A stretch of DNA of 35,498 bases from a virus. The notes beneath the pieces are model-generated. The model saw only the letters and a list, made by a program, of their open reading frames with translations, ran no database searches and was not told where the DNA came from. Below are positions 1-35,498 of this stretch, in pieces. Position 1 is the first letter of the stretch. Every line of letters starts with the position of its first letter. The translations under genes were made by a program, and so were the position numbers. Location of the stretch: the IMG/VR virus record IMGVR_UViG_3300037070_005820, positions 1 through 35,498 of that record; one strand, written 5' to 3'.

Positions 1-62
1 AGGGGCGCCCTTTTTTGTGCCGACACAGGCGCCCGCAACGGCGCCGGAATTGGAGATACACA

Positions 63-299
63 GTGGCTACCGAAAGCCCCATATGGGGAGACCTAAGCAA
101 CCTGGCCGATTGGCTCGCGCGGGATCTAGGGAAGGTCAACCTAGCCCTGACAGGGAAGGATCTATCCGCACTGGTGGACGCCTGCACAGGGGCTCGGGAA
201 GCCCTACGCGCCTTGACGCAGGAAGCCAATCGCGCCGAGCACAGGGCGCAGCAGCAGCGGCGCGCCCTAGAGCGCCGCGCGCACCAGGGCGCAAAGTAG
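63..299 (+). CDS. Small helical protein of unknown function (78 aa)
   Basis: I do not recognise this protein. The GTG at 63 is preferred over the upstream ATG at 15 because a GGAG ribosome-binding site lies about 8 bases before it and the residues before it are arginine-rich and look non-coding. The N-terminal half (about residues 1-45) looks like an ordinary amphipathic helical domain. Residues 45-78 are rich in Ala, Arg, Glu and Gln and probably form a long charged helix or coiled coil. The C-terminal coding sequence already carries the CAGGGCGC-type repeats that continue in the gap after it. The gene upstream lies outside the window, so its operon is unknown. The real start is uncertain by up to 16 codons. 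Confidence 0.55.
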   Translation: MATESPIWGDLSNLADWLARDLGKVNLALTGKDLSALVDACTGAREALRALTQEANRAEHRAQQQRRALERRAHQGAK

Positions 300-421
300 T
301 TGCGCGCTCAAACTCACCAGGTCGCACCACCAGGGCGCACCAGGTCGCACCAGGGCGCCGGTATGCGCACCAGGGGACAGGGCTCGAATGGTCACAGGGC
401 GCCGCACAGGGCGCCCCAGAT
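279..421. repeat. Cluster of 10-bp GC-rich direct repeats
   Basis: Copies of CAGGGCGCAC and CAGGTCGCAC lie head to tail at 331, 341 and 351, with another at 318 and looser copies near 284, 369, 395 and 405. The core is CAGGKCGC. The inverted form GCGCCCT occurs near 264 and 424. The cluster starts at the end of the 63-299 gene and covers the first third of a non-coding gap. Short direct repeats like this can be iterons, a protein-binding array or a genome-end/packaging site, and nothing seen here decides which. Confidence 0.6.
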
Positions 422-751
422 ACGCGCCCTGGACTAGTCGGCGCGCGGTGGCGAATCCTTCCGGGAATGGAAGGGCGCGCAGTAACCCGCCCCCCATCGG
501 CGCCGCGCGGCAAAACGAGCCGTCCGCGCTTCACCGGACCCACACGCACACCAACCCCACCCAAAAATCGCCCCTCCTAAAAAAAATTGCGTCGTTTCCA
601 CCAGTCTTCGCTGAGACTTACCGCGACTCGCGTGCCTCCACGCCGCCACACGTCTCCTCACCAGCCAAAAAACGCCCAGGTTGCAGACACGACCTGGTAA
701 CTGTCCACGCGGCGCGCTAAATTGCGGCACACGCTAGGAAAGGGGCTACCG
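300..751. other. Non-coding gap with repeats, A-tract and possible promoter
   Basis: No open frame here has credible coding character; the open frames are Arg/Pro-rich shadows in all phases. The gap holds the 10-bp repeat cluster (to about 421), a C-rich stretch, an A-tract (578-586, eight or nine A in a row), an inverted repeat CCAGGT/ACCTGG at 676-697 and a TAAATT hexamer at 718-723. The hexamer resembles the -10 part of the promoter family found elsewhere, but the following AGG is missing. Transcription of the 752-7979 gene train probably begins here. A function as replication origin or packaging end is possible but unproven. Confidence 0.45.
676..697. promoter_or_regulatory. Inverted repeat, possible operator
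   Basis: CCAGGT (676-681) is answered by ACCTGG (692-697) across a 10-base spacer. It sits about 20 bases before the TAAATT hexamer at 718 and about 55 bases before the first gene of the long leftward-region operon. The size and dyad symmetry fit a dimeric repressor site. A 6-bp arm is short enough to arise by chance. Confidence 0.3.
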
Positions 752-1069
752 ATGGACAGCAGCACAGAAAAAAGCGAGCGATCGGCGCCGACTAACGAGG
801 TCGTGGCAGCGCTCGACGTTTTCCGCAGCGCCCTGGAGGACGATGACAACAGCGTCGAGGATGCGGTGCGGATCGCGTTGCGCTCGCTGCTCGATGGATT
901 CACGCGCGTGTACGTCGTGATTCAGGCGGCGGGCTACCCGGATCCTTACCGGCCCTGGCCCAACACGCTGGAGAACGCGCAGCGCTTCGCGCGCGAGCAC
1001 CGTCGTGACGGTTATCCGTCGCTGGTGCGGACGCGTCTCGCCTCGCAGTGGGAGACGCTCGATGACTGA
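752..1069 (+). CDS. Hypothetical protein, first gene of the small-gene operon (105 aa)
   Basis: Unrecognised. The ATG at 752 follows an AGGAAAGGGG ribosome-binding site at a good distance; an upstream ATG in the same frame at 722 would add ten residues with no such site. The first 15 residues are polar and probably disordered (Ser, Glu, Lys). Residues 18-55 look helical and acidic. A region around residues 55-85 contains aromatic and Pro residues (YPDPYRPWP), then a basic helix follows. It is the first gene after the non-coding gap and its stop overlaps the next start by 8 bases (ATGACTGA), which indicates translational coupling. It is probably a small early or accessory phage protein. Confidence 0.7.
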   Translation: MDSSTEKSERSAPTNEVVAALDVFRSALEDDDNSVEDAVRIALRSLLDGFTRVYVVIQAAGYPDPYRPWPNTLENAQRFAREHRRDGYPSLVRTRLASQWETLDD

Positions 1070-1610
1070 CCACGTTAGGCCGATGGGCTGCATAGACCCG
1101 CCAGGCTCGGCGCCGCAGAAGGTCAGGATCGCGCCGCCGATACCGATGGGTGTGCTGTACCAGTACGACGCGGGTGGCGACGCCTGGCATGACCTCAAGA
1201 CCTGGCATGACTTCCGGCGCGTCGAGGACCTGCGGCCCGGTGACAGTGTGGTCGGGCTCGGGCTCGTCGAGCGCGTCAAGAACGGTGAGCCCTATGAGGT
1301 CTGGTTCACATACGACTCGGCCTTCGCGTCGGCCGCCTTCACTGCCACTGGGTCGCGCGTTTTGGCTGATCTGGATTTGCGTCTCAGTTACGACCCCGGC
1401 ACGATCCTGCCGGTGCTGCGCGAAAAGGACACCGAGGAGCGCCCCTCAGCTGCGGCACCCGTCTACAACGCGCGCATGTTGGCGTCGCGCGCGCGGGAGT
1501 CGATCGAACTCGCCGGTCAGGGGCACAGCGACCCGCGCACGCTGATGACGGCTGTGGTTGTTCTCACACACGCGCTCGACGAGCTCGCCGACGCGATCGA
1601 GGCCAAGTGA
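1062..1610 (+). CDS. Hypothetical protein (182 aa)
   Basis: Unrecognised. The ATG at 1062 lies inside the end of the previous gene (8-base overlap ATGACTGA) with GGGAG about seven bases before it. Residues 1-30 hold a GCIDPPGSAP segment and a Pro-rich stretch. Residues 35-110 look like a beta-rich domain (YQYDAGGDAWHDLK, then RPGDSVVGLG and PYEVWFTYDS). Residues 135-182 form helices ending in ALDELADAIEAK. That same ending motif, LADAIEQK, occurs mid-protein in the next gene, so the two share a short helical hairpin module. No catalytic motif is evident. Confidence 0.7.
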   Translation: MTDHVRPMGCIDPPGSAPQKVRIAPPIPMGVLYQYDAGGDAWHDLKTWHDFRRVEDLRPGDSVVGLGLVERVKNGEPYEVWFTYDSAFASAAFTATGSRVLADLDLRLSYDPGTILPVLREKDTEERPSAAAPVYNARMLASRARESIELAGQGHSDPRTLMTAVVVLTHALDELADAIEAK

Positions 1611-2458
1611 GCGAGCCCGCCGTCAGCCAGTTGACCGAAGAGGTTGCCTGCGCCGCCTACGAGGCCTGGCGCCACCACCACCCCGGCCCGCTTGCCGGTA
1701 CCTCGTCACACCCGCGCTGGACGCTGCTGAGCAGCGAGGCCAAGCAGGTCTGGTGGGGCGTCGCTAAGGATGCGATCGCGGCGTACGAGCCCGAGCAGCC
1801 GGACTCGGAGTCCACGCCGCTTGAGAGCGCGCGGCTACTCGCTATGGCGGTGCGTGTGACCGGGGAGGGGATGGGACGAGGCATCGAGGCGACCGCCTAC
1901 ACGCGGATCGCCAACGCGCTCGACTTCCTCGCCGACGCGATCGAGCAGAAGCCTGAGCCCGGCGTGATCTTGCGACAGAACATCGTCTGCCGCAACTGCA
2001 AGCGCGCGACGGCGTCGGGCCTGTGCGGCTGCCAGAACCCTGATCCCGACTACGACCTCGGCGCCCCACAGGAGGGGGTGCCTATTTCCTACGTCCCCGG
2101 TGGCGTGACGGTGTCGGGCGACGATGTGCTGCGCGAGCTCGCCGCGCAACTTCCTGCCGCGCTCAAGGAGCAGGTTCTCGCGCTGTCCGAGCAGTCCGCC
2201 GTTAAAGGCCTTGAACTTGCCCTTGGTGTTGAGCGCGACAAGCTGGTTTCGCCCGAGATCGACCTCGGCGTGATCGGCTACCACTTCGAGCCTAACTCGG
2301 GCCACACGATCTTCCGCCACGCGCACTGCGGCGCCGAGTGGGAAGAGTCGTCTATCCCGGAAGAGTCGTCTATCCCGACCGCGTATGCCGAACGGTTTCG
2401 GTGGACCTGTCGCGGCTGCGGCGCCACCGTGCCGCTGGCGCGGATCGTGGTGGACTGA
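1607..2458 (+). CDS. Modular hypothetical protein with two zinc-ribbon-like clusters (283 aa)
   Basis: The GTG start overlaps the previous stop (GTGA). The protein looks modular. Residues 8-60 resemble a helical module with conserved aromatic residues. Residues 75-110 are a helical hairpin ending LADAIEQK, shared with the gene before it. Residues 125-145 carry CRNCKRA then CGCQ, a four-cysteine zinc-ribbon-like knuckle. The C-terminal 60 residues carry HAHCGAEW and CRGCGA, a second likely zinc site. An 18-bp tandem duplication gives a doubled GEESSIP-type segment between those last two parts. The function is unknown; a nucleic-acid or protein adaptor would fit, but that is inference. Confidence 0.7.
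   Translation: MSEPAVSQLTEEVACAAYEAWRHHHPGPLAGTSSHPRWTLLSSEAKQVWWGVAKDAIAAYEPEQPDSESTPLESARLLAMAVRVTGEGMGRGIEATAYTRIANALDFLADAIEQKPEPGVILRQNIVCRNCKRATASGLCGCQNPDPDYDLGAPQEGVPISYVPGGVTVSGDDVLRELAAQLPAALKEQVLALSEQSAVKGLELALGVERDKLVSPEIDLGVIGYHFEPNSGHTIFRHAHCGAEWEESSIPEESSIPTAYAERFRWTCRGCGATVPLARIVVD
2341..2376 (+). repeat. Perfect 18-bp tandem duplication inside a coding region
   Basis: The unit GGAAGAGTCGTCTATCCC is present twice with no spacer (2341-2358 and 2359-2376). It keeps frame and doubles six residues in the 1607-2458 protein, between its His/Cys cluster and the last CxxC. Two identical copies suggest a recent slippage or a neutral linker. Confidence 0.9.
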
Positions 2459-2637
2459 TGGACAGCATCGAAGTAAAGGTCTGGCGGGCGCTCGACGGCG
2501 AGGGTGACTACTCGGCGTTGATTTACTGCCCCGCCTTTACCGATCGCGAGGACGGCTTCGGGTCCGTCACCGATGCGCTGCTTTGGGCGAGCGATCGCCT
2601 TGAGAAAAGCGCCAATCCTTTCTTGTACGTCGAATGA
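2458..2637 (+). CDS. Small hypothetical protein (59 aa)
   Basis: The ATG shares its first base with the TGA of the previous gene (TGATG overlap), the normal coupling in this operon. Residues 1-30 read as two beta strands (IEVKVWRAL, SALIYCPAF). Residues 40-55 form a helix (TDALLWASDRLEKS), giving a compact beta-beta-alpha type fold. I do not recognise a family. A 66-base gap follows before the next gene. A second frame running through that gap (ending at 2707) reads plausibly as protein but has no visible start codon. Confidence 0.65.
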   Translation: MDSIEVKVWRALDGEGDYSALIYCPAFTDREDGFGSVTDALLWASDRLEKSANPFLYVE

Positions 2638-2652
2638 CCTTGCCCTGCCGGT

Positions 2653-2668
2653 CTCGGGTTCACCCGAG
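2653..2668 (+). other. Small hairpin in an intergenic gap
   Basis: CTCGGG-TTCA-CCCGAG forms a 6-bp stem with a four-base loop inside the only sizeable gap (2638-2703) of the otherwise overlapping gene train. There is no T-run after it, so it is not an obvious terminator. It could be an RNA processing or stability element, or chance. Confidence 0.35.
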
Positions 2669-2703
2669 TCATACGCGCGCCTCAAGAAGCTGAAGGGCAC
2701 GAA

Positions 2704-2952
2704 GTGAACCGGCCGAAGATGGGCGAGTGCTACGTCTCCGAGGCAGTGCCGCGCCCCCTTTTCGACCATCCCCGCAACGGTGCCGCGCGGATCGCCTGGG
2801 GCGCCGCGACCGGCCACTGCGCGGTCGTGCTGCGAGTCAACCTCGACACGGTCGAATACGTCTTGCTCGACGACGGCCTGCCCGGTCGGGTCGGGCGCCA
2901 GGTCTATGAGACCACGCTGGCTGCCTTCGCGGAGACCTGGGTGTCGCCCTGA
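2704..2952 (+). CDS. Small hypothetical protein (82 aa)
   Basis: Unrecognised. It starts at GTG 2704, immediately after an AAG-rich stretch, and ends with a TGATG overlap to the SLOG-like gene. It is predominantly beta: residues 30-60 contain HCAVVLRVNLDTVEYVLLDD, which alternates hydrophobic and polar residues like two adjacent strands. A short helix near the end (TLAAFAETW) follows. The direct coupling to the SLOG-like gene suggests they are made in similar amounts, but no shared role can be inferred. Confidence 0.65.
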   Translation: MNRPKMGECYVSEAVPRPLFDHPRNGAARIAWGAATGHCAVVLRVNLDTVEYVLLDDGLPGRVGRQVYETTLAAFAETWVSP

Positions 2953-3416
2953 TGGGCACCGTGCCGCTCAACCCATGCCAGCAGTGTGGTGCACACATGC
3001 CCGAGGGCACACATGCCCACCAGTGCCCCGAGGTCGTCTTGGTTTGCGGCTCGCGGGAGTGGGAGGACGCAGACGCTATCCGCGAGCGGTTGAGGAAACT
3101 TCCGAAGGACTCGGTCGTGATCGCCGGTGGCGCGCGCGGGGCGGACAAGCTTGCAGCTGAGATCGCGGCCGAGCTCGGCTACCACGTTGCGGTCTGCATG
3201 GCCCAGTGGGATCGCTACGGCGGCGCTGCCGGACGGCGTCGCAACCACGCCATGCTGCAACTGCGACCGACGCTTGTGATTGCTTACACGCTCGGCACGC
3301 CCGGCACCCAGCACACGATCGCGATCACCCAGCAGAAGGGGATCCCGTTGGAGGTCTACACGCGCCGCGACGTGATTCAGGAGCGCACCGTTCAACTATT
3401 CGAGGAGGGGCCATGA
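2952..3416 (+). CDS. SLOG-superfamily (DUF2493/YspA-like) protein with N-terminal Cys/His cluster
   Basis: Residues 28-137 match the DUF2493 branch of the SLOG (SMF/DprA/LOG) Rossmann-like superfamily. The first strand ends VLVCGSREW (residues 29-37), and the glycine-rich GGARGAD loop at residues 59-65 is the typical nucleotide-phosphate-binding turn. A later strand-loop near WDRYGGAAGRRRN and a TLGTPGTQHT segment fit the family's ligand pocket. Known SLOG proteins bind or cleave nucleotide-derived ligands, and some act in antiphage signalling. The first 25 residues carry C9, C12, H23 and C25, a likely small zinc finger fused in front. The start overlaps the previous stop (TGATG) and the end overlaps the next gene (ATGA). 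The family is fairly sure; substrate and role are unknown. Confidence 0.8.
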   Translation: MGTVPLNPCQQCGAHMPEGTHAHQCPEVVLVCGSREWEDADAIRERLRKLPKDSVVIAGGARGADKLAAEIAAELGYHVAVCMAQWDRYGGAAGRRRNHAMLQLRPTLVIAYTLGTPGTQHTIAITQQKGIPLEVYTRRDVIQERTVQLFEEGP

Positions 3417-3556
3417 CGCTTGCAGACCACTACCGCGCCGCGATCGACCACCATCGCCTGATGGCGAGGTCCACATCGGGCAGGCGTCGTGAGTTACACG
3501 AACTGTGTGCGCGGCGGCTGGAAGCCGCTGGCCGCCGAATGGAGGAAGGCCGATGA
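3413..3556 (+). CDS. Small basic/helical protein (47 aa)
   Basis: A 47-residue frame starts at ATG 3413 with GGAGGGG directly upstream. It overlaps the SLOG stop by ATGA, and its own stop overlaps the next start by ATGA. It is almost all helix and strongly charged (HYRAAIDHHRLMARSTSGRRRELHEL in outline, His/Arg/Glu rich). Both flanking overlaps and the strong ribosome-binding site argue that it is real. The function is unknown. Confidence 0.65.
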   Translation: MTLADHYRAAIDHHRLMARSTSGRRRELHELCARRLEAAGRRMEEGR

Positions 3557-3969
3557 GTGAGTTCGAGCAGTGGGCAGAGGCAGAGGTTCAACGTGCCGGG
3601 TTGTTCGATTACGACTCCAGTTATGGTGGCATGCTGGGCGAGTCGGTGATGAAGCTGGTCCGGGCGTTCTCGAACCAGGGCCACTCCGGGTACTCGGCGG
3701 GGATGGCGGCGAGCATCTTCGGGCGGCTGGCGGCGTGGAAGCCGCTGACGCCGATTACGGACGACCCCGGCGAATGGGCGCCCGTAGACGAAGCGCTCAC
3801 CGGCGGCCCGAGGACGTGGCAGAGCCGCCGCGCCCCGTCGTGCTTCTCGCGCGACGGCGGCAAGACGTACTACGACATCGACGAGCGCCCGTCCCTGTGG
3901 CGGCGCGTCGCGCAGAAGTGCCTCCGGCGGTACTTGCCGAAGATGCACCGAAGTGAGGCGGGGAAGTAA
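3553..3969 (+). CDS. Conserved phage protein of unknown function (138 aa)
   Basis: The ATG at 3553 overlaps the previous stop (ATGA), with GGAGGAAGG just before it. The protein has a pattern I associate with a small family common in phage early regions: a helical N-terminus (FEQWAEAEVQRAGLFD), then YGGMLGESVMKL, then GHSGYSAGMAAS, then a KPLTPITDDPGEW segment, and a compact C-terminal strand region with TWQSRRAPSCF and YYDIDERP. That family has no known activity, and my recognition is from memory rather than a search. The basic tail after residue 115 (WRRVAQKCLRRYLPK) looks like an extension. It is followed by a TAATG overlap to a micro-gene. Confidence 0.75.
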   Translation: MSEFEQWAEAEVQRAGLFDYDSSYGGMLGESVMKLVRAFSNQGHSGYSAGMAASIFGRLAAWKPLTPITDDPGEWAPVDEALTGGPRTWQSRRAPSCFSRDGGKTYYDIDERPSLWRRVAQKCLRRYLPKMHRSEAGK

Positions 3970-4013
3970 TGAACGACCCGATCGTGCCCGATTGCGAGGG
4001 GTTCGATGCCTGA
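3969..4013 (+). CDS. Possible 14-aa micro-gene linking two genes
   Basis: ATG 3969 shares a base with the TAA of the previous gene. The frame ends TGA at 4011-4013, overlapping the next start by 8 bases (ATGCCTGA). The peptide would be MNDPIVPDCEGFDA. It has exactly the overlap geometry of the operon's accepted genes on both sides, so its likely role is to carry terminating ribosomes to the next start. It may have no function as a peptide. Confidence 0.35.
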   Translation: MNDPIVPDCEGFDA

Positions 4014-4563
4014 GCCCTCGCCTGACCGTGTGGAAGTGGTGGCCCGCGAGATTCACGACTACGGCGTGACGCCTGCGCTCGGTGATCCTGGTTGGGACGA
4101 CCTGACGGACGGGGAACGTGAACACTTGCGTACCCGTGTGGCGAAGGCCCTCACCGCCCTTGACGAGCGGGAGCAGGGCGAGCTAGCACGGCTGCGGGAA
4201 GGACTGGAGGCCGAGTCCGTCAAGGTGAACTATTGGGTGGCGCGGTGGAAGGCCGCTGTTGTGGGGGAGACATGGAACGACGATCCGGCGATGGAAGCGC
4301 AGCGGCTTGGGTTCGTCGCATCAGATGATCCGCTCGTACAGGCGGAACGGCGCGGCTATTGCTACGGATGGGACGCTGCCGAGCGTTCTTCGCGGCGGCT
4401 CTCGACGTTGCGTGCTGCACTAGAGCGGATAGCCGCTGATGGGTGCGTCCGCCATCGTCGCCGCGTGACGACAACCGACTTGGAGAAGTGCCACGGATGC
4501 ATCGCCAAGCGTGCCCTGGCTGTCTACACCGAAGGGAGAGGGGACATGAGCGATGGCGTATGA
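4006..4563 (+). CDS. Hypothetical protein with possible C-terminal zinc site (185 aa)
   Basis: Unrecognised. Residues 5-55 form a helical module (VEVVAREIHDYGV and a DPGWDDLTDGEREHLR turn) of a sort often seen in phage proteins of unknown function. Residues 55-85 are a charged helix. Residues 110-125 hold an aromatic RRGYCYGWDAAE segment. The C-terminal 45 residues carry CVRHRRR and CHGCIAK, a likely Cys/His zinc site. The end overlaps the next gene by 11 bases. Expression is coupled to both neighbours. Confidence 0.7.
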   Translation: MPEPSPDRVEVVAREIHDYGVTPALGDPGWDDLTDGEREHLRTRVAKALTALDEREQGELARLREGLEAESVKVNYWVARWKAAVVGETWNDDPAMEAQRLGFVASDDPLVQAERRGYCYGWDAAERSSRRLSTLRAALERIAADGCVRHRRRVTTTDLEKCHGCIAKRALAVYTEGRGDMSDGV

Positions 4564-4804
4564 CCAACGACTAGCCGATGCCGAACGCGAGCGGGACGAC
4601 TGGCGCACCGCTGCCCGAGCCCTAGCTGACGCCGATGACGAACTTACGGCGGCCAAGATCGAGTACCGCAAGGCGAATACCCAGACCGGCACCGACGAGT
4701 ACACCTACACGCTGGCGCAGACGCGCTATGTCGCCGCCGCCAGGGCGATGACTGCCGCCCTTGCCCGCGTGCGCTCTCTGGAGAGGGGCGGTAGCGATGG
4801 GTGA
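4553..4804 (+). CDS. Coiled-coil protein (83 aa)
   Basis: It begins at ATG 4553 inside the previous gene and ends in an 8-base overlap (ATGGGTGA) with a 29-codon gene. The sequence is almost wholly helical, with heptad-like spacing of Leu, Ala and charged residues (DAERERDDWRTAARALADA, then AKIEYRKA, then AARAMTAALARVRSLE), broken once by a TGTDEYTYT turn. This predicts an antiparallel helical hairpin. No enzyme motif is present and the function is unknown. Confidence 0.65.
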   Translation: MAYDQRLADAERERDDWRTAARALADADDELTAAKIEYRKANTQTGTDEYTYTLAQTRYVAAARAMTAALARVRSLERGGSDG

Positions 4805-4886
4805 GCACCGGGAGAACACTTACCCCGCTCTCTACATCGCGGCGGTGCTTACCGCTCTTGCGCGATGGAGGGAGAGCAATGGCTGA
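4797..4886 (+). CDS. 29-aa small protein between overlapping neighbours
   Basis: This frame starts at ATG 4797 within the 8-base overlap ATGGGTGA and stops at 4884-4886 within the 8-base overlap ATGGCTGA. The region upstream is GAGAGGGGCGG, a usable ribosome-binding site. The peptide (MGEHRENTYPALYIAAVLTA, then LARWRESNG) has a short apolar helix that could be membrane-associating. There is no other gene in these 75 bases, so it fills an otherwise unexplained gap. The identical overlap geometry at both ends supports it. Confidence 0.5.
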   Translation: MGEHRENTYPALYIAAVLTALARWRESNG

Positions 4887-5271
4887 GCCGGGGCCGGACC
4901 CAGACACGGTGGAGCGGTGGAACGTCGCCATCTGGGAGGACGGCACCATCGCGGGCATCTACCCGGCGGCTGGGCTGCTGCAACCCGTGGCGCGCTCCGA
5001 CATGCGAATCATCGAGGTCGTCCCCGCCTCCGCTCTCGCTGATGCCCTAGCGGAAAACGAGCGGTTGGAAGCAGAACTGCAAGCCCACCGGCAAGCAGCC
5101 TTGAAGCACGGTACTCGTCTCAATCTTGCCGAGGCCAAGCTGGACCGGCTGGCCTCCCCGGACGACGGGCTGGTGGAAGCGGTGGAGAAGGCGCGGCATC
5201 GTTCTGCTCGCGGCATCCTCCGGGCCGCCGCCACTTATCTGAAAGGCGGCAAGGATGGCCAGGCGCAATGA
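4879..5271 (+). CDS. Hypothetical protein with coiled-coil C-terminus (130 aa)
   Basis: The ATG at 4879 is preceded by GGAGGGAGAG, one of the strongest ribosome-binding sites in this operon. Residues 10-50 look like a small beta domain (WNVAIWEDGTIAGIYPA, then MRIIEVVPA). Residues 52-95 are a coiled coil (LADALAENERLEAELQAHRQ). The last 35 residues form a basic helix. It resembles many phage proteins that are simply helical oligomers. The stop overlaps the next start by ATGA. Confidence 0.65.
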   Translation: MAEPGPDPDTVERWNVAIWEDGTIAGIYPAAGLLQPVARSDMRIIEVVPASALADALAENERLEAELQAHRQAALKHGTRLNLAEAKLDRLASPDDGLVEAVEKARHRSARGILRAAATYLKGGKDGQAQ

Positions 5272-5414
5272 TCGGCTACTACCTCGGCGAAGCGGTCGAA
5301 GTGCTGGGCGACTTCGGCGACGGCTGGGTGGGTGCCCGTTTCTCGGCCGACCGCAAGCAGCGCGTGTGGCGCATGTGGGGCGACCAGATCAAAGGCACGC
5401 CGTGGGGGGACTGA
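5268..5414 (+). CDS. Small hypothetical protein (48 aa)
   Basis: ATG 5268 overlaps the previous stop (ATGA), and AAGGCGGCAAGGA lies upstream. The 48 residues are rich in Gly and aromatics (MIGYYLGEAVEVLGDFGDGW, then WVGARFSADRKQRVWRMWGD), consistent with a small all-beta barrel-like domain. Codon third positions are mostly G or C, as in its neighbours. There is no family assignment. Confidence 0.6.
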   Translation: MIGYYLGEAVEVLGDFGDGWVGARFSADRKQRVWRMWGDQIKGTPWGD

Positions 5415-5441
5415 CCGGCGCCGGTTCTACGCTGACGCTGA

Positions 5442-5534
5442 ATGAGTCGGCTCACCGTAGGTATGGTGTTCGCCTTGGCCTGTGGTCTGGGTGCAATGTT
5501 TGGCCTGGGGATAGAGCGGCTGATCAGAAGGTGA
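5442..5534 (+). CDS. Single-helix membrane micro-protein (30 aa)
   Basis: ATG 5442 directly follows an in-frame TGA and opens 30 codons: a short polar start, an apolar stretch from about residue 6 to 23 (VGMVFALACGLGAMFGLG), then a basic tail IERLIRR. That is the shape of a single-pass inner-membrane peptide with a positively charged cytoplasmic end. The ribosome-binding site is weak. It fills the 130-base gap between the 5268 and 5544 genes. It could be a small antiholin-like or superinfection-related peptide, but nothing in the sequence proves that. Confidence 0.45.
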   Translation: MSRLTVGMVFALACGLGAMFGLGIERLIRR

Positions 5535-5543
5535 CAGCGACCG

Positions 5544-6281
5544 ATGGAATGTGACCACGACTGGATGGAGTTCGTTGGCGGCGGTGCGGTGTGTACCCAC
5601 TGTTCGGCAGCCGCGACGCTGAGCTCAGCCGGAATCTGGATTGTCACCAACCCTGTCGCCGAGAACGACGAGCGCCCGCATGACGATGACCCGATCGTCA
5701 AGGAGCGCGAGTGGTGGGTCGAAGCGCTTGGTCAAGCAGATCGCTACACAGAGATCCTTTACCAGGGCGTTCCCGAGGAACCGACGTTGGAACAGTCGTG
5801 CGCGCTCGCCCACGGAACCCTGCTGATGGCGTCGACGATGCTCTACCTGGCACCGGACCCGGACAAGTCACGGGATGCCCAGGACGAACTCTGGAGGCAG
5901 ATATTCAAGGTGCGCGAGAAGGCGAAGATAATCCATGCTGGCGAGCCCGTAAGTCGCCTGGAGATCGAAGCCACACGCTTCGTCGTCGACTGCTTCCTGC
6001 CGCTCGGCGAGCACGCTGAGGACGCACTCGATAGCGCGCGCCTTTCGCTCGGCGCGCTCCTCCTCGGCAACCGTTACACGGCTGTCGGCGACTGGCGCTG
6101 GCGTACCCCGGCGCCGGACACATGGCTACTGGCGGCGACCGCTTACGAGAAGCTGCCCGCCTCGATGGATATGGCCGCACCCGAGCCTTTCTACGTTGTG
6201 CCGAACGAGGCGATGGTGAACAACGCCTGGCTCCAGCAGAACGCTAACCAATTCGGCGATGACGCGGTGAACCCGAATTGA
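5544..6281 (+). CDS. Hypothetical protein with N-terminal zinc ribbon (245 aa)
   Basis: Residues 1-25 hold CDHDWMEFVGGGAVCTHC, a Cys/His zinc-ribbon-like module often found at the start of small phage proteins. Residues 45-105 are helical (EREWWVEALGQADRY, then LAHGTLLMASTMLYL). Residues 125-160 are acidic helices. The C-terminal 100 residues hold a WRWRTPAPDTW strand region and end in a polar NQFGDDAVNPN tail. The join near residue 45 suggests a fused two-domain protein. The stop overlaps a TTG start by TTGA. The function is unknown. Confidence 0.7.
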   Translation: MECDHDWMEFVGGGAVCTHCSAAATLSSAGIWIVTNPVAENDERPHDDDPIVKEREWWVEALGQADRYTEILYQGVPEEPTLEQSCALAHGTLLMASTMLYLAPDPDKSRDAQDELWRQIFKVREKAKIIHAGEPVSRLEIEATRFVVDCFLPLGEHAEDALDSARLSLGALLLGNRYTAVGDWRWRTPAPDTWLLAATAYEKLPASMDMAAPEPFYVVPNEAMVNNAWLQQNANQFGDDAVNPN

Positions 6282-6514
6282 CGCGCGAACAGGCTAACAA
6301 GCTGACCGATGCACTCTACGAGGGCGGGTTCGACGTGATCCAGGAGATCCTGCACCCGCCCGAGCATCCGAATAGCGTCATTCCCTGGGTGACCGTGAGG
6401 GTGGCGGCGCTCACGTACAAGCAGGGCGATCTTCTCAAGATCGTCGAAATGATCGCTGCCAACGGTGGGCAAGATCTAACCTTCAGCGTTCACGACGGGA
6501 TAGTGATCAGGTGA
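6278..6514 (+). CDS. Small alpha/beta protein with TTG start (78 aa)
   Basis: The only start that fits the gap is TTG 6278, which overlaps the previous stop (TTGA). The protein reads helix (EQANKLTDALYEGGFD), helix, strand (VTVRVAAL), helix (QGDLLKIVEMIAAN), strand (DLTFSVHDGIVIR), which is a credible small alpha/beta fold. Its stop overlaps the next GTG start by GTGA. There is no family assignment. Confidence 0.65.
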   Translation: MTREQANKLTDALYEGGFDVIQEILHPPEHPNSVIPWVTVRVAALTYKQGDLLKIVEMIAANGGQDLTFSVHDGIVIR

Positions 6515-6885
6515 ACCCGGACAAGCAGGAGTGCTTCGGGCTCTACCTGTTCGGCGCCGGTTACTACGCCGACGAGGATGAGTCGCGCAAGGCGACGATC
6601 GGCGACGAGACGCACTTCTGCCAGCGTTGCTTGCGCGCGCCGGAGTGCATGGACGACCTGCGCGGCAGGGTCAAGCACGATCGACCCGACCTCGTCGACG
6701 AGTACGACCAACTGATGAAGGCGGCTGAGCGACGTGGCGTCCCCGAGCTCACCGCGTCCTACCACCTGTCGCGCATCGGTAAGCACCCCTACGCCACGAA
6801 GTCGTCCTCGAACTTCTCGCTAGGTCGGACACAAAGACGCCGTGAGAAGCGCCAGCGCGGCGAAGTGCGGAGTTCGGCAGGGTAG
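6511..6885 (+). CDS. Hypothetical protein with Cys-rich centre and basic tail (124 aa)
   Basis: GTG 6511 overlaps the previous stop. Residues 8-20 carry a CFGLYLFGAGYYAD segment. Residues 35-48 contain CQRCLRAPEC, three closely spaced Cys suggesting a metal site. Residues 48-75 are a charged helix. The last 35 residues are strongly basic and low in hydrophobics (LGRTQRRREKRQRG), suited to binding nucleic acid. There are nine bases before the next gene, the loosest spacing nearby. The function is unknown. Confidence 0.65.
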   Translation: MNPDKQECFGLYLFGAGYYADEDESRKATIGDETHFCQRCLRAPECMDDLRGRVKHDRPDLVDEYDQLMKAAERRGVPELTASYHLSRIGKHPYATKSSSNFSLGRTQRRREKRQRGEVRSSAG

Positions 6886-6894
6886 GGTGAACGA

Positions 6895-7509
6895 ATGCGC
6901 GTAATACTGGCGATTGAGAATCCCGAGACAAACCTGCGCAGCTACATCCATTACGGGTGCCCAGGTTCAACCCTCGACGCGATATGGGGGGAGCCGCTTG
7001 ACGACATACCTTGCCCCGGTAGTGCGGAATGCCCGGAGTGCACCGAGTGGCTACCCGTCTTCAAGAGGGCAGGAGAGGAGCAGACCTATGCCGACGTGTC
7101 CAGACTGCGGAGCGGAGACGCTGACAGTGCAGGTGATAGAGGACGACGAGACGATCAAGGTGAACGTCACGTCCCGGCGCCGGATCCAGCTGGACAAGAT
7201 GATGAAGACGACGACGGGCGAGCGCTACAAGGTGGTGGAGTGGACGGACCCGCCGTCGGTGAGGAGGGTGGCGCCGCAGTGGCAGGAACCCGAGTCGGTG
7301 GTCCACTCGGAGATCTGCCGGAAAGTGCCAAGCATTTAGTCGTCGATGCGTCCTACCAGATCGTCGAGGGGATGGGCGAGGGCGAAGTGGGCACGTGCAC
7401 CGATGTCTGGTGGAACGGCTTCGGCGTCGTCTGGTGCATGATCCGCACGCAGCGAGGCTCAATTCAGAAGCGCTCGGCCGATGTTGTGGCGATTCTCGCC
7501 GACGAGTGA
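6895..7509 (+). CDS. Long frame made of two protein-like ends around a nested gene
   Basis: The frame is open from ATG 6895 (AGGGTGA upstream) to 7509. Its first 60 residues (MRVILAIENPETN, YIHYGCPGS, CPGSAECPEC) and last 55 residues (VVDASYQIVEG, TCTDVWWNGFGVVW, RSADVVAILADE) look like real protein. Residues 65-145 are Gly/Asp/Arg-rich, like out-of-frame reading, and coincide exactly with the 7088-7339 gene in another frame. Either one 204-residue protein overprints that gene, or two genes (6895 to about 7090, and GTG 7279 to 7509) have become joined by loss of a stop. A sequencing or assembly error could also give this picture. Confidence 0.5.
   Translation: MRVILAIENPETNLRSYIHYGCPGSTLDAIWGEPLDDIPCPGSAECPECTEWLPVFKRAGEEQTYADVSRLRSGDADSAGDRGRRDDQGERHVPAPDPAGQDDEDDDGRALQGGGVDGPAVGEEGGAAVAGTRVGGPLGDLPESAKHLVVDASYQIVEGMGEGEVGTCTDVWWNGFGVVWCMIRTQRGSIQKRSADVVAILADE
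7088..7339 (+). CDS. Zinc-ribbon protein nested in another frame (83 aa)
   Basis: ATG 7088 follows GGAGAGGAG at a good spacing. The frame has strongly G/C-ending codons and reads as a convincing small protein: CPDCGAE at residues 4-10, beta strands (TLTVQVIEDDETIKVNV), a basic turn, then YKVVEWTDPPSV and a C-terminal helix with a further Cys (SEICRKVPS). The CxxC pair with a later Cys suggests a zinc-ribbon or metal-knuckle protein. Here this frame has better coding character than the longer 6895-7509 frame that encloses it. Confidence 0.65.
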   Translation: MPTCPDCGAETLTVQVIEDDETIKVNVTSRRRIQLDKMMKTTTGERYKVVEWTDPPSVRRVAPQWQEPESVVHSEICRKVPSI

Positions 7510-7979
7510 GTACGAGGCGGACAGGTAGGGCGGATCGTGATCTCGCGCGAGCCGTGGTCGCTAGCAACGAGCGATTGACGGCCGCTATAGAAGCCTTCAA
7601 GACGATGGTCGAGGAAGGCCGACTCGCGCACGAGGGCACTCCTGTCGAGGTCTACCTGGGGCGGGATCGCGCGGAGGCGATTCACGGAGGGCTCGCGCCT
7701 TGGACTGAGCCCAGACACCTGGGTTTCTACGACTACGCGCGAGCGATTCCCGGCTTCGCGGAGCGAATCCGCAGAGTGCCCGCCATAGCGGTGGCGGAAG
7801 TTGGCGATGACGATGACGGCCCCTTCGCTATGGTGGCGTGCCCGTGCGACTTTCATCCGATCGTCCGAGACTCGATCGCCAAGTGCGAAGGGTGCGAGAG
7901 GTACTACGTGCTCGTCAAGACCGGCGCCGTGCTGGTGTTCTACGGCAACATGGACGTGCCACAGTTCAAAGAGGCCTGA
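7506..7979 (+). CDS. Hypothetical protein with C-terminal Cys cluster (157 aa)
   Basis: GTG 7506 overlaps the previous stop (GTGA). Residues 1-15 are basic. Residues 15-45 are a helix (ARAVVASNERLTAAIEAFKT). Residues 50-95 hold short strands and aromatics (VEVYLGRDRAEAIHG, HLGFYDYARAIPG). The C-terminal 50 residues contain CPCDFHP and, 12 residues later, CEGCERYY, a likely four-Cys zinc ribbon, followed by two strands (YYVLVKTGAVLVFYG). This is the last gene before the first clear promoter element at 7980. The function is unknown. Confidence 0.7.
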   Translation: MSTRRTGRADRDLARAVVASNERLTAAIEAFKTMVEEGRLAHEGTPVEVYLGRDRAEAIHGGLAPWTEPRHLGFYDYARAIPGFAERIRRVPAIAVAEVGDDDDGPFAMVACPCDFHPIVRDSIAKCEGCERYYVLVKTGAVLVFYGNMDVPQFKEA

Positions 7980-7990
7980 CGTACATTAGG
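7980..7990 (+). promoter_or_regulatory. CGTACATTAGG promoter element (copy 1)
   Basis: The element overlaps the stop codon end of the 7506-7979 gene and lies 5 bases before an ATG at 7996 (8 bases after the TACATT hexamer). Seven other copies of CGTAnATTAGG (one with AGT) lie in the window, nearly all in gaps before genes. TACATT fits the TAnnnT -10 box of high-GC bacteria. It would drive the lysis block. Confidence 0.65.
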
Positions 7991-7995
7991 TCCCA

Positions 7996-8037
7996 ATGAG
8001 AACTAGTAGGCGCTCGCGTGAACCGCGAGGAGGCTGA
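7996..8037 (+). CDS. Possible leaderless 13-aa leader peptide
   Basis: ATG 7996 stands 8 bases after the TACATT hexamer, so a transcript could begin at or near this codon. The frame reads MRTSRRSREPRGG and stops at 8035-8037, 17 bases beyond the GTG start of the first membrane protein (8018), in a different frame. A leaderless leader peptide that overlaps a lysis-gene start could tune or delay that gene's translation. The peptide may equally be an accident. Confidence 0.35.
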   Translation: MRTSRRSREPRGG

Positions 8038-8224
8038 GCAGTGGTGGGCGTTGATTGCTCGCGTCATGGCGTTCTTCCTGGGCTCGGGGATTCTCATATG
8101 GCAAACGGTGATCGAGGAAGCCGATCGGCTCTACCTGATAGTCGCAGCAGTGGGGCTGTGCGGCCCAGTCGTGTCTCAGTCGGTGGCGACGGTATTCACG
8201 AGCATCAGGGGGAGCAAGGAATGA
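8018..8224 (+). CDS. Two-helix membrane protein, holin candidate (68 aa)
   Basis: The GTG at 8018 starts a 68-residue protein with two apolar segments, about residues 9-30 (WWALIARVMAFFLGSGILIW) and 38-60 (LYLIVAAVGLCGPVVSQSVA), joined by an acidic loop (EEADR) and ending in a short basic tail (SIRGSKE). Size, two helices, charged C-terminus and a location about 1.1 kb before an endolysin all fit a small holin. No sequence family was recognised. The stop overlaps the next start by ATGA. The ribosome-binding site is weak, so translation may depend on the leader frame before it. Confidence 0.6.
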   Translation: MNREEAEQWWALIARVMAFFLGSGILIWQTVIEEADRLYLIVAAVGLCGPVVSQSVATVFTSIRGSKE

Positions 8225-8433
8225 CCGGCCGAGGGCAGTCGGGTGAGCCGGGACGGGGTGAGCCCGGTCGCGGCGGAAGGGGTGGTGTTGGTGGACCCGG
8301 AGCAGCAGGGAAGATGCTCGCTAGCAAGATGGCGAGGCCAAAGTTGGCGCCGGTCGAGAGAGTGATCCTGTTGGTCGGGGCCGTTAGCGCGACCACGTTG
8401 CTGGTAATCCAGGCACTCGACGGGAACCTGTGA
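8221..8433 (+). CDS. Gly-rich one-helix membrane protein (70 aa)
   Basis: ATG 8221 overlaps the previous stop (ATGA) and has AAGGA upstream. The first 30 residues are Gly/Arg/Pro-rich with two GEPGRG-like repeats. They are followed by a short basic linker and one apolar helix at about residues 47-66 (VILLVGAVSATTLLVIQAL) near the C-terminus. It could be a second holin, antiholin or other lysis accessory, inferred only from its position between two membrane-protein genes before the amidase. Confidence 0.6.
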   Translation: MTGRGQSGEPGRGEPGRGGRGGVGGPGAAGKMLASKMARPKLAPVERVILLVGAVSATTLLVIQALDGNL

Positions 8434-8936
8434 GTAGGAGGCCCTCACCAGAGGGTGTGCTGGAGGAACTTCGGGACGCGATTCGTCCAGAGGTAGATGC
8501 CTGCCTTGAGGAACGGATCCGTAAGTTCCGCATTCAAACGTGGGTTCTCTACGGGCTCGCATTCGCCACGCTTGCTGCCCTCGCTGCCGTCGGCGGGTTG
8601 GTGGTGAACAAGATCCAAGATACGGCCGCGACGAGTCGTGAGGTTGCCGCGAAGAGTAGAAGCGTGGCTACGGAAAGCCGGAGGGTGGCACGTGCAAATA
8701 CCGCCCTTGGAAAGGCGAACCGCAGAACAATTAGGCAGCTGTGCGAGGTTGCCTTGAGGCAGCGCAGAACACTGGTGCTACAACGAACGAACGTCAGGGC
8801 CTACCTCAAGTCGCCAGCCGGGAGTACACACGTACCCTTGAATGACTACATCAGGAAGTTCAGCGTCCCGCAGCTGATGGAGCGCCTGAGAAGGGAAAGA
8901 GTGCCCAGGTCTTGCCGGGCGCTCTCCGCTAAGTAA
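8430..8936 (+). CDS. Membrane-anchored coiled-coil protein (168 aa)
   Basis: GTG 8430 overlaps the previous stop (GTGA). Residues 8-35 are a charged amphipathic helix, and residues 37-62 form one membrane helix (WVLYGLAFATLAALAAVGGLV). Residues 65-110 are a coiled coil built of Ala, Ser, Arg and Glu (TSREVAAKSRSVATESRRVA). The C-terminal 50 residues are basic. It resembles the one-helix, coiled-coil proteins that often lie beside phage holins and may be a spanin-like or lysis-accessory protein. Function is inferred from position and shape only. Confidence 0.6.
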   Translation: MSRRPSPEGVLEELRDAIRPEVDACLEERIRKFRIQTWVLYGLAFATLAALAAVGGLVVNKIQDTAATSREVAAKSRSVATESRRVARANTALGKANRRTIRQLCEVALRQRRTLVLQRTNVRAYLKSPAGSTHVPLNDYIRKFSVPQLMERLRRERVPRSCRALSAK

Positions 8937-8946
8937 GACCGATCGC

Positions 8947-8975
8947 TTGAAGACATCCGATACCTGCTGTATGTT
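8947..8975 (+). promoter_or_regulatory. Sigma70-like promoter candidate
   Basis: TTGAAG (8947-8952) and TATGTT (8970-8975) are separated by exactly 17 bases, in the 58-base gap before the 8995 gene. Each hexamer has four of six consensus positions. This is the best canonical promoter seen in the window and is unlike the CGTAnATTAGG elements. It may serve the 8995 gene and the endolysin. Confidence 0.45.
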
Positions 8976-8994
8976 GCGGGCAGGAGGTTCGGGA

Positions 8995-9276
8995 ATGGAA
9001 GCGCGCTACCCCACCGATCGAGAGCTCGTGGCGGCGCTACGCAGTATCGCGGAGGCGCTCGACGAGCCCATTGCCTATGTGCATGAGGGGCTTTTCCACT
9101 GGCCGTTCGGCAACGGCTGGTCGCTGGCGGTTTCCCCGGACAGTGCGTGCAGGATTCGTCTCGACGCTTGCTTCGGGACCGCTGCTCGCGCTACGCTCTG
9201 GAGTGAGGCAAGCGACAGGGTTCGGCTGGCTGACCTGGCGATCGCCCTAAGGCATGAAGTGCACGCCCTGGCGTAG
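8995..9276 (+). CDS. Hypothetical protein between holin-like genes and endolysin (93 aa)
   Basis: The ATG at 8995 is chosen over the TTG at 8947 because AGGAGG lies 8-13 bases before it and the TTG is part of a likely promoter. The protein reads as a helix (RELVAALRSIAEALD), then strands (AYVHEGLFHWPFGNGWSLAV), a Cys-containing segment (CRIRLDACFG), then a helix (LADLAIALRHEVHAL). There is no membrane helix or enzyme motif. It is placed within the lysis block but could be unrelated to lysis. Confidence 0.65.
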   Translation: MEARYPTDRELVAALRSIAEALDEPIAYVHEGLFHWPFGNGWSLAVSPDSACRIRLDACFGTAARATLWSEASDRVRLADLAIALRHEVHALA

Positions 9277-9314
9277 GGCGCCGGGCACGGATAAAGGATG
9301 AGCGGAGGGGTGTT

Positions 9315-10391
9315 ATGAGCGGTAGGACGAAGGCGGCGTTGGTCGCCCTCCTTGTCATCGTTTTCGGCGCGCTAGGGGTGAACATCGTCGTCGACGAGAA
9401 CGAGAGTCCCCCGCCGACGACAACCACCATCACCGTAGACAAGTCCGCGAAGCCGGGCATGCAGGAACAGGAACTCACCGTCCCGAAGACGGCAGAGGCG
9501 ATTGCCGGGAAGGCTCCCGAGCTTCAAGAGGACCTCAAGGACGAGACGCCCGAAGGCGTACCGAACGAGGTCATCGAGGGCGCGCGTGAGAAGGCGGACG
9601 AACTAGCCGCCAGCGATCAACTTCCGATTGTCACCCCCGACGCGGCGCCCGTACAACGTGGCTGCGAGTCCCACTTCGTACGGAACTACTCGTCGCGTCG
9701 GGGGGTGGCGCCGCGCTGGATCGTGATCCACGAGACGGTGAGCCCCAATCTGCCGGGTGTCAGGGATCTACTCGGTCTCACCGCACGCGCCAACGATCCG
9801 CGCTCGATGGTCAGCTGGACCTACAACATCGACCGTGATGGAAACTGCTTCTACGTCGTCAGGGAGTCCGACAAGTCGTGGACACAGGCGGTGGCCAACC
9901 CGTTCAGCATTGGTATCGAAGTGGTGAACACCACCCGAGAGCAGCCGTTCATGAAGCCGGTCGGTTATCGCAAGCTGGGGCTCGTGATCAGCGACGCTGC
10001 TAAGCGCTGGAACATTCCCCTGGTGCTCGGCTCGGCGAAGGGCTGCGCACCGGGACAGGCGGGCATCATCAGTCACGCGATGCTGGGCTCCTGTGGTGGC
10101 GGGCACGTGGACATCAACGCGCACGACTGCTCGGCGTCCTACGACGAGTGCCAGAAGGCGCGACTCGCGCTGCACCCAGGACTGCGAACGATCCTTGGCT
10201 ATGCGCGCCGCGCGCGAGAGAGTCAGAGACCTAAGTTGACCAAACAGGCCAAGTGGTCGCTACGACACGCCGCGCTCCACAAGCAGTACAAGGTCCAGTG
10301 CCGTACGAAGCGGCAGCGATCGGGGACAGCTTGCAAGCAGCTGAGGTCGCGTAACAGGGCCTATCACCGCCTCCTACACCGGGGTTCGTGA
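9315..10391 (+). CDS. Endolysin: N-acetylmuramoyl-L-alanine amidase with N-terminal membrane anchor (358 aa)
   Basis: Residues 133-290 form an amidase_2/PGRP-type domain that cleaves the bond between muramic acid and the stem peptide. The first zinc ligand is H139 in WIVIHETVS. The second is H254 in ISHAMLG, and D266 (GHVDI) 12 residues later is a likely third. SWTYNIDRDGNCFYVV and SIGIEVVNT are the usual core strands. Residues 7-25 are an apolar helix (signal-anchor or releasable signal), which would route the enzyme through the membrane without a classic holin. Residues 30-115 are a Thr/Pro then acidic linker. Residues 300-358 are strongly basic with two Cys, perhaps a wall-binding tail. 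ATG 9315 has GGAGGGG upstream. Confidence 0.9.
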   Translation: MSGRTKAALVALLVIVFGALGVNIVVDENESPPPTTTTITVDKSAKPGMQEQELTVPKTAEAIAGKAPELQEDLKDETPEGVPNEVIEGAREKADELAASDQLPIVTPDAAPVQRGCESHFVRNYSSRRGVAPRWIVIHETVSPNLPGVRDLLGLTARANDPRSMVSWTYNIDRDGNCFYVVRESDKSWTQAVANPFSIGIEVVNTTREQPFMKPVGYRKLGLVISDAAKRWNIPLVLGSAKGCAPGQAGIISHAMLGSCGGGHVDINAHDCSASYDECQKARLALHPGLRTILGYARRARESQRPKLTKQAKWSLRHAALHKQYKVQCRTKRQRSGTACKQLRSRNRAYHRLLHRGS

Positions 10392-10738
10392 TGGCCGAGC
10401 AACGAGTTCAGGCCCGTTGGGGCATTCAGAACCTTGACCTCGGCGACGAGGATCCCTGGGAGGCGGCCGTCGAGGGCAAGCCGATAGACGTGTCCGGCGA
10501 CGAGGGGACGCTGTCGGCACGGCTCGCAGAACTCGCCGCGAGGGAGGCTCGCCTCTGGGAGCAAGGCGTCAGGTGCGCCCTGAAGGAGCGCGCGGACTCC
10601 TGCTGCCACGCCTGCCCGGTGACCCAGTTGAACAACCCGGAGAGTGCGATCTCGCTGCTCTGCAAGATCGGCAGGGAACAGGAGCGCGTGGCCATGCGGC
10701 TGGCCGTTGTGTTGCACGGCGAGCCGCATGCCGAGTAA
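10391..10738 (+). CDS. Hypothetical protein with Cys cluster (115 aa)
   Basis: ATG 10391 shares its first base with the endolysin stop (TGATG); GTG 10388 in the same frame is an alternative. Residues 15-40 are acidic. Residues 42-65 are a helix (LSARLAELAAREARLWE). CALKER followed by CCHACPV and a later Cys give a four- to five-Cys centre at residues 60-90, a likely metal site. The C-terminus is helical (KIGREQERVAMRLAVV). The end overlaps the next start by 11 bases. I do not recognise a family. Confidence 0.65.
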   Translation: MAEQRVQARWGIQNLDLGDEDPWEAAVEGKPIDVSGDEGTLSARLAELAAREARLWEQGVRCALKERADSCCHACPVTQLNNPESAISLLCKIGREQERVAMRLAVVLHGEPHAE

Positions 10739-11204
10739 GCCCTTCGAGCAGCATCGTGCGAGCACGGTCTTCCTGCGGGTGCCAACAGCGGACTGGCCGC
10801 TGGTCATTACTGGAGTGCGGCGAGAGTTCCGGGCCGCCCAGGGGAACGTGCCTCAACTATGGACGGTGCCGTTGCCGACGCTGTGTGTCTGTTACCGCAA
10901 ACGTCGCGCGGCGGGCGATTACGACCACCGGCTGATGGTGCTCGAAGACGTTCGTCAGGAGCGCCTCTGCGAGATCAGTGAAGCGGGCCTGCGCGACGCC
11001 GGGTACGACGGTACGCGCGAGGAGGCTTACGCCGCCTTTCGCAGGGATTGGATGATCCGCGAGAAGCGCAAGTTCGCGCCGACGCGCAAGGTGATGGTGT
11101 TCCGCGTCCGCAAGGTCGAGAAGCAGGACGTGGCGACGGCCGCGTTCTCGCTGTTGAACTTCCTCTACGGGGATTTCCTGAATGGCTCTGTCGCGGTCGT
11201 CTAG
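10728..11204 (+). CDS. ASCH-like domain protein (158 aa)
   Basis: The order of segments resembles the ASCH fold, an RNA-binding-type beta barrel related to PUA domains. A WTVPLPTLCVCYRKRRAAGDY strand pair leads into a MVLEDVRQERLCEISEAG segment, then DAGYDGTREEAYAAFRRDWM, which matches the typical 'aeGy..eefr..W' stretch, and then a final strand (TRKVMVFRVRKVEK). ASCH proteins may bind RNA or modified nucleotides and are common in phages. The assignment is from pattern alone. ATG 10728 lies inside the previous gene, and the end overlaps the HNH gene by 23 bases. Confidence 0.55.
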   Translation: MPSKPFEQHRASTVFLRVPTADWPLVITGVRREFRAAQGNVPQLWTVPLPTLCVCYRKRRAAGDYDHRLMVLEDVRQERLCEISEAGLRDAGYDGTREEAYAAFRRDWMIREKRKFAPTRKVMVFRVRKVEKQDVATAAFSLLNFLYGDFLNGSVAVV

Positions 11205-11550
11205 GGAGCGAGAGAACCACGTTGCCTTTCGCGCTGCGGCGGCCGAGCAGAAGTGCTGCGCCGTTTGCGGTAAGCCTGGCGACTTTGACCCGCACCACGT
11301 GGTCTATGAGCAGCACCTTAACGCCGAGGGACTGCCGATATATACGACGATGAACTCACTTCGTCTTTGTCGGCTGTGCCACAAGCAGCATCACAACGCT
11401 CGGCGCAGGATCAAGACGATGGAGCTCACCGACGAGAACATCGAGTACGCCTTCTACGCGCTCGGGGTGCGCGCGGCCGATTACCTTCGCAGATACTACG
11501 ACGATAGTGTTCCCGACATAAGGATCGAGCAGCATGAGCGAGACCTTTGA
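11182..11550 (+). CDS. HNH endonuclease (122 aa)
   Basis: C26 and C29 (CAVCGKPG), H38/H39 (DPHHVV), N58 (MNSLRLC), C63 and C66 (CRLC), and H67/H70/H71 (HKQHH) make a complete HNH active site with a structural four-Cys zinc site. HNH proteins encoded just upstream of a large terminase take part in DNA cleavage during packaging in many cos-type phages such as HK97, and here the large terminase follows after two genes. The C-terminal 45 residues are helical and acidic. The start overlaps the ASCH-like gene and the stop overlaps the next gene by 17 bases. A homing endonuclease is a less likely alternative because the gene is embedded in overlaps. Confidence 0.85.
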   Translation: MALSRSSRERENHVAFRAAAAEQKCCAVCGKPGDFDPHHVVYEQHLNAEGLPIYTTMNSLRLCRLCHKQHHNARRRIKTMELTDENIEYAFYALGVRAADYLRRYYDDSVPDIRIEQHERDL

Positions 11551-12181
11551 GGTTGAACTCCTCGCGGGCGGCAAGCTTGCGCTGCTGAGCGCCGATGAAG
11601 TGGACCGCTGGACGACGCTCTCCGAGTCCTACCGCGAGGACTTCGGGATCGTCAAGACCACCGACTTGGCGCAGGTGGACATCATCCTCCAGATGCACAT
11701 CGACGTGTTCCGCGCACAGCGGGCGAAGAGCGGTCTTGAGGTCGAGTTCGACGAGGACGAGCACCCGACCGGCGCCTACACGAAGGTCGATGTCGGTGCT
11801 GGTGAGCGCGACCGGCTCAACAAGGAGATCCTCGGCGGCTCGAAGGAGATCCGCGCGCTGGAGTCGGCACTCGGGATCGACAAGAAGACGCGCGACGCGG
11901 CGGGCGGCAAGGACAACGCTGACTACCTGGTCACGCTGAAGTCGGTCGCGGCCGACTACGGAGTGCACGTGGTCGCCAGGACCAAGGCGATCGAGCAGTT
12001 CATCATGGACCTGCGTTGGCGCCTGCGGTTGAACCGGGTCGGCGACGATGAGGACAAGCGCTACCACGACTGCACCGACCAGGGCATCCTGCGCTGGGCC
12101 AACCGGCAGGTAGACGCGCTCGAAGAGAAGGACAAGGAGTGGGCGCGCGAGAAGGGCAAGCTGTGGATGGCGAAGGTCTAG
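11534..12181 (+). CDS. Possible small terminase subunit (215 aa)
   Basis: No sequence family was recognised. The protein lies between the HNH endonuclease and the large terminase, where the DNA-recognising small terminase is usually encoded. It is mostly helical and acidic: residues 20-60 hold helices around DEVDRWTTLSESYRED, residues 90-125 form a long charged helix (ERDRLNKEILGGSKEIRALE), and the last 45 residues are basic and acidic helix (WANRQVDALEEKDKEW). No clear helix-turn-helix is visible. Oligomeric helical proteins of this size fit TerS, but the call rests on position. Confidence 0.45.
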   Translation: MSETFEVELLAGGKLALLSADEVDRWTTLSESYREDFGIVKTTDLAQVDIILQMHIDVFRAQRAKSGLEVEFDEDEHPTGAYTKVDVGAGERDRLNKEILGGSKEIRALESALGIDKKTRDAAGGKDNADYLVTLKSVAADYGVHVVARTKAIEQFIMDLRWRLRLNRVGDDEDKRYHDCTDQGILRWANRQVDALEEKDKEWAREKGKLWMAKV

Positions 12182-12345
12182 TCACATGCAACTGCGGCAA
12201 GGCGCAGGTTGACATCCAGGGAGCCCGTGCGGTCGTTCAGGCGACCGACACGATCGCCATCCTCACCCTGGTCAATGACGGCTGCGTCAAGTTCGAGCAC
12301 TTGGAGTGCCAGACGTGTCGGACCGTGAGACTGCCCGAGAACTAG
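12163..12345 (+). CDS. Small zinc-ribbon protein (60 aa)
   Basis: The frame carries CNCG near the start and CQTC near the end, spaced by about 35 residues with strand-like sequence (ARAVVQATDTIAILTLV), a classic small zinc ribbon. GTG 12163 is chosen because it is the last start before the first Cys; GTG 12139 would add eight residues. It overlaps the previous gene by 19 bases and the terminase gene by 40 bases, so its span is boxed in between the two packaging genes. It is probably a packaging or DNA-binding accessory, by position only. Confidence 0.5.
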   Translation: MDGEGLVTCNCGKAQVDIQGARAVVQATDTIAILTLVNDGCVKFEHLECQTCRTVRLPEN

Positions 12346-14069
12346 GAGTGATCGACGGGATTAAGTTCCCGATCGAGCGCAACGGCTTCCTCATATACGA
12401 GGAGGACCTGATGATGTTCGCCATGCTCACGGACCCGGTCTACCTGCCGGAACTCACCTGGAAGGACCCCACCAATAGGCAGTACGGCGGCTGCTACCGG
12501 GTGCGCGACTACCAGTATCAGATCAACCGCTGCGAGGAGACCAACGCGATCTTCGCCTGTGCCCGATCGATCGGCAAGACGGAGTCTGAGAAGGTTCACT
12601 CCCAGAAGCACGCGATCGAGTCCGAGGGCGAAAACATGCTGATCACGGCGCCCGAGCTCATCCACCTGTTGCCGTTGACCGACGCGATTGAGAACAACCT
12701 GTCGGCGACACGTCTCACGCGTGAACTTCTCGACGATCGCCAGAGCGGCAAGACCGGGTTCACCCACAGGCCCTTCGGCGCCGACTTCAAGGATGGGACG
12801 AAGATCGTCGGCCGGATCCCGAAGATCACCGGCACCGGCGTCAAGGGCCAGCACCAGCCGTTTCTGATCGTCGAGGAGGGGCAGGACTACCCCGACAAGG
12901 GTTGGACCGAGGTCGAGGAGACCGTCAACCACGACGCGATCGACCAGGACGGCAGACCGCGCTACCGCTTCTGGATCTTCGGCGTGCACTCGGGCAACCG
13001 GAACTCTGGCTTCGCTGAACGTGCGCGCAGTAAGGAGTGGGCGCTGATCAAGGTGACACGCCTGATGCGGCCCGACTGGGGCAAGGAGGCCAAGGAGCGT
13101 GCCAGAGCCGCCTACGGCGGGACGAGCTCACCGGACTATCGGCGCAACATCCTCGGCGAGCCCGGCGATGCCGCCAGCGCCTACTTCGTGACGGCGCGGC
13201 TGATGGCCTGCGTCGACCAGCAGGTTGAACGCGGCGAGGTCAAGGGATCCGACTACAACAACCGCGAGTACGTTCACCAGCTGTTCCGCGCCGAGGAACT
13301 CGACACCGCCGACATCAAGATCGCGGACGCGCTCGACCTGCCGTCTGGCTACTCCTCCGTCTACGGCGGCATGGACGTGGGTCTCAACCGATCCCCTTCG
13401 GTGATCTCACTGTTCACTGAAGCAATGGTCGGCAAGGAACTTCGTCTCAAGCTGTTCCGGCGCTACACGCTGGAGCGCTTCCGGTCGAAGCAGCTGCGCC
13501 AAGCGCTCTACGCGATCGGCTGGCACTTCGGCGGGAGCCTGATGGGGCTCGGCATCGACTCCACCGGCCTGGGTCTCCCGTTGATGCAGGAACTCGAAGA
13601 CGACGAGTTCGTGCCGCCCAACATGATGGCGGTCACTCGCGGCTACTTCTTCAACAGCAAGGTCCCGGTGAACGTCGCCGAGGAACACGTCTTCAAGGAC
13701 CAGTTGACAGGCGTCGTCAAGGATCAGTACGGCAACGCGGTCAAGGAAGAGACGTTGCCGGACGGCAGCAAGCGCTTCGTCACCTACGCACCGTTCATCA
13801 TCGCCTCGACGCGTTACCTGGCCGAGTGGGTCGACTCCGGCAAGATGCTGTTGCCGTTCGACACCGAGATCACCACAGATATGATGGGCGAGACCAAGCA
13901 GCGCGTCGAAGGATTGCGTCAGGCGGCCGAGCGAGGGGTCACTCGCAAGCCCGATATGTTCCACATCCTCGACAGCTTCCGCGCGATGGCGATGGCCTAT
14001 CACGCCGCCGACATCGAGGAGCAACTGGCGATCCCCGAGGGTGAACCCGTCTTCGACTACGTCATATGA
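12306..14069 (+). CDS. terL: Large terminase subunit, ATPase and nuclease (587 aa)
   Basis: This is the motor that pumps DNA into the procapsid and cuts it. The Walker A-like loop is ARSIGKT at residues 86-92, with Arg and no leading Gly, as in many phage terminases. Walker B is FLIVEE at 186-191, with E190/E191 as the catalytic carboxylate. The RNase H-like nuclease half has the first acidic residue D357 (YGGMDVGL), a second D418 (LGIDSTG), and a C-terminal D550/D556 pair (PDMFHILDSF). Length is typical. GTG 12306 is the longest start; GTG 12315 is also possible. It overlaps the next gene by ATGA. Confidence 0.93.
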   Translation: MPDVSDRETARELGVIDGIKFPIERNGFLIYEEDLMMFAMLTDPVYLPELTWKDPTNRQYGGCYRVRDYQYQINRCEETNAIFACARSIGKTESEKVHSQKHAIESEGENMLITAPELIHLLPLTDAIENNLSATRLTRELLDDRQSGKTGFTHRPFGADFKDGTKIVGRIPKITGTGVKGQHQPFLIVEEGQDYPDKGWTEVEETVNHDAIDQDGRPRYRFWIFGVHSGNRNSGFAERARSKEWALIKVTRLMRPDWGKEAKERARAAYGGTSSPDYRRNILGEPGDAASAYFVTARLMACVDQQVERGEVKGSDYNNREYVHQLFRAEELDTADIKIADALDLPSGYSSVYGGMDVGLNRSPSVISLFTEAMVGKELRLKLFRRYTLERFRSKQLRQALYAIGWHFGGSLMGLGIDSTGLGLPLMQELEDDEFVPPNMMAVTRGYFFNSKVPVNVAEEHVFKDQLTGVVKDQYGNAVKEETLPDGSKRFVTYAPFIIASTRYLAEWVDSGKMLLPFDTEITTDMMGETKQRVEGLRQAAERGVTRKPDMFHILDSFRAMAMAYHAADIEEQLAIPEGEPVFDYVI

Positions 14070-14491
14070 GTGTTCTGCCGCCGTCCCTCCACGACGAAGA
14101 GACGTTCGAGCCAGAGGCGCTTGAAGAGGACTCCGTGCTGGTGCGGTCGGTCAAGTTGCGCTTCCCGCGTTTGCGTGACAAGTCCCAGCGAGAGAAGATT
14201 GAGGCCCTGGAGGATCACATCGCGGAGACAGCGATCATGCGTGGCGAGCTCGCGGAACTGCGCCTCCATGCCAACCTTGACCTCAAGGATGCTCAGCTGT
14301 CCTGGGAGGAATTGCAGGTGGCCACATCGGGTAAGAGCCAGGCGGAAGCCAAGCGTCGTGCTCGCCCAGACCTCCACAAGACGATCAAGGAAGCGCGGTG
14401 GCTTGTAGACCGCTGCACCGAGGAGATCGAGCGCATGGACGCCGACTACACAAGTGCAAGCCGCGAGTACACCGTCGTGACGGGTTCGTAG
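14066..14491 (+). CDS. Helical coiled-coil protein after terminase (141 aa)
   Basis: ATG 14066 overlaps the terminase stop (ATGA). The sequence is almost entirely charged helix. After an acidic first 25 residues come a basic patch (KLRFPRLRDKSQREK), then a long coiled coil (IEALEDHIAETAIMRGELAE) and a second helix pair (ARWLVDRCTEEIERMD). A protein of this size and shape often sits between TerL and portal in actinobacteriophage-like genomes with no assigned role. It might help terminase or portal assembly. Confidence 0.65.
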   Translation: MSVLPPSLHDEETFEPEALEEDSVLVRSVKLRFPRLRDKSQREKIEALEDHIAETAIMRGELAELRLHANLDLKDAQLSWEELQVATSGKSQAEAKRRARPDLHKTIKEARWLVDRCTEEIERMDADYTSASREYTVVTGS

Positions 14492-14509
14492 TTCAACGAA
14501 GGAGGAAGC

Positions 14510-14881
14510 ATGGACGACCAGGGCAATAGCAACCCCAGCGAGCCGCAGGTGACTTACGGCGAGACGCCCGGCTACCCGATCAACGCAAGGACCGGCGAGC
14601 CACTCGACCTGACCCCTGAGCAGCGTGACGAGGCCGCCAAGAACAAGATCGAGCAGCACGGGTCGCCGAACGATTCGTCGGATTCGGAGGATTCTCCAGA
14701 TCTCGCAGACGCGGAGAATCCGACCGACCGGCTCGTCACCGAGGGCGCAGTGCCCGGTTCGTCGGTGGCGAACCCCGGTGGCCTGCCGCCCGAGGTCACA
14801 CGCACTTCCGTCGACCCGTCTTCGGGCCGGGTTCTCGTGGACGGTGCGGGAAATCCGATGGGTGTGAGCCCACGGGATTAG
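14510..14881 (+). CDS. Acidic, probably disordered protein (123 aa)
   Basis: ATG 14510 is preceded by AAGGAGGAAG, a near-perfect ribosome-binding site. Residues 15-45 hold the motif YGETPGYPINARTGEPLDLT, which looks like a short folded or binding segment. Residues 55-80 are Ser/Asp/Glu-rich and low-complexity (SSDSEDSPDLADAE). The rest is Gly/Pro/Val-rich. It is likely an abundant, partly disordered virion or assembly protein. No homologue is recognised. Confidence 0.6.
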   Translation: MDDQGNSNPSEPQVTYGETPGYPINARTGEPLDLTPEQRDEAAKNKIEQHGSPNDSSDSEDSPDLADAENPTDRLVTEGAVPGSSVANPGGLPPEVTRTSVDPSSGRVLVDGAGNPMGVSPRD

Positions 14882-14892
14882 CCACGGGCGTG

Positions 14893-14898
14893 TAGGCT
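14893..14898 (+). promoter_or_regulatory. TAGGCT -10-like hexamer before a small gene
   Basis: TAGGCT fits TAnnnT and ends 5 bases before a GTG at 14904, the same layout as the CGTAnATTAGG sites, but the sequence does not match that element. GTG 14904 is in frame with the 14937 gene and could be a leaderless start adding 11 residues. Confidence 0.3.
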
Positions 14899-14936
14899 GC
14901 GCCGTGTGGATGTTCAACAACGAAAGGCAGGACTCA

Positions 14937-15104
14937 ATGGAGAGTGCTGAGACGCCGGAGACTCCGGCCGCGCCGGACCCGCAGGACCAGCCGTCCGATC
15001 CCGGACCCGCGCCCGAGGGCGAGCCGACACCCGACGCGGCGCCGGAGTCCCCTCCCGCCGAGCCCGAGGCGCCCGCCGAGCCGCAGGGCGACGACGCGGC
15101 GTAG
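14937..15104 (+). CDS. Pro/Glu/Ala-rich acidic peptide (55 aa)
   Basis: ATG 14937 follows AAAGGCAGG at a usable distance; an in-frame GTG at 14904 is the alternative. The whole peptide is built of Pro, Glu, Ala and Asp (PAAPDPQDQPSDPGPAPEGE), with no hydrophobic core, so it must be extended or disordered. Similar Pro/Glu stretches occur at the C-termini of the portal (residues about 672-716) and of the 23472-23960 protein. A strong terminator follows 16 bases after the stop. Confidence 0.55.
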   Translation: MESAETPETPAAPDPQDQPSDPGPAPEGEPTPDAAPESPPAEPEAPAEPQGDDAA

Positions 15105-15120
15105 TACCTTTCCCACGTGC

Positions 15121-15164
15121 GGGAAGAGAAAGGCCCCGGTTTTTGCCGGGGCCTTTCTCTTCCC
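15121..15164. terminator. Perfect 19-bp hairpin, bidirectional terminator
   Basis: GGGAAGAGAAAGGCCCCGG (15121-15139) pairs without mismatch with 15146-15164 across a six-base TTTTTG loop. The outer arm gives TTTCTCTT after the GC core on the plus strand and the same on the minus strand. It lies between two converging genes (plus-strand gene ending 15104 and SSB ending 15181), exactly where a shared terminator is expected. Confidence 0.85.
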
Positions 15165-15180
15165 TGAACACCGCTCGTGC

Positions 15181-15588
15181 TTAGAAGGGTATGTCGTCAT
15201 CGGACGGAACAACGCCATGAGGCGTCTGTGCGACGACGGCCTGGCTATCGCCGCTGGACGAGTCGGGCAGGAACTGCACGTCGTTGGCGATGATCGCCAC
15301 GCCTTGACGCTTGTTGCCCTCCTTGTCGGTCCACTCGCTCCAGTCGAGGCGGCCGGTGATGGCCACCGGCGAGCCCTTCTGCATGTGCTCGGCCGTTGCC
15401 TCACCCTGCCTACCGAACACCGCCACGTCGAAGTAGTTGACCTTGTCCTCCCACTCCCCCGCCCTCTTGACGCGGCCGTTAACGGCGATCCGCAGCGAGC
15501 ACACGTGCCCGCCCCCGTTGGTATCCCTCAGCGATGGATCACGCGTAAGGTTCCCGGTGATCGTCACAGCGTTGATGTTCTGCGACAT
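15181..15588 (-). CDS. ssb: Single-stranded DNA-binding protein (135 aa)
   Basis: The protein coats single-stranded DNA during replication and recombination and recruits partners through its tail. Residues 1-108 form the OB fold: NAVTITGNLTRDPSLR, then SLRIAVNGR, then VNYFDVAVFGRQGEATAEHM, then SPVAITGRLDWSEWTDKEG, typical of bacterial-type SSB. The C-terminus ends in the acidic PSDDDIPF tail that binds SSB-interacting proteins. The linker is short, as in phage SSBs. It is the only clear minus-strand gene in the window. AAGGGG lies before its ATG, and a TAAGAT -10-like hexamer lies on the minus strand at 15624-15619. It sits, unusually, between packaging and portal genes. Confidence 0.95.
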   Translation of the reverse strand: MSQNINAVTITGNLTRDPSLRDTNGGGHVCSLRIAVNGRVKRAGEWEDKVNYFDVAVFGRQGEATAEHMQKGSPVAITGRLDWSEWTDKEGNKRQGVAIIANDVQFLPDSSSGDSQAVVAQTPHGVVPSDDDIPF

Positions 15589-15618
15589 AAGACCCCTTCC
15601 GTTGGTAGCCAGGCTCGG

Positions 15619-15624
15619 ATCTTA
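15619..15624 (-). promoter_or_regulatory. Possible -10 hexamer for ssb
   Basis: Read on the minus strand this is TAAGAT, about 31 bases before the ssb ATG, leaving room for a short leader with the AAGGGG ribosome-binding site. No -35 hexamer is evident. It shares the 93-base divergent gap with the portal promoter element. Confidence 0.35.
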
Positions 15625-15666
15625 CGCAGCTAAGCGGCAGGATTCGGCGCTCTAGCCGCGCGAGCC

Positions 15667-15677
15667 CGTAAATTAGG
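15667..15677 (+). promoter_or_regulatory. CGTAAATTAGG promoter element (copy 2), portal gene
   Basis: The TAAATT hexamer (15669-15674) ends 7 bases before the portal GTG at 15682. That places a normal transcription start on or next to the start codon. No AGGAGG-type ribosome-binding site lies before the GTG, which supports a leaderless transcript. Confidence 0.75.
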
Positions 15678-15681
15678 CGCC

Positions 15682-17832
15682 GTGGCGTTCGTCGAGCGAG
15701 AGGAAACCGGCCTGCTGGTGCCGGACAGCATGGCCTTCTACTCGCCGAACGAGCCGAGCGTCCTGATCGACAACCGCACGGATCTACCGGACAGCGAGGT
15801 CCAGTACGCGATCGCGGACTACTTCACCGAGAACGTCGCGTGGAGCCAGGACGTGAACTTCCAGACCTACGGGCAGCAGGGCTCGCTGTTGGCCCGGACG
15901 AAGTTCACGATGCCGACCAACGTCTTCGAGGAGATCAAGCTGGCGCGACAGGTCGCCGACGAGGACGACGACATCCGGGCGGTCATCGGCGCGATGGTGT
16001 CGCTGGCGTTCCGCGAGGGCTACGACAACCAGCACGAGTCCGAAGACGTGCGCCAGACCTTCAACCGGGCCGGTGCCTGGGCCGGTCTCGAACAGGTTTT
16101 CAAGCGCATCTACCGTGAGTATCTGATCGCCGGGCAGGTGACCCTGGTGAGCCTCTTCGTGCGCAAGACCTTCGACTTCACCCACTCGGAGGTCTCGCGC
16201 ACGGTGCACCGCAGCATCGCCGCGCCGCGCTACGGGATCCTGCCTGCCGAGAACATTCGCGTGATTGGCGACGATATGTTCGACAACGCGCCGCTGGCCT
16301 ACAACCCGACCCAGGAGAAGATGCGGGTCTGGCTGGAGACCTTCTTCGCCGAGCGAACGTCGGTGGCTACCAAGCGCCAGATGGCGAGGGAGAGGCCGAT
16401 CTGGGCCGCGCTCTTCATTGGCGAGACCTACGTCGAGAACGACGTGGACTTGTTCGGCACCGGCATGAAGGTCTACGTGCTGAACCCGCGCATGGTGAAG
16501 CGCCTCAAGATGCCCTGCGACGGTCCGTACCCGCGCCCGCCGCTGACGGCCGACTTCGGACTACTCGAAGCGAAGCGCCTGTTGAACCTGATGGACTACT
16601 CACTGCTTCAGGGTGGCTCGAACTACATCGTCGTCGTCAAGAAAGGCACCGACCAGCTTCCCGCCAAGCCCGGCGAGGTTGAACACCTGCGCAACCAGGT
16701 GAAGATGATCACACGCTCGGGCGCGATGGTGGGCGACCACCGGCTCACCTTCGAGATTGTCACACCGGACCTGTCGGAGCTCTTGAACGCGGAGAAGCGC
16801 AAGCTGCTGGGGCGCAAGCTGGTCCGTGTGTTGATGCGCGTGCCCGAGGGCGAGGAGGCCCCGAAAACGGAGGGCGAGAAGGCGGCGGTCGAGATCGCCA
16901 CCGCCGTAATCACCAGCGATCGCGCAGACCTACGGAGCCTGGTGATGGCGGGTCCGTACGAGGAGACGATGACGCGCAACCGGGGCACCTTCGGGCGCTT
17001 CACCGACCCGCCCTCGATCTGGTTCCCGCGCATCGTGCTCCAGGGGCTCCAGGTGTTCACCGAACTGATGCTGAAGCTGCGCGACCGTGGCGACATCCCG
17101 CGCCGATACGGAGTCGAGTACGCGGGCTTCGACTACGACATCGCGGTGAACGATCGCAAGCGCGAGGTCGAGCGCGGCGACGACGAGATCATGATCCCCG
17201 GCGACGTACCCTTCGACTCGCCGAACAAGGGGCCGCAGGACAACAACCCCGGCCGCACGCCAGGTGGGACCGACCCGCAGCGACGGCGCCGGACGATCAC
17301 ACGCACGCGCGGGGAGACGGTCAAGGCACAGTGGGACGAGGACCTGCACGAAGTCGTGCGTGTCGGCGAGCTCACCGCGTCCATCCTTGAGCACTTCCCC
17401 GACTACACGATCGGGCGCATGACGGCCGCCGAGCGACGCGCGATCGAGGCCGAAGAGACCTTCCAGGAGGGGCCGGTGATCGTGGTCCCGGTGAACGCGG
17501 GGCACGAGACCGAGGACCACCGGATTGTCCGCCTTGATGACCGTCTTTCGATGCTGATCGGCCGTACCAAGACGACTGCGCTGGTGGCCAAGGCGCTTCT
17601 TTTCCGCGACGAGGACTACTCCGTGGTCGACGCCGAGAACCATGTTGTGGCCTGGGGGTTCGAGATCGACCTCCAAGAGGAGAAGCTGCGCGAGAAGCCG
17701 GAGCCCGAGCCGGAACCCGAACCCGAGGCGGTCGAAGCGGCTCAGCCGGTCATCAACGTCCACGTCAACATCGACAAGGACGGCGAAATCAAGATCGTGA
17801 ACGAACCACCCGAGCCGAAGCCGGAGGAGTAG
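15682..17832 (+). CDS. Portal protein with long C-terminal extension (716 aa)
   Basis: The portal forms the dodecameric ring at one capsid vertex through which DNA passes and to which the neck is attached. The assignment rests on position after the terminase, before the protease and capsid genes, on length, and on a portal-like layout. There is an alpha/beta wing and crown region up to about residue 290, helical stem segments (LLEAKRLLNLMDYSLLQGGS, then ELLNAEKRKLLGRKLVRVLM) and a later PPSIWFPRIVLQGLQVFTEL stretch. After about residue 515 a linker (GTDPQRRRRTITRTRG) leads to a separate acidic domain and a Pro/Glu repeat tail (KPEPEPEPEPEA), then a strand-rich end. The extension is unusual. 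The GTG start follows the promoter element directly. Confidence 0.8.
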   Translation: MAFVEREETGLLVPDSMAFYSPNEPSVLIDNRTDLPDSEVQYAIADYFTENVAWSQDVNFQTYGQQGSLLARTKFTMPTNVFEEIKLARQVADEDDDIRAVIGAMVSLAFREGYDNQHESEDVRQTFNRAGAWAGLEQVFKRIYREYLIAGQVTLVSLFVRKTFDFTHSEVSRTVHRSIAAPRYGILPAENIRVIGDDMFDNAPLAYNPTQEKMRVWLETFFAERTSVATKRQMARERPIWAALFIGETYVENDVDLFGTGMKVYVLNPRMVKRLKMPCDGPYPRPPLTADFGLLEAKRLLNLMDYSLLQGGSNYIVVVKKGTDQLPAKPGEVEHLRNQVKMITRSGAMVGDHRLTFEIVTPDLSELLNAEKRKLLGRKLVRVLMRVPEGEEAPKTEGEKAAVEIATAVITSDRADLRSLVMAGPYEETMTRNRGTFGRFTDPPSIWFPRIVLQGLQVFTELMLKLRDRGDIPRRYGVEYAGFDYDIAVNDRKREVERGDDEIMIPGDVPFDSPNKGPQDNNPGRTPGGTDPQRRRRTITRTRGETVKAQWDEDLHEVVRVGELTASILEHFPDYTIGRMTAAERRAIEAEETFQEGPVIVVPVNAGHETEDHRIVRLDDRLSMLIGRTKTTALVAKALLFRDEDYSVVDAENHVVAWGFEIDLQEEKLREKPEPEPEPEPEAVEAAQPVINVHVNIDKDGEIKIVNEPPEPKPEE

Positions 17833-17837
17833 AACTC

Positions 17838-18353
17838 TTGAGCCTACGAGTACGTGACTTGCTACGTCGCCGCGCGGCACTCGACGAGACCGTTGCGTTG
17901 TCCACCGAGGCCGGGAGTGGTGAGTCGGGCGCGATCGTGTTTGAGGTAGAGGACCTTCTCGTCCCGGCCGGAACCGATTGGTCAACAGACGGCCACGTTC
18001 TCGGGACGGTGGACGTTGAGGCCGGGCAGTTCGTGATCGGCACGTTCTATCTTGAGTTGGAGGCATTGCCGCAGAGCGACGACGAGATCGGTCTGGCCGA
18101 GTGGCCGACCCCCGGCGAGGCCTACAACTCAAACGACTTCGGCGTATCCCTTTCAGCGGCGAACGATTCGCCGGTTGTCCGGCTGTGGAAAACGGGGAAC
18201 CTGGTTCCGGCCACGAATATGTTGCTCGGCGGCGCGGATGACCAAAGTTCGCCGGGCAGCGCGGGCAGTGTCACGGTTGGCCTTTACAGCGCTGGCCCAA
18301 CGTCTGAGGACATCACCGTCGTGCGCGCCCGCGCGAGTTTTCTTCTGCTCTAA
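17838..18353 (+). CDS. Paralogue A: beta-rich virion protein starting SLRVRDLLRRR (171 aa)
   Basis: TTG 17838 is chosen because it has GGAGGAG about 8 bases upstream and because the paralogue at 21412 begins with the same residues. The first 12 residues (SLRVRDLLRRR) are a basic helix. The rest is beta-rich, with VALSTEAGSGESGAIVFEVE, then LVPAGTDW, then DITVVRARASFLL at the end. Alignment by eye with the 21412 protein runs the full length: VALGSDAGGSGVLTIEATDI, LIPADSDF and DDIHVARAVSMLS correspond. It is likely a head or surface protein. It lies between portal and protease genes and is followed by a promoter element. Confidence 0.6.
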   Translation: MSLRVRDLLRRRAALDETVALSTEAGSGESGAIVFEVEDLLVPAGTDWSTDGHVLGTVDVEAGQFVIGTFYLELEALPQSDDEIGLAEWPTPGEAYNSNDFGVSLSAANDSPVVRLWKTGNLVPATNMLLGGADDQSSPGSAGSVTVGLYSAGPTSEDITVVRARASFLLL

Positions 18354-18361
18354 GACCCGCC

Positions 18362-18372
18362 CGTACATTAGG
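18362..18372 (+). promoter_or_regulatory. CGTACATTAGG promoter element (copy 3), protease-scaffold gene
   Basis: The TACATT hexamer ends 7 bases before the GTG at 18377, the identical spacing to the portal gene. It lies in a 23-base gap with no ribosome-binding site, so the start is again best explained as leaderless. Confidence 0.75.
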
Positions 18373-18376
18373 CCTC

Positions 18377-19711
18377 GTGAGCGGCCTTCAGGTTCACGAG
18401 CACGCCGACCGGCTCTTCCTGCTGGGACCTGTCCAGGTCATCAAGCCGACCGAGGAGGAGACCAAGGCCTTCGCCTTCGACACGGAGGTCACGGCCAGCG
18501 TCGAATTGCGCGGCTTCGCGGACGACCTCAAGAAGAAGGCGCCAAACGACCGGATCCTCTGGATGCGCGGCCAGTACGTCGAGGCCGACAACGCCAACAC
18601 CAACGGTGATCAGTGGACTGCGGGCGAGCTCGCGCTCAAGGCGCTCACGCCGAACTTCATGCCGGTCACGGTCATGCACGACTTCGCCGCCAACGTGGGA
18701 GTGATCGCTGACACGAAGCTGCTGACACCCGAGAAGGACAAGGTGCCGCGCGCGCGTATCGAGACCACACTCGCGATCTGGGCGCACCGCTTCCCCGAGG
18801 TTGCCGACGAGGCGCGCATCAACGCCGAGCAGGGCACGTTGATGCAGTCGATGGAGTGCCTGTCACCGCACTACGCGTGCTCGGTGTGCGGCATGAACTT
18901 CGTACGCATGCCGCACGGCTTCGAGCAACTGAATTGGTGTGCTCACCTGAAGGGCGAAGAAGGTGAGAAGGGCGCTCGTATATTAGGCGGCGTCACGTTC
19001 ACAGGGACCGGCCTGATCTTCGGGACACGGGGAGCCAGGGGTGCTTACAGCGAAGCGCACCTGGAGGTCGAGGACCTTGTGGCGTTCCACGAAGCTAGCC
19101 ACCAACACATCGGAGCCAGCACTTCCATGGGACAGATCCCGGTCGAGCAGTCGGACTACACCGCCCTTCAGGAGAAGGCCGCCAAGGTTGCGGGTCTCGA
19201 AGTCGAGGCCGCGAAGGTGCCCGACCTCGTGGCGCAGGTCACCGACCTGACCAAGAAGCTGGAGGACCAGGAAGCCGCCAAGGTCAAGGCCGAGGGCGAG
19301 CGCGACGAGCAGAAGAAGCGCGCCGACGAGGCCGAGGAGAAGGCGAACCAGACCACCCTGCGCGACGAGCGCCTGGGCAAGCTGGGCACGGCCTTCACGG
19401 CGAAGCTCGACAAGGCCGAGATCATCAAGACCAACCTTCAGAAGGACGCGGGCACCCTCGACGACACCGCGTGGGCAACACGCATCGAGGAGCTCGAAGC
19501 GGCCTTCGGCGTCAAGGCCGACGAGAAGAAGAAGGACGGCGACGAGAACGAGGAGGCCGACGAGCAGAAGGCGGGCCTCTTCAGCGAGGAGCAGGTCGCG
19601 TCCTCCGGTCTCGGTTCCGGCGAGGCGCCGAAGGACCAGGGCGTCACTCGTCGCTCGACGATCGGCGGCCTCGCACGCAGCTTCGGCAAGCAGCCGGTGA
19701 CCAACAAGTAG
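18377..19711 (+). CDS. Prohead protease with C-terminal scaffold domain (444 aa)
   Basis: The N-terminal 245 residues resemble phage capsid-maturation proteases: ILWMRGQYVEADNANTNGDQ, then MPVTVMHDFAANVGVIADT with the conserved His (H95) and GxI, then GTLMQSMECLSPHYACSVCG with the catalytic-type Ser region (SMEC) and a Cys cluster (CSVCG ... WCAHL). Residues 251-444 are a long acidic-basic coiled coil (KAKVAGLEVEAAKVPDLVAQ in outline, then EGERDEQKKRADEAEEKANQ), typical of scaffolding proteins, ending in a short basic domain (TRRSTIGGLARSFGKQP), as scaffolds use to bind capsid. The protease-scaffold fusion fits lambda C/Nu3-type organisation. GTG 18377 follows a promoter element directly. Confidence 0.75.
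   Translation: MSGLQVHEHADRLFLLGPVQVIKPTEEETKAFAFDTEVTASVELRGFADDLKKKAPNDRILWMRGQYVEADNANTNGDQWTAGELALKALTPNFMPVTVMHDFAANVGVIADTKLLTPEKDKVPRARIETTLAIWAHRFPEVADEARINAEQGTLMQSMECLSPHYACSVCGMNFVRMPHGFEQLNWCAHLKGEEGEKGARILGGVTFTGTGLIFGTRGARGAYSEAHLEVEDLVAFHEASHQHIGASTSMGQIPVEQSDYTALQEKAAKVAGLEVEAAKVPDLVAQVTDLTKKLEDQEAAKVKAEGERDEQKKRADEAEEKANQTTLRDERLGKLGTAFTAKLDKAEIIKTNLQKDAGTLDDTAWATRIEELEAAFGVKADEKKKDGDENEEADEQKAGLFSEEQVASSGLGSGEAPKDQGVTRRSTIGGLARSFGKQPVTNK
18977..18987 (+). promoter_or_regulatory. CGTATATTAGG element inside the protease-scaffold gene (copy 4)
   Basis: An exact match lies within coding sequence (encoding Arg-Ile-Leu-Gly). The flanking CGCTCG before it is identical to the copies at 23965 and 28834, giving a 14-base run in common. 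The next in-frame ATG is 19127, at the start of the coiled-coil scaffold half, so it may drive a separate scaffold mRNA. Confidence 0.5.
19127..19711 (+). CDS. Possible separate scaffold protein from internal start (194 aa)
   Basis: ATG 19127 is in frame with the 18377 gene (residue 251), and GGAG lies about 12 bases upstream. From here the sequence is purely scaffold-like: a coiled coil from about residue 12 to 90, a more flexible acidic stretch (KADEKKKDGDENEEADEQK) and a basic end. The junction between protease and coiled coil is exactly at this Met. The intragenic promoter element at 18977 lies about 140 bases before it. Lambda Nu3 is made in just this way from the C gene, but here it is inference. 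Confidence 0.45.
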   Translation: MGQIPVEQSDYTALQEKAAKVAGLEVEAAKVPDLVAQVTDLTKKLEDQEAAKVKAEGERDEQKKRADEAEEKANQTTLRDERLGKLGTAFTAKLDKAEIIKTNLQKDAGTLDDTAWATRIEELEAAFGVKADEKKKDGDENEEADEQKAGLFSEEQVASSGLGSGEAPKDQGVTRRSTIGGLARSFGKQPVTNK

Positions 19712-19742
19712 TCCCGAGCAACCAGAGGAGACAGAAGAACAC

Positions 19743-20321
19743 ATGACCACGGGCGCCTTTCCTCTCACCGGAGTCTCGGGACTCCCGCATGTGACCGTCA
19801 TCAACGGTCCGCGCGCGCGCCACTACTCGAACCGCAAGGCCTCGGGCGCGATCGTGCCGGGCACCGCCGTAGTGCCCGTCTACGACGCGGCCGGTTCCGC
19901 GCACGTCAACACGCCGGGCGACGCGCTCAAGATGCGCACCGCCGTCGCGGGCGACTCCGCGAAGGCCAAGCAGCTGGCGATCGCCCTCAAGACCGTGCAG
20001 GTGCCCGACCAGAACGTCGGCCCGAGTTCGCTCGGCCCGAACGAGATCATGAACGCGAACATCGCCGACGGCGAGTACGTGCACGCGTACTACGAGGGCG
20101 ACTTCGCGCTCACCCTGGTCGTGCCCGATACCTACCAGCCGGGTGACCTGATCGGCTGGGACGCCGACGGTGTGCGGCCGACCGGGATTTCCGGCACCGG
20201 CGCCTGGGCGAAGGACGCAGCCGCCGACATCGACAGCATCTTCGAGGTCATGGAGTGGCGACCCGTAAACGCCGCCCGGACCGAAGGCATCCTGTACGTC
20301 CGCAAGCTGGACGCCGGATAA
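19743..20321 (+). CDS. Probable capsid decoration/stabilisation protein (192 aa)
   Basis: Position between scaffold and major capsid protein is where head decoration proteins (lambda D type) lie. Residues 1-60 are strand-rich with HYSNRKASGAIVPGTAVVPV. Residues 65-100 hold an Ala/Lys helix (GDSAKAKQLAIALKTVQVP). Residues 105-140 are NANIADGEYVHAYYEGDFAL, then DTYQPGDLIGWDADGVRPTG, which resembles the small beta-barrel (PGD...) repeats of capsid-binding proteins. AGAGGAG precedes ATG 19743. The role is inferred from position and fold. Confidence 0.6.
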   Translation: MTTGAFPLTGVSGLPHVTVINGPRARHYSNRKASGAIVPGTAVVPVYDAAGSAHVNTPGDALKMRTAVAGDSAKAKQLAIALKTVQVPDQNVGPSSLGPNEIMNANIADGEYVHAYYEGDFALTLVVPDTYQPGDLIGWDADGVRPTGISGTGAWAKDAAADIDSIFEVMEWRPVNAARTEGILYVRKLDAG

Positions 20322-20365
20322 GGGCCAACCGCCGATCAAGCAATAACAGGAGCGATCAGACCCAC

Positions 20366-21310
20366 ATGAATCAGCAGATTCTCGCCACCCTCACGGCGGT
20401 CCACGCGGAGCAGGACGAGACCAAGCGCAAGGAGCTTCAGGCGCGCTCGAACGCCGCCCTGGCCGCGCACTTCTCGCATCCGGCGAACACTGCTGACCTG
20501 GAGGAGCTCGCGTTCGACCTCCTGAACATCACGTGGGCGGACGTGATGGAGCAGGACATCGTCAACCAGCTGATCGAGGTCAAGACGGTCGGCCTCGGCG
20601 ACCCCGACTACGTCAACGAGGACCTGCGCGGGATGCGGGCCTACTGGCAGGGCAAGGGCGGCGAGATCTTCTCGGACGTGCTGCGCTACGAGCGCGCCAC
20701 GATGCCGAAGGAGGAACTCGTCGCGGCGATCGACCTGCACGCTGACGAGATCAAGCTGGACTTCTGGGGCCAGTTCGACAAGCTGGTCACACAGGCGCGC
20801 GAGAAGCTGTCGCAGCTGCCCACCGAGCGCCTGATCGCGCTCGTGCGCACCGGCATCGCCGCCTCGCCGTACTTCGGCCAGTTCGCGGGCTCAACGCTCA
20901 CGGACGTGCAGGTCGACTCGATCCTCGACGCCGTCTCGGCGCGCTCCAAGGGACGTGTCTCGATCGTCGGTACCGAGGTCGCGCTGCGCAAGCTGGCGAT
21001 CGTCGGTCTCGACTACGGCCCCAACATCCAGGAGCAGATCTTCCGCACCGGCCAGATCGCCAACTACAAGGGCAAGCCGGTCGTGCAGGTGGAGCAGTTC
21101 GAGGACTTCGCGGGCAACCTGGTGCTGCCCGACGACGAACTCTGGCTGGTCGGCCAGAACTCCGGCCGCCTGACCTACTACGGCGCCGAGGCGAAGGTGC
21201 AGATCCTCAAGCTGCCCGCCTTCTACCAGCGCTGGGAGACGGCGCGCGACGCGGGCATGCTGCTCTACGGCGCCTCCAAGGGCCGCATCGGGCGGATCAA
21301 GCTGACCTAA
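20366..21310 (+). CDS. Major capsid protein (314 aa)
   Basis: This is the shell protein. The assignment rests on its place after protease, scaffold and decoration genes, its typical length, the strong terminator right behind it and its HK97-fold-like layout. There is an acidic helical N-arm (residues 1-60), a long helix region (EIKLDFWGQFDKLVTQAREK), a central DVQVDSILDAVSARSKGRVS segment, then a strand-rich domain with PVVQVEQFEDFAG, LPDDELWLVGQNSG, and a C-terminal GRLTYYGAEAKVQILKLPAF. Codon use is very strongly G/C-ending, consistent with high expression. ATG 20366 has ACAGGAG upstream, about 14 bases away. No delta-domain cleavage site was identified. Confidence 0.8.
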   Translation: MNQQILATLTAVHAEQDETKRKELQARSNAALAAHFSHPANTADLEELAFDLLNITWADVMEQDIVNQLIEVKTVGLGDPDYVNEDLRGMRAYWQGKGGEIFSDVLRYERATMPKEELVAAIDLHADEIKLDFWGQFDKLVTQAREKLSQLPTERLIALVRTGIAASPYFGQFAGSTLTDVQVDSILDAVSARSKGRVSIVGTEVALRKLAIVGLDYGPNIQEQIFRTGQIANYKGKPVVQVEQFEDFAGNLVLPDDELWLVGQNSGRLTYYGAEAKVQILKLPAFYQRWETARDAGMLLYGASKGRIGRIKLT

Positions 21311-21316
21311 AGCTTC

Positions 21317-21339
21317 AGCGGGGAGGTAGCCCCTCCGCT
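21317..21339 (+). other. Hairpin just after the capsid gene
   Basis: AGCGGGG pairs with CCCTCCGCT around a short loop (one G-T wobble and one mismatch), 7 bases after the capsid stop. There is no T-run of its own. It probably protects the 3' end or works with the terminator just downstream. Confidence 0.5.
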
Positions 21340-21353
21340 GACGGGATGAGCGC

Positions 21354-21386
21354 AGGGGCGGCCTTCGGGCCGCTCCTCCTCTTTTT
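21354..21386 (+). terminator. Rho-independent terminator after the capsid gene
   Basis: AGGGGCGGCC (21354-21363) pairs with GGCCGCTCCT (21368-21377) around a TTCG tetraloop, followed by CCTC and five T (21382-21386). The UUCG loop and the GC stem make it very stable. It would end the capsid transcript just before promoter copy 5. Confidence 0.85.
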
Positions 21387-21394
21387 GGGGGCGC

Positions 21395-21405
21395 CGTAAA
21401 TTAGG
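21395..21405 (+). promoter_or_regulatory. CGTAAATTAGG promoter element (copy 5)
   Basis: It lies 8 bases after the T-run of the terminator. The TAAATT hexamer ends 9 bases before GTG 21412. The wider string TTAGGTTGGGCGTG is close to TTAGTTTGGGCATG at copy 7, so the bases after the hexamer are also conserved between these two. Confidence 0.7.
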
Positions 21406-21411
21406 TTGGGC

Positions 21412-21921
21412 GTGAGTCTCCGGGTCAAAGATCTACTGCGCCGTCGCCAGTACCTGGAGACCGAGGTTGCGCTCGGGTCGGACGCTGGCGGCTCTGGTGT
21501 CCTGACGATCGAGGCAACCGACATCCTGATCCCCGCCGACTCGGACTTCGAGACCTTCATCCACTCGCTCGGGACGATGGACTATGCCTACGCGAAGCTA
21601 CTTGCCTATGGCTTCTACCTTGATCTTGAGGAAGGATTGCCAGCCGAGATCTCGGCTGGCTACTACATGGAGGTCGGCCTGTCGTGGCTGGCAGATCCCG
21701 CTGATCCGAACTCGGGTGTCCAATTCCTAACGATCGGTAATGATGGGGGTCCCGTTCGGTCTGCCAAGAAGGCTGAGGTTCCTGGTACCACACAGGGTAA
21801 CGACCCGATTGGCTTCGAGGGGGAAGTGACTGTCGCGCTTGTGCTCTCGGGCTCGTCGGGCAACCCGCCAGACGACATCCACGTGGCGCGGGCGGTCTCG
21901 ATGCTGAGCCAGGGAACGTAG
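21412..21921 (+). CDS. Paralogue B: beta-rich virion protein starting SLRVKDLLRRR (169 aa)
   Basis: The start is set at GTG 21412 rather than TTG 21406 because the product then begins VSLRVKDLLRRR, matching MSLRVRDLLRRR of the 17838 protein. The first helix is basic and the rest beta-rich, with segments LTIEATDILIPADSDFETF, YGFYLDLEEGLPAEISAGYY, and a last strand DDIHVARAVSML that also aligns with paralogue A. Sequence identity is highest at the two ends and low in the middle, so the duplication is old. It has its own promoter element, downstream of the capsid terminator. Confidence 0.6.
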   Translation: MSLRVKDLLRRRQYLETEVALGSDAGGSGVLTIEATDILIPADSDFETFIHSLGTMDYAYAKLLAYGFYLDLEEGLPAEISAGYYMEVGLSWLADPADPNSGVQFLTIGNDGGPVRSAKKAEVPGTTQGNDPIGFEGEVTVALVLSGSSGNPPDDIHVARAVSMLSQGT

Positions 21922-21936
21922 GTGTCGGCACCGTTT

Positions 21937-21947
21937 CGTACATTAGG
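21937..21947 (+). promoter_or_regulatory. CGTACATTAGG promoter element (copy 6)
   Basis: It lies 16 bases after the 21921 stop. Here the next gene starts 38 bases later at 21985 and has a clear GGAGG ribosome-binding site, so this copy would make a leadered transcript. That separates the promoter from the start-codon context and shows the element is not just a translation signal. Confidence 0.7.
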
Positions 21948-21984
21948 TCCTGGCACGGCGAACCACTAACGGCCTGGAGGCAGC

Positions 21985-22461
21985 ATGACCGAGACAGCCA
22001 CTCAGCAGTTCGAGAACACGTCGGCGAGCGTGCTCGGCGTCGTCAAGATCATCAACCGCGAGTCCAAGGGCCTGCCGGTGCAGCCGGGCGAGCGTGTCTG
22101 GCTGAATGCCGAAGAGCAGCAGCTGACCGCGCAGGCGCCGCAGCGCGCCGAGGACAATCCCTTTTCCAACGGCGCCCTGACGGCGGTCGACGAGCCCCGC
22201 GAAATCCCGAGCGATCGCTGGTTCCCCGCCACCGGCCAGGACGCGCCACAGCCCGAGGAGGCACCCGTGGAGACGACAGCCACCGAGCAGCCACAGGAGA
22301 CGCCGGAGGAGCCGCAGGAGCCGGTCGAGGAGATCACCGGCATCGAGCCCCACGACGCGGGCAAGGAGGCTCACGTCGGCGTCCAGGCGTCCGAGGAGAT
22401 CGTCGGCACGCCCGAGGCCCAGGAGCAGACCGGCCGCCGCCTGCCAGCACGCTCGGCCTGA
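21985..22461 (+). CDS. Acidic protein after the capsid block (158 aa)
   Basis: ATG 21985 has CTGGAGGCAGC upstream. Residues 1-50 look folded and strand-rich (SASVLGVVKIINRESKGLPV, then GERVWLNAEEQQL). Residues 55-85 hold NPFSNGALTAVDE and RWFPATGQ, a type of segment I associate with phage proteins next to capsid genes. Residues 90-150 are Glu/Pro/Thr-rich and disordered. It probably is a small head or head-completion protein, inferred from position. Confidence 0.55.
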   Translation: MTETATQQFENTSASVLGVVKIINRESKGLPVQPGERVWLNAEEQQLTAQAPQRAEDNPFSNGALTAVDEPREIPSDRWFPATGQDAPQPEEAPVETTATEQPQETPEEPQEPVEEITGIEPHDAGKEAHVGVQASEEIVGTPEAQEQTGRRLPARSA

Positions 22462-22464
22462 TCC

Positions 22465-22749
22465 ATGGCAACGGGTAGCGCGACACTCGACTTTGGCGCA
22501 ACCCCGACCGACGAGGCGTCGGTGCTCGTGACCGGCCAGACGGCGCTCGGGGCGGCAGATCACGTCGAGGCCTTCGTGATGCGCGAGACGACGGCGGACA
22601 ACGGACTGGAAGAGCACGAGGGGCTAGCGGTCCACGGTCGCTTCGTGTGTGACAACGATGCCGCTGGCGACCAGTTCACGATCCGAGCCCACCTGCTCGC
22701 CGGTTTCGCAACCGGCCAGTTCAACGTTAGGTGGGTGTATGCCGCATGA
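22465..22749 (+). CDS. Small beta-rich structural protein (94 aa)
   Basis: ATG 22465 lies three bases after the previous stop. The protein alternates strand-like segments: GSATLDFGATPTDEASVLVT, then HVEAFVMRETTADN, then FTIRAHLLAGFATGQFNVRW. I recall this outline (DFG, HVEAF, ATG.F.VRW) from small phage proteins of virion gene clusters, without a known role. The stop overlaps the next start by ATGA, linking it to the 22746 structural gene. Confidence 0.6.
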   Translation: MATGSATLDFGATPTDEASVLVTGQTALGAADHVEAFVMRETTADNGLEEHEGLAVHGRFVCDNDAAGDQFTIRAHLLAGFATGQFNVRWVYAA

Positions 22750-23459
22750 GTCTGCTTCAGAAGATCCTCGGCACGGACGGCGCCACCCAACTTGCGGTGG
22801 ACCCATACACGCACGGCGCGCGTACCTCTCCGAGGCCGATCGATGTATCGTCTGGTGGTGCTTATCGCCACGCGATTCGCTCGGGCACGATCGCGGCGAC
22901 GTTGGCTGCAAACGGGATCATCTATGCCTTCAGGTGGGGTGACTCGTCGCTCAACTGTGTGGTCCAGCGGATCCGGGCGCAGCTGTTCGCCAACATCGCG
23001 TTCACCGGCGCATTCAACGATATGTCGATGTACGCGAAGGTTGGTCGCGCCTACACCGCGAGCCATACCGGCCAAACGGCCGCCGTCCTGACTGGCAACA
23101 ATGCGAAGCTAAGGACCGACTTCCCTACCTCGAAGATCGCGACGAACGGCGACATACGGATTGCCAATACTGCGGTGCTCGGCGGCGGTACCGTGACCGA
23201 GGACACTGATCCGTTTGTCTACAGCCAGGTCGGCAAGCCGAACGTCGTCAACGTCGCTGCGGGCACCGAGTATCTAAGCGCGCAGCCGCTCGTGACACTC
23301 GATTACGAGCCCGATATGGGCGACGGTGTGCATCCCCTCTTGCTTGAACAGAACGAGGGTTTCATCATCCACAACGGCCCGGTGGTTTGGCCCGCTGCGG
23401 GTAGCGGCGTACTTGTCGTGCAGGTGCAGTGGGCCGAGGTACTGGCAGCAGCCCTCTAG
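22746..23459 (+). CDS. Putative virion surface protein (237 aa)
   Basis: ATG 22746 overlaps the previous stop. The sequence is beta-rich with few charges: SSGGAYRHAIRSGTIAATLA, then IIYAFRWGDSSLNCVVQRIR, then AFTGAFNDMSMYAKVGRAYT, and a final GSGVLVVQVQWAEVLA. Similar outlines occur in phage proteins placed among virion genes, perhaps trimeric or jelly-roll surface proteins. The exact role (head fibre, decoration or tail) cannot be set. It comes 12 bases before a repeat protein. Confidence 0.55.
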   Translation: MSLLQKILGTDGATQLAVDPYTHGARTSPRPIDVSSGGAYRHAIRSGTIAATLAANGIIYAFRWGDSSLNCVVQRIRAQLFANIAFTGAFNDMSMYAKVGRAYTASHTGQTAAVLTGNNAKLRTDFPTSKIATNGDIRIANTAVLGGGTVTEDTDPFVYSQVGKPNVVNVAAGTEYLSAQPLVTLDYEPDMGDGVHPLLLEQNEGFIIHNGPVVWPAAGSGVLVVQVQWAEVLAAAL

Positions 23460-23471
23460 GAAGGTAGTTCC

Positions 23472-23960
23472 GTGAGCCTGCTGCTCGCTGCTCAGAGCGG
23501 TCTCACGGTGGAGATACCTGTCGCCACGGCATCTGTGTCCGGCCTGGCACCGGCCGAGCAGATGTTGATGACGGTGCCCTACGGGGTCGCCGCTGCTGCT
23601 GGCCTGGCACCGGCCGAGCAGATGTTGATGGCGATCACGCTGGCGAATGCCAACGCCAGCGGACTTGCCCCCGCTGAGCAAATGACGATGCCGCTGGCGG
23701 TCGCGGTTGCTGATGTTGCGGGCACGTCACCGATCATCGGCTACCTGATCGAACTCGCGCTCGGCGTCGCTACGGTGGCGGGACTCGGGGTTCAGAGCCA
23801 ACACCTACTCACGGTGCCGCAGGGAAGTGTGCTGGTCGAGGGACTGCTGTTAACGATCGCAGGCGAATCGGAACCGGAGCCTGAGCCAGAACTACCGCCA
23901 GCGCCGTCGCGAGCGGGTACCATCAGCGTAGGCCTGATACGCAGCGGCGGCGCCCGGTGA
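23472..23960 (+). CDS. 20-residue 'GLAP' repeat protein 1 (162 aa)
   Basis: GTG 23472 has AGGAAGG upstream. Residues 13-132 form six consecutive 20-residue units with Gly-Leu-Ala-Pro at fixed positions 12-15 in the first three: PVATASVSGLAPAEQML, then YGVAAAAGLAPAEQML, then LANANASGLAPAEQMT, after which the units decay (AVADVAGTSPIIGYL, GVATVAGLGVQSQHL, GSVLVEGLLLTIAGE). Each unit has two short alternating hydrophobic strands separated by the GLAP turn, consistent with a beta-solenoid coil. A Pro/Glu linker follows and the tail is basic (SRAGTISVGLIRSGGAR). The same repeat recurs in the 24709 protein. It is probably a virion surface protein of unknown function. Confidence 0.65.
   Translation: MSLLLAAQSGLTVEIPVATASVSGLAPAEQMLMTVPYGVAAAAGLAPAEQMLMAITLANANASGLAPAEQMTMPLAVAVADVAGTSPIIGYLIELALGVATVAGLGVQSQHLLTVPQGSVLVEGLLLTIAGESEPEPEPELPPAPSRAGTISVGLIRSGGAR
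23541..23690 (+). repeat. 60-bp-period DNA repeats in GLAP protein 1
   Basis: A 30-bp block is identical at 23541-23570 and 23601-23630, exactly 60 bases apart. A third, diverged copy lies at 23661-23690. The period equals 20 codons. The first two copies are identical even at third codon positions, pointing to recent duplication or gene conversion. Confidence 0.9.
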
Positions 23961-23964
23961 CGCT

Positions 23965-23975
23965 CGTATATTAGT
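23965..23975 (+). promoter_or_regulatory. CGTATATTAGT promoter element (copy 7)
   Basis: One base differs from the consensus (final T for G). The TATATT hexamer ends 9 bases before ATG 23982. The preceding CGCTCG matches copies 4 and 8. Confidence 0.65.
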
Positions 23976-23981
23976 TTGGGC

Positions 23982-24248
23982 ATGACGCCTGACCTGGACT
24001 TGTCCGCGCTCTCGGACGACGAACTGCTTGCAGAGAACGAGCGGCTGATGGCGGCCCGCGACGAGATCCGCGAGCAGCAGCTGGCGATCAAAGCTGTACT
24101 GAACGACCGCGCTGCCGCAGTCAAGGCGGCGAACCTCGTGGAGGGCCTCACGGACGACGAGAAGGCGCGACTCGGTCAGGAACTCGGGCTCACCCTAGAA
24201 GTGCCCACGGCGGAAGCGCCGGTCGTCGGCACCGTCCCGGAGGGCTAG
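23982..24248 (+). CDS. Small coiled-coil protein (88 aa)
   Basis: ATG 23982 stands 9 bases after the promoter hexamer with no good ribosome-binding site, so it may be leaderless; TTG 23976 is an alternative in the same frame. Residues 5-55 are an acidic coiled coil (LSALSDDELLAENERLMAAR, then EQQLAIKAVLNDRAAAV). Residues 56-72 are a helical hairpin (LTDDEKARLGQELGL) and the tail is Pro/Val-rich. The stop is directly followed by ATG 24249. The role is unknown, possibly a structural chaperone. Confidence 0.6.
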   Translation: MTPDLDLSALSDDELLAENERLMAARDEIREQQLAIKAVLNDRAAAVKAANLVEGLTDDEKARLGQELGLTLEVPTAEAPVVGTVPEG

Positions 24249-24695
24249 ATGGCGACGACCCACAAGCTGTTTGGCCTGGGCGTCAAGAACATCGCCGGTG
24301 GGGCGATCGATCTCGACACGGACACGTTCAAGATCAGTCTGCACACGGTCACCTACGTGCCCAACCAGGACACGAACGACTTCTTCGACGATGCCACCAA
24401 CGAGCTCGCGACGGCCGGTGGCTACACCAACGGCGGCCAGACGCTGGCGACGATCGCGCTCACCTACGACACCGGCACAAACGAGGTCCGCTGGGACGCA
24501 AGCGTCGATCCGACCTGGACGATCACTGCAACCGTCACCTTCCGGATCGCGGTGATCCGCAAGGCGCGGGGTGGCGCGGCTTCGGCCGATGAACTTCTGT
24601 CGTACATCGACTTCGGCGCCGACCAGTCGATCTCGTCGGGCACGCTGACGTTCACGATCGACTCCACCGGCCTGATCAAGTTCACCGTCGCATAG
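24249..24695 (+). CDS. Conserved phage virion protein, DLDTDT type (148 aa)
   Basis: The ATG follows the previous stop without a gap. The protein has the pattern of a widespread small phage structural protein: IDLDTDTFKISLHTVTYVPN, then TNDFFDDATNELATAGGYTN, GGQTLATIALTYDTGT, WTITATVTFRIAVIRK and a late LLSYIDFGADQSISSG with TGLIKFTV at the end. I know this outline from many siphovirus and podovirus virion clusters, where its exact place in the particle is uncertain. It is an all-beta, likely jelly-roll-like domain. Confidence 0.7.
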   Translation: MATTHKLFGLGVKNIAGGAIDLDTDTFKISLHTVTYVPNQDTNDFFDDATNELATAGGYTNGGQTLATIALTYDTGTNEVRWDASVDPTWTITATVTFRIAVIRKARGGAASADELLSYIDFGADQSISSGTLTFTIDSTGLIKFTVA

Positions 24696-24708
24696 GCGGG
24701 GCTGACGG

Positions 24709-25923
24709 GTGGCCGTCGCCTTCCGCGCAGCAGGGACGGCGGCCAGTGGGCTCGGCGCCCAGTCGCCGGGCCTGCCTGCTGGCTGGCAGGCCGACGACAT
24801 CCACATCCTCGCTGCGGTGCGGGACCAGCCGACATCGTTCTCGGTGCCCTCGGGCTGGACATCGATCTTCGGGGGCGCCGTAACGTCGGGGTCCTGGCTC
24901 TACGCGGTCGTCTGTTGGCGGCGCGCGGTTGGCGGCGACACGGCACCGTCGATTGGAACGGGGCTGGACGGTTTTATCGCGCGGATCTTCGGATTCTCCG
25001 GCTGCTTGACAAGCGCGACACCGATAGACGCACCGACGAACCCGGCGAACATCAACAACGGCAGTAACCCGAAGGCGACCAATACGTTCGATCCCTCGGA
25101 GGCGAACGAAATGATGGTCGCCCTGGATCTGTCCGGTAGCGACAGCACGGGCTCGACGCCGACAACGACGAGCGACAACGGCGACGGTACGGTTACCTTC
25201 ACTGAGCGCGGCGACGATGTGTTCGGCGGTGGGGCTGGCAAAATCCACCTTGGCTGCTACACGGGTGGACCACGCTCGTCAGCCGCTAACTTCACACCTG
25301 GCGTCGCGATCACGTACGCCGCCAAGGTGCAGGTCGAGTGTCGCAACTTCCTCTTCGGCCTCAAGGAGGAGCCCGACACTGGACTGACGCTCCCGATTCC
25401 CCCGGTCTCGGCGTCGGCCGCAGGTCTCGCGCCGGGCGTGACGGAAGCCGACACGATTACGCTGGCGCAGTTGACGGCGGCAGGCCTCGCGCCAGCGGTG
25501 GTGGAAACGCCAGCGATCGCTATCGCCAACGTGGACGCCGCAGGTCTCGCGCCGACACAAGTGCAGGCGGACACGTTGCCCATTGGGGTCGCGGCGGCGG
25601 CGGGCCTACCGACGGCCGAAGTGATGCTGATGGCGATCACGCAAGCGGTCGCCACGGCTGAGGGTGTCGCAGTTAGCGCCGGTCAGGACTTGTCGGTCTC
25701 GCTGCCTGCGGCCTCGATCGCCGCCGCTGGCCTCACTCCAGGCATGACTGTGGGGCTCGTGCTGACGCCTGCTTCGGCGATCGCGCGCGGCCTGGCTCCT
25801 GCTGTCGAGGGCGTTCTGGTCGTATTTGGTTCGATCCTCGCCGTGGGGGACAATGCTGAAGGAACGACCGTGGGAGACAACAGTGTCGACATAGTCGTCA
25901 CCGACATCCTGAAGGGAACATGA
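24709..25923 (+). CDS. Virion protein: jelly-roll domain plus 20-residue 'GLAP' repeats (404 aa)
   Basis: Residues 1-222 are a beta-rich domain with the segment order of phage surface lectin-like proteins: GLPAGWQADDIHILAAVRDQ, then SFSVPSGWTSIFGGAVTSGS, WLYAVVCWRRAVGG, and a last strand VECRNFLFGLKEE. Residues 225-375 hold seven units of 20 residues around GLAP: VSASAAGLAPGVTEAD, AQLTAAGLAPAVVETP, ANVDAAGLAPTQVQAD, then weaker copies with GLPT, GVAV, GLTP and a last clear GLAP. The period stays 20 throughout. The C-terminal 30 residues are acidic. It shares its repeats with the 23472 protein, so the two are probably surface partners. GTG 24709. Confidence 0.65.
   Translation: MAVAFRAAGTAASGLGAQSPGLPAGWQADDIHILAAVRDQPTSFSVPSGWTSIFGGAVTSGSWLYAVVCWRRAVGGDTAPSIGTGLDGFIARIFGFSGCLTSATPIDAPTNPANINNGSNPKATNTFDPSEANEMMVALDLSGSDSTGSTPTTTSDNGDGTVTFTERGDDVFGGGAGKIHLGCYTGGPRSSAANFTPGVAITYAAKVQVECRNFLFGLKEEPDTGLTLPIPPVSASAAGLAPGVTEADTITLAQLTAAGLAPAVVETPAIAIANVDAAGLAPTQVQADTLPIGVAAAAGLPTAEVMLMAITQAVATAEGVAVSAGQDLSVSLPAASIAAAGLTPGMTVGLVLTPASAIARGLAPAVEGVLVVFGSILAVGDNAEGTTVGDNSVDIVVTDILKGT
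25420..25553 (+). repeat. 60-bp-period DNA repeats in GLAP protein 2
   Basis: GCAGGTCTCGCGCC-type blocks recur at about 25420, 25480 and 25540, exactly 60 bases apart, encoding the Ala-Gly-Leu-Ala-Pro turns. Spacing matches the repeat in the 23472 gene. Confidence 0.8.
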
Positions 25924-26798
25924 GCGTCAACGACATAGAGGCCAACACTTACGAGGCGGGCGCCACCGTCACGGTGAACGTGACCTTCGCGTCGGTGCCG
26001 CCCGACGTTTCCCTTCGGGTGCGTGACCCCGACGACAACCTCACCACCTACGACTCGGGCGACGTGACGCAGGACTCGCCGACCGAGTTCCACATGGACT
26101 TCGTGGCGCTGATCCCCGGTGAGTGGGACTACCTGTGGACCGATGGTGTCGGCAGCGCAGCCAGCGAGGGCGCGTTCCTGGTCAACCCGAACAGGACGCT
26201 GAGCGAGGCGGTCACGGACCTGCGCGACCTGCGCACGCTGATCCCGCGTGCGCGACGTGTCCTCGATGGGCCGCACGCCACGTCCGAGCACGCGGCGGCC
26301 TCGACGATGACAGACGAGGAGATCCTGGGAGTGATCGCCGACGCGGTCGCAAACGTGATCCTCTACACGGGCGCCGGGTTCGGCGTCAGCCTGGAAGTCG
26401 TCAGTCGCGACCCGTTCTACATGGCGCCGAACGCCTGGCGCACGAGCACCGCAATGACGACGCAGGAAGAGTCGGTCGTCATCTGCGAGGCGTTGATCGA
26501 CTACTACGTCGCCGGTCTCCAGCAGACCAAGGTGCGCGAGACGATCAAGGACGAGGGTCAGGAGTGGACCTATGAACTCTCGGCTAATCTGCTGCGCGAT
26601 CAACTGAAGCTGCTGATGGACGCGCGCGACCGCGCGCTGGCGGCGATCGCCGACCAGAGCAACCTCGACGAGTACGTCTCCTTCATCGCCGAGCGCGATG
26701 CTGTCGTGGCCACGCTGATCGAGCCCTGGGGTCCGGCCGGTGGTCTGCGCGGCGGCATGGAGCTCATCGACGTGAGGTCCGGGTGGCTTCCGGGCTAA
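25920..26798 (+). CDS. Head-tail connector/adaptor protein with N-terminal Ig-like domain (292 aa)
   Basis: Residues 1-92 read as an Ig-like beta sandwich: YEAGATVTVNVTFASVPPDV, LRVRDPDDNLTTYDSGDVTQ, then GEWDYLWTDGVGSAASEGAF. From residue 95 on the protein is helical: LSEAVTDLRDLRTLIPRARR, MTDEEILGVIADAVANVILY, then EESVVICEALIDYYVAGLQQ and a long helix to residue 265. The helical part fits the gp6/gp15-type adaptor that docks below the portal, and the position at the start of the neck genes agrees. ATG 25920 overlaps the previous stop (ATGA). The end overlaps the next gene by 16 bases. Confidence 0.6.
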   Translation: MSVNDIEANTYEAGATVTVNVTFASVPPDVSLRVRDPDDNLTTYDSGDVTQDSPTEFHMDFVALIPGEWDYLWTDGVGSAASEGAFLVNPNRTLSEAVTDLRDLRTLIPRARRVLDGPHATSEHAAASTMTDEEILGVIADAVANVILYTGAGFGVSLEVVSRDPFYMAPNAWRTSTAMTTQEESVVICEALIDYYVAGLQQTKVRETIKDEGQEWTYELSANLLRDQLKLLMDARDRALAAIADQSNLDEYVSFIAERDAVVATLIEPWGPAGGLRGGMELIDVRSGWLPG

Positions 26799-27085
26799 TA
26801 GACCTCGGGTCCGGCTGCACCGCGAGGTTCTACGGCGTCAACAAGGACGCCGTGAATCGCGACGGCGATCACATCTACCCGACCGATGTGCCGGATGTCG
26901 TTGGCATCATCTTCACGCACCCCATCGAAGGGGGCGACTGCGAGGGGGCGGTGCCGTTCTGGTCGCTCGACGGGCGCCCGACTTGGCACGTCAACATGCT
27001 TGACCCGCTTGACATAAGCCCATCGGTTCTGTGCACCGAGCACAACTGGCACGGACACATCCGGCAGGGCCGGTGGGTGCCCTGA
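26783..27085 (+). CDS. DUF6527-like protein (100 aa)
   Basis: GTG 26783 is chosen because its frame carries the family pattern: GIIFTHPIEGGDCEGAVPFW, then PTWHVNMLDPLDISPSVLCT and HNWHGHIRQGRWVP at the end. The 'SPSvxC ... HGxIxxGxW' ending is the hallmark I associate with DUF6527, small phage proteins of unknown function found among neck genes. Cys and His spacing (C50, C83, H86, H89, H91, roughly) would suit a metal site. It overlaps the 25920 gene by 16 bases. Confidence 0.65.
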   Translation: MASGLIDLGSGCTARFYGVNKDAVNRDGDHIYPTDVPDVVGIIFTHPIEGGDCEGAVPFWSLDGRPTWHVNMLDPLDISPSVLCTEHNWHGHIRQGRWVP

Positions 27086-27087
27086 GC

Positions 27088-27522
27088 GTGTCCCCCAACA
27101 TCGCGGGCTTCAAAGAGGCGCAGGAACGCCTACGCGAGAAGCTTGGCTTCGACATCCGTTTCTACACGCCGCTGCCGAAGACCTATCCGCCCGGCACCGA
27201 GCTCGACCCTGAAACGGGGAAGCCCTACAACGCCACGATCCGCCCGACCGCTTCCGGCTGGGCTAGCGCCAGCGTTCGCTGCTCGGTAGTGAGTAGACCG
27301 TTCGGGCTCTCGCGCACCGGCATCGAGGACCAGACGGAGTCGACGGCGCTCGGCATCATGAGCAACACGTCGGTGGGTCTGATCATGAGCGAGGAGGACT
27401 GGCCGACCGCCTCGGGCGCCACCGAGTTCGAGCACCTGGAGATCCGCTACGAGATCCGCGACGACACGCCCGATAGCCTTGGCGGGGCGACACGCCACAT
27501 CGTGGTAGGAGAGCAGAAGTAA
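27088..27522 (+). CDS. Probable head-closure/neck protein (144 aa)
   Basis: GTG 27088 starts two bases after the previous stop. Residues 1-20 are a helix (FKEAQERLREKLGF). Residues 22-60 are FYTPLPKTYPPGTELDPETG, a Pro-rich strand region. Residues 60-144 hold strands with SASVRCSVVSRPF and FEHLEIRYEIRDDTP. Position after the adaptor and before the tail terminator fits the head-closure (stopper) protein, but the family is not recognised by sequence. The end overlaps the next gene by TAATG. Confidence 0.5.
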   Translation: MSPNIAGFKEAQERLREKLGFDIRFYTPLPKTYPPGTELDPETGKPYNATIRPTASGWASASVRCSVVSRPFGLSRTGIEDQTESTALGIMSNTSVGLIMSEEDWPTASGATEFEHLEIRYEIRDDTPDSLGGATRHIVVGEQK

Positions 27523-28013
27523 TGGCCGACGTTTCGCGCTATACCAAGATCGAGCAGAGTCTCCAGACGTACGTCAAGGACCAGTTGTTCAACGTGCAGG
27601 GGATCGGGGCCGACCAGGTGGCAGTCGAAGATGCCTTCGAGTACGAGCGCTTCGAGGCCGGGCTCGACAAGACCTACGTGGCGGCTGGTTTCAACTTCGA
27701 CGACGGCGGCGAGCAGGCGGAATGCGGGTCATCGTTGCGTCGTTACGTCCACTCGATCGAGTTCTACGTCTTCGCCGACTCACCGCAAATGGGCGAGCAG
27801 GTCGCTGAGATCATCAAGCAGGCGGTGATCCGGGACGAAGTGATCGCACTGCACGACTACGGTGCTACCGGCGCTCCGATCATCGACTACCTGGAGATCC
27901 TGCCGCGCGGCGGGGCGCGGGCCGAGAGGATTCCAGTGCGCGATCCACGGCCGTGGGAGGAGAACATCTACCGCACCACGGTCAAGGTGGTTGACGAGTG
28001 GTATCCGGAGTAG
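27522..28013 (+). CDS. Probable tail terminator protein (163 aa)
   Basis: ATG 27522 overlaps the previous stop. The layout fits tail terminator/completion proteins: an N-terminal helix (YTKIEQSLQTYVKDQLFNVQ), then strands with YVHSIEFYVFADSPQMGEQV (helix follows), then HDYGATGAPIIDYLEILPRG and a last strand ENIYRTTVKVVDEWYPE. The alternation alpha-beta-beta-alpha-beta-beta is as in gpU/gp17-like proteins. The gene immediately after starts with no gap. Confidence 0.55.
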   Translation: MADVSRYTKIEQSLQTYVKDQLFNVQGIGADQVAVEDAFEYERFEAGLDKTYVAAGFNFDDGGEQAECGSSLRRYVHSIEFYVFADSPQMGEQVAEIIKQAVIRDEVIALHDYGATGAPIIDYLEILPRGGARAERIPVRDPRPWEENIYRTTVKVVDEWYPE

Positions 28014-28826
28014 ATGGCCAGCGCGCGTGAACTGCTGACGCGGCTGGAGCGTGACTTCCAGGTCTACGGAGACCGTGAGGAGTTCTGGGAGTTCTTCGCT
28101 TCGTCGCAGATGGCCGAAGGGATGCTTGGAATCTCGACTTTGGCCCGCGTTACACCCGACCCGCTGTTGCGTACCCAGCTACTAGAACTGATCAAGGAAC
28201 TCCGCGCGGAACTACGGGTGCTCGCTGTCAAAACAGCGAAGGATGCCGACAGGCTGATCGGCGAGGTCCTTGAGGCCGAGCAGGTGCGCCCGGACACCAA
28301 CAAGGATCACCACCTGAAGGACAACATCAAGTCGATGCCGTATCCCGGTGCGGCATCGCTGGGTGCTGTTGGGATTGCCTCGATAGAGGTCCTCGATCGC
28401 ACCGTGAATCCGCGTGGTGGCAGCGATCGGCCCTACTGGATAGTGATCGAGGAAGGGTCGGACATCCACCAGCCACAGCTGCGGGGACGGCGACTGTTCG
28501 GCAAGTTCTTCGGACCCTCCGGATCGTCGCGGCCGAGCCCGTCGAGGTTCCGTCAAGACTCGTCTTTCATCTTCTCCAAGGACGCCCAGTTTCCCGGACA
28601 GGGCAGCGGTGGTGGGTTCGGTGTCGTCGAGAATGCGATCAAAGGCCAACACTTCCTGGGCCGTGGTAGCGACGCCGCCTGGGGAGAGTACGTGGGAGCG
28701 ATCGCCGCAATCGACTCGCGCTACTCGGTTCGCCTGGCGGCACTAGTCAACGCAGCTGCGGGTCGTGTGACTCAGGCCGCTCGTGAAGCTGAATTGCTGG
28801 CAGCCGCACGCTTCCGGCGCTTCTAA
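28014..28826 (+). CDS. Neck/tail-completion protein, HK97 gp10-like (270 aa)
   Basis: The ATG follows the TAG with no gap. Residues 1-100 are helical (LLTRLERDFQVYGDREEFWE, then LLRTQLLELIKELRAELRVL). The middle shows VRPDTNKDHHLKDNIKSMPY and strands with RPYWIVIEEGSDIHQ. Near the C-terminus IKGQHFLGRGSDAAWGEYVG matches the 'rpaHfl..a' ending common in HK97-gp10-type proteins. A neck or tail-completion role is inferred from this and the position. It is followed after 7 bases by promoter copy 8. Confidence 0.5.
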   Translation: MASARELLTRLERDFQVYGDREEFWEFFASSQMAEGMLGISTLARVTPDPLLRTQLLELIKELRAELRVLAVKTAKDADRLIGEVLEAEQVRPDTNKDHHLKDNIKSMPYPGAASLGAVGIASIEVLDRTVNPRGGSDRPYWIVIEEGSDIHQPQLRGRRLFGKFFGPSGSSRPSPSRFRQDSSFIFSKDAQFPGQGSGGGFGVVENAIKGQHFLGRGSDAAWGEYVGAIAAIDSRYSVRLAALVNAAAGRVTQAAREAELLAAARFRRF

Positions 28827-28833
28827 GGGCGCT

Positions 28834-28844
28834 CGTATATTAGG
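28834..28844 (+). promoter_or_regulatory. CGTATATTAGG promoter element (copy 8)
   Basis: The flanking string GCGCTCG before the hexamer is identical to copy 4. The TATATT hexamer ends 34 bases before TTG 28876 and 46 bases before ATG 28888, so the tail transcript would carry a short leader. It may drive the tail gene block. Confidence 0.65.
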
Positions 28845-28887
28845 TCGCGAGTCCCTATGGGGACACGGCACGGCGTTGCACAATGGC

Positions 28888-29166
28888 ATGGGTGTCTTCA
28901 ACGACTACGTAGACCGACGGAGGGCCAAGTATCTAGCGAAGACGCTTGAGAAGTGGGACGTAGAGGTAGAGCCGAAGCTGATGAGGGTCCTTGAGGACTA
29001 CCCCGGCGACACACAGGATCTACTCGATGCGATCGACGACTTCAAGCGCACTGTCCGGGGCCGGTACCGGGACTTCGCAACAGACGTGACCGACGTGATG
29101 AAGGGCGCAGACACACCGATCATCAACGACTTGGCCGTGGAGATCCGCGACCGCCTCGGGGCATAA
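28888..29166 (+). CDS. Small charged helical tail protein (92 aa)
   Basis: ATG 28888 is chosen because the frame upstream of it runs into the promoter element and the previous gene; TTG 28876 is possible. The protein is all helix and charged: VFNDYVDRRRAKYLAKTLEK, then MRVLEDYPGDTQDLLDAIDD and RGRYRDFATDVTDVMKGADT. It lies directly before the major tail protein. It could be a tail assembly or stabilising protein. No family was recognised, and no clear ribosome-binding site was seen. Confidence 0.5.
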   Translation: MGVFNDYVDRRRAKYLAKTLEKWDVEVEPKLMRVLEDYPGDTQDLLDAIDDFKRTVRGRYRDFATDVTDVMKGADTPIINDLAVEIRDRLGA

Positions 29167-29183
29167 GAGGGAGCACTTAGCGA

Positions 29184-30449
29184 ATGTCACTCAACGCCGG
29201 TTCCATCCTTCTGCTCAACGGCAACAACGTCGTCGACCGTCTCCAGGGCCACGGGCTCGGCGACGTGCGTGTTCCCGTTGACACGATCCGTGAGACCGGC
29301 AACGTCGACATCGTCGAGAAGGTCCCGACCGAGGCCGACTTCTCGTTCACGCTCGAAGGGCTCGATACCTCGATCGAGCTCGAAGCGTTCCTGACCGGCC
29401 AGTCCGGCTCGCAGGCCTCGGCGTCCTCGCCGGGCGCGGGAGACCCAGACGGCACCGAGTACAAGGTGCTGGAGAACTGCCAGCACGTCAACCTGCCCTC
29501 GCCCTGGAAGGACGCGTCCACCGGCTCGGCTGGCGTCGTCGGCGGCGGCCATCTGATCCCCGGCTACTACCTGACGCGGATCCGCTACCGCTTCGGCGTG
29601 ACGGACAACGCGGTCCAGGAGGCAGAACTCACGGGCGGCTCCTTCTACTACGGCCGCTTCGCGCCGCGCGAGGAGCAGTACACCGGCAACGGTGTCACCA
29701 CCGCCTTCGCCACGACCGACCCCGCGATTCGCTACCGCAAGGGCGGTCACGAGGGCACCACCTTCCGGTCGGTCTTCGGCGTGCTGGTCAGCGGCGTGCC
29801 GCAGACCGAAGGCGTCGACTACACCGTCGTAGGCGGCGCGGGGGCACCGGGCTCGGTCGCGACCGTCACCTTCCTGACCGCACCGGCAAACGGCGCGGTC
29901 GTCAAGGTCGCCTACTTCACGTCGACCCAGAAGACCTACCCGAAGTCCGTCCACGCCTCCACGGTCACCAAGCCGGGCGCGGTGCGCGGTCGCAACATCT
30001 GCGTCTCGATCGCCACGGCCTCGGGTTCGTCCTACACGCAGATCGGCGGCATCCAGTCAGTCGAGGTCGAAGGTTCGATCGACGGCGAACTCGAACGCGA
30101 GTTCTGCAACGAGGACCCGACCGGCCGACGTGTCGACGGCTTCGACGTGAACGGCACGGTGACGCTGCGCGCACGCGACATCGACCGCTTCTTCGACGTG
30201 ATGAGCCTGATCACCGGCATCACCACCGAGTCCGAACTGATCGGCTGGTTGAACACCAACCAGGTGAAGCTGAAGATCGAGATCCAGAACCCGAAGAACC
30301 CCGGCGCGATCCTGAAGACGCTCTGGGTCGACGACGCCGTCTTCCAGATTCCCGGCACGGGTGTGCGGGTGAACTCGCCGATCGACTTCGCGATGCGCTT
30401 CGAGTCGAACGCCGGTCACCTGTCGGTTTACAAGGGCGCCAAGGCGTAG
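29184..30449 (+). CDS. Major tail protein with inserted domain (421 aa)
   Basis: It polymerises into the tail tube. ATG 29184 has GAGGGAG about 9 bases upstream. Residues 1-75 and 270-421 look like the tube fold: VDRLQGHGLGDVRVPVDTIR, EADFSFTLEGLDTSIELEAF, then VEVEGSIDGELEREFCNEDP, FDVNGTVTLRARDIDRFFDV and a last VNSPIDFAMRFESNAGH. Residues about 167-255 are an extra beta domain of a type common in phage surface proteins (YTGNGVTTAFATTDP, VLVSGVPQTEGVDYTV, VATVTFLTAPANGAVVKVAY). Placement before the tail chaperones and tape measure supports the call, and codon use is strongly G/C-ending. Confidence 0.8.
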   Translation: MSLNAGSILLLNGNNVVDRLQGHGLGDVRVPVDTIRETGNVDIVEKVPTEADFSFTLEGLDTSIELEAFLTGQSGSQASASSPGAGDPDGTEYKVLENCQHVNLPSPWKDASTGSAGVVGGGHLIPGYYLTRIRYRFGVTDNAVQEAELTGGSFYYGRFAPREEQYTGNGVTTAFATTDPAIRYRKGGHEGTTFRSVFGVLVSGVPQTEGVDYTVVGGAGAPGSVATVTFLTAPANGAVVKVAYFTSTQKTYPKSVHASTVTKPGAVRGRNICVSIATASGSSYTQIGGIQSVEVEGSIDGELEREFCNEDPTGRRVDGFDVNGTVTLRARDIDRFFDVMSLITGITTESELIGWLNTNQVKLKIEIQNPKNPGAILKTLWVDDAVFQIPGTGVRVNSPIDFAMRFESNAGHLSVYKGAKA

Positions 30450-30453
30450 GGTC

Positions 30454-30732
30454 GTGCCCGGTAAGTACCGGAAGCTCGACACGCCGACTTCTGGCAAGGC
30501 CGAGGTCCGCGCAGCGATGCTCAAGGCGAACGCCCACAGCGGGCGCTCACGTACGACGCAGGCGATCGCCCGCAACGTCGGGCCTGGCGTCACGGCGGCT
30601 TCAGTCCAGACAGTGCTGACCCAGCTGGTCATCGACGGTCACGTCACGAGCAGCAGCGGCAGCCACACGCTCACCACGGCGGGCCTCACGCAGGCCCGCC
30701 TTCATCCACACCCCAGGTACACTTCCGTATGA
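30454..30732 (+). CDS. Small winged-helix-like protein (92 aa)
   Basis: GTG 30454 starts 4 bases after the tail protein stop. Residues 15-75 read helix (KAEVRAAMLKANAHS), helix (TTQAIARNVG), recognition-type helix (TAASVQTVLTQLVIDGHV) and a short wing (TSSSGSHTLTTAG). This resembles a winged helix-turn-helix DNA-binding domain. The last 15 residues overlap a hairpin. The place between tail tube and tail chaperone genes is unusual for a regulator, so it may be a structural protein with this fold. Confidence 0.5.
   Translation: MPGKYRKLDTPTSGKAEVRAAMLKANAHSGRSRTTQAIARNVGPGVTAASVQTVLTQLVIDGHVTSSSGSHTLTTAGLTQARLHPHPRYTSV
30678..30700 (+). terminator. GC hairpin, weak terminator candidate
   Basis: GGCGGGCCT pairs perfectly with AGGCCCGCC around a five-base loop, followed by TTCATCC, which is only weakly T-rich. 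It lies in the end of the 30454 coding frame. It may attenuate transcription from the very strongly needed major tail gene into the chaperone genes. Confidence 0.45.
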
Positions 30733-30768
30733 CATAGCGCCCTCGGGCGCGCACGATGGCTAACAAGG

Positions 30769-30829
30769 CGCCCCTTGGCGGGGCACGGCAGACACAACAC
30801 GGCGACCGCGCCGCCCCCGCCAAGGGGCG
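30769..30829 (+). promoter_or_regulatory. 15-bp perfect inverted repeat in the chaperone leader
   Basis: CGCCCCTTGGCGGGG (30769-30783) is exactly complementary to 30815-30829 across a 31-base loop. It lies in the 119-base gap before ATG 30852, ending 22 bases before the start. A smaller GCGCCC-TC-GGGCGC palindrome is at 30737-30750. Neither has a T-run, so an RNA control structure or a weak terminator of tail gene readthrough is more likely than a classic terminator. Confidence 0.6.
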
Positions 30830-30851
30830 TTCGCATGAGGAGGTCAGGCAT

Positions 30852-31709
30852 ATGGCAACCGAGGAAATAACGGAAGAGCAGGTCGAGGAGAAGTCGGCGG
30901 CGGTCGCTGGCGAGGTCAGCCGCATGTGGCGCTGGTCGCTCTCGGTGCACATTGGCGAGGGCGCCGCAGAGTGCGCCGCTGAGCACGAGGACGAGCCCGG
31001 CAAGTGGGTGGGCGAGCCCTGCGGGGACGAGTCACACTTCCACGCCTGGTGCCGCCTGCCGAACGGCTATCAGGACCGCGACATCCGTGAGAAGGCGCTG
31101 GCGGCTAAGGCGCGGCGGATCCGCGAACTCAACGACCAGAACTCGGACGCCTTCGTGATCCTGGACCAGGAGATCCTCACGCTGGCGAGCCCGGAGAACA
31201 AGGAGCACATGCTGGATGAACTGGTCGGCTCACACTGGGCCGAGGACCAGATCGAAGCGGTCGACGAGGTCGAGAAGGACGAGCGCTTCGAGCACATCGA
31301 ACAGGACCGCCAGGAGCTCCAGCGGCTGCTTGCGATCGACCCGGACAAGCGTGACGCTGAGGCGGCCGAGCGCATCGAGGAGCACTTCGACGCGTACATC
31401 GAGGCGATTCGCTCGAAGGTGAAGGAACTCCAGGAGCCGCGTCGCGCTGCGCTCGAAGATCTCGCCATCGATGCGCTGGCCAACCAGGTGCGCCAGGGCC
31501 GGATCGAGCGTGCCGGGGACGAGGCCTACAACCACTCGCACGCCACCTGGACGATCTTCATCGGCACGCGCCTGGTGACGAACCACAACACGCGCGTGTT
31601 CTCACAGCTGGACGAACTGATGGACCAGGCACCCGAAGTCATCGACTCCCTGCGTGACGTGTTCGGCGAGCTCAGGCTGGCGGCGCACGAGGGAGCGGTG
31701 GGAAACTGA
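30852..31709 (+). CDS. Tail assembly chaperone, short form (285 aa)
   Basis: Tail assembly chaperones bind the tape measure and recruit tube subunits. The assignment comes from position between major tail protein and tape measure and from the frameshift signal at its 3' end. ATG 30852 has GAGGAGG upstream; an in-frame ATG at 30756 is rejected because it lies before a big inverted repeat. Residues 1-25 are acidic, 25-75 hold a Cys/His cluster (ECAAEHEDEP, GEPCGDESHFHAWC) and the rest is charged helix (ERFEHIEQDRQELQRLLAID). The product ends VGN-stop within the slippery site. Confidence 0.8.
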   Translation: MATEEITEEQVEEKSAAVAGEVSRMWRWSLSVHIGEGAAECAAEHEDEPGKWVGEPCGDESHFHAWCRLPNGYQDRDIREKALAAKARRIRELNDQNSDAFVILDQEILTLASPENKEHMLDELVGSHWAEDQIEAVDEVEKDERFEHIEQDRQELQRLLAIDPDKRDAEAAERIEEHFDAYIEAIRSKVKELQEPRRAALEDLAIDALANQVRQGRIERAGDEAYNHSHATWTIFIGTRLVTNHNTRVFSQLDELMDQAPEVIDSLRDVFGELRLAAHEGAVGN

Positions 31710-32029
31710 TTACGAGCGATGCGTGGCTGGACACGGTACGCATCGCTCGTGACTTCGGTGACGTGTCCGTTCTCTTCCCGCCCGGTATCACCAGCCTCCA
31801 CGATTGCCCGGGTCCGGTCTTTGATGCGATCCGGCTGGCGAACTTCTTCCTCAGCTTTGAGGAAATGCGGGAAGAGGACCGACCACCCAAATCAATCTGG
31901 CTCGACGGCGAGAAACTCAACGCCCACCTGCGCGCTGTCAGTGCTAAGTACGAGCGAGAGGCGGGGGGTAGTAGCCGCAACGAAGAAGTCCTCTACAACG
32001 ACGCGGCAAAAGACCTGATCGTGGACTAG
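30852..32029 (+). CDS. Tail assembly chaperone, frameshifted long form (about 392 aa)
   Basis: After the slip at GGGAAAC, translation continues in the -1 frame from base 31706 (CTG ATT ACG) to the TAG at 32027-32029. It appends 107 residues to the 285 of the short form. The added part is sensible protein with no ATG of its own near its true beginning: LITSDAWLDTVRIARDFGDV, then LFPPGITSLHDCPGPVFDAI, then RLANFFLSFEEMREEDRPPK. This is the gpG/gpGT arrangement known from lambda, where a minor long form carries the domain that binds tail protein. A GTG at 31763 could start a stand-alone version but has no good ribosome-binding site. Confidence 0.88.
31700..31750 (+). promoter_or_regulatory. -1 programmed frameshift signal with stem-loop
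   Basis: GGGAAAC (31700-31706) is a canonical X_XXY_YYZ heptamer in the right phase (GTG GGA AAC TGA), with the stop codon directly after. Five bases later ACGAGCGATGCG (31712-31723) pairs perfectly with CGCATCGCTCGT (31739-31750) around a 15-base loop. Spacer, stem length and stop position are all as expected. Confidence 0.93.
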
Positions 32030-35000
32030 ATGGCCGATCCGTCCAGACAGCCACCGCGCGACGCCAACGCACCGAAGATCCTCGAAACGCTGGCGCGGAT
32101 CGATCGCAATGCAGCAGCGGCGCGAGCCGAGCGCCGTGCTGATGCTGCACGCGGAACAGCCACTGCGGGTGGGGTAGCGGGCGGCGGCATCACGCAAGGC
32201 GCTGGCGAAGCCGAACTTCAACGACGAGTTCGGCTTATTCGTGAGGGAAGGCTAGAAAATAGGCAGCTGACGCGGGAAATGCAGCAGCAGTTGCAGGCCC
32301 AGCTGCGACTGAACGAGGCGATTGCGCGGGGGGCACAGACCGGGCTCGTGATACCGCAGCGTGGGGCTCGCCCGGCACTGCGAGCGCAGGAGATCGCGGC
32401 GATCCAAGCAGGGCGGGGAATCCAGCCGATCTCTGTGAGTCCGGTCCCGCTCGGACCGCAGCAGCAGATAATCACAGCGGGCTATCGCCAGCGACGTGAC
32501 CACCTGGCCGAGATCGCGGCCGACGAACAGAAGATCGCGTCGCAACGTCTCGCCGCCGAAGGACAGATCCTGGCGCGACGGGTACAGGGGCTTGTCCAGG
32601 AGGAGCGTCAGCGTCGCTCGGTCGCGCGCGATCCACTTACGCGCTCACCGCTGGCTCGGCATCTGGTCTACAGCGGTTTCGACCCACTGTTGAACAGGCC
32701 GGGCCTAGAAGGTACGGACGACCCGTATAGACGGACCTCAGAGTATCGTCGGCAGACGATCCGTGGGCCAGCCGGACGCAGGCTCCAGAGTTACCGAGCC
32801 GATCCCTTCCTTGGCATCGAGTCGGCGCGGCTAGGTGATGTCAATCGCGGCCGGGTAGCGGGCTACTACACGGAACTCCAGCGCGGCGCGCGGATCCAGT
32901 CCGAGGCGTCTCAGCAGATGCGCCGCCACGGTGCGCTCACTACTGAGTTCCTTCAGGCGCTTGCGCGCGGCGAGACGACGCTGGCCGAGTTCCGCTTCCA
33001 GATGGGCGCGACGATCGGCAAGTTCGCCGGATGGACGGCGGCAGCCACCGCCGTCTACGGAGTCGTTGGTGCGATCGGTGCGCTCGGGCAGGGTGCGGTC
33101 GCGCAGTTGACGGGTGTCCGCGAGCTCAGCCGCTACGTCACAGAGGACTTCGACGCCGACGCTGCCGGGCGGCGCTTCCGTGACTTGTCCTACCGCTTCA
33201 ATGTGCCGCTGGAGACGGTTGCGCAAGCCTCCACGGGTGTCGCCCAGGTTTACAAGGACCAGGAACAGGCGCTCACTGCGACCGAGGTCGTGCTCAAGGC
33301 GGTGCGCGTCGGCAACATCGAGGCTGCCGACGCGACCAAGTATTTCGGAGCGATCGCCCGAGGGTTCCGCCTGGATGCCAAGGAACTGCCGGTCATCCTC
33401 GACCAATTCAACGAGGCGCAGAACCGCCTCGGTCTGACCATTCCAGACTCGGCAGCCGGTGTCGCCCGTGCCGCCGCCTCCTGGAACCAGGCCGGTGGCT
33501 CGATCGAGCAGCTGGTCGCCCTGATGGGCACGCTGCGCTACCTGAGTGGGGAGACGGGAACCACCGTCGGTACTGCCCTGGTGCGCTCGGTGGCGAACGT
33601 GCGGCGCCCGAGCAACATCAAGACGCTCCAGCGCTACGGGATCAACCCCGAGGGCTCGATCGACCAGATCTTCCAGCAGGCGATCGAACGCGCGCCTTCA
33701 CTCGACCGCTTCCAGCGGCTCGACCTCGCCGCACATGGCCTCTCGACGCCGCAGTACGGACGCTTCTTCACAGCGCTGCTCGGCAACACGGACGTGTACC
33801 GGCGCGTCCAGGGCGTGACGGATCCACAGCGCGCCAAGGGCTCGGCCGACAAGGAACTCAAGGTTGTGCTGAGCGAGGTCCGTGAGCAGATCACGCGGAT
33901 CGGTGTGCAACTGGGGATCCTGGGCGCCAACCTCGCATCGTCTGGTCTCCTCGATGTCTTCGGCGGGCTCTTGCAGACGTTGAACCTGACACTGCGGGTG
34001 ACCAACCAGCTGCTCGAACTCTTTAATCTGTTGCCAGAGCCGTTGCGTAAGGCGGCGGCCTACGGTGTCGAGCTCTACGGCGCGGCTGCCCTGCTACGGC
34101 GCACTGGGCTCGGCAGCGCGCTCGCGGAGCGCACCGGCATCAGAGGGCTCGGGGCGAGTGAAGCCGAACTCGCGCGACGTGACGCCATACGAACGGGTCG
34201 CGCGGTTGTGGGCAATCTCGCTAACGAGCGCGAGCAGGTTGCCAATCGTTTGGTAGGTACGCGGTCGCAGATCTACATCAAGTCGGCGCAGGTGGAGGAC
34301 CTTAACCGCGAGCGTCAGCTTTTGGCTGCGCAGGGCGGTAGCCAGCAGCAACTTCAGCGGGCGCAGCAGAAGATCACCGCCGAGACAAAGGTGATCAACG
34401 CACTACGCGAAGAGGACGCTCTACTGACCGCGCAGCAGGCGACGATCGCGCGTCAGCACGCAGCGACACAGGCCGAGGTTGTGGCACTCCAGAAGCGGCG
34501 GATCGGTGTTGCAGAGTCATCGCTGCTGGCTGGCGCCGGGGGGGCTCAGACACCAGTAGTGGCGAGGCCGCCGCGTGTTCTGTCAGACCAAGGGCGCCGG
34601 GTCCAGACAGCGATGGCGCTACACGTGGCCAACACGGCGGTGCTCGCGGAAAATCTTCAGCGACAGGGTCTCGGTGTCCAGCGGCTGGGGGTAACAGGTC
34701 GTGCTCTGGAGCGCGCTGGGTATGCGACGGCGCGCATCACGGGGCGCACTGTTACTCGGTTGGGTCGTGTGGGCGGCGCCCTACGTGGAGCGGGCGCCGG
34801 GCTCGGTGGCGTAGCGAGGACGCTTGCGAGTTCACTGGGACCGCTCGATTACTTGCTACTCGGCGGCCTGGCGGCGTACGAGATCGTCTCCTCGTCGATT
34901 GAGAAGGACCGTCAGACCAACGAGCGGATAAAGCGCCTGCGGTCAGACCCCAAGACCCAGGGCGAAATCGACAAGCAGCTAAAGGAGGCGACCAAACTCG

Positions 35001-35498
35001 GAAGGGACGACCGTTCGTTTGGGCAGCGGTACGGCGACGCGCTGACGCAAACCTTCCGTATTGGCAAGGGTAGGCGAGAGCGTGAGATCGAAGAGGCCCA
35101 GAAGACCCAGCAACGGATAGTCGATGAACAGGCACGAATCAACACCGAGCGAGTGCAGGGTGGGGTTGCGTCACGAGCTCCCATAGGGAACATCGCGCGG
35201 ACATACGAAGGAGACCTCAAGACCTTCAAGAATTACGCGGACTTCCGGCGCAGTGCTCTACAACGAATCGAGGAGGTCTACCAGTCGACTGACCCCGGCT
35301 CGGGTGCGTCGCGTGCGCTGATTTCGCGGATCCGTAACGACCTCGCGCGCCGCGCGCCCCTCAACGGACCAGGTGCGTTCGACCCATTCGAGGGTCTGCG
35401 TGGCGCCGACAGCAAGGTCCTCGAAGCAGAGGCACAACGCCAGGCGGCGCAGGTGAGTGCACGCAACATCACCGGCCAGCGTACCGGCCGTAACGTCC
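32030..35498 (+). CDS. Tape measure protein, N-terminal part (1156 codons, runs off the window)
   Basis: It sets tail length and helps DNA entry. ATG 32030 directly follows the chaperone stop. The frame stays open to the window end with no stop. Residues about 1-280 are Ala/Gln/Arg-rich helix and linker (REMQQQLQAQLRLNEAIARG). A membrane-like stretch (GKFAGWTAAATAVYGVVGAI) lies near residues 325-350. From about 365 to 560 the sequence has the tape measure core pattern: YRFNVPLETVAQASTGVAQV, ATKYFGAIARGFRLDAKEL and GSIEQLVALMGTLRYLSG. More helix and coiled coil follow (EREQVANRLVGTRSQIYIKS). Position after the frameshifted chaperones confirms it. The C-terminus is missing. Confidence 0.9.
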   Translation, partial: MADPSRQPPRDANAPKILETLARIDRNAAAARAERRADAARGTATAGGVAGGGITQGAGEAELQRRVRLIREGRLENRQLTREMQQQLQAQLRLNEAIARGAQTGLVIPQRGARPALRAQEIAAIQAGRGIQPISVSPVPLGPQQQIITAGYRQRRDHLAEIAADEQKIASQRLAAEGQILARRVQGLVQEERQRRSVARDPLTRSPLARHLVYSGFDPLLNRPGLEGTDDPYRRTSEYRRQTIRGPAGRRLQSYRADPFLGIESARLGDVNRGRVAGYYTELQRGARIQSEASQQMRRHGALTTEFLQALARGETTLAEFRFQMGATIGKFAGWTAAATAVYGVVGAIGALGQGAVAQLTGVRELSRYVTEDFDADAAGRRFRDLSYRFNVPLETVAQASTGVAQVYKDQEQALTATEVVLKAVRVGNIEAADATKYFGAIARGFRLDAKELPVILDQFNEAQNRLGLTIPDSAAGVARAAASWNQAGGSIEQLVALMGTLRYLSGETGTTVGTALVRSVANVRRPSNIKTLQRYGINPEGSIDQIFQQAIERAPSLDRFQRLDLAAHGLSTPQYGRFFTALLGNTDVYRRVQGVTDPQRAKGSADKELKVVLSEVREQITRIGVQLGILGANLASSGLLDVFGGLLQTLNLTLRVTNQLLELFNLLPEPLRKAAAYGVELYGAAALLRRTGLGSALAERTGIRGLGASEAELARRDAIRTGRAVVGNLANEREQVANRLVGTRSQIYIKSAQVEDLNRERQLLAAQGGSQQQLQRAQQKITAETKVINALREEDALLTAQQATIARQHAATQAEVVALQKRRIGVAESSLLAGAGGAQTPVVARPPRVLSDQGRRVQTAMALHVANTAVLAENLQRQGLGVQRLGVTGRALERAGYATARITGRTVTRLGRVGGALRGAGAGLGGVARTLASSLGPLDYLLLGGLAAYEIVSSSIEKDRQTNERIKRLRSDPKTQGEIDKQLKEATKLGRDDRSFGQRYGDALTQTFRIGKGRREREIEEAQKTQQRIVDEQARINTERVQGGVASRAPIGNIARTYEGDLKTFKNYADFRRSALQRIEEVYQSTDPGSGASRALISRIRNDLARRAPLNGPGAFDPFEGLRGADSKVLEAEAQRQAAQVSARNITGQRTGRNV

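Follow-up and report, generated by a model that had tools for sequence, protein, structure and literature searches.

The phage sigma factor gp36 of phiEco32 is known to read single-element middle and late promoters (tAATGTAtA) with transcription starts 6-8 bp downstream, and the promoter of Salmonella phage 7-11 gp47 is bipartite, GTAAtg-(16)-aCTA (PMC8948821). In phage Aeh1, a diverged gp55 is accompanied by an altered promoter sequence (PMC1524935). The leaderless genes of mycobacteria have their start codon at +1, which is ATG or GTG only (PMC4633059). A short repeated element, CGTAnATTAGG, was analysed here in a window of 35,498 nucleotides, which is the whole stretch of viral DNA studied (IMG/VR record IMGVR_UViG_3300037070_005820). 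The window belongs to a lineage of about 40 contigs of uncultivated phages, the hosts of which are probably Actinomycetota. Among the papers listed for the motif's exact letters, none presents it as a phage element. The best reading, with a probability of about 0.8 judged from sequence comparison, is that the copies serve as late promoters with a -10 element only, that a phage sigma factor recognises them, and that they are largely leaderless.

Copies of the element in the window

Exact copies were located at 7980, 15667, 18362, 18977, 21395, 21937 and 28834, all on the plus strand, and the near-copy CGTATATTAGT at 23965 (+) is the eighth member of the set; all eight coordinates of the preliminary description were correct. 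The motif count that it had proposed, on both strands against shuffled controls, gave nine matches in the window with one mismatch allowed against 0.37 +/- 0.53 in the shuffles, and none of 100 shuffles reached nine. The weight-matrix scan of the window scored the eight copies at 19.4-21.1 bits and, apart from one minus-strand match, everything else at 9.5 bits or less; the set is all-or-none, without weaker versions. The minus-strand match, CGTATATGAGG at 12389..12399 with one mismatch and 15.6 bits, lies antisense in the terminase gene (terL) and was dropped as a member of the set, as it is probably due to chance.

Five copies had been said to carry a start codon 7-9 bases past the hexamer, and a real gene was found behind four of them. 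The first of these, CGTAAATTAGG at 15667..15677 (+), forms the head of the rightward head operon, and GTG 15682 follows 6 nt past CGTAnATTA in leaderless geometry; a copy precedes this gene in eight relatives also. The gene encodes a 716-aa head protein (15682..17832, +) downstream of terL, in the portal position by synteny, with 45% identity to the relatives and nothing above threshold in Pfam or PHROG. The copy CGTACATTAGG at 18362..18372 (+), whose equivalent position is occupied in relatives, shows the same leaderless geometry with GTG 18377 6 nt past CGTAnATTA. This codon opens the 444-aa protease/scaffold-type gene (18377..19711, +), which lies upstream of the capsid gene, is 42-48% identical to relatives and is assigned its role from position. 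The major capsid protein candidate (20366..21310, +), likewise named from its position, matches the unnamed family PHROG_4088 at 1.3e-14 and was the query for gathering the relatives of the lineage. Behind it lies a terminator-like hairpin with a T-run (21354..21377, +; 10 pairs, 8 of them G-C), just 5' of the copy CGTAAATTAGG at 21395..21405 (+); taken as a class, such sites are no more numerous in the window than chance predicts (7 against 7.3 expected). GTG 21412 stands 8 nt past the CGTAnATTA of this copy, in leaderless geometry, and this start is backed by the paralogue at 17838-18353. The variant CGTATATTAGT at 23965..23975 (+) has ATG 23982 at the same distance of 8 nt past CGTAnATTA and the same geometry.

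The fifth start codon, an ATG behind the copy CGTACATTAGG at 7980..7990 (+), opens a frame of 13 codons only; the likely gene start is 8018, and this candidate late-promoter element precedes a short putative membrane gene (8018-8224), which looks holin-like by inspection. The copy CGTACATTAGG at 21937..21947 (+) is leadered, its gene starting at ATG 21985 with the Shine-Dalgarno sequence GGAGG, and the element precedes this gene in three relatives as well. The copy CGTATATTAGG at 28834..28844 (+), with its equivalent in five relatives, precedes the pre-tail operon and a gene at about 28888-29166, the start of which is leadered or ambiguous.

As a further correction, the copy CGTATATTAGG at 18977..18987 (+) sits within the 444-aa protease/scaffold gene and in its reading frame (Arg-Ile-Leu). 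Across relatives its codons are invariant (CGT 31/31, ATA 27/27 Ile, TTA 31/31) and rare, with a usage of 16, 12 and 5% for CGT, ATA and TTA, and four phages alter the amino acid at the free base n only. In 30 of 30 relatives, an in-frame ATG or GTG follows 139-187 nt past the internal element, preceded in most cases by AGGAG or GAGG; in the window, the nested in-frame scaffold reading frame (19127..19711, +) begins at ATG 19127 with an SD-like GGAG. The internal element is likely the promoter of the nested scaffold gene.

Conservation, orientation and start codons across the lineage

Nine relatives of about 80 kb, with major capsid proteins 53-66% identical, were compared. CGTAnATTA occurred in 60 copies on the late strand and in none on the opposite strand, and 48 of the 60 lay outside called genes, uncalled sequence being only 7-10% of these genomes; equal frequency in coding or antisense positions and in gaps, which had been named as refuting a promoter class, was thus not observed. 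Nine of the 12 intragenic copies are the single conserved protease-gene copy. Exact 11-mers numbered 79 against 0 on the opposite strand in 506 kb of loci, window included. Copies are few (4-9 per genome), sit upstream of late (structural) genes on the strand of those genes, and, apart from outliers in G015 and G025, fall mostly within a single late arc spanning about 8-28 kb. The motif is absent from the terminase relatives of about 35% identity (L003-L010 and GX15bay), which were rejected as a comparison group and served as negative controls.

The consensus from 141 copies is TCGTAnATTAGG. Both CG and AGG had been described as fixed; CG does belong to the fixed core, and the final GG is variable, each G being kept in about 70-78% of copies in most classes, with AAG, ACG, AGA and AGT variants occurring while CGTAnATTA is retained. 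The lack of a shared -35 box was confirmed over about 110 copies; in the non-coding classes positions -36 to -11 all carry about 0.3 bit or less, and none was seen by eye within single genomes. In G016 an RACGCGCGT extension adjoins the element, an exception in this search. Agreement at base -1 within a genome was 0.87 against 0.43 when permuted, and none of 2000 permutations was as high; the flanking bases thus drift in concert per genome, as expected of a genome-specific reader.

The start codons behind the element were counted for 111 non-internal copies. ATG or GTG starts lie 5-8 nt after the core in 57 of them, against about 5 expected. The offsets past CGTAnATTA (one start at 0-3 nt, one at 4 nt, 19 at 5 nt, 24 at 6 nt, nine at 7 nt and five at 8 nt; control about 1.3 per offset) revealed a sharp lower edge. 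The codons are ATG (36) and GTG (21), never TTG or CTG, and 52 of the 57 frames have no in-frame ATG or GTG upstream. The pile-up persists in contigs retrieved by the capsid protein instead of the motif. It falls where a -10 box would put +1, and therefore supports leaderless late promoters; by their position in the sequence, these ATG and GTG codons would occupy +1 behind a TAnnnT box as in leaderless actinobacterial genes. About half of the copies have no start codon at that distance, and many of these have an SD-led start farther downstream.

A phage sigma factor as the probable reader

Of the genomes with the motif, 11 are 60 kb or longer, and each of them encodes a sigma-70-family protein; in the nine of about 80 kb (9/9) the gene was found by orthology at a syntenic locus, and the other two have it as well. 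At E < 0.1, Sigma70_r2 was matched in 8/9 (best 1.3e-8) and Sigma70_r4_2 in 6/9. The protein also matches PHROG sigma factor families and the PDB profiles of sigma-H (5.5e-7) and CnrH (6.8e-5). The structure model has two confident domains in an uncertain arrangement, and its top Foldseek matches are sigma factors, but weak (best E 4.5e-3). The gene is absent within the 35-kb fragment, and the phage of the window presumably carries it in the region outside. In five distant motif-less relatives no sigma was found with a profile built from this lineage, which a very divergent sigma could escape. Because the nine sigmas together gave too diverse a profile for scanning the collection, a closer subset was used, which returned only already known genomes and no sigma-bearing lineage beyond this one. 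In the relative G013, Pfam gave no gene for a phage RNA polymerase, T7-like or other. Since the sigma tree agrees with the capsid tree, shared ancestry may account for the match between sigma clade and base -1. Although the sigma has a region-4-like domain, a conserved -35 box is not seen, which counts against the best reading.

In the proposed mechanism, TCGTAnATTAGG would be the -10-only core of late promoters in a phage lineage probably of Actinomycetota. The sigma-70-family protein, about 180-210 aa long and composed of sigma2 and sigma4, would bind the host RNA polymerase core and direct it to the element, TAnATT acting as the -10 hexamer, and late transcripts would start 6-9 nt past TAnATT. 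At about half of the sites +1 would be the A or G of the ATG/GTG start codon, so that the mRNA would be leaderless; at the remaining sites the leader would be longer and would often include a ribosome-binding site, and from the protease-gene site the nested scaffold gene would be transcribed separately. The element, its orientation, positions, spacing and nucleotide-level constraint, and the sigma gene in relatives are established by sequence comparison, and the element is very likely the switch for capsid and tail genes. A bolder version, with slightly better than even chances, is that transcription and translation starts coincide by design in the late regulon of the phage sigma: the promoter core would set both, most head genes would be expressed from leaderless mRNAs starting with ATG/GTG, region 4 would have lost -35 recognition, and the in-gene copy would give the nested scaffold its own transcript.

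The late promoters might also be read by a host housekeeping or alternative sigma (TAnnnT-type leaderless), perhaps with a phage activator on the CG...AGG flanks. TAnATT does fit TAnnnT, which is a -10 pattern known for actinobacteria. Leaderless genes are moreover common in mycobacteria (PMC4633059). This explanation is improbable, as no weaker versions of the element accompany the copies, some 141 of them keep an eight-base core across phages with capsid proteins as little as 53-66% identical, and the concerted flanking drift is unlike the effect of a highly conserved host sigma. The near-invariant sequence, this drift and the sigma gene carried by every genome of 60 kb or more that has the motif argue for the phage sigma over the main sigma of the host. 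The preliminary proposal of a leaderless promoter class read by the host polymerase or a phage factor thus appears supported, with the phage factor favoured.

Very unlikely is the reading as stoperator-like sites, asymmetric, oriented with transcription and occupied by a repressor of the phage, as known from Cluster A mycobacteriophages, although asymmetry, single orientation, genome-specific variants and gene-boundary sites are stoperator traits too (PMC6550527) and at least one relative, which carries an integrase, is probably temperate. Stoperators do not predict starts 5-8 nt downstream, a sharp lower edge or ATG/GTG only; copies are also few and lie mostly in the late arc, and the core resembles a -10 box. 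A signal acting in translation or at the RNA level, in the manner of the Start-Associated Sequences (SAS) of Cluster K, which lie 3-7 bp ahead of starts (PMC3203893), with AGG as a short Shine-Dalgarno, hardly deserves credence: about half of the copies do directly precede start codons, but the rest do not, many standing ahead of leadered genes that have a ribosome-binding site (for which reason a translation signal had already been denied) and one class mid-gene, GG is no more conserved before leaderless than before leadered starts, and AGG varies while CGTAnATTA stays.

With a phage sigma as the probable reader, the late-gene switch of an uncultivated phage lineage becomes readable, and a phage sigma family that evolves fast is paired with the DNA it likely targets. 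As these targets shift along with the genome, sigma-promoter co-evolution becomes directly testable. The data suggest that leaderless translation can serve capsid genes, which are among those most strongly expressed in a cell. For actinobacteria, the system may provide orthogonal promoters that are compact and come with their cognate sigmas, and in metagenomes the lineage could be defined by motif and sigma together.

Comparison with known systems

Like the SAS of Cluster K and the stoperators of Cluster A, the elements are short asymmetric oriented repeats near start codons; sequences, position rules and spacing rules differ. The SAS (GGGATAGGAGCCC) contain AGGAG and lie in the non-structural half, before non-structural genes only, whereas the present copies have another sequence and precede structural genes; stoperators are repressor sites. 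The mycobacterial leaderless genes have host-sigma promoters, in contrast to the dedicated phage element of this lineage. As in ECF (group 4) factors, the profile matches and the two-domain model give sigma2 and sigma4 domains only; the bipartite ECF promoter with an AAC-type -35, in contrast, is not seen, there being no -35 signal. Salmonella phage 7-11 gp47 is similarly a phage sigma with region 4 and has late promoters ahead of late genes; no second box is seen in this lineage. The T4 gp55 late promoters (TATAAATA) share a short -10-only late element and a phage sigma-like reader, and differ in that gp55 is a small clamp-dependent sigma acting with gp33/gp45, while the present factor is sigma2 + sigma4 by profile. 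With phiEco32 gp36 the lineage shares a phage sigma-70-family factor and a single promoter element; the element sequence and probably the host phylum differ, gp36 is without region 4 while the lineage sigma has a region-4-like domain though no -35 is seen, and here about half of the sites abut a start codon and one site is intragenic. The lineage is thus of the phiEco32 gp36/T4 gp55 kind in its sigma-70-family gene in relatives and its single element without a -35, placed upstream of late genes.

Motif copies in the window and its relatives

The window (35,498 nt, 65% GC, an incomplete virus record) carries its head genes on the plus strand, as it does the terminase (12306-14069), major-capsid candidate (20366-21310) and tape-measure (32030-end) genes. 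The preliminary description had placed CGTAnATTAGG at eight coordinates (7980, 15667, 18362, 18977, 21395, 21937, 23965 (AGT variant) and 28834), and a window search recovered it at all eight. Nine matches with at most one mismatch were obtained against 0.37 expected. The plus-strand weight-matrix scan gave at least 19.4 bits for the eight copies and at most 9.5 for all else; a minus-strand match at 12389 scored 15.6 bits. The capsid gene is followed by a terminator-like hairpin, and the 21395 copy lies downstream of it. Between the terminase and the head genes, a lone minus-strand gene (15181-15588) encodes a single-strand-binding protein; it and the 15667 element are arranged back to back. 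Two paralogous genes (17838-18353 and 21412-21921; ~170 aa, 37% identity) each adjoin a late element. At 6880-6900, TAGGGT 6 nt 5' of ATG 6895 resembles a host-type promoter of leaderless appearance and lacks the CG...AGG flanks.

One exact copy together with its flank was first used to scan viral contigs. More than 100 matched, mostly by chance; a few high-GC contigs held 2-4 copies each, on a single strand only, and were syntenic relatives of the window (identity 54-59% in terminase, 58-65% in capsid). Collecting relatives independently with a capsid-protein profile yielded 34 viral contigs plus one from an Actinomycetota metagenome bin; the host is probably Actinomycetota, this one bin being the sole source of host information. 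Across 506 kb of loci including the window, the exact motif occurred 79 times on the late strand (that of terminase, head and tail genes) versus 0 on the opposite strand, and one-mismatch copies 42 versus 4. The core CGTAnATTA gave 60 sense versus 0 antisense copies in nine ~80 kb genomes, four of which are complete, with 127-bp terminal repeats. Among these copies, 48 of 60 lay outside called genes and most within a single ~8-28 kb arc of terminase, head and first tail genes, those at 47969 in G015 and 2193 in G025 (two relatives' genomes) falling outside it. Records of more distant terminase relatives held no exact copy. Temperate members of the lineage are probable, since another relative, G013 (L128-L132), encodes a RuvB/clamp-loader-like ATPase as well as a tyrosine integrase.

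Start-codon spacing and the copy inside the protease/scaffold gene

The anatomy of 141 distinct copies, collected with CGTAnATTA as fixed core, revealed T 5' of the core in 67-77% and GG 3' of it, mostly 70-78% for each G. Between -36 and -11, the non-coding classes showed no further signal, a -35 box included. In genome G016 (L169-L170, 761-24689) all nine copies carry an upstream extension, ~RACGCGCGT, abutting the core, found also in L145/L146/L168; it is possibly a longer promoter specific to this subgroup or a second protein's binding site.

ATG/GTG frames of at least 60 codons were counted behind the 111 copies outside the protease gene. Starts at 5, 6, 7 and 8 nt after the core numbered 19, 24, 9 and 5; almost none fell at 0-4 nt, and beyond 8 nt they dropped to ~1-2 per offset (control 1.3). 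Part of the contig set started from the motif scan, and the pile-up is also present in the capsid-protein-collected set. Taking TAnATT as the -10 hexamer places these starts at +1. They comprise 36 ATG, 21 GTG and no TTG or CTG, and in 52 of the 57 frames no ATG/GTG lies further upstream in frame. Leaderless initiation in mycobacteria likewise needs ATG/GTG, not TTG (PMC4633059). Among the remaining 54 copies, 29 precede an SD-led start further downstream, mostly at 20-70 nt. GG is equally conserved before leadered and leaderless starts, so AGG is not maintained as a ribosome-binding site.

The 18977 copy lies within the protease/scaffold gene (18377-19711, +) and reads CGT ATA TTA (Arg-Ile-Leu). 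Over 31 distinct sequences, CGT and TTA were invariant (31/31 each), as was ATA for Ile (27/27), these codons making up 16%, 5% and 12% of their amino acids' codons in these genes; elsewhere in the stretch, conserved residues of six- and four-fold degeneracy use varying codons. In four phages Ile is replaced by Arg (AGA) or Thr (ACA), the change being confined to the free base n. Invariant rare codons with amino acid change only through n indicate, at the level of sequence, that selection on the in-gene element acts on DNA (or RNA) letters. An in-frame ATG/GTG follows 139-187 nt downstream in 30/30 relatives, usually with AGGAG or GAGG 5' of it; the window equivalent is ATG 19127 (+). The arrangement resembles a scaffold gene nested in the larger frame and served by a promoter of its own.

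A candidate sigma factor in relatives

Proteomes of the nine ~80 kb genomes were clustered. One protein of ~180-210 aa was encoded in all nine at the same locus, as last gene of a rightward operon where it meets a leftward one. It matched Sigma70_r2 in 8/9 (best 1.3e-8), Sigma70_r4 families and PHROG sigma-factor families; PDB matches included sigma-H (5.5e-7) and CnrH, an ECF factor (6.8e-5). Its predicted model has two confident helical domains, with sigma factors as best, weakly scoring, structural matches. It is also encoded in two further genomes of 60 kb or more that carry the motif; no match was obtained in five distant relatives lacking the motif, and a Pfam search of G013 showed no other phage RNA polymerase. 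It is the likely reader of the element, known from relatives' genomes; the window fragment lacks the sigma region. Nearly all these sigmas end in ...AA (VPVAA, IPIAA, VPLAA, LALAA; sigma genes of contig pieces L171, L174, L181, L185, L190, L193, L198, L207, L208 and L209), resembling an ssrA/ClpXP degradation tail and possibly providing built-in turnover of the late sigma.

The base 5' of the core is constant within genomes and varies from one genome to another: five have T, three G and one a mixture. Within-genome agreement was 0.87 versus 0.43 permuted (0/2000 permutations), the expected effect of a genome-specific reader. The G-type sigmas group in a single clade (98/98). Capsid proteins of the same genomes also form one clade, so descent alone could account for the match of sigma clade with base.

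Proposed mechanism and known systems

The element, its orientation, spacing and constraint, the conserved positions and the relatives' sigma gene are sequence-based findings. In the proposed mechanism, the phage sigma would be made earlier and then join the host core polymerase, which would begin late transcription at element sites, so that several head genes would be expressed from leaderless mRNAs and other sites would yield leadered ones. The closest described system is phiEco32 gp36, a sigma with single-element promoters (tAATGTAtA) and starts 6-8 bp downstream (PMC8948821); T4 gp55 with TATAAATA (PMC1524935) is similar in kind. Unlike both, the lineage combines a sigma4-like domain in its sigma, yet no visible -35 box, with leaderless geometry and a putative scaffold promoter within a gene.
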